From assembly GCA_030272155.1 (NCBI GenBank), contig CP126195.1, positions 5,005,001 through 5,069,000 on the forward strand: a stretch of DNA of 64,000 nucleotides. The letters run 5' to 3'. Made by a program: the position numbers and the translations under genes. The stretch's first letter is position 1. Each line of letters opens with the position of its first letter. This document shows, one piece after another, positions 1 through 64,000 of this stretch. The DNA is from Tetradesmus obliquus (lineage: Eukaryota > Chlorophyta > Chlorophyceae > Sphaeropleales > Scenedesmaceae). The notes under the pieces are model-generated. The model was not told where the DNA came from and made no database searches. It worked only from the letters and a program-made list of their open reading frames with translations.

Positions 1-35
1 CATGCAGTGCTAGAGGCGTCTGATGCATCGACCCG

Positions 36-570
36 GTACCCCCAGGGCCGTCCATCATGTTGATCTCAACTGCCAGCTGTGTCTTTGAACAATAGGCCGC
101 TGCCAATGTATCTACAGGGCATCCACTCCCTCTCTGAAAGTGTTATGTGAATGCACCCTCAGGGTCGTCCAGCGCGTTCGCCTCCACCGTGTCTTTGAAG
201 AGGAAGCTGCTGGCCTGAGGCCATAGACTAGGCAACACATAAATAAAACTGCATGGCCACTGCATCACCAAACACCATCTGCAGTTGAATTGCTCACACC
301 TTCAGGGTCATCCAGCGCGTTGACCTGACCTTTTCCTTCAACAGGAAGCCGCTGCCAACAAATTACTGAAGTAAACTTAATGCAGATAAAAGCTACATCC
401 CTCTGCACCTTTGGGGTCGCCCAGCACGTCGACCTCTACTGTATCTTTGAACAGCAAGCCGCTGCCAATGAACACCTACATGTAAGACATCTACTCCCCT
501 GTAACGCACCCTCAGGGTCGCCCAGCGCGTTGACGTCAACTGTGTCTTTGAACAGGAAGCCGCTGCCAAT
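36..570 (-). repeat. Five degenerate copies of the 3' end of CreA-like exon 2
   Basis: Copies lie at about 36-116, 154-217, 297-358, 406-468 and 507-569, downstream (in transcription) of the intact exon at 622-720. Each carries the segment encoding GSGFLFKDTVEVNALDDPEG or a variant, plus a GGTGC-like donor. Spacing is roughly 100-140 bp. The nearer copies (406-468 and 507-569) remain open; the 36-116 copy has an in-frame stop and the 297-358 copy is badly diverged. In the better copies the 5' boundary reads TTGGCAG|CGGC, a possible acceptor created where the full exon has GGCCAGCGGC. Confidence 0.8.
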
Positions 571-621
571 ATCAAACATTACCAAATCATCCTCTTGCAT
601 CTATTTCCTTTGTAAACGCAC

Positions 622-1262
622 CTTCTGGATCGTCCAGCGCGTTGACCTCTACTGTGTCTTTGAACAGGAAGCCGCTGGCCTGGAACTCGCCGATCTTGTC
701 ACGCCCAGCCCATGCGGCTCCTGCAGGCAGTACATGCGCAAGCAGTACAGACACAAACAAGCAGTACAGACACACAAGCAGTACATTCACGTACAAGCAT
801 CACATACACACGCTTAAAAAAATGATCTGGCGCTGGCAGCTGCAAATAATCTGCATTTCACCAGCAACGGCTGCTGCAGTGGCAGTTTCCATGTGCAGTT
901 GCTGGTGCATGAGCAGGCCAGCCCGGCAGCAGATCTGTGTGTATTGCCTGCCTGCCAGCGTGATGCTAGATGGTGCTGAAGTGTCATCAGCATATGTTTG
1001 AGCTGTTGCAATACGCATGCACGGCCATCCCGGTGGTTGCGGCTTGCTGCTGGTGCCATCCCACACGCTGCACTCGTGGCGAACCTGGAGTGAGCAGAAG
1101 CGCGGCGGTTACGGTTGCACACAGGGCTGCATCAGCAAATGCTGGTCCCTGATTTCTCTGTGCCTGGCATCTGGCTGCTGCTTTGGGCGCTGAGAAGGGC
1201 CGGAAGGGTGTCCTGGCAGCTGCAGTGTTTGCTGTCCTGCAGGTGTTCCTTGCAGCCAGCAT
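622..1262 (-). CDS. CreA-like protein, thylakoid-lumen targeted, 5' part (gene continues off the left edge)
   Basis: Two exons read on the minus strand. Exon 1 is 1262-1085 (59 codons + 1 nt, donor CCAG|GTTCGC). Exon 2 is 720-622 (99 nt, acceptor CTGCAG|GAGCC, donor GAAG|GTGCGT), and the phase-1 join is in frame. The N-terminus MLAARNTCRTANTAAARTPF is Arg/Ala/Thr-rich like a chloroplast transit peptide. It is followed by a hydrophobic stretch (ATVTAALLLTPG) and an AxA-type site (AAWA|GRD), the layout of a Tat/Sec lumen signal. The mature start, DKIGEFQASGFLFKDTVEVN then ALDDPEG, resembles the start of CreA-family proteins (E. coli CreA has an equivalent IG...FDDP segment). The family's molecular function is not established. 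Exon 2 is symmetric (phase 1-1). The remaining exons must lie left of base 1. The family call rests on this short segment. Confidence 0.6.
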
Positions 1263-2710
1263 TGTGACGAAGGAGCAGATGAAGCCGCGATAAGCACTTC
1301 AATGCAATACGGCTCGAACCAGCTGCAGCATATGCGATCCTTCATGGCAGATGCGCACACGAAGCCTGGACACAAAAGGGACAGCACATGAGTTACAGAG
1401 ACAGGGTTCTGCGAAGCTGCTGGCTTAGTGCTGCCTTGATCGGCCTGCTGTTGGCAGCCTGCCTACGTTGTGCACTGAAAGATCAATCATTGTGCCGCAA
1501 CGGACTGCATTCCACCGATACAACCCTCCCTGTTTTGCAACTCCAGCGCTGAGTCAACTCGCGCCGCACGTTGTACAGATTCGATCTTTGCTAAAATGAT
1601 TATCCTCAGGAGTTACTGAGCTACTTGTCCCTACCTTGCACTGGCCTTCCTTTCTCACTGGCTCACTCACTTTGCGAGTGTTCTCGCGGGCGAGCACTGG
1701 CGAAGGTGCCAGACCACTGACGGCGTAGGATCAAAGCAACGTAAGGTCACGGCGCAAGGACCGCAGGTAAGCATGTGACCTACCTGCGACCCAAGGGCAA
1801 CAGAGATAGATAGCCTGACCTGGCAAAGCACTTTTGCTCGTGGAGCATGCTTGTGTATGACTTTTCACTGTCAAAAAAACGCGTTTTCCATGTCGAGCGC
1901 GTGCCGCTGAAGCTGGGCCCAATGAGCAGAGTGCTGCTGCCAGGCCTTCCCCACCGCTGACACTAGCCAGCTTCCGAACGTGCACAACACCCGCCAACAG
2001 CTACAGAACCGCACTTAAACTTACTCGGTGTTTGCAGGGCGTCAAGGCCTAAGGAAGACTCAGCAAGGCTTGGTGGTCACACAGCTGCAGCGGTACCAAA
2101 GCTACCAGCAGCAGTAGCTGCACGCACCACCTCTCAGGCGCTGCTTCGCGCAGCAGCAGCAGCAGGTCAATGAACAACACATCCACAGCAAGCAGCGACC
2201 CGTACATGAGCATAAATTCAGGCGCAACGTTCCCCAAGATATTCTCTGATGCTCAGGATGGCTCCACAGACGGTGTGTGGGACACTGCCCTGCTTGCATC
2301 AGCCGCTTGCTGGGTTTCCCCCCCTCCAGCCGTGCAATACAAGACCTTGCAGGAAATCTCTGCAGCTGCCGCAGCACTTTGTGCGGTGCCCTATCGGCCG
2401 CAGTCCTGATGTGGCGTGCATGCTTGCCCTGCAGCGTGCTGCGCATGGAAACGCGAAGACAGCTGTGTAACACCTCATAGATGAGCAGCTGAAAGTCCGT
2501 TCTGAGGATTGGAAGCTCAGAGGGTGGGTCTGGGCTACAGCTAGAGCAGCCAGGGGGCTAGTGATGCTCAATGCACTAGTGCATACCTTACCAGCAGCCA
2601 GCCATCATAGCAAGCAAGCACCTTATGCAGCAACGTCATATCATGCCCAGCAACCCAAATATCTGACCGCAACACCCGCAATGCATGACACCACATTCAC
2701 AACCCCGCAG
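1263..2710. other. Region between the divergent CreA-like and VIT/VWA genes; no gene resolved
   Basis: No ORF here has recognisable homology. The stretch should hold the promoters of both flanking genes and the unlocated first exon of the plus-strand VIT/VWA gene. That exon must end in phase 1 to join 2711. A short serine/threonine-rich plus-strand ORF at 2170-2409 and the ORF from 2561 were considered and not accepted. Confidence 0.4.
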
Positions 2711-5700
2711 GCCGCAACTCAGCGACGCAGCCGCAGCAGCAGCACGACGCAAACGGCACATCCTACCCACAGCCCATGTACCACAACGCTAGCCAGCAGC
2801 AGCAGCAGCAGCAGCATGGCAGCAGCGCGCCCACATCTACGCACACGCCCTACAGCAGCAGCACGCCCAGCGGCTACAGTGGTTACAACAGCGGCATGAG
2901 CAGCATGCAGCCGCCCGCCAGCGGCTGGAGCAGCAGCGCCGGCACGCACCAGGTGCACAGCAGCAGCGGCGGCAGCGGGCAGGCCACTGGGGCATACACC
3001 TCAGGCAGCATCCCGCTGCCTCACCAGCCAGGAGGTGAGCAGAAGATTGTTCCAGATAGTACCAGTATCAGATAGATGTGCTGTCATTTGACAACTCATC
3101 CATCGGTGCCTCAACATTGAGGTCTTCTGATGTTGCGCGGCAAACCCCACACCACCATATTGTAAGTTCTAAAAGCTTACATGCAAATGCAATCACCCTG
3201 TCAACAACCTTAAGCTCCCCCACCATCACTCCAACCCCCTGTCTGTAGGCTCTTACCCCAGCAGCATGACCAACAGCAGCGCCGGAGGTGCCTACCCAGG
3301 CGGTGCAGCAGCACTCTCCTCATCCTCAGGAGTCAACCTGCCGCTGCCGCAGCTCTCAGTCAGCAGTGGCATGCCCTCAGTGCCCCCAGGCGGCATGCCA
3401 GCCTCCTACCCCTACCCAGCAATGGGGGGCCTGCAAATGCAGCCGCCAGGTCACCAGCCGCCGCTGTCGGCCCCGGGGGTGTTAGGCGCGAGTGTTATTC
3501 AGGGCGGTTTAGGGCCCTACGGGCAGAACAGCGTGGCGGCTGGGCCGCAGGCGGCTGACATGGCGGCGCGGGCGTTAGCCGCGGTTCAGGCGAACACCAA
3601 CGGCGGCGTGCCGAGCAGCGGTTTAAGCGCGCAGGGTTTGGCGTCGGTGGTGACGCGGCCGCAGCTGGGAGATGACTTGTATTGCAGCTGCCCCATGGTG
3701 TGCGTGGTGGGCACAAACTACGGCGCGCCGCATGCAGTGCCGCTGAGCATCATGAGCCTGCAGTTTGAGGTGTCGTGCCACATCAGCCAGGCCTTCGTGC
3801 ACATGCAGCTGGTGTGCCACTACCCCATGGTGAGCTTGGTTTGCTTTATTTGCTTTTCTTTTCAGCTTGATTTTGAACGTTGTGTTGTTCATCTATATAA
3901 CGTGCCACATCAGCCAGGTCTTCATGCACATGCAGCTGGTGTGCCACTACCCAATGGTGAGTTGTGTGATTTCAATTACATATTCTATTGCAAACTGCAT
4001 TGTGTGTTGCTTGCCCAGCTATTTGCAGTGTGAACAGTGCTTCACACAGCGAGTTCCGCACAGTTGTTTTTCTTGCGTCGGCTGCTGCGGGCTGCTGTGC
4101 ATGTCCTGCCAGGTGCGCATGCTGCTGACTTCAAAACCCAGCCCCAGACCTGCAACAGGAACTGCAGCACCACCAGCAAGGGTCAGCCATTTGTTGCTTG
4201 GAACGCCCTCAAGCTTTCACCTGCAGTGCAACATGACATCCATCATACGTAGTGCCTAACTCACATCATATTACCTTGAGCTGTGAGCTAGATGGCATGC
4301 CTGTCGTATCACCAATCTGCTGTGTCACTGTGTGCTGCCACACCAGAACTGGAACGACGCGCCACTGGTGCTGTTCCTGCCCAAGAGCACCGACACCACC
4401 ATCACGGAGCTGTGCATTGAGAACATGGTGCGGCCCAGCGTGTTTGCCACAGCGGTGGTGCCGCTGGAGGACATGAAGAAGTACAGCGGTGGCAAGGGCG
4501 GCGTAGGTGCGTTATGGACATGTTATTTTGTTATGTTGCATTATGTCACTGTCATCACGGCAGGGCGTTGCCCGAGCGTGTTTGCCACAGCGGTGGTGCC
4601 GCTGGAGGACATGAAGAAGTACAGCGGCGGCAAGGGCGGCGCAGGTGCGTTATGTGACATGTTATTTTGTTGGCAGGACAATTTAACGTGCCGTATGTTA
4701 CAGCTGCAGCGTGTCAGGGCAGGGACTGCCACTGTGGGGTTTGCCACAGCCCACGCACATGTGCAGTAGGGGACGTTATTGCCGTTCACCTTGTGTGTCT
4801 CGCTCGCTGCCTTGACCTTCTGCCTTGCTCTTGTATTCATTCTGACATGCAGCGCCAGTCACGGCCGGCAGCGACCCCGAGGACACGGCAGGCACCGACC
4901 CCGAGATGTTCATGCTGCCGCTGCCGCCCGGGCTGCCCGGGGACCAGTACCGCGTGCGGCTGAGCTACTTCCACGCCATGGTCTTTGACGTGCTGCAGGG
5001 CAAGTACTTGCTGCGCCTGCCCACGACAGTGCCCGCGGTGAGTGTGGGCGTTGTGATTGTAGTTAGGTGGTGGTGTGTTATGGTGGTGTGTGGGCATTAT
5101 GTTAGGTGGTGGTGTGTTATGGTGGTGTGTGGGCATTATGTTAGGTGGTGGTGTGTTATGGTGGTGTGTGGGCATTATGTTAGGTGCTTGGTGTTTCGAC
5201 GTGCTGCAGGGCAAGTACGTGCTGCGCCTGCCCACGACGGTGCCCGCGGTAAGCTTTGGCATCTGCACTGTTGACTGTTACTGTGGTGACTTGTGGGTGC
5301 TGTGGTGGGTGCTGTGGTGCTTCGCGTGCTGCGCCTGCCCTCAACGGTGCCCGCGGTGAGCATGGTTGTACGAGCATTGTTGTACTTCTAGCCATTTTGA
5401 TGGTGGTTTGGTGGTGCTGTGGTGGGTGCTGTAGTGCTTGACGTGCTGCAGGGCAAGTACGTGCTGCGCCTGCCCACCACGGTGCCAGCGGTGAGTGTGG
5501 TTTTGTGGGTTCAGCTGTTATGGAGGTGGTTCCGCTGTGGTCTTTGACGTGCTGCAGGGCAGTACGTGCTGCGCCTGCCCACGACAGTGCCCGCGGTGAA
5601 TGTGGGTCTGTTGCGCTCGAATCATTGTTGAGGTGGTTTGTGAGTGCTGTGGTGGGTGCTGCGGTGAGTGCGTTGGTGGGTACTGCGGTGCTGGACATAG

Positions 5701-8111
5701 TACAGTCAAGTCAAGTGTGTGCTGCACCTGCCCACGACGGTGCCCGCGGTGAGCACAGGATCATGGCTGCTGTGTGACTGTTGTTGGTTGTTGTGGTGGT
5801 TTGGTGCAGCCAGTGGTCTTCGACGTGCTGCACAGGAAGTACGTGCTGCGCCTTCCCACGACGGTGCCCGCGGTAAGTGTGGGCGTTTCTTGTGGTTTCA
5901 TTGATGGTTTGTGGGTGCTATGGTCTTCGACGTGCTGCAGGGCAAGTACGTGCTGCGCCTGCCCACCACGGTGCCTGCGGTGAGTGTGGTTTGCTTGTGT
6001 GGTGTGGGGTTGCATTTCTATTTTCCACATGATGCGGGCAAGTGCGAGCTGCGCCTGCTCACTATGAGCCCTTGCAGACATTGCGGCCAGGATATGACGT
6101 TAGAGAGCATGGAATGTTCTGCTTGTTTGCTGAACTTGCTGCTGCTGGTGCTGCTGCTGCTGCTGCCGCAGGTGTGCCTGGCTCAGGGCAGCAGCGTGAA
6201 CAGTGTGCTGGACGTGAGGGTGGGCGTGAACACAGGTGGGCCCAGCCGCATAGCAGCGGCAGCAGCAACAGTGTAGGCTGCATGCACAACAGCAGTAGTA
6301 CTTGCGAGTCTGTATGCTTGCACAGTGTCTCAAGCTGCATTTAAAGGGTGGGCGTGATTACAGGCGTGGGCAGGCAGGCCGCAGCAGCAACAGCAGGCTG
6401 CTGCATCAGCGGGCAACAAACATGCTTGATGACATGAGGCTGCTTGTGCTTAGCTAGCTGTCATTGCCGTAACGCTTGCTTGTCACCCCTGACGCCCTTA
6501 CTTTGTTGCGTAATCAGGCACCAGCGATGACGTGGAGCTGCTGGTGCCCAGCCACCCAGTGGTCATCCAGTCAAAGCAGCCGGGGTCAGTCAACTTTGAG
6601 CTGGACACCTCACAGGTGCGTACTGCAGCAGCAGCATTGCGCATGAGCCGCACTTCAACAACATGCACAAGGCCTTCTTGCGCCTCAAGTATGCCAGTTA
6701 TGCATACTGTGAATCATCACAACCTGGACTCGCACTGTGCAATGGCAGGCACTTTCCATGCATCTAGCATCTCCTGCTTCTTCTTTTTGCAACAATGCGC
6801 GCTATTGGTCCTTGATTGCAGCGCGTGCTGCTACCGCTGCCCAAACTGGCCTTCGCGTTGTGCCTGACACCTGCTGCCTGACACCTGCAGTAGCCATAGT
6901 GGAGCTTCTGCCTCTCCTGCCGCAACAGGCTGTTTTGCTGTGCCTGCCACTGCTGCCACTGCTGCTGCTGCTGCTGCTGCTGCTGTCGCTGCTGCTGCTG
7001 CCGCCAGGTGTGGGAGAACGGTGACTTTGTGGCGGGCTACAGCGTGTGGACGCGCGACCAGGTCACGGCAACGGTGCATGTGGAGGCGCCACAGCCGGGC
7101 ATGCCTGACCAGCGCGGCACGTTCGCGCTGAGCATCACACCCCCAGGTGCGTTTGCCACATTTGCTGCAGCTTCGATACTTCTCTTTGCGCCTTCCCTCC
7201 CCCAGAGTGATGTGTACCTCGGTCAGACACCAGGCTAATTTTGTCTTTGTTGCTCCGTCAGCCCACAGTAATGTGTGCCTCTAAAACTTATCGCCTGCCC
7301 TTTCCTGCAGGCGCCGAGAACTGCTACCCATTCTGGTAGAAAACTATACTCACAACCCACTCCTTCTTTGCTTGCGCCGCAGGCCCGGAGAAGTGTGTGC
7401 GCTTCCCGCGCAGCGTGGTCTTCATGTTTGACCGCAGCGGCTCCATGACCGGCGACCCCATCCGTTTTGCCAAGGTGGCGCTGCTCAACGGGCTGCACAT
7501 GCTGGGGCCCGAGGACAGGTTCACTGTGGTGGCATTCGACCACGAGCAGCTCTGGTGGACGGGTGAGGATTTGAGAGGAACGTTGCGGGGTAGAGGTTGC
7601 TGGGCTGGTGCAGGGAAGCAGTGCACGGGCGGGGTTGCTGAAATAGTGCATACGTGTCAGGTGTGCACGTCTAGAGGAGCTTTGTGTGCTGCGATTGACT
7701 CAGTTGTCCACATCAACCCACAATGTTGCTCAATGGGCTGCACATGCTGGGGCCCGAGGACAGGTTCACTGTGGTGGCCTTCGAACACGAGCAGCTCTGG
7801 TGGACGGGTGAGGGGTTGCAGCTGCTTTCTGTCAAGGGTTGCTGTTGTGCTGGCGTGTTCATTGGATCTTGTACACATGTGCCGGCTGAGCAACACAGAG
7901 TGCGCTGTAAGTACAGCTGTGTCCCACAGTTCCCAACACCAAAGCGCAGTGGTTCTCCTATGCATCAAAAGTGGGTGCTGGTTGTGAGTGTTTGGCATGA
8001 TGCCGCTGCTGCTGCTTGCTGTCAGACTGACTGATTGAGGGCACACTTCAGCACATCCTCACCTGCACGCACTGCATTTCACCTGCTGACACTGCTGACA
8101 CTGCTGCTGCG

Positions 8112-8194
<83 letters not shown>

Positions 8195-11100
8195 ACCGGC
8201 TGATCGAGGCCACGCCCGAGAACATCCTCACCTGCATGCACTGGGTCAATGATGACCTGTCTGCGCGCGGCACCACAGACATCCATGCGCCGCTGCAGCG
8301 CGCACTGAAGCTGCTGGCGGGGGCCTCGGGGCTGCCACTGGTGTTCCTGCTCACAGACGGTGCGTGCGTGATGCACAGCGGACGGTGTAGTTTAATTTGC
8401 TTTTTGAAGCATAGCTGCGCGCGCTGAAGCTGCTGGCGGGGGCCTCAGGGCTGCCACTGGTGTTCCTGCTCACAGACGGTGCGTGTGTGATTCACAGCAG
8501 ATGATGTAGTTTTTCGCCTTTTGAAGCATAGCAGCGCGCACTGAAGCTGCTGACGGGTGCCTCGGGGCTGCCGCTGGTGTTCCTGCTCATGGACAGTGTG
8601 TGTGAGCGGCTGATGTGTGGAATGCACAGCAGAGAGATAGTGCATTTTGCTTCTTCTTAATGCACAGCAAGTAGCTGCTGAAGAGGATGTATCTGCTAAT
8701 TGCCGTCTAGAGCACCTGGCTTGCCTGTTCAAAGCGTTAATGTACTGTTTCTTGTGACCTGTGCGCGTGGTTTTGTCAACCTTGCAGGCTGTGTGGATGA
8801 CGAGCGGGACATCTGCATCATGGCGGAGAACTCCATCAAGGCCGCAACGGCCGTTGACGTCAGTAACATCGTCATAACAACCGATGGCAGCACGATGACG
8901 GTCAACCCGGCGCCGCCCACGCCCTCGCCACCGATGCTGGCGCCACGCGTGTACACCTTTGGCATTGGTAAGCGCAGAAACGTGTGAAGCATATGTTGAT
9001 CAAGCCAGCAAACCAGCTTGTTGTGTGATGGGTGCGGAGTGCCGGCGCAGCGTTTGTACACCTTTGGCATTGGTGAGCGCAAAACTGTGTACAGAAGATG
9101 CATTCAGATGCTTTCAGCCAGCAGGCCCTGCTGTTGTTTGGTGATTGCAGAGTGCTAGCGCCAGGCGTCTTCCCCTTTGGCGTTGGTGAGCATGCAGAGC
9201 GAGTAACAGGACATAACAGGCGCATGAGGCCAGCAGATGCCGGCATCGTGTGGTGAGTTTTCATAACCACACCTCACATGCTGCGCTGTTGCCTCTGCAT
9301 GTTTCTTACGTGTCCGCATCAGCATTTCGCGCCGCAGGCCCCTGCTGCAACCACTACTTCCTCAAGCGGCTGGCGGCCCTGTCGCTCAACTCCTACATCA
9401 TGCACACTGTTTCTCAGGCGCTGCCTCTGCACTCCACCTTATTTCACCATCATAATGTCACGCCGCAGGCCCCTACTGCAACCACTACTTCCTCAAGCGG
9501 CTGGCGGCCATCGGGCGCGGCATGAACGACGTGGCCTTCAGGCCGCACGCCATCCAGGCCGTGATGGAGCGCATGCTGGCGGCGGCTGCCATGCCCATGC
9601 TGTCCGACGTGCAGATCCGCGTGCAGGTGGGGGTTCATAAAACCTTGAGCAATTATGTGAAAGCGCTGTTTTAGGCAGTTGCAGTGGTGCTGTGGTAGTG
9701 CTGCTTTGCAAAGCTCGGGCCTGTTGTGGTGAGGTTTGAAGATGGCAGGGCCAAGGGTGTAGCCAGGACACAGTGTTGGCCGGCGCAGCTGCGCCATCCA
9801 GGCGGTGATGGAGCGCATGCTGGCAGCAGCCGCCATGCCCATGCTGTCAGATGTGCAGATCCGTGTCAGGTAGGGGTGTGTTTGTATAAGTCACTTTTAC
9901 TTCATGAAAAGCACTGTTGTTGGCAGTCACAGCGGTGTTGTGGTGATGCTGTTTGCAAAGCTCGGGCTTTCACTAAAGATGGAAGGGCTGAGTGTGTAGC
10001 TAGGGCACACACATCGTTGGCAGGCACAGCTGTGCCATATAGGCGATCATGGAGCGCATGCTGGCGGCAGCCGCCATGCCCATGCTGCCCGACGTGCAGG
10101 TCCGCGTGCAGGTGCGGCGGCATGTGTGTGGGGACCTCTTTGCAGGTTTTGCCAGCACCAAGCACTGCTGTTTGGCCATGAGGTTGAGCTTGTTCTGCAT
10201 GCTCCTGGGGCTGCCGTGTTGCCCTGCCGATGCATATCCTGTCCAGTTAACGCCAGCACAGACCGCCTAACTTGCTGCTGCTGCTGCTGCTGTTGCTGCT
10301 GCTTTCACCCTGCAGGGCCTGACTCAGGTGGAGCTGTACCCCTTCCCCATCCCTGATGTGTTTGTGGGGCAGCCGCTGCTGGTCAGCGGCAAGTTTGAGG
10401 GAGACTGGCCGGAGAGCGTGGAGATCTGCGGCACGCTGCCTGACGGCAACAGTGAGCATGTGTTACGCTGCTTCTTCTGCATCTGCTGCGCGTGCTGCGC
10501 GTGCTGCGCCTGCTGCATCCGTTGTGTCTGAGGTTGTCGGTACATATCAGCTGCTGCTAGAATGTGTGGCGTGGTGTTGTCCGGCCGTAGGGCGTGGATA
10601 TCTGCGGCACCCTGCCTGACGGCAACAATGAGCATGCGTTCGCTGCTTCTTTTGCATCTGCTGCGCCTGCTGCGCCTGCTGCGCGTGCTGCGCCTGCTGC
10701 ATCCGCTGTGTCTGAGGTTGTCTGTACATATCAGCTGCTGCTAGAATGTGTGGCGTGGTGTTGTCCGGCCGTAGGGCGTGGAGATCTGCGGCACGCTGCC
10801 AGACGGCAACAGTGAGCATGCGTTCGCTGCTTCTTCTGCATCTGCTGTGCCTGCTGCATCTGTTGTGTCTGAGGTTTCATGTTTTTATCAGCTGCTGCTA
10901 TGTACACCTTGACGTGGTGTTGTCTGGCCAGAGAGCGTGGAGATCTGTGGCACCCACTGTGAGTGCACAGCACGCTGCTGCTGCTGCTGTCTCTCTCTTG
11001 TGTTTGATGGGTTATGTTTCCAATATGTCTCCATGTACACTCTGGCATGGTGTTGCCTGGCTATTGCAATGGTGCTTGCTGTGACAGCTGTACCTTATAA

Positions 11101-12327
11101 TGATATCACAAGAGGCATGCCTATCAAAGGTGATGGTCCTTGCAATGCTGCTGACAGTTTTGCATTACACCCGCTGCTGCTGTGTGCAGGCTGGAGCCAG
11201 ATCGTGCCCACCATGCCTGCAGGCGACCTGCCGCTGCACAAGGTGTTTGTGAAGAGCCAGCTGGACCTCATGACGGCCAACGCATGGATGGCAGGTGCGC
11301 GCGTGTTGACTTGTGTGATACCATTCATTCGTTGACTTGCTTGGTTTGGTTTCACTAGTTGCAGCACACTTGCTGCGGCTGAGATGCTACAGATGGGAAC
11401 AGGCACAAGTAGGAGACCTGAAGCTGCATGCAACGCCCTGGTCAGCCTCAGAACTACAGCCAAAGGGTGTTGCACGGCGTGGCTTCCTCCCCTGAGCTAG
11501 AAGTCCATCCTTTGCTGTCTCATCAGGGACTCTTTGTAGCAATGTGTTGTGATGTATCACTGCATTCGCAGGCAACCCGCCCAACCTGGTGCAGCAGATC
11601 GTGGACCTGTCCATGGCCTCTGGTGTGGCCAGCGCCCACACAGCCATGGTGGGCTTTGAGACCACGCCGCAGCGCTACGAGCAGATGCAGGTGCGACCCT
11701 AAACTCCTGCGGCCTTGCTGTGCATGTAGCCGTGTTGAGACCGCGCTGCAGCGCTACGAGCAGATGCAGGTGCGAGCCCTGCGGCCAAACTTGTGTGATG
11801 TATCAGCACCCAGCTATGGCTGGATTATGTCCTTGTTACGCTGCTGATTAGAAACTGTGCAGGTGTCTGCTGGCGTAGACAATCTTTAAGGAACAGCGAC
11901 ACAAACATCCTGTGCATTTGCTGGTGCGCCCCCCCCCCCCCCCAGCCAAGCATTTGCCGTTGCATGGTTTGTGAACGTATGTCAGCCGCTCACGACCACG
12001 AATCTGCTGCATGCCGCCCTGTTGCATGCTTTTGTCACTAAACTTGCGCAGGCCGTGCCGCCCAACGAGCGCCGCAAGAAGATCATCAAGTGGGCCATCG
12101 GAGGTGCAGCAGGCATCGGCATCGTGGCGGGCGTGGCCGCAGCGCTGACTTTCGGTGACCTGGCATCCACCATGGCAAACATGCCGGTGGGCGATGCCAT
12201 GGCTGGCATCGGGGGCGACCTGGGCACCTTTTTTGAGGGGCTTGGAGGTGCCATGGACTGCTGCGGCGGCAATTGTGACTGCTGCGGGGACTGCGGGGAT
12301 GCCTGCAACGTGTGCGTGACCTGCTGA
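2711..12327 (+). CDS. VIT + von Willebrand factor A domain protein (inter-alpha-trypsin inhibitor heavy chain-related)
   Basis: Fifteen exons join in frame: 2711-3034, 3249-3829, 4347-4506, 4853-5037, 6172-6235, 6518-6615, 7008-7146, 7383-7562, 8195-8359, 8788-8967, 9469-9626, 10316-10451, 11190-11294, 11572-11690 and 12052-12327 (about 955 codons; first exon missing). The N-terminal ~280 residues are Gln/Ser/Gly/Pro-rich. The next exons (LCIENMVRPSVFATAVVPL and VRLSYFHAMVFDVLQGKY) fit a VIT domain. The VWA domain follows, with MIDAS motif FDRSGSMTGDP, a Thr in ARGTTDIHAP and Asp in LLTDG. The last exon has a Gly/Ala-rich membrane helix (IIKWAIGGAAGIGIVAGVAA) and a Cys-rich tail with CCGGNCDCCGDCGDACNVC before TGA. 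Plant and algal proteins of this architecture exist; their role is unclear, perhaps metal-dependent adhesion. At least ten of its exons have partial copies in neighbouring introns. Confidence 0.85.
3903..3960 (+). repeat. Partial copy of exon 3249-3829 (3' end plus donor)
   Basis: This repeats the segment GTGCCACATCAGCCAG... that ends the upstream exon, with CCCAATG|GTGAG in place of CCCCATG|GTGAG. It lies about 70 bp downstream of the intact donor, within the intron. Confidence 0.85.
4566..4650 (+). repeat. Partial copy of exon 4347-4506 (3' half plus donor)
   Basis: The copy encodes PSVFATAVVPLEDMKKYSGG and the following KGGA, and ends CGCAG|GTGCGTTATG, nearly identical to the original at 4434-4515. 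It is the least diverged reiteration in the window and stays open. Its upstream flank CCCGAGCG has no CAG acceptor. Confidence 0.85.
5063..5179 (+). repeat. Three tandem copies of a 39-bp intronic unit
   Basis: The unit begins TTAGGTGGTGGTGTGTTATG and ends GGGCATTATG. Copies start at 5063, 5102 and 5141, followed by a fragment at 5180. They are practically identical and lie between the first two members of the exon-copy ladder. Confidence 0.9.
5189..6060 (+). repeat. Ladder of seven copies (plus a vestige) of the 3' end of exon 4853-5037
   Basis: Copies occur at about 5189-5255, 5323-5362, 5437-5500, 5540-5600, 5693-5756, 5816-5880 and 5921-5985, with a vestige at 6036-6060. Each contains most of the segment for VFDVLQGKYVLRLPTTVPA, and the better copies end GCGGTGAGTGTGG or GCGGTAAGTGTGG, matching the true donor at 5037/5038. 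The copy at 5540 has a 1-nt deletion; the one at 5693 has a scrambled 5' half. Spacing is about 100-155 bp. The next true exon is 6172-6235. Confidence 0.9.
7723..7813 (+). repeat. Partial copy of VWA MIDAS exon 7383-7562 (3' half plus donor)
   Basis: It repeats the end of the exon (LLNGLHMLGPEDRFTVVAF) with D-to-E at the following residue, and ends TGGTGGACGG|GTGAGG exactly as the original. It remains open. Confidence 0.85.
8116..8194 (+). repeat. (CTG)n tract abutting a 3' splice site
   Basis: About 25 CTG triplets run directly into CCAG|ACCGG, the acceptor of exon 8195. Shorter tracts occupy the same position before exons 7008 and 10316 of this gene. Confidence 0.9.
8414..8595 (+). repeat. 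Two partial copies of exon 8195-8359 (3' end plus donor)
   Basis: Copies at about 8414-8480 and 8531-8595 repeat the segment for LKLLAGASGLPLVFLLTDG. The first keeps ACAGACG|GTGCGT. The second has degenerated to ATGGACA|GTGTGT. Confidence 0.85.
9047..9190 (+). repeat. Two short copies of the 3' end of exon 8788-8967
   Basis: At about 9051-9078 and 9160-9190 the exon end (encoding RVYTFGIG) and its donor recur as TTTGGCATTG|GTGAGC and TTTGGCGTTG|GTGAGC. The second copy has an altered 5' half. Confidence 0.75.
9331..9390 (+). repeat. Upstream copy of exon 9469-9626 (acceptor plus 5' end)
   Basis: CGCCGCAG|GCCCCTGCTGC followed by CAACCACTACTTCC repeats the start of the true exon at 9469 (CGCCGCAG|GCCCCTACTGC). 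This copy precedes the intact exon and carries the acceptor rather than the donor. Confidence 0.85.
9786..10118 (+). repeat. Two copies of the 3' end of exon 9469-9626 within a ~250-bp tandem unit
   Basis: Segments at about 9786-9872 and 10038-10115 repeat the part for AVMERMLAAAAMPMLSDVQI. The upstream flanks also match each other (TTTGCAAAGCTCGGGC at both), so the duplicated unit is about 250 bp and mostly intron. Confidence 0.85.
10430..10965 (+). repeat. Tandem ~180-bp units containing the 3' end of exon 10316-10451
   Basis: The exon end for VEICGTLPDGN and its AACA|GTGAGC donor recur at about 10582-10632 and 10770-10812, with a vestige near 10925-10962. They are embedded in longer near-identical units that include TGCTGCGCCTGCTGC runs, CTGAGGTTGTC and TCAGCTGCTGCTA. 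The last copy lacks the PDGN part. Confidence 0.85.
11733..11776 (+). repeat. Partial copy of the 3' end of exon 11572-11690
   Basis: TTGAGACCGCGCTGCAGCGC continues to GAGCAGATGCAG|GTGCGA. It duplicates the exon end (FETTPQRYEQMQ) with its donor about 80 bp downstream. Confidence 0.85.
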
Positions 12328-12397
12328 GGTGGTTGGGAGTGTTAGGGCGTGACGAAAGGCTATGGAGCTGGAATGCATGCTGCTTTGGGCAGTGCTT

Positions 12398-12452
12398 GCG
12401 CATGCTACGTGTGCGTGACCTGCTGAGCTGGTCGGGGGTGCTATGGCGTGCT
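12398..12452 (+). repeat. Copy of the terminal coding end and stop codon downstream of the real stop
   Basis: TACGTGTGCGTGACCTGCTG then AGCTGGTCGGGGGTGCTATGGCGTG repeats 12305-12352 (AACGTGTGCGTGACCTGCTG AGGTGG...GTTAGGGCGTG). The duplicated stretch spans the stop codon and lies in the presumed 3' UTR. Confidence 0.8.
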
Positions 12453-15400
12453 TGCTGGTGGTCGGTTGGTGGGCAGTGGGCGATGGTGTGGCTGCTGAGG
12501 CTTCAAAGCTGGCATGCTTTGCCTGTGTCATGCAAGTATGGAGCTCTCGATTTAATTTGTGGCATTATCATGCAGTGGGTTGTACCTTGGGGCGTGCTTG
12601 GTGCTTCTGCTGTGTGAGGGTGCCTTGGGTGGCAGTGCCTTCATGCATGTGCACAATGTGTACAAGTGGAGGGACTCTGGAGGTCAGCAGAAAGGGGTTT
12701 TATTGTTTGTGATTGCAGCGGCATGCAGCCTGCGTTCGGGTTCCGTTTTGTTGCAACCCGGCTTTCTGATGTGGCGGAGTTGTTGCTGCAAGCAAGCTGG
12801 GCTGGCATGGAATGCTCTGTCGCAGGACTTCTCAGTTGCAGGACTGGGTGCTGCATGAGCAGCTGCCAGCATGTCGGATGTGTCTTCTTGCTGAGTTGTA
12901 GGGTTGCTGCATTTTGCCGCAGACTTGTGTGTAGGGCTGATGCACCTTGCAGCAGACTGCAGCCTTGTAGGGCTGCTGCATCTTGCAGTATTCGGGAAAC
13001 CAGAGCTAGGCGGAGGTGGCTCAGGTTGCACGCCAGCTGCCAGGATGCACGGGATTGCCTCAGTGTCTGCCAACCCTGCAGCTTGGTTGATTTGGGCATG
13101 CCGCACAGTGCCGCAAGGGGAATGGGAGTTTGAGTTGCTTGGATCAGCATCCCCTGTCGCAAGGCACAGCTGTGAAAGCATGGGTATAGCAGCTGCGGCT
13201 GAGGATGCAGAGGTGGTGGTGCGGAGGATGGCAACTGATGACTGGCCAACCATCTGAAGTACTGCCTGGTTTGTTTGTGGTGGAGCAGCACTTGTTGGAC
13301 CTGCTCGTGCAAGGATTGGCAGGTGGACTGTTTTCCAAGTCAGCCAAAGAGGAAGTGCAGGTGATTGCTGATTACCTGTGTCTGCAGAGATGTGTTTGCT
13401 GCTGCCCTTGCAATGCTGCACGCAATGTGCCTGGGTGTGATTGCAGCCGCAGGTGGGCAGCATGTGGCCAGGCAAGCCCTGGCAGCAGCATTATCTGTGC
13501 GAGGCTTGCTAGGGATGATGGCAGCAGGCGTTACTTTGTGGCTTTGCTGATATGTTGACTACGCTCGTTGTAGGAGCTTGCCATCATCATCGTTCAAATC
13601 GAGCATATGCACGTATCCGTCTGTACATGGAATGGTGTTTGGCAGTGCCATGGTTCATGTGCATGCTGGCTACGGGTGTCTATTGGCAGGTGCACCAGGC
13701 AGAAGTGAGCCATGTCTTGCATGACTTTGGCTGCATTTGTGAAAGCCACACCAGCGGTCGGCTGCATCCATGGGGTGCACTCTGCCAGTGCTGCTGAGCT
13801 TGCTGTTGAGGCTTTCAAGGGGTCTGATGCAGGTGCTATCACTTGCAGGATCGTGGTGCGCCTGGCGGCAATGGTGCACTCCTGCAGCTGACAGAGCGTT
13901 GCTCCGTGCTTTCCGCAGGACGCAGAGTTTATGGCAACTTGTTTTGTGCATCGTCAGCGGCTGCCTTAACACCCCACATGACATACCTGGGTGCATACAT
14001 AGGCGTGAGTGCTGCCTATCACACACAATGTGCACGGACTGTGTTGAGTTTCGCATGCTGCTGCCTAGTACGAAACGTGCTTAGCAGGCTGCAGGTGCCG
14101 CTTGACATGCACGGTTTCAAGATGCAACATGAGGATTAGGGTGGGGGGTACTTGTTTGTCGGCTGTGACTGCCATATGGATGCGCACTCGAACTGAAACA
14201 GGCATGTGTCTGCTGCCTGGCAGCCTGCTTGATGCATGTGCCGATTGTTGCCTTGGGCGGGCGCTACTAGCCACACGATGTTGGTGCTGGATGCCCTGCA
14301 CATCCTTGGGATAACCTCTACACACAGTTGTTGCTTGAGCCATGCATGCATGTACACTGTCTTGTGCGAGCCGTGCATGCATGTGTAGCATGGCACACTA
14401 CAATTTCAGCTGCATGCAAGGTATGTGAGTTGTGTCTGCTTGCTTGTCGTGGTGTTGCTGTTGGCGACTGGAACAGCCATGTAGCATTGTATCCCTCATC
14501 TGCTTCTTATAGTAGCTGATGCGGATGACCTTGCCTGCACAGCACAGCACGTTGAAGACATTGCATAGCCTGCTTTGCATGCAGCCCGCGTCAGCTGCAT
14601 GGTGTGCATCTTTTGTTTTGCAGCTCTGTGGCGGCGCAGTATGAGTCGATTGAGTGGTGCGGCTGGATGCATTACTCAAGGAGCCTCATAAGCTGACTAG
14701 CTGGCTCGTGGTGTGCGGCGCTGGCAGCTGCATTTGTCTGACTGCAGAGGGGGCAATAGTAATGACCACTCTGCTGTTCATGTGCTGTGGAAGAGGGCTG
14801 TTTATTCATTGAGGTCAGTGGCCGCTAACGGAATGGACAAGCTGGTAACACGGTATCACACTGATGTTGGGGTTGTTGCGTTTTGCTGTGAGTTATGCGT
14901 GCAATATTGCCAGGGGGATTGTGGTGGCGTGATGCGGCTCATGTGGTGGCGTGACTCATCCCATCTGCAAGTCACCAAGCGGGTGTGCATGTTATTCAAG
15001 GCTTGTGCAGGCGCTGTTTGGTGTGCCCATGGTGGTATCATGAAGGACATCGTTTGGTGTTTCCAGCCCAGAGCAGCACAGCAGCATTGCTTGAAGGTGC
15101 GCAGCTGTGCATGACCAGCGTCCTTTGGGATCCTGGCTTCGTCTAGAATTTGTCATTTTACAGCATAGGGTGGTGTTATGTACACATGTGTGCAGGTGCA
15201 GGTGACGGCACTTCAGCAGCACATTGATTGTACTGGCACCTTTGCCGTGGAACCCATCCAGTTGCTGCACCAAAACTGCATGCTTGTCACTGTTGCTTCG
15301 TTTCAACTTGAAGCAACGATTAAGGAGGTTAGTTGGTTTTGCGTCGCATCACCCATCAGTTAATGAATGACTGCTGCAGTCTGGCTGTCTTACTAGCAGT

Positions 15401-15803
15401 GGATTGTTGTTGTGGAGGCTGTGCCACCAAAACGTTTGGCTGACATGCTGCCCACTGTCATGCTCTTGTGAGCCCACTTGGTCCTGTTTTGGCACTGAAA
15501 CGCTGTGCAATGTGCACCGCCAACTCTTACTACTGTAATTACTACTGCAACTCTTGATACCAACCAGGATCATGGCACTACGCAATGGTACTGTTACTCA
15601 GGGTGTTACGTCTGGTGTGTTAGGTCACACTGTGACATTTGCAGTTGCCCATGGCTCATCCCCACATCTAAGCGCACGCAATGACTATTGACATACCTGC
15701 CTTAGCCTTTTGCCGAAGCACACCATAGCTGCAGGGCTCCTTTCAGCTCAGTAGGAGCTGCACCACCTTCCCACCTTTCCACACCCTCCAGGCAACTCAG
15801 AAA
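12453..15803. other. Long stretch without a recognised gene (3' flank of VIT/VWA gene to GMPP)
   Basis: ORFs on both strands up to 263 codons are present, but they have repetitive or low-complexity translations and no domain signal or splice logic. Around 12890-12990 a ~40-bp motif (GTAGGGCTGCTGCATCTTGC-like) recurs three times. A dispersed repeat shared with the 3' flank of another gene lies at 15083-15160. Confidence 0.5.
15083..15160 (+). repeat. Dispersed repeat, copy A
   Basis: AGCATTGCTTGAAGGTGCGC begins a ~75-bp segment matching 28978-29060. The shared run up to GCAGCT(G/A)TGCAT has a single mismatch. It is followed by diverged but alignable GTCC(T/C)TTGGGA(T/C)CCTGG and AATTT...TTTTAC. 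Confidence 0.7.
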
Positions 15804-18800
15804 ATGAAGGCCCTGATTCTTGTTGGTGGATATGGAACACGCCTGAGGCCACTCACGGTATTGATAAAGCTAGGCGCACGCAGCAGCACCCGGCACCCTT
15901 ACTAGCCAGGCGTGGCACTCAACGAACGCCTATTTGCTTGCAGCTGACGGTTCCTAAGCCTTTGGTGGACTTTTGCAACAAACCAATGATATGCCACCAA
16001 ATAGAGGTGGGGTTGCAGGATTGATTCGGCAAGGTGCCTACGCCTAACGTCCGCGTAGTGGCTCCCTATGCTGCAGCCTATGCCAGCCTCATTGAACATA
16101 TTGCAAACGTTTATTTTCCTCGTACGCACCTGCCTCGCTGTGCGATACGCGTGCTGTACCAACCTCACTCTGCAACCCCCACCTCAACCCCCTTGCTGCT
16201 GCTTTGCTGGCAGGCGCTCAAGGCAGCTGGTGTGACAGAGGTCATCCTAGCCATCAACTACCAGCCAGAGGTAAACCTAAAGTCTCAGCAATTGGTGTGC
16301 CTGCCCTCTCTGCCCTCATTTTGCTGCTAGCTCTGCACTCAAATGGTGCCACCTGGTGCCCATAGCAACTGCTTCTCCCAGCAAGGCACCATCGTCCTAC
16401 GTTCAGCGGCTGTGGTTTGCCAGTAGCAGCATCAGATGTTTCAGTCCTTTAAGCTGCCTAGTTGCCATTGCAGCCTCCAGCACAGCGCTTAGCGGCCAGC
16501 TGTGGTGGTATTTTTTTGCTGAAGTTGGGGTTGTGGTTGCTTCCTGCAGGTTATGATGGGCTTCATCAAGGAGTGGGGAGAAAGGCTTGGAGTGAAAATC
16601 ACCTGCTCACAGGTAAGTGCAAGCATGGTGATGGGCAGCATTCACCCAAACGTGCTTCCTGCAAGCACTTGCTGGCAGTACACAGCTGCCAGCCGCTTGC
16701 TGCCTCGCAACATGCCGTACGATGCCTTGTCGGGACACCCAGGCCACACACCCCGCTCTTGAAGAGGTGCAAACACCCGCAGCTGCCAACACGCGCGCTG
16801 ACAGCCCATCATTCAACTGTTGCTTGCAGGAAAATGAGCCGATGGGCACGGCCGGCCCGCTAGCGCTGGCGCGCCACCTGCTGGACGACGGCTCCGGCAA
16901 GCCCTTCTTCGTGCTCAACAGTGACGTGGTTTGCCCTTACCCCATGAAGGACATGCTGGACTTCCACCTGGCACGCGAGGCGGAGGCCACCATCCTGGTT
17001 ACCAAGGTGCGGTGAAAAGCTAACGCAATGCTTGCTTCCTGCAGAGTGTGCTGCAGGGAATCTGGCACATTGCAGAGGCCTTGTATGCAGTAACAGCCAG
17101 TGTAGTGGATGCAAGCGCCAATGATGGAGGCACATTGGTTGTGGCTGTGCATGTGACTGGAGGGGCGCAGCTGCTGGGGCGGCTCTATGCCATGTTACCG
17201 CTGTCCGCAGAACTGCTGCTGCCAGATGTGCCAGCTGTGCTCTGCTGCCAGTTGAACCAGCAACATAGTGTAGCTGCGTTGGAGGCCACAACGTCGTGGT
17301 TGTATGTTTGTATGCAGGTGGATGATCCCTCCAAGTACGGCGTGGTTGTAATTGACGAGTACGGGCAGGTGCAGCGCTTTGTGGAGAAGCCGAAGGTGCG
17401 CCGCCATGTGCTGCTGTCGGCCGCAAGCAGGCGTGAGCCTAGCAGCAGCACCCGCTACAGCATGCACGAGCAACAGCAGCGTTACACTGGCGGCCCTTGT
17501 GTATCATGTGAAGCAGTAAGCAGCCACAGCATGAATATGTTGCATCAGTGCATGTGTTGTTGTGTTATCGCTTGCAGGACTTTGTTGGCGACAAGATCAA
17601 CGCAGGCATCTACGTGCTGGCGCCCTCAGTGCTGGACCGCATCGAGCTGCGGCCGACCAGCATTGAGCGCGAGGTGTTCCCGCACGTGGCAGCAGACAAG
17701 AAGCTCTTCGCCTTCACGCTGCCAGGCTACTGGATGGTGAGAGCATGACCCATGGATGTTTGCTGTCTTTATTCAAGAAGCAGACACATGGCCAGGTGCT
17801 ATGTATGTGGAAAAGTAGCAAGACCGCAACTGCAGATGTGGCACTGTTTATGTAACTGCTGACACGGCTGTTCACTGTGAACACGCTGCCAATTTCGTGT
17901 GTAACTGCTTGTTTTTGTTCTGCAATTGTCCTGACGCACCTCTGCAACTGCTCCTGGCTGCTTGTTCTTGCTGCTAGGACGTGGGCCAGCCGAAGGACTA
18001 CCTCAAGGGTGAGGCCTTTTCTTCTGGCAGTTTCCAGAGTAGTTGCAATAATCATGCGTAGCATGGATTGCAACAAGTGGGTGCCAATGCACACAAAGCT
18101 GGCTGCATTGCAGCTGCCTGGCAGCTGCAGGCCAAGGTTAGCACTGCATGTGCAGCTGCTGTAAGCCATTTGGATTGCTTCAGCCCACAGTCTAGGAGCA
18201 CTGCCTGCATAGCAGCCAAACCTAAGCGCACGGCCCTGCACATCAGCGCCTCAACCATTTTCTGTGGCCACGCTGTGCAGGCCTGACGCTGCACTTGGAC
18301 AACCTGCGCATCCACAGCTGTGCAGCACTGGCCAGCGGGCCGGACTACACGGGCAACGTGCTGGTGGCACCCAGCGTGACCATTGGCAGCGGCTGCCTCA
18401 TAGGTGGGCATGCAGCAGAGCTGGTCACTGGAAAGTGCTGCTGTTTCTGCGGTGCTGCCCAAGCAGCTCTTATCTACTCTATCTATGTGTACAGCATTTT
18501 CAGATGTCGTGCCTGGAATGCTTGCAGCAGCTGATGTGTGCAGGAGGGCTGGCCGCTGCTTGGTGCGACTGTGTTTGCCCGTCTGCTGCCGCTGCTGCGT
18601 GCAGGCCCGGACGTCAGCATCGGCGAGGGTTGCGTGATCGGCAACGGCGTGCGCCTGAGCAACTGCGTGGTGATGAAGGGCGTGAAGGTCAAGGACCACA
18701 GCAAGGTGCGGCAACTGCTGTGGCGCCTGTTGGCTGCGTGCTGTACATGACTGTAGACAAAGGCCTGGTGGGAGGGGCTTGTGCACAGCATCTCAGAGGT

Positions 18801-19374
18801 CAATGACATTAGTTTTTTGTGACAAGGAGGATGTATGATCAGCAGGAGGCGGCAGGTGCTGACTGCCGTGGCATATAAAAGGTAGGTTGCAAGTACAAAC
18901 GGTACTGGTTTGCTGCTGTTGCCATGTGGTGCTGCAGGTTGACAAGAGCATCATCGGCTGGCACAGCACCATCGGGGCGTGGAGCCGGCTGGAGAACCAC
19001 TGCGTGCTGGGAGAGGATGTGCAGGTCAAGGTGAGGGCCCTTTGCTGCTGTTTGAACAGTGCTAGTGTCGCAGCCTTGTTGGCATCCTGTTCTGCTGGAG
19101 CTCTGCTTCCAGACCGTAGGACCCCGTAGGTGCCTCAAGTGGTGGGGTCTGCTGATTATTCTTGGGCATCTGACAAGCAGCACTAAAGGTTTGCAGTATA
19201 TTATGGCACATTCATATTTTGTTTTCCCTGACTGTCCAGCAAGTGTGTGACTTGTGCTTGCTGCTGTATCTGCTGTGGCACTGCCTGCAGGACGAGCTGT
19301 ACCTAAACGGCGCGGTTGTGCTGCCGCACAAAGAGATCAAGGAGGCAGTGCCGTCACCGAATATCATCCTGTAG
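15804..19374 (+). CDS. GMPP: GDP-mannose pyrophosphorylase (mannose-1-phosphate guanylyltransferase)
   Basis: Makes GDP-mannose from mannose-1-phosphate and GTP, for N-glycans, GPI anchors, wall mannans and ascorbate. Twelve exons: 15804-15857, 15944-16006, 16214-16270, 16550-16612, 16830-17006, 17318-17395, 17578-17736, 17978-18008, 18281-18403, 18605-18705, 18938-19030 and 19291-19374. They total 1083 nt (360 aa, against about 361 in plants). The start [18 protein letters not shown] holds the GxGTRxxP nucleotide-binding loop. Other family hallmarks are [22 protein letters not shown] and a C-terminal left-handed beta-helix ([27 protein letters not shown]). All joins are in frame and only one acceptor (TAG before 17978) departs from CAG. 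Unlike most neighbours it shows no exon reiteration. Confidence 0.97.
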
Positions 19375-19717
19375 ATATCGCAGTTTGATCTATCGTATTT
19401 GCAGCTTTGCATATGTACTGGCTGTGTGGGAGCGTTTGGTGGAGCAGTGCTGCAGGAGTTTGCTGTTGGCAGCTGTTGCGTTTGCCAGTGACACACCAGC
19501 CGCAGAGGCTGGGTAGTATGGGTATGTTTTGGGAAAGCAGATAACGGGTAGTGCCTGCGAAAGCAATCAAGCTGTGTCTGGTCATGCGCAATCAACCGTG
19601 AGCACTTCGCTTGGCACTTCCTCCACAGACGGGGCAGCCAGGTTGCTTCCAAGAATTGCCGTTTGAAGTGAAAGAGTTCAAATAGAATATCTTACCAGGC
19701 CGAACGCATGGAGTTCG

Positions 19718-19722
19718 TGTAA
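19718..19722 (+). promoter_or_regulatory. Candidate TGTAA poly(A) signal of the GMPP gene
   Basis: TGTAA, the usual green-algal polyadenylation signal, lies about 345 nt after the GMPP stop and 155 nt before the next start codon. No transcript evidence is available. Confidence 0.45.
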
Positions 19723-19875
19723 CTACTGTGTGACCGAAAGTACCCAGTGAGTTATTCCTGAAGTCTTCTGGGCCCGGCCACTGCCGCGATCAAGTGCGCC
19801 TTGATCGTGCATGTCAGTCAATAAGAAGGAATGTTTCTGTTAACTTTCTCTTGAGACGATGGCTGTAGAAGCCCA

Positions 19876-21538
19876 ATGCGTTGCGTGGCGGGCCAGCGTG
19901 GCGTGATCGTTCTTGCATTCTGGATTTGCTTCTTACTTTGTGCCCCAAGCACAGGAACACTAGCACTAGGCTACAGGAGTGGGAGATATAGCTGCTGCAC
20001 TGGCTGCACTTCCTGCTCCTGCACCAGTCGCGGGGGCAGCTATGGGAGTGCAGCGCCAGGAACCAACTGTAATGCTTGTGCATCTGGACCTGGTCAAAAC
20101 TTTCTGCTCCAAGGGAGTGCATGCGGTGAGTTCCCGTTGGTCGCGTGGCGTCACCATCACGCTCTGCGTGTAAGCACCCTACAGCCACATGTACACACTC
20201 CATTCTTACCTCATCTTAATTACCAAGTGCTGTTTCAAGTTGGGTGCAGCCTTATCGATCTGGGGGTACCCCGGCATCCGTTCAGGCTGCTGCACTGCAC
20301 TCAGCATTTCACAATGTTGCATCAGGGCACAGTTGAGTGATAGACACAGTCCTGGATCATTTGACTGCAACATATGCAGCGTCTGGGGCTGCTGGTGCCG
20401 CAGGGCAGCTTCTGCATGCCACACTGCACACACACATGCACATGTGACTCATCAACTGCTGCTCCTGCTTCATGCTGCTATTGCCGATTGCAGTCTGCAG
20501 GCCAGGCCATGGCAAGGTACGGCAGCAGGCACCAGCAAACAACGGCTTTTATGGCTGTTCGTATGTGAGGCGGCCAGGCCATGCTGGCTACTGGGGTGGC
20601 TCAGGTGCTGGCTACATCGGCAGCAGGCACCTCCTGCAAGCAGGGGCTCCTGCAAGCGCACCAGCAGCTGCAACAGCAGCAGCAGCAGAGGCGCCGCCCT
20701 CAGCCCCAGCACTATATGATGTCAGCTCAGCTGAAGGAGCAGCTTCACCAAGCAGTGAGCAGCAGCCAGCTGGCATTGACAGCAGCAGCAGCAGCAGCAG
20801 TGAGGCAGCGCTCAACTCTACAGATGCAGCTGCAGCAGCAGCCACTGCAGAGCTGCAGGTGCCAGCCCCTATCAGCGACGACAACAGCAGCTCCACCTTA
20901 CCTAGCAGCCCAGCAGCAGCACCATCTGCAGCAGCAGGGAACCGCACACCAGAGCTGGAAGCGCGAGTCGCTGCACTGCAGCAGGCAGCTGCCGAGCAAG
21001 CCAAAGCACGTGCTGCAAGCGATGCTGCAAAGCAGCAGGCAGCAGCAGGTGTGCGGGGACAGGCACGCGAAGCAGCCTTGCAGGACATCGCAGCACGCCA
21101 TAATGCAACCATTGCAAAGGCGCGTGAGGCAGCAGCAGCGGCAAAGGACGCACAAAAGGCAGCTGCCGACGCTGTAGTTGTTGCAAGCAACAACGCAACG
21201 CGCTTGAAGGCCAAAGCACTTGCAGGAATGGCAACCAAGGCAGCCGAAGACAAGCAGCTGCTGGCTGACAAAATGGAAAAGGCGGTTGCAGCAGCACAGC
21301 AGCGCATAACAGAAAAGAGAGCGAAGCGCAAGGCAGCACTTGAAAAGCGCTTCAAGGCGCAGCTCACCAGGGTCTCTGCAAGGTTGACAGCGCGCAACAT
21401 GCGTGTGCGCAAGGCTGCGGCACTGCGCGGCAGCAGCAGCAGCAGCAGGGCAAGTGCTGCTGCGCAGGACTTTGGAGTTGTGAGTTCTGCAGCTGGGCAG
21501 CAGGCAGCTGACCCCAACACCCAGCAGCTGCTGGCACT

Positions 21539-21569
<31 letters not shown>

Positions 21570-24500
21570 GCCGCTGCCAGCAGATCGAAGCGCAGCAGTG
21601 GCACGGCTAGAGCCACCGGCACTGCACTGGTGAATGGTCCTAGGGTTTCAGCAGGGTTCAAGGCCTCAAGCGGCATGATTGTTGATCCAAAGGTGGCAGC
21701 AGAGCGTGAGAGAGCAAGAGCAGCATTGATTAGCAGGCAGTCCAGTAAGCCAGCAAGGCCAGGACTGCAGCACTTGACGGTCGCGCCAGGAGGGCAGCGA
21801 ACCATTGATGCCAGCACGGCGGCAGCAGCTGCAGCAGCAGTGGCGCCTACAGCATTGCCGGTGGTGCCTGCCACGAGCAGCTCAGCTGCTGCTGGTGCTG
21901 GTGCTGCTGCTGCTGCTGCTGGCTTTTGGCCCAGTGCAGGCAGCGGCGGCAGCAGCAGCAGCAGCGGCGCCGGCAGCGGCAGCAGCAACAGCAAGCTCAA
22001 CCAGCTGCTGCTGCCCAAGCCAGACAGCAAAAGACAGCAGGGCGGAAGCAGCGTTGGCTCCTGGCCAACTGGCGGCAGCAGCGCCGGCGGCGGCGGCAGC
22101 AGCAACAGCAATCTCAACCAGTTGAAGCCAGGTTCTGGCAATGCCGCCCAGTTGAATCCAAAGTCAAGCAACACAAGAGGGCAGGGCGGCGGCAATGCTG
22201 GCTTTTGGCCGATTGGCAGCAGCAGCAGCAGCGGCGGCAGCAGCGGCGGCCGCAAGTCGCTGCCATCTGCCAGCACTGGTCACTCGGGGCTGTGGCCGCG
22301 CCCTAGCACTGGCGGCAGCAGCAGCAGCAGCAGCGATGACGGCGGCGACAGCAATGGCGGCTATGGCGACAATGTCAATGATTGGGGTGTGGATAATTAT
22401 GATAACTACTGGGGAAGCGACTGCGATGATGAAGGCACATGTTATTACTTAACCAACTCGCCGCCGACATGCGGTACATGCGGCAGCAACTTTGTGTGGG
22501 TATGGGTGCCGTGCGCGCCCTGCCCGCCTGGCTTTGTGTCACCGGGGGGCGACCCGAATGTCGCAACGTGCATTCCGTGCCCCTTTGGGACCGTGCCCAA
22601 TAACGGTCAGACTGAGTGCGGTGAGTGCAACAGGACATTGCAGCTTGCATGGTATGCCACTTGAATGTCAGATTGAGATCTTGGGCTGTTGCAGCTTGCT
22701 TGTTGTCCTACCTAGCTTCAACATTGGTGTCTTCAGCTAGGTATAAAGCCACGTTGCGTGTAGAACTTTCCGTATGCATCATGCAAGCCCATGGCCTTGT
22801 ATTTCACCTGACATATCGCTCACCTTGCACATATCTCTGCTACATTGGCACCACATTCCTACCGGCTACCCTGCTACACATCCTGCTGACTTGCCTTCAC
22901 AACGCCTGCTGCTCCTCTTCTGCTACAGTTGCTGACCCAAACAGCGGCGGCGGCAACAATGGCGGCGGCGGCCTCCCTTACATGTCGCCGCGCCCCCGGC
23001 CCCGCAACTCGCCAACACCATGGCCCCCAAACCCCACCTCTCCTAGTCCCCCACCCAACCCCTCCCCCTCCCCACCATCTCCCTCACCCTCCCCACCTCG
23101 CCCCAGCCCCTCGCCAGGACCCAACCAGCCTGTTGCGGCGCGCAATGTGAAGGTGTTCACGTCCGCGCCCAACCCGGTGTGGGTGGACTTCCTGGTGACG
23201 GGCAGCGCCAAGCCGCTGACAGTGAGCATCGTGAAGGGCACAGGGCCTAAGCACGGCACCCTAGGCGCAATCGACCAGAAGGTGCGGCGGGTGGGGTTTG
23301 CGGCGTGTTGTGGTGGTGTGATGTGGAAAGTTAATGCAGGGCGATTGCAGAGATAGTGCAGTATAGTGTGTGATGTTTTGTTGTGAGACCCCGACTTGAG
23401 TGAGGAATGATGGCAACCTGTGTCAGAACAGAGGATGTAGGGCGACAGGCTCGGGAATTGTGGCTTGTGTTGCTTGTGTGCATGCAATGCCTAAGTGCGC
23501 CACTACAACCAGCTTACACCTTGCTACTTGCTACATTGCGCCATTTTCGCAGGTGCGCAGCGTGGAGTACACGCCGGCGAAGCGCTATTGTGCCATGGAC
23601 GGCACCCCCGACACCTTCCAGTACACGGTCACAGACGCAGCAGGCAACAGTGCCAGCGCTACTGCAGCTGTCGTGGTGGACTGCCCGGACGCGGTCTTCA
23701 CTGAGGACCAATTCATCACGAGTGAGGTCGGCATCCCAGTCGAAATCACTACGCCGGTTGGCGGGGGCGTAGCACCCTACAAGTTTGAGATCACGGGGCC
23801 ACCAAACGACGGCAAAGTGGTTGCAATCATTGCTGGAGAGGGCGACGTAACCTTCACGTACCGGCCAAACGCCACGTATTGCAGCCAGGACGGGTTCGGG
23901 GACTCGTTCGTGTTCGACGTCACGGAGCAGTACGGCACCGTTGCGAGCGGCACGATCGACATCACCATCTTGTGCCCGCCGGGGCCGGTCCCGGGTGCGC
24001 CGGAGCTGATCTTCAACATGACGCCAGGGACCTCATTGCCGATTGATCTTGGGGTGAGCGTTGTTGTCGAGTTGCCAAGTGGGCGCTATTGTACTATCAG
24101 CCGTTCACATGGGTTGTCTGGGTTGTAGCAGAGGCGGCATGTGAAAGGTATGATGCACCTAGCTTGCATGTTGGAGGTTTGTCGATATGGCGGCTTGCTT
24201 GACTGCCTGTCTGTTGGTGTGCGCGATATGCTTGGTTGCCCATCCGCTGCATGCACGCTTGCATGCTTTGCCTATTTCGTGCGATCACGGCATGACTTGC
24301 TGCACACAAACGATCAGCAGCTAATGTTCTCAACAAACACTCACACCAGCTACACCCGTCATTCACATGCGCACACGCGCCATCTCGCGCTGCCGTCTGC
24401 CCGCGAAGGTCACGGGCGTTGGCCCCTTCACATTCGAGATGCTCTCCCCGCCGCTCAATGGCCAGCTCACCAACATCACTTCCGACGGCCTCACCACCTT

Positions 24501-25884
24501 CACACCAGACCCCACCTACTGCAGCATGTTCAACTACTACGATGGCTTCTACTATACGGTCTACGACAAGTACGGCCAGTTCGCGGACGGTGCGGTCACA
24601 CTCAATGTAGTGTGCCCAGACCCACCCACCGCGGACTCGCAGAACTTCGAGACCCCTGCGCAGACCCCCCTGGAGCAACACCTGATCGTCAACAGTACGG
24701 CGCAGCTCTTCTTTGACATCAGCCTGTACCCAAGTCACGGCACCGTGGACGGCGTGGATGACAAACGCGTCTCGCTGTACACACCAGACTTCGACTGGTG
24801 CAGCTTGCAGGACGCGCTCGACAATTGGGGCTTTGACGTGACAGACCTCTTTGGCCAGTTTACGTTTGCGCTCGTCTTCATCAAGGTGACGTGCCCCGCG
24901 GCGCCCAAGCCGCTGGACCAGGTCATCAAGATGCCCGCGCAGCTTGGGCTCGTGATCAACATCACGCTGCTCATCCCGACCGGTGCAACGCCGTTCTACA
25001 TCGAGACCTCAATTGATCCCATGAACGCATTCCTGGGGCCGATCTTGACCAACGACTCGGATCCACGCGTGGCAACCACCACCTTCACGCCCTTTGATGG
25101 CTTCTGCAACTACGAGGACGTCGCGGATCCATTCAATTGGATCGTGTACGATCCTTTTGGCCAGGCAGGGGAAGCCACGTGCGCAGTCATCTTACGATGC
25201 CCGGAAGCCCCGACTGCACGAGATCAAACTGTGCAGCTGAATGTGGGCGAGAAGGAGAAGTTCATCAAGCTGCAGGTCACGGGGTCGCCACCGCTCGACT
25301 ACCTGATCTATGCTCCCCCAGGCAACGGCCAGCTCACAAAGCCCACCATCGACAACACCGTGATCTACACCCCCAACTGGAACTTCTGTTCCGTAGAGGG
25401 GTTTCTAGACACGGTGTTCTACATGGTGAGCGATGCTTTCGGCGCCGCAGCCGACGGCAGCCTCGCGATCAACGTGTTGTGCCCGTCACCGCCCACTGCG
25501 GACGACGCGTATTATGCCATCACGGTGAACACACCGAGCCTGGAAATCAAGCCGGTGTACGGCCCGCCGGGCGGCAACCTCACGGTGAGCGTCAGCGACC
25601 CGCCAGGTTTTGGCACTGTCGTGTATGACAAAGCGCGGGATGTGTTCACATACACGCCGACGAACGGCAGGTGCCCGGCCGGCAAGACGGACGACTTTGT
25701 GTTTGCGGTTGATGATATATATGGGCAGCAGACCGCGTTTGGCACGGTGACGATTGAGTGCCTGCGGACTCGCCGCAGGGGCAGGTTGTTGCTGGAGGGG
25801 TGGGGGCGTATGCTGGCCCTGCCTGGCAGGGCAGGTGGTGGTGGTGGTGATGCGGTTCGCGCTGCTAGCTTGAGCTTTCGCTAG
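19876..25884 (+). CDS. Large secreted modular cell-wall-type protein with seven Ig/cadherin-like repeats
   Basis: Five exons (19876-20125, 20494-22620, 22929-23281, 23553-24053, 24409-25884) give 1568 aa with matching phases. Order: a signal peptide (VIVLAFWICFLLCAPSTGTL), a Cys-rich segment (YSCCTGCTSCSC), a Ser/Ala-rich stretch, an Ala/Lys/Arg-rich likely coiled coil about residues 230-400, Ser/Gly-rich spacers with recurring GFWP motifs, a TNFR/EGF-like Cys module (CGTCGSNFVWVWVPCAPCPP, about 735-790), and a Ser-Pro extensin-like region (SPSPPPNPSPSPPSPSPSPP, about 810-860). Seven tandem ~90-residue repeats follow (about 862-1545), each with a YTP...YCS-like motif, a D.F.Y.V.D.FG motif and a terminal CP.PPTA. 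Secretion and hydroxyproline glycosylation are inferred. I recognise no named orthologue. The repeat type is common in bacterial adhesins, so transfer is possible, but the introns show it is now a eukaryotic gene. Confidence 0.85.
23132..25763 (+). repeat. Seven tandem protein repeats, each with two conserved cysteines
   Basis: Repeats end at VVVDCPD, IDITILCPPG, TLNVVCPD, VFIKVTCPA, CAVILRCPE, AINVLCPS and TVTIECLR. The first cysteine of each lies in motifs such as KRYCAMDG, ATYCSQDG, PTYCSMF, FDWCSLQD, DGFCNYED, WNFCSVEG and NGRCPAGK. The constant spacing suggests one disulfide per repeat. Introns at 23282-23552 and 24054-24408 are both phase 0 and fall at similar places inside repeats 1 and 3. 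Confidence 0.85.
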
Positions 25885-28800
25885 CAGGGGGCTGGCTGGC
25901 CTTGCTTGTCGTGCATATGTGTGCATGCAGTGCATGTGTGAAGGTGGATGTTGAGTGGTCCTCAAGTGCGGGTACATGGTGGGCTGCCTTGGGTATGCCA
26001 TGGCCCAGGTGTGCAATCAGGTGCTGCCAGTTGGTGGCGGCCCGAGCATTGCAGGTGGTAGTTGCATGCGAGGCATTGCAGGGTGAGGATACCTTTTGAA
26101 GCGAGCATTGATTGCTGTGTATCAAAGTCACCACACAGCCGCTTCCTACAGTTGTACTGTGATTGTTTTGTGAAGCGGCTTGGTCAGCTCGATATGCTGG
26201 CTGTCACACTCGCACCTGGTGCAGTATGCCATACTACGGTGTGTCCTGATAGCAGAGGATAGTATGATTTGGCACATGCCATGTTGCATATGTTTGTCAA
26301 GGCACTTGATCATCCATTGGACTCGCCGGTTGCGCTGACAGCACGCGTTGCCATGCACTACTCAGCTGGTTGGAGACAGCAAATGCTGACTTGATTGCTG
26401 GAAGCAGATGGTGCTGCTGCAGCAGGTGCACCTGCTAACCACGTGGTTATGCCGATTCAGCAGTTCATTTTTTGCAAGTGCTACAGTTACCACAGGCCTA
26501 GACAAATACAAAGGTTTGCATTGTGTGCATTGCCTGGGTCAACTCAGTCGTTGCAAGGCACACTATATGCGCGTTGCCATGCACAGCAGTGTACCGTATG
26601 GCCCAAGGACACATGCTGTTTGTGCTGAGCCCAACTGGGGCTTTGACATGTCCTGTCAGCGCATGCTAACGCTGGGCTGTGCTATGCTTTTTATATATGT
26701 ACGTACACATGTGTGTGTTTGAGTTTGGTATTATCTATAAAGCCAAGGCTGTACATGCATGAGTGTATGCCGTTGTCATATTGCACAATGCTGGCATGAA
26801 GCCCTGGCATATGATGCTTGCAGGTTATGCTGTGCAGCTGATGTGGATGATATTGCCTTTATGCTTCACCCTGGTTTATGTGAGGCAGCTACGAGTTATA
26901 CTTTGGTAGGTTGTGCGCTGTCCATACGACACAGCATGCTTAGATCTATGCCCAGATCGTTGCAGTAGCGCACGTACTGCTGCTGCTGTTGCTATTGTGG
27001 CTATGCGACTGAACATCTGTTGCTGCTTGTGGGTTGCCCTGCTGCAGCGGCTGCAAACACAGCTGTTTGCAAACCTATTTTTGAAGTGACATTTTGATTG
27101 ATGTGTTTTAGCTCACCCAGCATTGTCAAAGCAGCTCAGTGTGTGGGGATGGTACCCTATGGTGTGTTGGGTTGGTACCATCCGGTGGCTTGCACCAACA
27201 TTATGGGTCATGCAGCAGTGCCTGGGGTGAACCCCAACGTTCTTTTGTGCAGCTGTGGCAGTGTTGTATCTGTGCATGGTCCCCTGCAGAGTTACATGGC
27301 TGTAGAGTTCGCTGCCAAACAGGCAACTGGAGCCTCAGTGTGTGCTTTGCTTGGCAGGATGCTGCTCCAGTTGCATGGTGCAGCATTTGGCAGCTGCCAA
27401 GCTGACCGCAAATCCTTTGGGTTATAATCAGCCAAAGCGCAGCATGTTGCCCGTGGTGAACATCACTGTTGCTTGGGCCTTGTGCTGGTTTGCAACTTGC
27501 AATACAATTGAAATGTATTCATGCATCTGGGCATGTTGACTGCTAAGCTGCGCTGCTAGCACTGGCAGTGCACTGTGCTTTGAAACTATGTGTTCCTGAC
27601 CGTGCACGGTGCTGTGCGTGTGAGTGACTTTGCTACCTGTGCCGTTGCGTCCTGCAGAGCTGTGCCTCTCTTTTATGCCATCATTGGCATCATGCCGCAA
27701 CCAGCTGGCTCGCATGCCTGCAGCACTAGCCGGTCGGCCATCTGTTGGCTCTGGTGTGACAAAACCCTCCTCTTGCTGTTGGCTGTTGGTGCTGCACTGA
27801 CGCACTGGTGTATTGCTACCGTGTGATAGCTGTGCAATGTTGCTGCAAGGCGCCCTGCGCCTGTGAGCAGGCGGCGCTAGGATAGACAAGTAGCCTCGTC
27901 CCAACTGCCCATCCTCGGTAAATTGTAAACATATGTCAATGTTACAGGTCACCACATGACAAGAGCTTCGTGGTCAAATAACTGGGGGGGGGGGGGTGGC
28001 AACAGACAGCTGCAGAGATCAACCAAGCAGACGCACTGTGCAAGAAACAGTCAGTCAGACCACTTCATCATCACCATCATCATTAACGAAGTGCAAGTCA
28101 GACTGCTAGCTGCAGCTGCTGTCAACCACAGAGCAGTAGCGCACTCGCAGCCGCGCTGCGTTCGCAGCTGCGCTGCGTTCGCAGCTGCGCTGCATTTACC
28201 AACATGCTGCTGCACTCTTGCATTGCCGCAACCGTCACGGTACTGGGCAGGCGTCAGCAGCCACGGCACTAACACCGCAGATCTGTCTAGACCAATCTGA
28301 GTCCAAAGAAAAAGGCAACCCAGGCAAGCCAGTACGCTTGACTTTGCCTCAGGCTGGTGTTTGCAAAATCTTAGGGCAGACAACCTGGTGCATCCACGAC
28401 CAACCCCATTCAACACGCAGCGCAACTTGGGCTCTGCAGCAGTGCAAACGCAAGTGTGCAGCGCTGCTGCTGGCACTTGCTGGTGCAGCATGGCATGCAG
28501 AAAGCTGTGCTGTCCCACCATTGGCTGGAGGACTAGCTTCAGCACAGACCAAACTTGCAGGGGACAGAAAGCATGCTGATGCGGTCAGCCTTGAGGAACA
28601 GCATTGATGAGCATCCAATGCTTCAAGCAGCCGCAACAATTGACGCTAAGCATGGCAGCGCTGCGTGCTGCATGCTGTGCAGAGAGAGTGCCACAGCGTG
28701 CAGTGCGAGTCACCAGCTGCGTGTTTTATCATACACACTTGCATGCAACGCCCAGTCCCTGCACTATGGCATACCCTCCCACAAACTTCCAGCGCTGCCG

Positions 28801-28977
28801 CCGCTGCCACCATGGGTGTTGCCAGCAGCTGCTACCGCCTGTGTGCAGCTGAACTGCACCTGGTGCTGGTACTGCAAATTACACCTTGCTGGCGCCGCGG
28901 GTGACACCTTGTTGGTACCGCCAGCCAACACCTGGCAAGTCTTACACCGGCAGACTTGGGCGGGGGTCTACTGGTCC
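25885..28977. other. Intergenic stretch, no gene recognised
   Basis: Convergent 3' flanks of the wall-protein gene and the Ubl-Myb gene. ORFs are short and without recognisable domains. Notable bits are a poly-G run near 27983-27996 and 2.5 copies of a 17-bp unit CGCTGCGTTCGCAGCTG at 28154-28196. Confidence 0.5.
28942..28946 (-). promoter_or_regulatory. Candidate TGTAA poly(A) signal of the Ubl-Myb gene
   Basis: TGTAA on the minus strand about 130 nt after the stop at 29077. Another match sits closer, at 29053-29057. Confidence 0.35.
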
Positions 28978-29060
28978 AGCATTGCTTGAAGGTGCGCAGC
29001 TATGCATTTACCACGGTCCCTTGGGACCCTGGAGCCATATAATTTCGTCCTTTTACACAT
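28978..29060 (+). repeat. Dispersed repeat, copy B
   Basis: Matches 15083-15160 in the same plus orientation. Here it overlaps the 3' flank of the minus-strand Ubl-Myb gene. Confidence 0.7.
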
Positions 29061-29076
29061 GTGCTGGCGGCGCCGC

Positions 29077-32000
29077 TTACACCTTGATGTTTTCCTGCTC
29101 GATCAGCGCGCGCACGCGGTCCTTGAGCTGCCAGGGCAGCGTAAGGCCGCGCTCGGGCCTGCCCTGGATGATGGTGAGGCACAGGTTGCGGAACTTGTCC
29201 TTGCACTGCATGTTGTTCTTGCTGGCCAGGCGCGGGTCCTGCAGGAAAGACAGCAGTAACATAGCACAGCACATCGTTAGGATAAGAACTCCTCAAAGCC
29301 AAAGTTTGACGCATGCACTATCCCATCATGTTGTTCTTGCTGGCCAGGCGCGGGTCCTGCAGGCAGTGCACAACAACAGCAGCCAAGAGGGTATCACCCG
29401 GAGCGAAGCATGTCATTCAGCGCCAGTGGACTGCGTGCAAGCGCTCATGTGCCGATCAGGCGTGGGTCTTGCAGGCAGCGCAACAACACGGCGGCCAGTA
29501 CAACACAACAATATCTCCCTGAAAAAACAAAACACTTTCTCCCTGGAACAAACACATACATACATGCTGCCTCACCATGACGCTGGTGCGCCACGCGGAC
29601 ATCCCGTACTGCTCCCCACTCCCGACCAGCAGACACAACACCCACACCTTGATAGATGAACAACCACATAACACAAAGCCAAACATGCAAGCCATCCACC
29701 CACCATGACAATCGTGCGCCACGCGGACAGCCCATACTTCTCCACGCCCTCGATCAGCGCCTCGATCTGCTCCGTGGTCCAGCGCGTCTTGCGGGATGGC
29801 GTGCGCGCGCCGCCCGTGGCGCTGGTGTAGGCGGCGCTGGCCAGCGCCTCGTCCACCATGGGCACGTGCTCCAGGTCCTCGGGGATCTTTGCAGAGCGCA
29901 TTAACACAGAGATATGTTGTTGAGGATGAGCGCAATGTGCATGTGGACACAGTCTGTTGTGAGAACACAGTTGTGGTGTGTTGTTGGTTAATCAGCGCCT
30001 CATCCACCATGGGCACGTGCTCCAGGTCCTCGGGTATCTGCGGAGTGCATGTGGATACAGTTTTGGTTGAGATCACGGTTGCAAGTTTTGTGTGAAGTGA
30101 TTAGCGCCTCGTCCACCAAGGGCACGTGCTCCAGGTCCTCGGGAATGTGCAGTGCATAAGTATCGAAGAGCAGATTCAGATTGTTGCTGACAAGATAGGT
30201 ATGCAGGGTGCTTCATCCAGTCTGCAAAACATGCGGTTGAGTTGGTTCGCACCTTCTCCAGATCCTGCAGACTGCATGGATACCGTGGCTGAGTTTAACG
30301 TTGCATGATGCAATGCCCCTACTGTCGAAACCAGCAGCGCATGCAGCTGCTGTTTGGGCTGCAGTGAAACCAGAGCGCTGCCGTACTATGATGTACCAGC
30401 TGCACGTGTGTCATGTGTGTATGTTTGAGACCAGTCAACTTTTGGGGCTCACCATAATGCGCAGGATGATGGAGCTGTTGTTGCCCACGTTGTAATGGGC
30501 CAGCGGCATTGCACTGCCGTCGTCCTTGGCATCAGCCATCTCCTCGCCAGTCTCAGTGAGCAGCGTCTGCAGCAGCAGCAGCAGCAGGTCACCATACGTT
30601 CAGCAACATGCAGCGCAGGACACGCGACAACAGTGGCTCCACAGGCATGATCAGCAACTGCTACTGCACAATGCAGCAGCGCCACGCGCATGTGACCCAA
30701 ACATGCTACAGCATGCGCACCGGCAGCAGTAGCAGCCCACCCTCCCTGTCAAGAGCACCCTGTTGCTGTGCATAGCCAGCTGCTACAACCTCGACCGCAA
30801 TAATGTCAGCCGCCTCCCCTACCTGCAGTGCTGGCAGCAGCTTGTTGTGTGCCTGGTACTGGAACAGGCGCTTCAGCATCATCACGTCACCATTCATGGG
30901 CACCTCCACAATGCCAGTCCTGCAGGAATGCGGCGACAGCAGCAGCAGCAGCACTGTCAGCTACGGCAGCAGCAGCGGCACCACTGTCAGCTATGACAGC
31001 AGCAGATCCAGCTGCGGTGACAGTCGAGGCATGACCAATTGCTGTGCACTCCTGCCGCATGTGCGTGCTGTTGTCCCCTGCAGCAGACAACCATTTGAAC
31101 GAAATGCAGCAACATACGGCATAGCCCGCTCGGTGTTACACGCTGCTGACCATACAGGTAGGCGCCACCAGCTGCCAAAAACATATCTGCTGATGCTAGA
31201 ACCAAAACAGCCATAGCGGCCGCACCTCTCAGTGAGCTCGATGTCCTGCAGCTCAGGAGGCAGGTCCAGCGTGAACTGAATGGTGGCCAGGTGCCCGGAG
31301 CGCTTGGCTGCAGCCAGCGCCTGGTAGTCTGCCTTGCGCACGGTCTCCACCTGCTGCCGCTGCAGCTCGGCTGCGGTTGAGGATGTAAGCGACGGTGTGT
31401 TATGTGGAGCAGACCGCAGCAGCGCAGGCGGCAGCGACAGCAGCAGGGCGTAAGGCTAGCGGCGCCATCAGGCAGGGGGCCCAGGGGATGCTGAAAACAA
31501 TCGAGATATCTGCAGCCCGGCGCACCCCTTCAGACAGCAACATAGATGAATCGAAAGGCCCTACCATCTGCTCAGATGTGTGTGCTTCGAAGTAGCTGCC
31601 ATACGGACCACACCAATACAGCCACTCATATCAAGCATGCTTGGCCTTCCCTGCAACCAGCCATCAGCCCTCCTCCACATGCCTGCCTGCCTGCCAAGCA
31701 GCCAGTGCACCCCGTGTGTGTGTGTGGGTGTGTGAGCTCACATGAATAGTACTCGCCCAGCTCATCTGGCGCGCCAACCTGGTGCGCAGCAAACATCTGC
31801 GCGTCGTGCGCCGCCTGCAGCTGCAGCGCGTCCGGCATCAGGTGCACCTGCTGCCCATTTGCGTCGACCAGCTGCTGCACAGTGAGCCCCTGGATGTTCA
31901 GGCTTCCTGCAACTGCAGCAGCCATGGCAGCCGGGTCCAGCTGCATACCTGCAGTCAGCGCTGCTGACACCGGCACTGCTCCTGCAAGCGCTGCAGCTGA

Positions 32001-32432
32001 GGCAGCATCCAGCTGCCCTCCAGCAGCTGCTGCAGCCAGCTGCGCCTGCACCGCCTGCAGCTGCAGCTCGTGCTGCTGCGCTGCGTGCTGCGCCGCCTCT
32101 GCGTTGATCTGCGCTATCTGCGCGGCTGTTGCTGCAGCTTGTGCGACCGCTGCTGCCTGCATGTCGGCTTCGTTGCCCTGCGGCTGCAGGTGCTCTAGGC
32201 CTTGCACCTGCAGGCCTGCTGACACTGCAGCAGCAGCTGCTGCTGCTGCAGCGGCATCCGCGCCAGCATCGTGCGCCCCAAGGCCTGCTGCATGTAGGTC
32301 TTGGTGAAGTTGACCCTGCTGGTCATCTGCTTGGGGCGCTGCGACAGTACCGTCCATTGGAAGCTGTCCAACTGCTATGTGCTGCGCTGTGAACTGGTCG
32401 TCACTGCTTCGACAGACACCAATTGCGTTCAT
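29077..32432 (-). CDS. Telomere-repeat-binding-factor-like protein (ubiquitin-like + C-terminal Myb)
   Basis: Six exons on the minus strand: 32432-31742, 31370-31226, 30919-30823, 30566-30453, 29886-29704 and 29238-29077 (1392 nt, 463 aa, all phases matched). Residues 1-230 are Ala/Gln-rich. Residues about 258-349 form a ubiquitin-like domain (VPMNGDVMMLKRLFQ ... NSSIILRIM). Residues about 381-430 form a single Myb/SANT domain (KTRWTTEQIEALIEGVEKYG, LSAWRTIVM, DPRLASKNNMQCKDKFRNL). A central Ubl with a C-terminal Myb is the architecture of plant TRFL/TRP1 proteins, which bind TTTAGGG-type repeats. The telobox-like KDKFRNL has Phe where plants have Trp (LKDKWRN), so DNA specificity may differ. 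The start is the ATG at 32432; upstream in-frame codons look non-coding. Acceptor 29887 is AAG rather than CAG. Exons of the Myb half have partial copies in introns. Confidence 0.85.
29330..29476 (-). repeat. Two upstream copies of the 5' end of the last Ubl-Myb exon
   Basis: On the minus strand, CCTGCAG|GACCCGCGCCTGG then CCAGCAAGAACAACATGATG (29320-29360) and CCTGCAAGACCCACGCCTG (29452-29476) repeat the acceptor and start of exon 29238-29077 (DPRLASKNNM). Both precede the intact exon in transcription, and the farther copy has lost the CAG. Confidence 0.85.
29576..29615 (-). repeat. Downstream copy of the 3' end of Myb exon 29886-29704
   Basis: The minus strand encodes YGMSAWRTSVM followed by GTGAGG, a copy of YGLSAWRTIVM|GTGGGT. 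It carries the donor and lies downstream of the intact exon. Confidence 0.85.
29990..30150 (-). repeat. Two upstream copies of the 5' end of Myb exon 29886-29704
   Basis: Copies at about 29995-30043 and 30098-30147 encode IPEDLEHVPMVDEAL and IPEDLEHVPLVDEAL. The first is preceded by a consensus CCGCAG acceptor, better than the AAG preceding the intact exon. The second reads GCAC instead of GCAG. Confidence 0.85.
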
Positions 32433-33855
32433 TTGCGACCAAAATGAGTTGCGCGCATAGCAGCACAGCAGCAGCACAGCAGCAGCACAGGGCATGGGTG
32501 AGCACACAACAGGTGCAGCATGCTTTGTGATGATGATGGTGCTGGCAAAACATGTAGCATGCCCACAGGGCTGCCATTAGCACACACACAGCTGAGCTGC
32601 TGAAGCTGTTGCGCTGTGAACACAACGTCAATGCATGATCTTGACCAGCAGTCTTGCACCTGTGGCTGTCAGTGACCATCAAGTCAACAACTCACAAAGC
32701 CCAGACTGCAGCAAACCCCACACACACCTGTGACCAAACTCGCCTTCCTGCCTTGGTCGCTTTGCCTCCCTCCCATGCTCGTCCAGTGATGCATCCATGT
32801 ATCGTAACTTGCCTTTCCTCGATCAAGGATGGCTACGATCTTCAGCCCTGGGCAGGGTCCAACACACACAGCAACAGCTGCTCGCTGACTAGCTCAAGTT
32901 GTCGCACCCCATCAACCACAGCGTTTGCTAGAACATAATCACGAAGTCTATTTGAGATCGCTTACAGCACAGCACAGGAACAGGGTCTTCCCTGGTTGTG
33001 GACAGACAGCGCTCCGTTTGCGACGCATGCAAGCTGCTCATGCACGACCTTCTACGGCACGGAGTAGCAGGCCACCTTCGCACATACCCCATTTCAAACC
33101 TGCCCTGGGCCCTGAGGTTTCCCCTACGCCCTTGCGACCTAGAGGTTCCCTGGCGGGGTGCAGCACCACCAAGCCGTGCATGGTCCCAGCGCCCCGTCTA
33201 GACCCCCGTGCTCACCGAAACTGTGCCAGGTTGCTTGTGAGGCTCCTTGCCGGGTGATGTGCTGACAGCGGCTGTCCTCCCGTGTGGTGCACGGGTGGCG
33301 TATCTGCGCACTTTGCTGCTCCTGATTGCTTGATGAACTTGTTGCTGTAACTTTGCATTGGCTTTCATGGGCGTTTAACTCTTGGGCATGAGCTTTTAAC
33401 AACCTTGTCACAAGTGTCAAAGCCTCGGCCTCACAAAGCCGCTCGTGTTGGTTCGTTGTGCTTACAGTGTTCTTCCAACTCTAACTCGAAAGTCCGGGCA
33501 ACTGGCCAGACGAATGTACGTGCACAGTGCTGCCAAAGATGTACACATTGCGCTGCAGTGCTTCTGCTGCAGTACAGACAGTGCACAGTGAAGCCTGCTG
33601 AATGCCTGAAAATCGTAACAACGTTGAACTATTCTGTATTCAAGCCCTGTATGTTGCTGGACTGACGAAAGGGCTCCGTGTTGCAAGTGAAGGGTGTTGT
33701 TGCTTGATGACATCGTCAACTTGACATGGCATTGCATGCCTGGCATATGGGTGTTGCACATGGGCCGATCACCTGCAGCACAGCTGAACAGCCCTGCCTT
33801 GGTCTAGCAAAGCTCAAGCAGTAGCAGCCGCAGCCAGCAAACAGACTAGTCGACA
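32433..33855. other. Divergent promoter region between Ubl-Myb and cyclic-nucleotide-binding genes
   Basis: About 1.4 kb between two head-to-head start codons. No ORF with recognisable homology and no clear TATA box were found. It should contain both promoters and 5' UTRs. Confidence 0.5.
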
Positions 33856-36800
33856 ATGGCGCCGCAAGACCCAGCAACCAGCAGGCGTCCAGCTGCGCTG
33901 CAAGTCTCTGCTGACACTTTGGCACCATCACCCGAGCTGCTGAGTAGCACAGCAACAGCTGCTGCCATGACATTCGATGATGAGGCAAGTGTTTGGCATG
34001 GTCCATGTGGCTTGCAAGTCTTCAGCAGCTCTGTCACATGCTGCAAGCTGCCAGGGCATGTAAAGCAAGGGCCACAGCCAGCAGTTCTGCCTGAGTTAGT
34101 TCACACTGCAGAAATGACAACCGCAGGACAGCACTGCTGTTGATTGCCTGATTCTTAGCAACTGCAAGTGTTTGAGGCTGGCGTTGCCGTGCAGCATGCT
34201 GCTCCCAACCCATACGTGGCTGCATCTGCCCTGTACTGCCTTGTACCGCCTTTCCTGCAAGCGCAGCCAGCATCAGCTGCCTTACAGACAGGGTTTGCAG
34301 CGCTTGCTGCAGCCATGCCACACCTCATCAACAGCTGCAGCAGCCCATGGGACAGCAACAGCAGCTCACCCAACGGCAGGTGGCAGCGTGCTGCAGCCAA
34401 GACGCGTGCTGCCAGCAGTGCTGCAGAGATGACTGCAGCAGCGCGGCTCAAAGTGCTGCAGAAGACGCCTTTGCCAATGGTTATTGCACGCATGAAGGTA
34501 GGCAGCATCATGCTGCAGACACGGCGAGCTTGCGACAACGGGTTTGGCTTGCAGGACAAGCGCGATGCGCAGCAGCTGCTGTTAGTGACAGCTGCATGGG
34601 CTGCCCTTGCACAATGGAGCACGACTCAGTTTTAGAACAGGTAGTGCAGTGTGATGTTGGGGCAGCACCACCGTTGACAACAGCAGCCGCAGCAATTCAC
34701 ATGCTTACTGCTGGTACAGCTGTCTTGAAGCCAAGCCCGAATAAAAGGACCTGCATCACACTGTCCTTGCTGTGCAACAGGTACTGTTGGAGCGGCTGCA
34801 CACCACTGAGTATGAAAATGGCCCTGCAGCAGCAGCAGCAGCAGCCACAACAGCTGGCACAGCAGCAGCAAGCCTCAACCAGCAACAGGCTCGTCCGCTC
34901 AGTCCTCACAGTACTCAGCGCAAGTCAACACCACAGTCAGCAGGACGCCGATCAAGCAGCTGTTCTGCAGCCGGGGTGCGGCCCCTGAGCTGCAGCACGC
35001 CACCCAGAACCCCAGATAGCGCTAAACCTCCAGGGTCTAGGGCTCAGGGCAGGCGCAGCATCTCTGAGCCCAGCATGGGAGGGGGCATTGACAGCAGCGG
35101 CAAGCTGTCGGCGCAGACAATAGTGCAGGAGCTGGAGGTTATGTTTGGGTGAGAGCCAGAGACAGCAATTTGCAAGTTTGACTCCTTGTAATCTTGACTT
35201 TCAGCGCAGCCTGTAGGTTATGCAGCTGGGCTGTCAGCCACGCTGTCGAACGCCATCTGCTGCTGTGCTGGCTGCGCAGGGCCAGCTAGCCTACAGGACA
35301 CTGCAGCGCACTGTGCCGGCTGCAGCAAAGTTTCTCAGTGCAACAGCAGGAGAAGCATCAGCTGTGGCAATATACTCATAGGAGACATTTTCACACACAT
35401 AACATGCAGAATCCAGGCATGCAGAACGAGTCAGCAGGGCGCAGTCCTACCACTGGTAACCTGACAGTACTGTTGGTGAGTACTCTGCTGTGGTCAGCAT
35501 TTGGAGATGGTTTCTGCTGTGCCTGCAGGTTTGTCAGTGAGTTCCTTGCCAAGGTTCCTGCAGAGACCCGGGTGGCGCTGGCAGCAGTGGCGCGGCTGGA
35601 GAGCTACAAGAAAGACCAGGCAGGTGCTGCGTGCTGAACATCAAATCAATGCTGCGCTGGCGCCACTTCTGGCTCTTGCAGCCACCAGTGACGATAGTGA
35701 AACAATTATGCTGACAGAGCACCCCAAACATGCATAAATCAGCAGTCGCAGCAGTCTCTTAGCATCCTTCAATAGTCAAGCCTGCAGTGCAAGCTGTTGT
35801 AGCAAATTGCAGACAGTAGTGCTCCTGCGCTGGCTTGCATGCTGCTGCAGCTCATCTACGACATCGGTCAGCAGGCCAGCAACTTCTACATCATCCTGTC
35901 TGGCCGCATTGACATATGGAGCCACCCGCCAGGCAGCAGCAGGTGGGCTGCGCTGCATACCACGACAGTGCGCCTCTGCCGCCCTCATAGAACGTAGCAC
36001 GTGTCATTCTTCTTCATTGCGCTGCAACGCATCAGCTGCACAAACGCACACCTGCCTGCCCTTTTGCAGGGCAGAGTCATGGCATGTGGCACTCGCAGCT
36101 CTAACTGCATACATCTGTCTGCTGTGCTTGAGCGCAGGCCCAAGTCCATCGTTAGTGTGCTGCGCAAGGGCGACACCTTTGGTGACCAGGCCATCATCAA
36201 CCAGGCACGGCACAGCACAGCAGCATCGCCGGGGTCAAACGCAAGCCTGCTGGTGGTGTCACAGGAGGTGCGCCGCTGCAGGGTTTGGTCTGGACTGGTG
36301 CCGGTGCTGCATAGCTATGCTGCATAGTATGTAGGCTGCATATTGTAGCAATGCCGTGTCATCGAGATGGTGTGCCAGGCATGTACTTGCGACGCGTTCA
36401 TCAACCGTATGCACAGGGATACTCAGGCGCCCTGCTTCATATGTATGCCTGCAGGATTTCCTGCAAGTGTTTGGGCCGTACTTTCAAGATGTTGCCACCA
36501 CACGCACACATTTTCTTACTTCAAGTGTGGCACCACTCAAGACAGCCCAGCATGCAGAGGCAAGCACAACTCTGCTGCTGTTCGACATTATTGCCAATGC
36601 ATGTGTATGCTGTTCCTGCATACCTGTGCCAGCCCGTTGAATGGGAGCATTGCAGCGTTGATCCGCGCAAACAGAGGGCAACACAACAAAGCATGGCGGC
36701 GCTTGTCAGCAGCTGTTGTGAGTGCTGATGGCATGCTGCACCTGACACACAGCAAGAGGGCCAATTTGTGATTGCAGTCGATATACGTCGGTGTCTAGTC

Positions 36801-39076
36801 GTGAATCCTGGAGCCGTGGCGCCTCTGTGCTGTGTGTGCAGGTGGCGCGGCTGTGCTCTGCCATGGTGAGCAGCAAGCCGCCGCCAGGCAAAGAGTTTGA
36901 CCTGCAGCAGGAGCAGGTCTTCTTCATTAAGGTGGGAGCCGCCAAGCACATGCCTGTTGAATGTCACAGTTAATCCATGGATGGCTGTGGTCACAGTGCA
37001 TACTGGGCACTCGGTCAGGTCCTGGATGCCCTTCAGGGCTGCTCCTTGCGGAACTATCTGCATGGCCTGGCACATGCTGTACATATGCATCCGTTAACCA
37101 CAGTACTTTGGTCTAGTGCATTTGGAGCTCAGCAGCCAGCAGTAGCAGCGTAGCACGTAACAGAGACGCCCGGGCTGTACACCGTTGCCGTTTTTTCAGG
37201 CTTTGCAGCTGCTGCAGCTGTAAAGGGAAAGCTTGTGTCAGCTGACACACAGCGCTGCGGACGACCTCAGGATTTGCTGGCACCCATTGGCTGTTGCAGG
37301 CACGCTGCATGCACGTCTGCCCCATGTGCATGTACTGGTTGCTTCAAGCCACTCTGCGTGTAGCTGAAGTAAGACGCTGCTGCTGCTGCTGCCGTGCTTG
37401 CAGGAGGGTGCCTTTGAGCTGCAGCTAGTCGACCTGGCAGCGCAGCGCGCAGCAGACGCAGCGTTCGCAACAGCCGTAGCAGCCTCATCAGCCAGTGCAG
37501 CCGCCAATGAACTCACTCCAGCGCGCCGCAACCCTAGCGCTACCGGCGCTCCTGCTGCAGCTGCCAGCTGCGCTACAACACAGCCAGCTACTAGTGCTCT
37601 TCCAGATGGGGACGGCCTGCTTGACGCTGCTGCAGCAGCAGCAGGCTTTGCGGCAGCAGCTGGGCCAGGGCTGGGTGGCTTGCCTGCGCTGGCGCAGCAC
37701 AGCGTGCTGGCTAGTGTGCGTGTGAAGGATGGGCGGGCGCTGGGCACGCTAGGCTACGAGCGGGAGCTGCGGCGGCAGCGGCACGCAAGTGTACCCAGGC
37801 GGGTGAGTGGAAGTGACAATGGGCGGCTGTGGTGTGGCTTTGTAAGATGCATTGCTATGAGCGGGAGCTGCGGCGGCAGCGGCACGCAAGTGTACCCAGG
37901 CGTGTAAGTGGAAGTGACAATGCGGCTGTGGTTTGGCTTTGCAAGATGCATTGCTATGAGCGGGAGCTGCGGCGGCAGTGCCACGCAAGTGTTCCCAGGC
38001 GGGTGAGTGGAAGTAACAATGGGCGGCTGTGGTGGATTTGTAAGATGCATCGCTATAAGCGGGAGCTGCGGCGGCAGCGGCACGCGAGCGTTCCCGGGCA
38101 GGGGAGTGGCTTGGGTAGCTCCTGACATCGGGCATGGTGGTATCAGGATGGCAGGGTGTGGGTGTGATGCTTGGACACAAGTATGATGCCGCCGCTACTG
38201 CTGTTGCTGGTGCTGGTGATGATTGCTGCTGCTTGCTGCAGGCGGTGGCTATGCTGGGCCCTGGCAGTTGGTTTGGTGGTGGCAGCACCATCTACGGCTC
38301 GGGGCAGCTGCTGCTGGCGCTGCGCGTGGTAGCAAGAGGTGCTGGCCCAGCCTGCACGGCAGCTGATCCCCAGCTGCACGTAACAATGTACATTTTTGCC
38401 TGCTGTGAGCACGGCTTAGTAGTTTGCAGTGTGGCGAACCAGCTGCACAGCAGTTTGTGGATGTGGGTGCCAGCTTGCTGTGCTGCTGTTGAGCCCAACC
38501 TGCAGCCTTAGCAGGGCATGAAAGCACGTGTGTGTAACTGCCTGCAGCTGATAGTATTCTCATTGTGCTGTGCTGTGCAGGCAGCGGCTGCGAGCTGATC
38601 CACCTGCCATTGGACGGCATCACGCAGCAGGGAGGCGAGGGCCTCATTGGGTGAGGCGCTGATACACGCTGCTGCAGCTACTGTCCACCAGATTTTGCAC
38701 TGCGGTCACCACCAGCAGATGTTGCACATGCTCTGAACACTGCACACATCTTGGCCAGACAGCGTTTATATGCGCGTTTTGAGATTCGGTAGGCTATATC
38801 TGTGTCGATTCTTTGGCCGCTTTGTTGTGTGCGGGCCTATGGCTCCCACCTGCTTGAGCATGAGCTGCCTGCAGCACCGCTTTCTGTTTTTTGATTGCAG
38901 GCGGCTGCGTGATGATGCAGCGTTCAGCCTGACGTACCACCTGGGGCGCCTGGGGCTGCTGCCACCTGGCGCCTCTGTAGGCCACCCTCAAGCCGCACTA
39001 CTGTCGGCATCAGCAGGAGCAGCACACACAGCAGCGCACACAGCAGCAGAGCTGTACGGACCGACACATGGTCCAG

Positions 39077-39118
<42 letters not shown>

Positions 39119-40456
39119 GTGCTGGGGTGCAGATTGCCCTGGCAGCGCCACTGCTGGGCACCTGGGGAGGTGGCAGCACCAGCAGCTCGATGCCAGCCAC
39201 CCCTAAGCTGCATGCAGCACTGCGGGATGCTGCTGAGCCTGCAGCAGCAGCTGCAGGAGTGGGGCCGCCAGTTGCTGCTGCTGCTGCTGCATGTGGTAGG
39301 ATCAGCGTAACATCTGCGCTGACGTCCTGTGCCAGCAGCAGCGCTGTTGCGTCCGGGGTGCTCAGAAGCACAGCAGCCAGTGCAGCAGCCGTCAGCAGTG
39401 ATTGCGATGCTGCTGCAGCAGCTGCTGCTGCTGCTGGCGTTACGCTGCGCAGGCACGGCAGGCAGCGGCAGAAGCATGTGCATGTTGCAGGCAGCGGCGT
39501 CTACAGCCCTGCCACAATGGCTGCGCTGCAGCATGTCAGCAGCCTGCAGGCGCAGGCCTCAACAGCACGTAACAGCAGCAGCAAGGGTGCAGCTGGCGAT
39601 GATGCTGCAGGAAGACCAGCAGCAGCAACAGCAGGGTGCAGCAGCAGCAGCAGCAGCAGTAGGCCAGCAAGTCCCAGGCAAGGAGGTAGCAGCAGCAGCA
39701 GACTAGCCAGCAGTAGCAACCCCAGGGCGTCCGTCAGATGCAGCAGCATCCTCGCTAGCCCAGCAGATGCAGCAAGTACTACAGCAACAGCTGCCACTGC
39801 CGCAGGTGGTCCAAACCCCAGCAAAGGTGCTAGCCCCTGCAGTGGTGCCGTGACTGCTGCGGAGCGCTACTGGGCGCTGCCTGGGCATGCCAGCTCGGGT
39901 GCAGCAGCAGGGCTGTCGCCGCTGCTGTCCAGCCTGTTCACAGGTGAGCGGCCTGCCTGCAATGGTCTGATGCCAGACCTGAGCTGCCTCTGCTGCTAGC
40001 TCGGTGCAGGCAGTCAACCAGGGTTTGCTGAGCATGTACTTAGGTAGCTTGCATGTAGGTGCAACATGTGGTGAAGTGGATGTGGGGCGATGGCTCAGGT
40101 TCCATTACTGGGCTGCAACGACCAAGCTGACCTTGGATGCTGCAGAAGCTCGTCAACCAACTATGTCCAAGGTTGCCCTGCCGACGTCGTCTGCTGCTGC
40201 TGCTGCTGCTGCTGCAGACGGCCTGCAGCCGCTGGTGCATGAGATAGATGGCCTGCTTGACAGAGCGCAAGCGCGCGGCCGGCCGGCATCAGCAGCAGCT
40301 CGCCTGCAGCAGCAGCCTGCAGCAGGATGCGGCCCCAGCGCAGCTGGCAGCGGCAAATCTAGCTGGGGCAGCCCTCAGATGAGTGGCAACAGCAGGCCGC
40401 AGAGCGCAGCAGCAGCAGCAGCAGCAGGTGGAGGACTCCGTGCCTGGCAGCTTGCA

Positions 40457-40488
<32 letters not shown>

Positions 40489-40687
40489 AGGAGGTACGAA
40501 AGGTGGCATTGGCTGCGGCTGCGGCGGCATTGCAGATGTGCCGGCTGATGTGCTGCAGCACAAGCCCTACAGCAGCTTGCTGGCTGCCACTGTGATGTGG
40601 CAGCGCAGCAGCGACGTGAGTGTGCGGCTGCCGCTGCGGCAGTGCCTGACGACAGCTGAGATTGAAAAGGGAGGCCGGCTGGTATGA
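33856..40687 (+). CDS. Cyclic-nucleotide-binding (CNBD) protein with long low-complexity regions
   Basis: Exon chain: 33856-33984, 34159-34497, 34555-34584, 34781-35148, 35529-35619, 35851-35942, 36138-36267, 36455-36490, 36842-36931, 37404-37802, 38242-38338, 38581-38650, 38901-39943 and 40146-40687 (1151 aa in frame). The CNBD covers about residues 285-405: LESYKKDQ joins LIYDIGQQASNFYIILSGRI, then GDTFGDQAIINQARHSTA stands where a phosphate-binding cassette (FGELAL...R.A) is expected. The usual Glu is replaced, so cyclic-nucleotide binding is uncertain. Residues about 406-570 (VARLCSAMVSSKPPPGKEFD, VFFIKEGAFELQLV) may be a second, diverged unit. The remainder is Ala/Ser/Gln-rich. Donors after 33984 (GAG|GCAAGT) and 35619 (CAG|GCAGGT) are GC rather than GT. 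The 34584 and 36490 donors are weak and tentative. Confidence 0.75.
37854..38110 (+). repeat. Three copies of the 3' end of exon 37404-37802
   Basis: Copies at about 37857-37905, 37957-38005 and 38056-38103, about 100 bp apart, each repeat the segment for YERELRRQRHASVPRR followed by a GTGAGTGG-like donor. In the first copy the donor reads GTGTAAGTGG, in the second GGGTGAGTGG, and in the third GCAGGGGAGTGG, so only the last has clearly lost it. Confidence 0.9.
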
Positions 40688-40852
40688 GTGAAATGCGAAG
40701 ATTATGTACCTCAAGTGCCATGCAGAGGGTTTGCTGCTATGCATGTAGTGGAGTGCTGCTGAAGCCCAACGGCTTTCATGGTGCTCTGCAGCAGCTGGCG
40801 CTCAGCTTGCCCAACTCCGCACGTTTGGACAGAAGGCAGCAGGGTTGAGTCA

Positions 40853-40857
40853 TGTAA
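40853..40857 (+). promoter_or_regulatory. Candidate TGTAA poly(A) signal of the CNBD gene
   Basis: TGTAA about 165 nt after the TGA at 40685-40687. The rest of the 0.8-kb gap to DPH3 shows nothing else recognisable. Confidence 0.45.
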
Positions 40858-41496
40858 CAGTGCCTGGTACATGGACCCTGCATAGCATCACTGCGATGTG
40901 TGTTACACCTTAAAGCTCACAGCACCACGCTACGTCGGGGTTTGACGGTATCTCCAAGTGTGCGACAAAAAGTTGACCTCTACTACAGCCTCAGCTGCGG
41001 CGCTCACTTCTGTCTTCCGGCCCGGCAGCGGAGGCCTGCAAGAAGCCAACGTTTGCGGAGTAGTGGAGTTCACATAAGTTTCAGCGTTCGTTAGTTCGGC
41101 GGCAGGCAGGAGAAAAGAGCACCGCAGTGGAAGCAGCAGCAACATCAGGGAGTACAGGTTGCTGGACGCCTCGGTTCGGCCATGCAAGCACAACAACTCG
41201 TACAGACGAATACAAACATGAATGAACTAAGCTTGCATGCTCCTGGTACAGCGTGCTTCTGCTGTTCTGAAGCGCCACCCCTGCACTCCTTCCACATGCA
41301 ATCACCTCAATCATGCTGCTGCTTGCAAATACCTGCCCTGTGTGCAGCCGCAGGCACGCATTGCTCTCACACACTTGGCAGCGGCAGCACCTGCCGCAAG
41401 CCCACATCCAGCAGCGGCAGCAGCAGCCAGCAGTGAGCAGCTCTGCTGCTGGCACAGCCAGGCGTTGAAGCAGCAGCAGCAGCAGCAGCAGCAGCC

Positions 41497-42274
41497 ATGT
41501 CGTATGACGAGGTGGAGATTGAGGACATGAAGTGGGACGAGCAGCTGCAGGCATACACCTACTCCTGCCCCTGCGGCGATGTGTTCCAAATCACGCTGGT
41601 GAGTGCAGCACAGCAGCCTTCTTAGTTGCTGATTTGCTGTGGACGGCAGACTCGGCATGTCGCAGACGTACAGCAAATGTCAAGCTTGATGCTGCTGTTT
41701 CTTTGTGTGGGTGGGATGTGTGATGTGTTGCAGGATGGGCGACGGGCTGATGTTTATACCTGTTTTGCTGTTCTGCTGTCCTGCAGGAGCAACTGAAGGC
41801 TGGGGAGGAGATTGCTCGCTGCCCCAGCTGCTCCCTGTACATTACTGTCATCTATGATCAGGTGGGCTGCACAGCATGCAGGGGTGATGCGAGCTGATGC
41901 AGCATGTGAACCAGCTTGCAGCAGCTGCGGCTGCAGGAAGATGGAGCAGCTCCTGCAGCATGCGTGCATGGCAACACAGCTGGCACCACTGGTGGCACGT
42001 GTGTGGTGGCACGTGGTACGTGTGTGGTTAGCCTCGTCTGTTGCATAGGCAGCATAGGCAGCAAAGCATGGCTGGCATATCAGCAGCTGCCAGTTTGTTC
42101 ACAATCCCCTGGGGCTGGCCGGCACGCTACTCGCGTGCTGCCACAGACTTGAACTGCTGCTGCTTAAGTGCTGCTGCTACTGCTGCTGCTGCCTGCTTGT
42201 AGGATGACTTTTTAGACGCAGAGCCCCCGAGCGGTGCAGGCCAAGCGCAGCCGTCAGAGGTTGTTGTGCACTGA
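41497..42274 (+). CDS. DPH3: Diphthamide biosynthesis protein 3 (CSL zinc-finger protein)
   Basis: Three exons, 41497-41598, 41787-41861 and 42203-42274 (102 + 75 + 72 nt), give 82 aa, the usual size. DPH3 is an iron/zinc-binding electron donor for the DPH1-DPH2 radical enzyme in the first step of diphthamide formation on eEF2, and also serves Elongator (KTI11). The start [16 protein letters not shown] and the four metal ligands Cys24, Cys26 (CPCGD), Cys46 and Cys49 (ARCPSCSL) are the family signature. Splice sites are CTG|GTGAG, CTGCAG|GAG, CAG|GTGGG and TTGTAG|GAT. The ATG follows a (CAG)n run in the 5' UTR. No exon copies are seen in its introns. Confidence 0.96.
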
Positions 42275-42588
42275 GCCAACAGCACTGTATCAGGATGGAC
42301 TGGAGAGCACTTGCGCCCCTTGGGGTCTGGCTGGGCAGGTGCATGGCACAGCACCACGCCATGCTGCGAGGAGGGTGCCACTTGCGCGTCGCTTGCGTGA
42401 CGCTTGCGCAGGTTGCGTGTCGCTTGGTAGGTTGAAGGAAACAGCATGAGGGTGTTTGCTGAGTGCCTCGTAGATGCTATCAGCGTGCCAGAGCTGTGCA
42501 GGCAGCAGGTGGTAGCTGTCTTGCTGTGCAGCACAGGCCAAGCAAACGAGGCTTGCCCACATACGTAGTTCCCAGCAGCCATGCACAT

Positions 42589-42593
42589 GTAAA
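42589..42593 (+). promoter_or_regulatory. Candidate TGTAA poly(A) signal of DPH3
   Basis: TGTAA about 315 nt after the DPH3 stop. The rest of the gap to 43297 holds no recognised gene. Confidence 0.4.
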
Positions 42594-43297
42594 CAGTAAC
42601 CCATCAATCCGCTGATATGAAGGTGTCGCACCTTGGGGCAGGAGACATTTGTCAGATGGCTTGTGGCTGGCAGATGCCAGCGGAGAGCTGTGGCACATGC
42701 CTCAGCTGCAGCAGCTGCAGTCAGCCGCACTGCCAGCTATGTCATCACACGTCTCAGCTTCGGCTTCCATTGGCTGCTATCAACAGCACACGCAGCAGCA
42801 GTAGCAGCAGCAGCAGCCGGGGCATATGTGTCGTCCGCCTGCTTGCTCATAATTGCAGTCCAACTGTGTGTTGGCGACTGCCTGTCTGGTAGTGCTGTCA
42901 GTGCTGCGATGCACTAGACAGAGCCGCACTGGCATCGCATGGTGCACCAGCACAGCTGTGTTGCAGGTTATCACATGGTTGCTAGGTGGTGGTAATTCAA
43001 CTATTTGTGTGTGGAGAGCGCCGCGTGCGAGCATCCAAAAGCTGGGATACTGCTAAATTCAAAAACAGCAAGTGGTCAGGCTGGTGTGCAGGTGCCAGGC
43101 CTGGTGGGCGTGTTTTCATCCAGCTGATGGATTGCAGGGCACAATCTGGCATGTCAAAAGAACTTTGAAAGTAACAGTTCAGCCTTTGAATGAGCAGGGC
43201 GCAGTTGGCGAGGCCATTACTAGTTCTGCGTGGTAGTGTCAACAGCACCGTTGCCCGCCCACCACAGGACAAACGAGCAGGAAGCAATCGCTGCTGA

Positions 43298-43305
43298 TAT
43301 ATAAA
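43298..43305 (+). promoter_or_regulatory. TATA box candidate of the geranylgeranyl-reductase-like gene
   Basis: TATATAAA lies about 185 nt upstream of the ATG at 43489, in an otherwise GC-rich region. It is the clearest TATA-like element next to a host start codon in this window. Confidence 0.5.
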
Positions 43306-43488
43306 CTGATCATAACCTTCAGACTCACTGGATCATGATGGCTGCCGTTTTAAAAACTGCCAGAACCTGAGCCTGAGCACTACTAGCGCGCCTCAACCTC
43401 AGCTCGAACTTGAGCTCTGAACCGGCCACTCCTTCCTACCTTTGGACGCTGCCAGGGGTCCCTCCTTTAGATTTATCAATTGACCACC

Positions 43489-46400
43489 ATGGCGCCCGTC
43501 GCAGAGAACGTGCAGAAGGTGCTCGAGTCAGTGAAGGAGAACAAGACCACGGTCGCAGCTGTGGGTCTGGGCGGTCTGGCAGTTGCAGGAGCAGCGCTTT
43601 ACATCAGGCGTCGCCAGCTGACTCCCCCAGCAGTGGGCAAGTACCCAGTAGGGACTCTGCCAGCTGATGCATATGACGCCGTGATCGTGGGCGCTGGGCC
43701 TTCTGGATCGGTGTGCGCCTTCTATTCTGCCAAGGCTGGTGCCAAGGTGGCCCTGCTGGACAAGGCTACGTTCCCCAGGGGTGCGTTGATGTTAGCCTTA
43801 GTGCCCGCCAGCGCACCAGCAACGCAAATAGGACGCCACGCTCCATGAACGCAGCTGATTTAGTATATAGACACTTAGTTCAAGCAAATTGAATGATCAG
43901 CTGGGTCGTACGCAGTGTGTTCGCGGATGGGTGACTGACTGCTCTGACAGTTCCTACTGCTGGTGACTAGCAGACTGCTGTGCAGTTCATCTGTGCAACT
44001 GCAGCCGGCACTCTCAGCAGAGTTCTTGTTACAGGTATCTGTGCGTATTCTGACATCTTTCTTTGTGCTGCCCCTGCAGACAAGTACTGCGGTGATGCTG
44101 TGTGCACTCCTGCCATCAGGTGAGCTGCTGGCCAGCTTGCAAGAACACAGAAGTACAAGTGTGGCAGCAACTGCATCCTGCAACGGAACCAAAAGCAATG
44201 CAGAATGCAGCGTACTGCCGTGAAGGAGTAAGCCAGTACGTCTGGCGGCACCCCTGAAATCCTGCTTGAACCTGCTTTCTGCTCACACCTGGTGTTGCCT
44301 GGCGAACAGTCATGCGCAGCTGCAGTTGCTTGCTCAATGCTGTTGATAGGTGCATCTGCAAATCAAACAGGCGCCTGACGGGCTTTCAGCCTGCACTCAT
44401 TGCATGATGCTCACTGCATGATGCTCAAACGTGATCAGCGTCAGCAGTCGTTGCGCAAGGATACGGAACACAGAGCAACTCTGCCTGCTCCACACTGTGA
44501 CTGTGGAGACTCATTTCAACCCACGTACTGTACACACCTGCAGTCCAATCATGCTTTGCTGCTGCTGCTGCTGCTGCTGCTCTGACCAGGATCCTGGAGG
44601 ACATGGGTGTGCTGAAGGAGCTGATGGACAACAACGAGGCACACTTTGCAGATGCAGGTGCGGCGCCACTGAAACTGTTGTTGGTACTTGCAGCTGATCG
44701 CGTCTATGCATGCGCGCTGCAGCTTGACTGCTGAGCTTTGCAGCTCAAGCATTGCAGCACAGGTCTACTTGCTGCAGGTGCAGCTGCGCAGCACATTCTG
44801 TGACTGCCGCGCTTGCAACTGCACAACAGCATCAGTAGGAGCAGCAGGCGCACACATCACTCTGCACAGGGCGCCAGCTGGCGAAAGTGTGCAACTAGGA
44901 CACGCGCGATGAAAGGCAGCAGATGGGCAGACAAGCAGACGGACGGGCAGACAGACAGATAGACAGGCAGACAGACAGACAGACAGTCAGACAGGCGCTC
45001 ATGCATGCCTCATCACGATGCAACCATCTGCAGGCGGCTTTGTGTCGCCCATGGGCATCAGCTACGTGGGCGCCAGCTACGCAAAATGTTACAGTACTGC
45101 TCCCTTCTCACTAATCGTTTTGTCTGATCCCACTGTTGTCTGCAGGCGGCTTTGTGTCGCCCATGGGCATCAGCTATATGGGCGCCAGCAAGACCAACTG
45201 ACGCTTTACAGAACTTGGTTTTGAAGCATTCGTGTGTTTTCATTGTTTGCCGCAGGCGGCTTTGTGTCGCCCATGGGCATCAGCTACGTGGGTGCCAGCA
45301 AGGAGAAGCTGGGCGAGGCTGCCTGCTGCGCGGTGAAGCGCATCAACCTGGACAACAGGATCGCCAAGAAGGCCAAGCAGGCCGGCGCAGACCTCAAGGA
45401 GGGCTTCGAGGTGGGTTGTGTTATGCTACTTTGCACTGTTACATTGTTACAGCCAGATGTTGGCATGTCGCTCAGCAGCGGTGTTCAGTTTGCGTCCTGA
45501 AGTCAGGCACAGCATGCCGTCTCAGGAGCAACAGCATGCATGGCTGCTGCCTGCCATCCTCCGCATTGGTGCAAGCACACACAACCCAGCCAAACACCAG
45601 CAGCCTCACCACTCCTCCTGCTGTTCTTCGTGCTTCACAGCAGGTGACTGGCGCCACCTTTGACAAGGAGGCGGGCCTGTAAACAGTCATGCAACAGCAG
45701 CATCATCAGCAACATTGGTTCGACTCTGTGTCCTCTGTATCCTGCTGCAGGTGACTGGCGCCACTTTTGACAAGGAGGCGGGCCTGTGGACCGTCACCGC
45801 AGCCTCAGGCGCCACCGTGCGCGGCCGCATGCTGGTGTGCGCTGACGGCGCCACCAGCCAGCTGGCCACCAAGCTGGGCTACTGCACAGGTGGGCGGTGT
45901 GCAGTGTGCGATGAGATGGTGGTGGTGGTGTAGTGGCGGGCCCTGGGCGTGTGAGGGCGTGCTGGCTGGTTTGGCATGCTGCAGCTGCTGCCAGTTGTAA
46001 ACAATTGCGCTGCTTTGCGTATTCTGTTCCATGCAAGCGCTGCTCTGTGCTGCAGCAGGTTATATCAACGGCCCCAGCTGGGTGACACTTACCACTGTCG
46101 TTGCTGCTGCTGTGCTGCTGCTGCTGCTGCTGTGCGCAGAGGCTCCCCGTGGCGTGTGCAGCCGCGCCTTTGTTGAGGGCGGCACCCACAACGCCAACTT
46201 TGACGGCGTGTGCTTCTACCCCAAGTGGAGCCTGCCCGGCTACGCCGCGCTGTTCAAGTGAGGCGCTGCTGCTGCTGCTGCTGCTATTATCAATTGCTGT
46301 TGTGCGCTCGGCTATGTGTGCTGATGCTGTTGCGTGCACACAGGCAGATGCTGTGCGGACGCTTTGTTGCATGAGCAGCAGCAGCAGCAACCGCAGCAGT

Positions 46401-48347
46401 TGTTTGTTACTGTTGGTGTGCCCGCAGCTCGCCCAGCTTCACCTTGCACCTTGATTTTGTCCTGGCAGGCACCCCAATGACGAGCTCAATCACTGCTACT
46501 ACCTCTTCCCCTGCCATCTTAGCGCGAGCAGCCCAGCAGCAGCTGTTGCTGGTATTGGCACTTGCTGACAACACTTTCCTTGTCATTCTTCTCTTCCTGT
46601 CTGCGGTGTCCAGGCACCCCAACGACGAGCTCAACTACTGCTACTACCTCATCCCCTGCGGCAAGGCCGGCTACTGCGGCGACGTCACCGAGGCTGACCT
46701 GGCGCGCCTGCACAACGACGCCATCACCAAGGTGCGGATGAAGTGCTGTTTGTACAGTGAGATTCCAGCTGCGATGCTTCAATTGTGTTGCTTCCGGAGG
46801 TTGGTGGTTGTGGAGCTGTGCATGTCCCATCCAGCTGCTTGGCATGACAGTATGTCGATTTTGAGATTGGTGCTGGGTGCTGATCGCTCGTTTCTCTTCC
46901 CTTGCAGGACCCCTTCATCAGCGCCGCGCTGGGCCCCAACGCCAAGCTGGAGCGCATGCGCGCCGCCAGCCTGCGCCTGGGCGGCCAGGGCCTGGCCACC
47001 ACGCACGACGACCACCTCATGATCATCGGCGACGCTGCGGGGCACATCGACCCGCTCACAGGTGCGGCAAGGACAAATGTTATGTCACAATTTGCTTTTG
47101 CATCAGGCCCAGCTGTTGTGATGACTACCTGATCATCAAAAACTACGCAGCAGGCAACATCGACCCGCTCACAGGTGCCGCGGGGTGCCGAGGCACAGCG
47201 CATGTACTACAAGATACACCCCTAGCTGTTGCCGGATTTGCAGCATCTGCAAAGCTACAAGGGCCTTGCCGTCAGCTGCCCAGCTTGGCAGCATGCACCT
47301 GTTCTCCGGGTGGTCCCCTTTTACATGACATTTGATTGGCTGGGTGGGAGGTGCATGCTGTCAGCCTGGCTGATGCCTCTGCTGCTGCTGCTGCTACATG
47401 TTTTCTTCCAATCTTTTCAGGCGAGGGCATCCACACTGCCATGATGGGCGGCCAGGCAGCAGCAGACACGCTGCTGGACATGCGCTCCACCGGCGACTTC
47501 AGCAAGGCCTCCACTGCAGTGTACCAGCGCCGCTGGATGGCCCAGTACGGCCACGACTTTGGCCTCAGCACAAAGTTCGCGGAGCTCATCTACAGGTGGG
47601 TGCTGCGTTGTTTTTGTGTTGTTGTTTGTAAGCTTCATGTTGTTTCTGGGCACTGGTTTTGAGGAGGGGGAAGATGTGTGTGAGTTGCAGGCAGGTAATG
47701 CTGTCACGTTGCCATGTGACGCCTGCTGTGCAAGGGTCCCATCATGGTAGATGCCACGGCCAAAGTGCAGGTGGTGCCTTTGTGATGCATGTGACACTGT
47801 CATATGTGAAACACCCTCTGCAGGTACCCTGTCATCGTGGCTCCATTGCCAGCGACGTGCACCCCATCACATGCCTCCATATGTCATCACAAATGTAACA
47901 CACTCCTCTAACACCATTACAACAACTTCATGCCGCAGGTACCCCATCATCATGGACGCCATGGCCAGCGAGGTGCAGCGCAAGGGTGACGCGTTCATGT
48001 CCAAGTGGGCAGAGATCATGACCAACATGCAGCCCAAGACCTACTTCTTCAGGCCAGACGTGGCAGCGCAGGTGGGCAAGAACAGCTGTATATCCACTAA
48101 TTGAAGTCGAAGCAGCAGTTTGCTCAGCGGGCAACAGCCTGTCAGCCATCTGTGCAGAGACTCCAAAGGTTCTGACAGGCGGCAGTCTGCTGGCAGTTTT
48201 GGTCTGATAATCCATCATGTTACTGACTCCGCTTCTGCCGCTGCCGCTGTTTGATTCTGTGCGCTGCAGCTGGGCTTTGCCATTGTGCGTGAGGTGTTTG
48301 AGCAGAAGGTGCTGGGCAAGGCAGACAAGTACCAGCTCAAGGCATAA
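43489..48347 (+). CDS. Geranylgeranyl reductase-family FAD-dependent oxidoreductase, N-terminally anchored
   Basis: Eleven exons: 43489-43780, 44080-44119, 44590-44657, 45256-45410, 45751-45889, 46140-46257, 46614-46731, 46908-47061, 47421-47595, 47939-48071 and 48270-48347 (489 aa, every phase matched). The ATG sits in a good CACCATGG context. Residues about 20-39 form a hydrophobic helix (TTVAAVGLGGLAVAGAALYI), suggesting a membrane anchor. The FAD fold follows: VIVGAGPSGS (66-75), the family motif FPRDKYCGDAV (95-105), VCADGATS, and the second FAD motif IIGDAAGHIDPLTGEGIHTA. Family members reduce isoprenoid chains or archaeal-type lipids; related flavoproteins do other chemistry. The substrate cannot be told from sequence. 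It differs from plant CHLP in its N-terminal anchor, so a chlorophyll/tocopherol role is not claimed. Partial exon copies lie in at least five introns. Confidence 0.9.
45028..45193 (+). repeat. Two upstream copies of the 5' end of exon 45256-45410
   Basis: CTGCAG|GCGGCTTTGTGTCG with the following CCCATGGGCATCAGCTA occurs at 45028-45082 and 45140-45193, before the true exon (CCGCAG|GCGG, 45256). Both keep the acceptor and encode GFVSPMGISY(V/M)GAS; the second runs into a stop (KTN*) after the copy ends. Confidence 0.9.
45641..45690 (+). repeat. Upstream copy of the 5' end of exon 45751-45889
   Basis: CAG|GTGACTGGCGCCACCTTTG continues to GCGGGCCTGTAAACAGTC. It matches the exon start (VTGATFDKEAGLWTV), but TGG is replaced by TAA, so inclusion would terminate translation. 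Confidence 0.9.
46464..46518 (+). repeat. Upstream copy of the 5' end of exon 46614-46731
   Basis: GGCAG|GCACCCCAATGACGAG then CTCAATCACTGCTACTACCT repeats the exon start (HPNDELNYCYYLIPC), with a few substitutions and an intact acceptor. Confidence 0.85.
47118..47176 (+). repeat. Downstream copy of the 3' end of exon 46908-47061
   Basis: A diverged segment matching DDHLMIIGDAAGHIDPLT ends ATCGACCCGCTCACAG|GTGCCG, as in the original donor. The coding part has changed far more than the splice junction. Confidence 0.75.
47821..47868 (+). repeat. Upstream copy of the 5' end of exon 47939-48071
   Basis: CAG|GTACCCTGTCATCGTGG then CTCCATTGCCAGCGACGTGC matches the start of the true exon (YPIIMDAMASEV) with several substitutions and an indel. 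Confidence 0.75.
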
Positions 48348-49514
48348 ACCATAAACCATGAGCCCTTGTCAGTCAGCTCAGGGCTTAGCGCTTTTGGCTC
48401 AAGCAGGCTGAGCCTACAGTTGCCTTTGCAGCAGCGAGTGGCTGCTGCTGGATTGAGCGGGGCATTGCGCAGCAGCTTGCGGCGCTTGCATCATGTACAG
48501 GCTGCTGCAGTAGCAGCGAACACACGGGATGCAATGCAACAAGCTGCAGCTTGTGAGCAAGAGCACAACACAAAGCAGCGAGGCTTTGGTTTTCATGACA
48601 TGCCATCTGTGCATGTGTGTTGCGAGAGCCTGCTAGGCTGTCAGTACTAGCCTACTGGCCAATCCAGCCTGCGTAGCAGTCACTGCTAGAATAGTATTCT
48701 GAGTGCTGTGTTATCTTTGTGGTGTGGTGTGAGTGGGACTGTGTGAGACAGGAGCGAGGCTTGCAGCGCCTTGTGTGGCTTCAGGGACAGTCAATCTTTC
48801 TGTCAGCAGGCTGTTGTTAGCACGTTGTCAGGCAGTGTGTTGCGGCTGACACGGTGTGCACAAGAGACCGAGTGATTCTCTTCTGGAAGTCCGTGTGTGA
48901 GTGCTCCCTCAGCAATCAGCAGTGAGTCAACATGGCCGCATCACAGCACATGCGACTGCAGCTGCAAAGCTGCAACACATTTACTGGGTATGCCTGAGCA
49001 TGCCAGCATCGCTCGCTGTGCGCGCATGCTATGCTGCATGTCAGCACTTCATGTCGATTTAGTTCAAAATGATTTGACAGCAGCTCTGGTTTTAGCTGCT
49101 GCATGGATGCGGTGGCACATTGCTGATGCAGTTCGCAGCATGTCATCACCTGTGTCTCTGTCACCAGCTGTCACGCACTGAGGCTTGTGATGACAGCAGA
49201 AAATGCTACCCCACACGCGGTAACAGCAACGTTGCTCCTGCGCACTGTCAATATTTTCCCCGTGGTACTGCAATGGTCGGCCTTGACGGCGTAACTGGCC
49301 ACTGTGCGGATGGTGCATACTGTTGAGCAATCTGCTGCCGTACCCTTAAACCCTCGAGTATGCTGCCTGCTCTCAGTCCACATGCTGCAAGACAACCGAA
49401 GCTTTGAAAGTGTGCATAGTAAGGATGGCTTAGAGCTGTACTAGCACGTGGGCCTCCGCATGTAGTTAGCAGCTGTAGCATAATCGCAGTTACCTGCACG
49501 GGCTGCCTGACAGC
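48348..49514. other. Intergenic region, no gene recognised
   Basis: An ORF at 48366-48650 begins 18 nt after the preceding stop codon and has a low-complexity translation. It is more likely 3' UTR. The promoter of the bestrophin-like gene should lie in the right half. Confidence 0.5.
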
Positions 49515-52395
49515 ATGCAAACCACCTCGATGTACAGGACCAGAAACCATAATGTGCTTACATACAGTGCACGGCAATTTGCTCGGCCCATGCAGGGCAG
49601 GGCACGGAGGCAGGTCATCGCAGCTGCACGGGACAGTGTTCAGCAGAACACAGGGCCTTTCCACGCAGGCCACGACAGCCATCCGACATACAGGGACATA
49701 GAAAAGGAGAGGGGCAGGCAGTTTCGGCGCTCGGTAAGGGCGTGGTACTGGTGGCAGTACAAGTCCAGCAGGCCGAGCAGCAGTGCGCACTGCATGCAGA
49801 GCACATCTGTATGCACAGCAGTAGAACGGCAGCAGCTGCAGCCTGGCCTCTGTGTCCTGCACATCAGCAGTTCCCTCAGCAAGTTCAAAGTACCATTGTT
49901 GTTTATTGCTCTTTCCCTTCAAAGCTCTGTTCCTAACTGTCATCTGCGTCACCATGTGATACACCACCACGCCTCACTCCTGCTCAACGGCAGTCACACA
50001 ACTCAGCACAACCTCACATCCCACTGTGTTCACACCATCTTTCTACGTCCTGCATGCAGCACTTTGACCATGACGAGTGGGCGCGCCACCGCTGCACCAA
50101 CCGCTACTGGCGCCACCTCAAGACAGGCCTGCTCACCAGCCGCATTGTGAAGGGCCTTGCAGGACCACTCAACTACGTTGGCGCCATTGCCTTTGCAGTC
50201 AGCAGCTATGAGTGGGCGCTGGCACATGGCATGCTGCATGATGTGGGGCTGTGGCACTGGCCAAGCGTGTCAGTCAGCATTGTGGGCCCCTTCAGCCTGT
50301 CCACGTTTGCGTTGTCGTTGCTGCTGGTGTTCCGCACAAACGGCTCGTACCAGCGGTGAGCAGGAATTGCAGCTGTGAGTTTGAGTTCGTCCGAAAACTG
50401 CCAGCTTGAAGCAATGTGCAAACTATCTGCATGCAGACTTGCATCAAGGTGCCTGCAAGCGCAACATGCAGCGGCAGCAGCATACCTCACAATCAGCTGC
50501 ATCACCGTTTTGGTTGCCAGCTGTGTAGCTCACACATATACTTTGGCAGCACTACCACAGCAGCACACAGCATGCGCTGCAATGCTAGACAAGCTTCGTG
50601 TTTGCAACACCTCCCTGCAGGTGGAACGAGGCGCGCCGCCTGTGGGGCCTGTGCACCAACCAAAGCCGTGATATCGCGCGCCAGGCGCTGCTGTGGATGC
50701 CGCCCGACACTGACGCAGCGCTGGCGGCTGCAGCGTGCCGCTGGGCTGCTGCGTTCCCGCTGGTGCTGATGTGCTCGCTGCGGGAGGACCACATCCTGGA
50801 GGAGGTGCTCCCGGTGAGTGGAGGAGGGGGGCGGGCCGTTGTGCAGAGTGTTACAGGGCTGTTGTGCATGCAGAAACATGCTGCCAGCCCCTGGAGGAGG
50901 TGCTGCCGGTGAGGCCCGGGAGGCGGGGAGGCTGTTAGTTGAGGTTGTTGTGCAAGCTCGCAAGTTTCATGCAGATTATGTGGCTGCAGGGACCAGTGCA
51001 GTGCAGTGCAGCCCCTGACTACTGGGCTGACCCGTGTCACGACATGCTGGCCCAGCTGCAGCAGTGCAGAGGCAGCTTGGAGCAGGAGCAATACAGCGCA
51101 CGGGTACCTGCCTAGGAACAGTGGTGACATATGAGCCAAGCTGCTGCTTGCTGTGCACTGCCCTGCAGGGTGTGCTGCTGCCGGAGGAGCTGGAGTTTGT
51201 GCTGCAGCAGCGCCACGCGGGCACTGCTGTGCTGCAGGCGCTGGGCGAGTGCGTGCAGGCGTCACACATGCAGCCCATGCAGAAGATGCGGCTGGACGAA
51301 AACATCACAGTGATGCAGGTGAGGGGCTGAATAGCCGAGGATTGGTGGCGGCAGCGGCAGCAGCACCTGTATACATGTTACATTTGGAACACCAGACAAC
51401 CTACAGCTGCACGTGTATTTTGACGTCATTACCAACGATGATGATGCCGCACAGGGTGTGCCACCCCTCTCTTCAACCTGCCCTGCAACCCCCTCGCTTG
51501 CCTGCAGGATGTGATGGGCGGCTGCGAGCGCATCTTCCGCACGCCCATCCCGCTGTCGTACACGCGCCACACCAGCCGCTTCCTGGTGTGCTGGCTCACG
51601 CTGCTGCCCTTCTGCGTGGCAAACGCCTTCGGACGGCTCACAGTGCCCATCTCCATAGGGCTGGCCTTCTTCCTCTTCGGCATAGAGGTGCGGATTAACT
51701 GCTGGCGTACACAACAAAAGCGAGCAGAGTGGTTGTGCTGGTTGGCTAGCAGCACCCTGCGCTCACAAAGGCAGTGGAGTGCCTTGGACTCTTCGATGAC
51801 TGGGTGTGGGCAGCTAGCAGCAGCACATTTGGGACGCAGAGCACACATGCAGGCATGCCTTGTCAATTATGCTGCGGTGTCGCGCTGCACATCCGTGCCT
51901 GACTGCCCATCCCGCTATGCTTGCTTGCAGGAGATTGGCGTGCAGATTGAGGAGCCCTTCGGCATCCTGGCCCTGGAGGTCTTCTGCGACAACATCTGCA
52001 AGAACATCCAGCAGGCACAGGCAGCAGCAGCACCGCTGAAGCAGGCAGCACAAGGCCACCTGAGTGCAGCGCAAGTGCTGCTGCCGCTGCCGCTGCCAGC
52101 GGCAGCAGCTGGCATTGGCTTTGTTGCTGGGCACAGCTTTGGAACCCAAATGCAGCAGACCAGCAACGTGCTGGGTGCTGCTTCAAGCACTGCACATAGC
52201 AGCAGCAGCAGCAGCAGCAGTGACTATGGCAGCAGCGGCGAATATCTTATGCCCCCTGGCTTCCTGCACCTCACACTGCCGGATGCAGCTGACACATGCA
52301 GCCGCATCACTGGCGCTGATAAGCAGGCGCTGCAGCTGTATGTTGGCAGCACAGTAGCAGCCCCTGACTTTGAAGACGAGGGCTTCACTATGTGA
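49515..52395 (+). CDS. Bestrophin-like anion channel, probably plastid-targeted
   Basis: Six exons, 49515-49733, 50060-50355, 50621-50813, 51169-51318, 51508-51687 and 51931-52395 (1503 nt, 500 aa), are all in phase. Exon 1 is Arg/Ser/Thr/Gln-rich like a transit peptide. The bestrophin (UPF0187) body starts at DEWARHRCTNRYWRHLKT and shows SLSTFALSLLLVFRTNGSYQ, RWNEARRLWG and the hallmark IPLSYTRHTSRFLVCWLTLL followed by LPFCVANAFGRL and IEEPFGILALEVFCDNI. Several hydrophobic segments fit the four-helix channel. Related algal plastid bestrophins (Chlamydomonas BST1-3) are implicated in bicarbonate entry to the thylakoid, and plant VCCN1 in chloride flux; which applies here is open. The C-terminal ~130 residues are Ala/Gln/Ser-rich and unique. 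Exon 3 has one downstream junction copy. Confidence 0.92.
50896..50936 (+). repeat. Downstream copy of the 3' end of bestrophin exon 50621-50813
   Basis: CCTGGAGGAGGTGCTGCCG|GTGAG repeats the original TCCTGGAGGAGGTGCTCCCG|GTGAG about 100 bp further on. The intronic GGAGG(C/A)GGGG tail is also duplicated. Confidence 0.85.
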
Positions 52396-55300
52396 TGCTG
52401 TAGGCCCATGGGCAGCTGTAGCCTGCTTCAGCCTGCTGCTGAGGTGGAGATCCGTCTCCTACTGCGACCTGCAAAGATTCAGGACAATTTGGCAGCTGGT
52501 TCTGTGATCTGTCTTTTGAGGGTGGCGCAAGCGGCTTGTACCTATGCCACGGACTTCAGCTTGGGGTAGCATGTCAGGAACAACCACCTTGAGCAACTCT
52601 GCTTTGAGCCAAACCAATAAAATAATCTACGTTGGCACTACACTGGTTTACCTGCACAGGTGTGTGCTGTGTTGGTGTGCAGGCATGCTGAACACAAAGG
52701 ATGTCTGGTGTTTACTAAAAACAGACTGACTGGTGCTGTGAGATTTCATTCACCAATCCAATTGTATGATGGCACTTGCCTGTTGGATAGCTACACATGC
52801 ATGCATCCTCGTCAGGCCTCCAATAATGTGCTACAGCAATGCTGCAGTGAGACCGCCTTCAAGATGCAAGTTGCATGCCTAAATTGATGTGCTGACACCC
52901 CAGGTGTTGGAAATCCATTTTGGCAGTTTGGACATGATGACACATCCTGATCAACATTTTGAAGTCTGTCGCGTGTTCCCTCTTTTGTCCTTTGCACTTG
53001 CTGTGCGTGCAGGCCACTGTCACAATGGCACGCCTCATGCGCCTTCTCTGGCCACTGGTCATGATGATCATAAGTACAACGAGCTGCGGCACGGTCTGAT
53101 GAGTGGGACACCCTGCTAAAGTGAGGTTTAGTTGGTGTCATTGAATTCCATTTGTTGTGGATCAGGCTTCAGTGAACTCTCACCTAGCCTTGCTGCTCAG
53201 CAGCAGCCAGCAAGAGTCTTGCAATTGTGGTGTGTGCTGCATGTGCTGTTTGCTGAGCTGCTTTATAACGTTGCCCCTCAGGGGCCAGGCCCTGTGCTGA
53301 GGGGTCTTGCAAGGAATCTATGCACAGGCATTGCTCTGCAGCCGTTTGTGAGATCTTGTCACTAGTCTCATTGTGTTGTCACTAGTCTCATTGTGTTGGC
53401 CTGCTGGTGGCCTGACGTGGCACCAACACAAGCTGGCTGGCTGCTGTCAGCGCTGGTTCAACCTGGACAGCCGCGCACTGCTGTTGTTGCAAGTTGAGAC
53501 TTTGATGAGTTCTGCAAAATACCGGCCGGGATTTTTCGACCTTTTGGATTGCTGGACACCAGGGCACTGTCAGAGCAGGTTTGCTGCCACAATGGAAATT
53601 TCAATACTACAACTACACCTTATAGATGTCGGATCTAGCATCCCCAACATGAAATTTCAGTGAAAATGCATGACCCGGCCCGACAAAATGTCGCTAACGA
53701 TTGGGGCACTGCCAGGGTCAGCAAGGACGCGAATAAGCATTTATGTTGCAGCAGAAATGCTGTGGAGTTGTCGGATCTTGCATCGAGCTGACACTTTGGC
53801 CCGTGATAAAAAGGAGGTGCTGCGGCAGCAGCAGCCACTACATCTTCTGCTGCGACAACTGCAGCAATATCATCAAAACGCTTAAGTAGGAAAGAGACTT
53901 ACGAAGCGACGCAGCGTATGGCTAGATAACCGTTCAGAGTTACCTGCGGTGGTGCAAACAGCTACACCCCAAGGGGAGGCGATTCGCCGAACACATACCA
54001 GCGTACTGATAGTCTTACTGATCGATCACCGTTGTGTTGGCTGGCTTTGCATCCAGCGGCACATGCTGTAAGGTGACTGCCCGAAATGCCCCTGCCCTTA
54101 AGGGCAAGCTTGCAGGAGGATAGCGCCTGTCATCAGGCCTGCCAGCGCCTGGCAGAAGGCTGCAGCAGCTGATGTGCAGATATAAGTGCAATTTAGCGCA
54201 TGTACAGGCGCTCACAAGGTGCAGCAGCACCAGCAGCAGCAGCAGCACCCTTGGAGGGAGCAGCAGCAGTTGCTCTAGAGCAGATCTGCTGGAGTTGCTG
54301 CGGCAGCAGCAACGTTGCAGCTCAAACACGCACGACACAGCACAACATAATTCACTCAACATGCGTTTGCATTCTTGATTGCTCAGGCTCTGGTGTAACC
54401 TTTGGTGTGCGGTTGCCAGATAAGTTTGTCACTGCTCACAAAGTTGCGAGCTTGCCATGCTGTGCACAGCTGTGTAATGTCGCTGTCACTCAGTTGCCGG
54501 CCAACTTCTGAACTCAGTAACTCCATACACATTTGAAGCAAGCCGCTTGCTGCTGGGGCAGTCACTGGCTACCGTAGATAACTTCAACCACCAAGTAGCT
54601 GGATGTCGGCGCACCGAAACAGAATGGGCCTGTAGCATCTCCATGGTTCTGGGTTTAAGCGTTCCCGCGTGGGGTGCAGCCTCACTCTTCCACAATTGCA
54701 GCTGTCGCAGATCTCTTCAGAGTGTGTCTGAAAGATATACTGAGCGCCTTAGTATGCTTATGGAAACGCGCGTAGGACCAATGCGGCTGCCACATTGAAG
54801 AGCAGCAGCAACAGTAGCCTCACGAGCCAGCGTGAACTCATGACCATACTCGGACCACGAACATACTTTAAGTACCCTTAGAAGTGTTGTAGATTCTCTT
54901 GAGGGCGCAGCAAAGCACGGCGTGGTGGCCTGCGCTCTTCAGCAGTAGTGCAGGTCCCGACGAAGCCCATACATGGGCCACATTGTGGCCACACAGTCAG
55001 TAGCAAGGCGCAACGACATTTCGATGGCGGTGCGAAGAGTCAATTTGCCTGGAAACCAGGGTGCGTCTCTGCAGTCTCCACGTTGGAACAACCCTAACGC
55101 AGCCAGCAAGCAGTTTCCTTGCATCCAATAAGATCCTGCAAGCCATATACATTGCGGCGTTTTACAACTACTGTCAATCGAAGGCACAGGATCAGAACCC
55201 TTCTGCGAACTAGACTGGATACTAACTGAATCGATGTGGACCGGAGACAGAGAGTATTCCAGTTAGTTACAGAGGAGAAGCGGAACAACTGTGGGGCGCT

Positions 55301-55619
55301 TGAGAGATCGCTTATAGATCGAACACTTCTTGATGATTAGTACTGAAATCGCACCCCTATATATAGTCGTCTCCACAATAGTATACTCAATAGAAACATC
55401 CAGAGTTAACAATACTAGAAGCATCTTGCAAACCTACATCATACCATCTCCGGAGAGATCCAGAGAAACCTTGTACATTCGAGACCAGCCTAGATCATTC
55501 GACAACTCACTCGAAGCGACTAGAACAATCTCGAAAACAACGACATCTATGAAAACTTACTGCTTTCTATCTTACACCTTACATCATGCCCCCTCTTCTG
55601 AGAGCAACGTCCTCGTTGC
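52396..55619. other. Intergenic region between the bestrophin gene and the retrotransposon
   Basis: No coding signal is recognised. A 20-bp unit starting GTCACTAGTCTCATTGTG occurs twice in tandem at 53358-53397. From about 55200 the base composition becomes more AT-rich, similar to the DNA on the other side of the retrotransposon (60660-61160), suggesting non-coding element sequence. I could not align the two sides as long terminal repeats. Confidence 0.5.
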
Positions 55620-58600
55620 TCAACCACGGCGCCTACGCTTGCGGCGGCCTGTGTCTCGCCCACCATGGTGTGACGCCTCGTATTCATCAATTAAACTCTG
55701 CTCAATGGCTGTGTGTGGGATCCAGGAATCCTCCTCTGGCCCGAACCCTTTCCAGCGCACCAGATAGTGCACCATCCGCCGGCCGCGATGTCGGCGGATG
55801 CTCTTGTCCAGCAGTGCCTCTACGTACCACTGGTTGTCCTCGGCAACTGCAGGCTGAATCGGCGTTGGCTCTTGACGATTGGTGAACTCTTCACTGGTCT
55901 TGTAGGGCTTGAGCAGGCTCACATGGAACACAGGGTGGATGCGCAGTGTTGCTGGCAGCTTCAGCTTGTAGGCGACTGGGTTGATCACCTTCTCCACACG
56001 GAAAGGTCCAAGGTAGCGTGCGGTGAGCTTGCGGCTCATAGATGATGGCAGGTACAGGTTAGCTGTGGAGAGGTACACCTTGTCTCCCACCGTGTACGTC
56101 ACCTCCTTTCGGCGCTGGTTGGCATACTGAGCTTGCCTGGCCTGTGTTTCTTGCAGCTTGAGTTTGGCGTGCTTGACAGCCTCCTCAATGTCTGATGCCT
56201 GCACGTCTGCTGCTGGCACATTGACATGAGTTGCAATGTCAACTGGATGCTGCACCGCCTGGCCATAGGCAAGGAAGAAAGGAGTGTAGCCAGTAGATGG
56301 GTTGACTGAATCGTTGATGGCGAACTCTGCTAGAGCCAGATGCTCATCCCAGTTGTCTTGCCGTGGGCTGACGAAGTGCCTCAGCACCTCCTCCAGCGTT
56401 CTGTTAGCCCGCTCACTTTGACCGTCCGTCTGAGGGTGAAAGGCTGTCGAGAACTTCAGGTGTGTCCCCAGCCGACCAAAGTAAGCCTTCCAGAAGTGTC
56501 CCTGGAACCGCGGGTCCCGGTCAGAAATGATGACCTTGGGTGCTCCATGATGCTTGTGCCAGGTTTCTGTGAAGATGCGAGCCAACTCCGGGGCGTCAAC
56601 CGTCTTGGTGGTTGGGGCAAAATGCACCAGCTTGCTGAGCCTATCCACAAACGTGACCACTGCATCATGCCCACGCGCGGTTGGTGGCAGATCGGTGATC
56701 AGATCCATGGTGATCTGCTCAAACTTCTTCTCCGGCACGGGCAATGGCTGAAGTAGACCTGCTGGTAAGTCGCTGCGTGGCTTGTTGCACTGACACGAGG
56801 GGCAGCTTGCCACGTAGTGCCGTACAGTGCGTGTCATGTGCGGCCACCAGAACCTGCTGGCCACGCGCTGTAGTGTCTTGGTCACACCAAGATGCCCTGC
56901 GCTTGGGCAGTCATGTAGCTCCTCCAAGATCAGCTGCTTCAGGCTAGCATCGCGAGGAATCGCTAGCCGCTCTCCCGGCATGTACCAGAGTCCACCATGC
57001 TCTGCCAGCACGGATGGCGGCTCACGGTACATGGGGTCTGCCTCATAGCCCTTGCGCACCATCTCCAGGAACGAGTCATCTGCGACGCTTGAGATGAACG
57101 ATGCCAGGTCAGGACGGCGTGACAGAGGGTCTGACAAGTTGTCCTTCCCCTGCTTGTAATCAATCTTTGTGCCGCTATAGTAAGACTCCATCCACAGCAT
57201 CCACTTCGCCTGCCGCCTGGAGAGGTCCTTCTTCTTGTTGAACCAGGTGTGGTTCAGGTGGTCTGAGTTGATCTTGAAGCTGGCGCCTTCCAAGTAGCAG
57301 CGCCACGTCTGCAGCGCATAGTAGATGCCGAGCATCTCGCGATCGCCTGTAGGGTAGTTGCGCTCTGCTGAGTTGAGCTTGCGCGACAGGTATGCTACAG
57401 GCTGGAGCCCCTTGCCTTGGTTCTGCAGCAGCACTCCTCCCAAGGCAAACTTGGAAGCATCTGTGTACACCTCGTACGGCAGGGAAGGATCCGGCGTCAC
57501 CAGCACAGGCGCTGAGGTTAGCGTGTTCTTCAGATCCTCGAACACCTTGGCCTCCACATCTGCACGCCACTTGCATTTCACCCCGCTAGCTGTGAGGTTG
57601 GTGAGTGGTAATGCCTTGTGAGCGTAGTGGTGGATGAAGCGCCGGTAGAAGCCAGTCATGCCCAGGAAGCTCCTGACCTCGGTGACATTGCGTGGTGGTG
57701 GCCACTCGCGCACCGCCTCCACCTTCTTGGGATCCACCTTGATGCCTTCGCCGCTTACAATGTGGCCCAGGAAGGTCACCTCCTTCATTGCAAATGCGCA
57801 CTTGTCCAGGCCAGCGTACAGACGGGCCTTGCGTAGGGCGGTCAGTACCTTGTCCACGTGTACCAGGTGCTCCTCGGGCGTCTTGGGATAGATCAGGATG
57901 TCGTCCAGGTACACGATGACAAAGTCGTCCAGGAATGGTCGCAGCACGTCGTTCATCAGGGCTTGGAAGGTTGCTGGAGCGTTGGTCAGCCCGAAGGGCA
58001 TCACGCGCCACTCATAATGACCATAGCGCGTGCGGAAGGCTGTCTTGGGGATGTCCTCCTCCGCAATCCTGATCTGCCAGTAGCCACTCTGCAGATCCAG
58101 CTTAGTGAACACGGATGCGCCATGGAGACGGTCAAGCAGCTCATCAATGCGTGGCAGTGGGTAGCGGTTCTTCACGGTGAGCTTGTTCAGCGCCCTGTAG
58201 TCTACACACATGCGCAGCTTCCCATTTGCCTTGCGGACAAACAGGATGGGTGCACCGTATGGCGACTTGGACGGCTGAATCAGGCCACGCTCCAAAAGAT
58301 CGACGAGCTGCCTCTTGGCCTCCTCCAGCTCCAATGGACTCATGTGGTAGATGGGTCCAAAAGGTGGTTTGCTGCCCGCCTCCAGCTCAATCTTGTGATC
58401 GACTGAACGTTGTGGCGGTAGCCCCTTGGGCATCCCCTGAAAGATCTGCTTGTGCTTCCGCAGTACCTGGCGCATGCGCTCTGCCCACTCCGGTTCATCA
58501 TAGTTAAACTTGACGTTCTCCAGCTTCGCTCCCTTCTCAGTGTCTGCGGTCTCTCGCAGAACAGCTAGGAAGGCAGTCGCACCCTTCCTCAGGGCCCTCT

Positions 58601-59594
58601 TGACCTGCAAACCAGAGAGGAGCCCAACGTCTGCCTCCTCTGCTGAGGTACCCGCGCCACCCTCCGGCGGCTGCAGCTGGTACTCAACATTGTTCTTCAC
58701 CACCGTCACAGTGTTGGCAGCCCAATCAATGTCAGGATTGAACTGCGTCAGCCAGGGCTTGCCTAGCACGATGTCATCCTGGGCTAGCTTCGTCACTGTG
58801 AACGGCCGCCTGTCCTTCATCTTGTTCAGGCGATACTTGAGGCTAGGCACAACACGGCTGCAGTCTTGCAATGCACCATTGCCGAGCTGCACTTGACGGT
58901 CTCCCAAGCTTAGCACTGAAAGGTGGAGCTTCGAGACTGTACCAGGATCGATGTAATCCTCACTAGCACCACTGTCAAGCAGCACTCTCAACACGTCACC
59001 ACGGCACTTGGCCTGCAACCTGATCAGCTTGTTGCTAGTTGGCTGCAAGCCCGCTAACTCTGCCGCAGGTGCTGCCTGCTCCGCCACCACAGGCTCATCA
59101 CGTAGCACCACCAATGGCCACTTCAGCGGTGGCATCTTCACCCAGTCCTCACCAGGACGCATGGGCGGACTGCGTAGAATGCCTGTGGTGCCCACTGAGA
59201 ACTCCTTCACCACAGTCATGCCCTTGGTTAAACCCCACCAAGGTGCGCGATGCCACTTTGGCACAAGGAAGACCCCACTAGTGCTCTCCGGGGCCTTGCT
59301 CTTGCACTCCAGGTAGTGCCGCAAGAACAACCCAGCGCGGCGGAAGGGCGCGTTCAGCCATACAGACTTGCCGCTGACATTGGCCTCGCGGAAGGTCCGG
59401 TAGCCAGTGTAGAACTTCTTAGCCTGAGCGGTGCTAGGGCCAGCGCAGGCGTCTACAGAGAACGGCCCGTAGTCGTCCAGCAACTGAGTCATTACAGCTG
59501 CATCGAGCAACCAGATCTCACGGTCCCTCAACCGACACCGACGGGTACCCGCTTTTCCCGGGGCCGCTGGTTGGACTCGGGGCTCACTGCCCAC
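55620..59594 (-). CDS. pol: Ty3/gypsy Pol polyprotein with N-terminal Dam-like domain and chromodomain
   Basis: One uninterrupted frame of 1324 codons counted from 59594; the frame is open further upstream, overlapping gag, so translation probably relies on frameshifting. Residues about 26-165 resemble the phage/DIRS-type DNA N6-adenine methyltransferase family ([40 protein letters not shown]). The family's catalytic (D/N)PP(Y/F) motif is NAPF here, so activity is doubtful. Protease has [10 protein letters not shown] (206-215). RT shows CVDYRALN and VYLDDILIY (YLDD 562-565). RNase H begins [10 protein letters not shown]. Integrase has a zinc-finger HLGV...CPSC and DDE-type segments ([29 protein letters not shown]). 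The chromodomain (about 1256-1305) has [15 protein letters not shown]. An intact frame implies recent activity. Confidence 0.9.
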
Positions 59595-60657
59595 TACCTG
59601 GTCACTTGGGTCATCAGGCGTCCGGGGTGATGCCGACTCGGCGCGCGTTGACTGACCCAGACCATCAAGCGCGCCACTCGGTTTGTTGAGCGACGGCCTG
59701 GCGGCTTGTCTCCCTTGCCCTGGAACTGCCGCTGCTGCTGTGTTGCGGGCTGCGCTTCCCGCTTTTTCTTCTCGTCACTCATCCTCTTGCGGCAGTCAGC
59801 AGCCCTGTGGCCGGCGCGCTGGCAGTAGAAGCACTTGATGGTCTTGCGCTTCCCCTGCACATAGTTGAACTCCGCCTGACCACTCTCCTCCGACTCCATG
59901 CTGCCCAGCTCCATGGGTGTGGGACTAGAGTCCACATGCTGCCTCTGTACCAAGAAGTTGGGCCGCTGGGGGTAGCTCGGGGGCTTGCGCCCCTTGTGCC
60001 TACTACACAGCAAACCATCCGCCTGGATGGCCAGCTCAACTGCCTCGTGCAGCGTAGCAGGCTTCGCAGAGTCACGTGCATGCGGATCTCTGGCTTGAGG
60101 CCCCGAATGAAGAAGTGCACGCGGTCAGCCTCATCCATGTTGGGCAGCTCAAGCATCAGCGTGTTGAAGCGTGATGCATAGTCAAACACACTGCTTGTCT
60201 GCACCAAACGGTCCAGCTTGTTGCGTGCGTCGTAATCTGGCTTCACCGGGGTGAACATGTCGATGAACTCCTTCTTGAAAGCAGCCCAGTTTGCAAAAGG
60301 CTGCCGCTTGCCTGCTGCCACCTCCTGCTGGCAGCGCAGCCACCAGTTCAGCGCAGAATCCTTCAGGAAACTGGCTGCATAGGTGACTGTGCTGGGCAGG
60401 TTCAGGTCCGTGTTTTGGGCCTGAAGGTATGTCTCCATCTTGTAGCACCAGTTGATGGCACTGGGGTTGGTGCCATTTGTCTCAGGCGGCTTTGGAAGCT
60501 TCAGCCGCTGAGTAGATGTACTAGCAGTCGCAGCCGCTGCACCAAGCTGAAAACCAACTATCTGCTGCTCCAACTGCTGCACCTTAGCAACCAATTCACC
60601 AATTGCCTGCTGTGCCTGCTCCAAAGTGAGCGGCGTAGGCATGGGCACAGTAGTCAT
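59594..60657 (-). pseudogene. gag: gag of the Ty3/gypsy element, frame-disrupted
   Basis: Starts MTTVPMPTPLTLEQAQQ with a short coiled coil and a gypsy Gag capsid-like core (NWCYKMETYLQAQ, NWWLRCQQE, FDYASRFNTLML, FFIRGLKPEIRMHV). The downstream part (LCSRHKGRKPPSYP, then a CCHC zinc knuckle CFYCQRAGHRAADC) continues in another frame and ends at TAG 59596-59594. The switch lies near 60066-60080, inside gag and before the zinc knuckle, an unusual place for programmed recoding. A disabling indel or a sequencing error is more likely. Confidence 0.75.
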
Positions 60658-61162
60658 GGTCACACACCACTGAGCAGTGATGAGATAACACGGGAACAAC
60701 AGAAGATACCAAAACACACTAGAAGACACTGGAAAATACTAGAGACTTCTACACACCAGAAGACACCAGAATAGTCAAGAAGTATCTGGACTCACAATCA
60801 ACTACACAAGTCAATTGATCCTTGTGTTACACAAGAATCGTCTAGAAACCTCCACGACTTTCACACTGCAAATCTCGAGACTCTCAATACTGTCGAACAC
60901 CAATCGATTGCTCTAGATCAAACTAGAACAATCTAGAACAATAAACACTGCTCACAAGACGATACACAACAATACAGCTCACTGAACAACTCGAGTCGAT
61001 AACCTAACAAATCGGCTCACAATCGTCTGCTGCCACAGGTGAGCACACAGAGCTCACGGTATCACAATCAGACTCACTAGAATACTCAGAATACCTAATA
61101 TCACAAGGCACCCGATCAACACCACACACAGGAGAGCCACGAACAGCACTCGCTGCTACTGC
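60658..61162. other. 5' flank of the retrotransposon (untranslated/LTR region not resolved)
   Basis: AT-richer DNA with many CTAGA, AGACAC and AACAATCT-like short motifs, no ORF. It should hold the element's leader and promoter if the 5' LTR is present. Confidence 0.4.
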
Positions 61163-61165
61163 AAC

Positions 61166-61340
61166 CACTATGGTCACCGAGATGTCCAGCTGCATGTCCA
61201 GGCATGTCCAGTGGCATGGTGTGCAACTGGACATGCCACATGGCATGTCCAGTGTGAGACTGGACATGGCCATGTCCAGTGTGCTGCTGGACATTGAGTA
61301 GGTGACTGGACACGATACTGGACACGGCAACTGGACTTTC
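61166..61340 (+). repeat. Left TIR and subterminal TGTCCAG array of the CACTA element
   Basis: The TIR at 61166-61210 is identical to the right end. TGTCCAG occurs five times and its complement CTGGACA five times (plus one partial) within 175 bp. Confidence 0.9.
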
Positions 61341-63774
61341 ATAAACTGCAATATTACCATTATCTCAATGTGTTTAATGCAGTAAACAAGTGTTCGCGGC
61401 AGGACAGCGAGGTCGAGGTGCTTGGGTTGGCGCCCTCGACCCCCTGGTACCAAGTCATTGCAGCTGCAACTGCTAAGTGCGCAAGTGACCCATGGGCTGT
61501 AACACAATCAGCATGTAGCTGCTGCAACACAAACAGAAGCTGGCAGCTGCTGCAATCACAGCAACATCAACAGCACACAGCTACTGCATGACAGCAAAGG
61601 CACCCATGGCCAGCTGCTGCAATCACAACATAAGCAGTGAGGACACCACACGGAAAAGTTGCCAAGAACTGCATTGACGAGACTGCGTCTCTACCACTTG
61701 TACAGATTATGCCTATGGCAGTACACGCGCAACTGCATTTACTGTGCATCCTGTTGCAGGCAGCGCCAGCACAGCAATGCACCAGCTGCCACTACTGCTG
61801 CATGCCACCATCTGACAACGAAAACATATAAGTTCCAGCAGCTGCAGATCGCGCACTAATGTCTGCGTAGCCGGCAGCAGCTGCGAGTTGGCAGGCTGCC
61901 ACTGCCTGCATTGATCACAAATGTAGCGGTTGTTTCAAAGAACACCCCTGCAGCAGTGCAGCAGAAACATAGCAGCTACACTTGGATTTGCATGCTGCAG
62001 TGTAGGATGTGGCACTTGTTGAGGTTGGCGTTATCTCAATCAAGGTCTGGGCCGACCGGCGTTTAAACAAAAGCAAATTTGCGCGTTGATTGGCGCCCGC
62101 CACGCACCACTACATGCAACATTACAGAGCAGCAGCGTCTTAAGCACCAACATAATTGCTGCCGCTGAATCGCACATATGAGGCAAACTGCTTGCATTGC
62201 CATACACCGCTCAAGCTCACCAGGAAGTGCATCAGCCATGCCACGCTGCCGGACAGTCGGCCCCTGTGTCCCTACAGGGAAGGTCTGCGCACCAACAGAG
62301 GTCTCAAGTCAATATATCGCACATGCGGTCTCCAAGCAGGCTGTCTGCTGCTGCACTAGATACAGTGGCGCCATGCTGACTGCAATCAAGTAGGACCCAT
62401 GCGCGCAGGGAGAAACAGCTGGATGGGTGGCGCGCACACCACATGGGGGGCATTGCGAGCAAGTATGGTGTGTGTGAAGTGCGTCGCAAGCACGTTTCAC
62501 ATTATGCAACTGCTGGCCTGCTGGGCACGCTGTCTGCTGCGTGCGTATGTTCATGTGCGCGTTGCCAAGAATGATCACGACAAGCCCTACAGCAAGCCAC
62601 ATGCTCTTAATGGGAGAGCTGTCACATCACAGCAGCAGCAGCAGTAGCAGCAGCGGCAGCAGCTGTGACCTTCTACCTGTTTTTTATTCTCACCTACCTG
62701 TGATGCTGGGAGATGGGCAACTGGTGGGAGCCTGCACACAGCAGCAGCAGCGCAGGTAACACACAACGCACCTGTGGACAGCCTGCATGCACCCAGCCTC
62801 TACAGCTGAAATAGCACGGCTGATGCTGCTGCATCTGATACTGATCTTGATCTGGTGATGGTGTGATCATTCCTGCGGCAGTACTGCTGCACTGCTGCAA
62901 CTGTAGCTGCTGCTGCTGCTGTGAGCTGGGCGCCCTAGCAGCAGCAGGGCTGTTGCTGTCGTTACAGCCGCTGCTGATCTGGGAAAGAGTCGCTCACCAT
63001 GTCATCAAAGTATCAAGATAAGCAGTAGCAGCTCCATGCGCTTTCTACAGCATTGATGTCCTGCAGGATCAACCTTGCAGCTGCATAGTGCTTCAAGGAC
63101 TGCTGCTGCTCAATGAGCAGGCATCTGCAGCCTGACAAACGCTCAATAACCGCATTGATCTGTTGTTATTCATGATCGCTTTCAGCGATGGTCTCTGCCA
63201 GTGGGCACGCGCTCGCAGTCTGTTTCAGCCCCGTGCACCATATGCAACGCAGCTGCAGTGCGCGACACAGGTGCGATCGCTGTGATGTGTCAGCAGTGAT
63301 CATTTGATCATCATTTGCAGCTGTATGCTTGCCAGTAGATGAACAGTTCACGGCGTATGCCATCTGGCCATTTTGTATTTTAACACATGACATACCTTGC
63401 AGCATCACGCAATGGGGCTGTACGAGCCGTTAAACGTTTTTCATTTGATGTACACGATGGTTTTGGAAAGGCTGCTGCTTCGGCAGCAGGGGAAGTGGTG
63501 CAATGCTATAGTGACATGCTGATCTTCGCCGTGAGGCACTGTCGTGCCATAAGACACCATAACTGTTGATTTGTAGGAAGAGACTTTACCATCTCGCACA
63601 CTTTGGTGTGAATATCAAGCCGGTGCGGACGTGATATCGACAAACCCTACAGCAAGCCCATGGGCTGGCCAGCTGACGTGCTTGCTGTTCAGTGACACAG
63701 TATAAGCGGCATACATGCAATAACATCTACTTGCGGCGTTTCAGCCGGGTTTCGAGCGTACAATGCATCAGCAG

Positions 63775-63908
63775 CAGCACATGTCCAGTTGCAGGCAGAC
63801 TGCCAGTCCAGTGACCTGCAACTGGACATGCAAACCCACCAACTGGACACGATTTGGTGCCATTGGACATGCCTGGACATGCAGCTGGACATCTCGGTGA
63901 CCATAGTG
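63775..63908 (-). repeat. Right TIR and subterminal TGTCCAG array of the CACTA element
   Basis: The TIR at 63864-63908 is the inverted copy of 61166-61210. CTGGACA occurs at least four times with one TGTCCAG and degenerate versions. Confidence 0.9.
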
Positions 63909-64000
63909 AACACAAGCTGCTGCTGGCTGCACAGACTGCTTTGCCAGACTCAGACGCCTAATCAACTCCTGGCGAATGCGCTGCTGCTTAGCCTGCTGCT

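What the first reader, a model, noticed from the sequence alone, without database searches (positions are those of the whole stretch)
36..50936. Window-wide reiteration of single splice junctions in unrelated genes
Seen: six of nine cellular genes (CreA-like, VIT/VWA, Ubl-Myb, CNBD, GGR-like, bestrophin) carry local copies of exon fragments, roughly 35 in all, each containing exactly one exon-intron boundary. Polarity is consistent. 3'-exon + GT-donor copies lie downstream of the intact exon, and 5'-exon + CAG-acceptor copies lie upstream. The coding part decays (stops, indels) while the AG or GT usually remains. GMPP and DPH3 lack it. Inference: introns grow by tandem duplication across junctions, or the decoy junctions have a role in splicing. 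I know of no named system matching this.
Basis: partly seen in the sequence, partly recalled or inferred. Interest (0 to 1): 0.88.

Follow-up and report, generated by a model that had tools for sequence, protein, structure and literature searches.

The report
Introns grown by splice-junction tandem duplication
In this green-algal genome some genes have lengthened their introns by repeatedly duplicating short stretches that straddle an exon edge, and the exon half of each seemingly dead copy often stays fresh while the intron half decays, which leaves rows of false splice junctions.

Summary
I curated 51 families (87 copies; 21 families and 39 copies in the window), each with one donor (26) or acceptor (25) junction. 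Outermost copies reach a median 49 bp into the exon and 7 bp into the intron (intron side measured to 12 bp). Nine of nine nested partial re-hits in P-type ATPase genes elsewhere have the stated polarity.

Best explanation: ordinary head-to-tail duplication of about 128-bp units spanning a junction, inside existing introns. Carrier introns have median 444 bp; minus whole units 231, like other introns (p=0.63); minus only the exon-like copies 370 (p=8e-5). Intron flanks of true and false junctions keep faint homology (25 of 49 z>2; control 4 of 79).

Polarity follows from selection: the functional junction must be outermost. Decoys look neutral: GT/AG kept in 64 of 72 (about 61 expected), stops at the neutral share. 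Yet exon halves are too similar for their flanks' age (35 of 49 below every clock simulation) and synonymous-biased, so I infer gene conversion from the exon onto its copies.

Not shown: conversion itself, why loci differ, any splicing role, and whether duplication favours junctions.

The parts
38..720 (-). CreA-like gene (minus): true exon end at 622-720; donor-type copies at about 503-565, 405-464, 297-354 and 146-217 (family F0)
3774..3961 (+). F1 donor pair in the VWA gene: true 3774-3834 (exon ends 3829), copy 3901-3961
4434..4671 (+). F2 donor pair: true 4434-4532 (exon ends 4506), copy 4572-4671
4975..5989 (+). F3 donor array: true exon end 5037, seven copies 5189-5989
7482..7813 (+). 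F4 donor pair: true 7482-7568 (exon ends 7562), copy 7727-7813, 97% identical
8295..8604 (+). F6 donor array, two copies (exon ends 8359)
8935..9198 (+). F7 donor array, two older copies (exon ends 8967)
9317..9509 (+). F8 acceptor pair: copy 9317-9378, true 9448-9509 (exon starts 9469)
9549..10117 (+). F9 donor array, two copies (exon ends 9626)
10405..10953 (+). F10 donor array, three copies (exon ends 10451)
11656..11780 (+). F11 donor pair (exon ends 11690)
29209..29363 (-). F14 acceptor pair in the Myb gene: true 29209-29245, copy 29327-29363, 37 of 37 identical
29573..29758 (-). F15 donor pair: true 29701-29758, copy 29573-29630
29842..30157 (-). F16 acceptor array: true 29842-29901, copies 29993-30050 and 30103-30146
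37753..38109 (+). F17 donor array in the CNBD gene, three copies (exon ends 37802)
45027..45302 (+). F18 acceptor array in the FAD-binding (GGR-like) gene, two copies (exon starts 45256)
45640..45796 (+). F19 acceptor pair (exon starts 45751)
46466..46659 (+). F20 acceptor pair (exon starts 46614)
47007..47181 (+). F21 donor pair (exon ends 47061)
47820..47977 (+). F22 acceptor pair (exon starts 47939)
50795..50913 (+). F23 donor pair in the bestrophin gene: exon ends 50813, copy 50890-50913 (23 of 24)

Best explanation
These are tandem genomic duplications of units of about 110-150 bp that happened to start in an exon and end in the neighbouring intron (or the reverse). Because the outermost junction still gives the normal mRNA, each event is nearly neutral and simply lengthens the intron by one unit; unequal exchange then expands some arrays, up to seven copies seen. 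The intron half of each unit, free to change on both copies, decays. The exon half plus the splice motif stays recognisable because the true copy is held by purifying selection and, I infer, overwrites its dead neighbour by short-range gene conversion. Shown: unit structure, additive intron length, residual homology of the intron halves, neutral marks in decoys, rate mismatch, clustering by locus. Inferred: gene conversion, unequal exchange, the original break or replication error, and why only some loci are prone.
For: Length budget: carrier introns median 444 (n=29), other introns of the same genes 249.5 (n=46), introns of 13 non-carrier kinesin loci 225 (n=152); minus whole units 231 (p=0.63 vs others), minus only the exon-like copies 370 (p=8e-5). 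Intron flanks of true vs outermost false junction: 25 of 49 z>2, mean z 2.69; within-intron control 4 of 79, mean 0.18. Exon part expected from random placement 60 bp, observed 49. Decoys neutral: GT/AG 64 of 72; stop share of non-synonymous changes 2 of 49 and 6 of 121 vs 3.2% expected. Conversion: in 35 of 49 families the flanks are more diverged than in every clock simulation set by exon identity, and exon identity does not predict flank similarity (rho -0.03); decoy-unique changes 51 synonymous of 100 vs 30% expected, p=1.4e-5. Genome-wide: 9 of 9 nested re-hits in 7 of 25 P-type ATPase loci obey polarity; six of the seven loci were read and show the copies.
Against: Intron-only duplications are rarer than the 44% that the random model gives, and traces of decayed ones are weak: intron self-similarity in carrier genes vs non-carrier loci p=0.17, though z>3 in 3 of 31 against 1 of 114; the length budget leaves room for 15.5 hidden events (95% CI -2 to 35), where the random model would need about 25 for the 31 families in those introns (my arithmetic). 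Strong clustering (15 of 20 kinesin loci without a family; variance/mean 4.84, 0 of 20000 simulations) is unexplained. In 8 of 18 multi-copy arrays exon parts are not better kept than spacers, so conversion cannot be general or recent everywhere. Some young-looking pairs (F14, K5, K21) show no flank homology at all. The conversion step rests on rate contrasts, not on observed tracts. No outgroup, RNA or reads were available. Clock simulations assumed one indel ratio (0.3).
Confidence: 0.66

Rival explanations
1. A duplication process that targets exon-intron junctions, for example breaks or template switches linked to transcription, splicing or nucleosome edges.
For: 39 of 42 (or 39 of 49) events span one junction vs 56% expected; first-copy distances are narrow, IQR 111.5-151.5; events favour donors in some genes and acceptors in others (permutation p=0.034, seven genes or loci).
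Against: The excess can come from loss of recognisable intron-only duplications; exon-part length fits random placement; the length budget does not exclude hidden intron-only events; the side bias is weak and was tested post hoc.
Confidence: 0.15
2. The decoys are selected: false junctions act as splicing decoys or regulators.
For: Exon half and splice motif are far more similar between copies than the adjacent intron.
Against: GT/AG retained no more than expected; stops at neutral share; in 8 of 18 multi-copy arrays exon parts are no more alike than spacers; 15 of 20 kinesin loci have no family.
Confidence: 0.06
3. Copy-paste of the exon end alone into the intron by local template switching; spacer and following intron are both original.
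For: Spacers and following intron look unrelated by eye; some young-looking pairs show no flank homology (F14, K5, K21).
Against: Copy-only subtraction leaves introns too long, p=8e-5; residual flank homology in 25 of 49.
Confidence: 0.07
4. Insertion of a mobile element (introner or other) with long target-site duplications.
For: Structure copy-spacer-copy resembles a target-site duplication.
Against: The spacers tested matched only their own place in the genome (two queries covering three families; that search skips very common words); copy length varies; spacers often match the following intron.
Confidence: 0.02
5. Assembly artefact.
For: No reads were available.
Against: Copies differ by 0-23%, carry independent changes and occur with fixed polarity on several contigs.
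Confidence: 0.03

Closest known systems
Tandem genomic duplication as a route of intron gain (review PMC3443670, passages read; Drosophila cases PMC2891723, passages read)
   Same: Short head-to-tail duplication touching coding sequence, neutralised by splicing.
   Different: The cases described there duplicate an exonic AGGT or proto-splice site and create a new intron; here an existing junction is duplicated and an existing intron grows, several times per gene.
Internal gene duplication and intron creation (Gao and Lynch 2009; recalled, not read)
   Same: Within-gene duplications, some including one splice site.
   Different: I recall no arrays of single junctions, exon-anchored conversion or clustering by gene there.
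Small tandem duplications from end-joining with fill-in at staggered breaks (PMC8355091, passages read; patch-mediated repair in rice and paired nicks in Arabidopsis recalled)
   Same: Produces short direct tandem duplications.
   Different: Not tied to junctions; whether it acts here is untested.
Concerted evolution of tandem repeats by gene conversion and unequal exchange (general knowledge)
   Same: Array expansion and homogenisation.
   Different: Here the master copy is a constrained exon end and the recipients are intron copies.
Introners (PMC9860276, passages read: Scenedesmus, Tetradesmus, chlorophyte and Chlamydomonas not found; one passage puts introners mainly in fast-evolving lineages such as green algae)
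   Same: Mass change of introns in green algae.
   Different: No element shared between loci was found for the three spacers tested here.

Membership tests
Tandem genomic duplication | Adjacent direct copies of one segment | tested here: met
Tandem genomic duplication | Whole segment added, including the part between copies | tested here: met
   length budget
Tandem genomic duplication intron gain | A new intron arises between duplicated AGGT sites | tested here: not met
   curated copies lie inside predicted existing introns; window models that skip them give continuous domains
Tandem exon duplication | A complete exon with both splice sites is copied | tested here: not met
   one junction per curated copy
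Introner / mobile element | Same element at many loci | tested here: not met
   three spacers in two queries, self matches only; the other spacers were not tested genome-wide
Functional splicing decoy | Decoy GT/AG kept above the neutral rate | tested here: not met
   64 of 72 vs about 61 expected
Functional splicing decoy | Decoys bound or used in RNA | not testable with these tools
   no RNA data
Gene conversion / concerted evolution | Recipient similarity decoupled from flank age | tested here: met
   (35 of 49; rho -0.03); but 8 of 18 arrays show no exon-spacer contrast between decoys
Gene conversion / concerted evolution | Observed conversion tracts between strains | not testable with these tools
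   no relatives held

The most novel reading that the evidence does not exclude
A duplication mechanism that acts preferentially at exon-intron junctions of particular genes (tied to transcription, splicing or exon chromatin) is continuously lengthening introns in this lineage, with exon ends acting as master copies that re-imprint themselves on neighbouring intron DNA.
Probability: 0.14. Interest if true: 0.86.

Novelty: new variant of a known kind. Interest (0 to 1): 0.62.

Why it matters
Intron lengthening is usually put down to transposons and small insertions (general knowledge). Here arrays make up 48% of the length of the 29 carrier introns examined, with a visible unit. The genome matches Tetradesmus obliquus in size and GC (108 Mb, 57%; PMC5966456 Table 1, passage), whose mean intron (462 bp there) is longer than in the four algae it is compared with (230-302); in my sample mean introns are 235 bp in non-carrier kinesin loci and 364 bp in carrier genes. 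So the process could contribute to a lineage-wide trait, which is untested. It also offers a natural assay of short-range gene conversion, because one copy is held fixed by selection. Gene finders can be misled by the false junctions: mine called several of them as exons.

Tried and rejected
Insertion of unrelated filler between exon-end copies was my first reading; rejected. Copy-and-insert of the exon end only: rejected on intron length. Mobile-element source of the spacer: no match outside its own place for the three tested. Link to codon GC3: Spearman p=0.33 in 20 kinesin loci. First-copy distance avoiding multiples of three: 6 of 39, not sustained with the added families, 12 of 51. Weak remnants at junctions of non-carrier kinesin loci: almost none, 163 introns, both sides, mean z -0.02 and 0.18; 4 of 326 sides z>3 (L036 9.9, L045 7.4, L046 5.2, L037 3.9), not followed up. 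DEAD-box search showed no nested re-hit, but only 32 of 136 candidates were scored. Literature: ten searches (listings) and passages of five papers showed me no description of this pattern; that library lacks most subscription papers.

Rows dropped: from the list I left out of both denominators the low-complexity or exon-internal pairs (W+ 7998 and 21955; L048; L049; L051) and the random-stretch loci L052 and L053, whose pairs I took as coding or low-complexity without close study. Counted as intron-only in '42': W+ 12301, L032 5087, L044 3754. Added as unassigned in '49': L032 1334, L043 439 and 688, two in L045, L050 7869 and the L050 8039-9359 group. The L043 688 pair looks like an antisense GST-like exon (my reading), and L032's first two families probably lie in a neighbouring gene, so clustering is by locus, not strictly by gene; one L043 item was nevertheless counted as a family there. 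The L057 226-293 pair and the L059 115-155 pair were seen but not added; 12 overlapping pairs by the rule; 9 nested and sharing an end, 3 overlapping only and not classed. The intron part was capped at 12 bp; BLAST extents are longer in some families (F2 26, K24 38, K23 41, K6 91 bp). One search counted K26 in a wrong frame; one search used the right one. Junctions were set by hand from a self-trained gene finder, not from RNA; family K25's junction was moved.
Full report
Source. The window lies at G000:C5:5005001-5069000 in a 104.66-Mb assembly of 17 contigs. Window GC is 56.6%. Size and GC match Tetradesmus obliquus (108 Mb, 57%; PMC5966456 Table 1, passage); the species is my inference, not a tool result.

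Observation. Self-BLAST of the window gave 53 pairs, 46 of them direct and within 1 kb. I trained a small gene finder on the exons of 20 kinesin loci (donor CAG|GTGAG, acceptor CTGCAG|G) and mapped pairs to exon edges. I curated 39 junction families with 72 copies, then added 11 from six P-type ATPase loci and one in bestrophin: 51 families, 87 copies, 26 donor and 25 acceptor. Exon part of the outermost copy: median 49 bp (IQR 41.5-68.5). Intron part: median 7 bp (4-10), but capped at 12 by the query; BLAST extents are longer in F2 (26), K24 (38), K23 (41) and K6 (91). First-copy distance: median 128 bp (111.5-151.5). The averaged identity profile stays near 0.8 (donor) or near 0.9 (acceptor) for about 25 bp into the exon and falls towards background within 8-12 bp on the intron side.

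Not local to the window. A Pfam search of the whole genome with PF00122 lists 72 matches, which group into 25 places. By a fixed rule (overlap of 15 or more profile positions, within 1 kb, nested, sharing one end within 5 positions) nine re-hits of an exon end occur at seven places, and all nine have 5'-end pieces upstream and 3'-end pieces downstream; three other overlapping pairs are not nested and were not classed. The DNA of six of the seven places confirmed them and showed further families. Among 20 kinesin loci, 15 have no family, while L044 and L050 have seven each in the count used; variance/mean is 4.84 and none of 20000 random allocations reached it. Junctions of non-carrier kinesin loci show almost no weak remnants (4 of 326 sides z>3). 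In the window, 28 junction sides of GMPP, DPH3 and the Big_9 gene show none.

What chance gives. Random duplications with the observed distances, placed in the gene structures of the 15 other kinesin loci and kept only if the mRNA is unchanged, span one junction in 56% of cases, with 60 bp of exon and 70 bp of intron. So one-junction structure and polarity are largely what selection leaves: a duplicated donor works only if the first copy is used, a duplicated acceptor only if the last is. The observed share is still higher: 39 of 42, or 39 of 49 when every unassigned item is counted as intron-only.

Origin of the unit. By eye the copies look like exon ends separated by unrelated filler, and the three spacers tested match nothing elsewhere in the genome. 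Two tests show that the whole unit was duplicated. First, the intron sequence after the true junction and that after the outermost false junction keep faint homology: 12 of 32 z>2 and 25 of 49 in the enlarged set, against 4 of 79 in a within-intron control; some high z values in CTG-rich families (K26, P1, P8) are inflated by low complexity. Second, carrier introns are longer by whole units: 444 bp against 249.5 in other introns of the same genes and 225 in 13 non-carrier loci; subtracting whole units leaves 231 (p=0.63 vs others), subtracting only exon-like copies leaves 370 (p=8e-5). Arrays make up 48% of the length of the 29 carrier introns.

Are the copies functional? Decoy GT is kept in 35 of 41 and AG in 29 of 31 copies; at 92.4% per-site identity (282 differences in 3698 exon sites) about 61 of 72 are expected. 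Stops make up 6 of 121 (K26 mis-framed there, with three non-synonymous calls and no stops) and 2 of 49 of non-synonymous changes, against 3.2% expected. In the 18 multi-copy arrays neighbouring units have exon parts no more alike than spacers, within 0.06 identity, in eight (F6, F7, F10, F17, K1, K2, K12, K20); exon parts are clearly more alike in eight (F0, F3, F9, F16, F18, K21, K22, K25), where part of the contrast comes from unequal spacer length; K15 and K26 are in between. So the copies behave as neutral DNA whose exon half is sometimes refreshed.

Why I infer gene conversion. Given exon-half identity, a clock predicts much more similar spacers than seen: in 35 of 49 families the observed flank score is below all 40 simulations, and exon identity does not predict flank similarity (rho -0.03). 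Changes unique to one decoy are 51% synonymous (51 of 100), against 30% expected for neutral decoy mutations (p=1.4e-5). That is expected if synonymous changes of the exon were copied into the other decoys. Coding constraint on decoys would also raise the synonymous share but should remove stops, which it does not. Constraint at the RNA level cannot be fully excluded.

Open points. Decay should hide intron-only duplications, but direct evidence is thin: intron self-similarity in carrier genes is not significantly raised (p=0.17; z>3 in 3 of 31 against 1 of 114), and the length budget allows 15.5 hidden events (95% CI -2 to 35), where the random model would need about 25 for the 31 families in those introns (my arithmetic). 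A junction preference therefore remains possible. Donor or acceptor preference differs between genes (VWA gene 9:1, L044 1:6; permutation p=0.034 over seven genes or loci), which could reflect replication or conversion direction, but this is weak and post hoc. Why some loci are full and others empty is unknown; codon GC3 does not explain it.

Comparison. The event class is tandem genomic duplication, known as a route of intron gain (PMC3443670, PMC2891723; passages). The difference is that an existing junction is copied and an existing intron grows, repeatedly, with exon-anchored refreshing of the copies. Small tandem duplications by fill-in and end joining at staggered breaks (PMC8355091; passages) are a plausible origin but untested here. 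I call it a new variant of a known kind.

Noticed in passing
window 55620-60738 (-): Ty3/gypsy-like retrotransposon: a 1384-residue uninterrupted frame that reads like protease, reverse transcriptase, integrase and a chromodomain-like end, plus a gag-like frame (my reading, no family search).
   Followed up: no
window 61166-61216 and 63858-63908: 51-bp inverted repeat at 98% identity, 2.6 kb apart, next to the retrotransposon.
   Followed up: no
window 4975-5989: Largest array in the window: seven donor copies with G/T-rich minisatellite spacers of unequal length.
   Followed up: partly
L050 5803-6733: Six acceptor copies in a kinesin gene form one open frame of about 1.1 kb because the CTG-rich spacers read as leucine runs; whether this is ever translated is unknown.
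   Followed up: partly
VWA gene vs L044: Donor copies dominate in one gene (9:1) and acceptor copies in the other (1:6); permutation p=0.034 over seven genes or loci.
   Followed up: partly
L052 8037-8605 and 9432-10000: 569-bp direct repeat at 100% identity downstream of a LINE-like reverse-transcriptase region (my reading).
   Followed up: no
L053 2000-4000: Helical-repeat protein resembling the OPR family of green algae (motif recalled, not searched).
   Followed up: no
L054 85-280: 12-bp minisatellite (GGCGTGTTTGAA) beside a P-type ATPase gene that carries junction copies.
   Followed up: no
L049 5970-6228 and 6414-6672: 259-bp direct duplication at 92% inside one predicted coding exon, unlike the junction copies.
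   Followed up: no
L036 junction at 3312, L045 at 2191, L046 at 7697, L037 at 5557: Four isolated weak exon-end copies (z 3.9-9.9) in kinesin loci that I counted as non-carriers.
   Followed up: no
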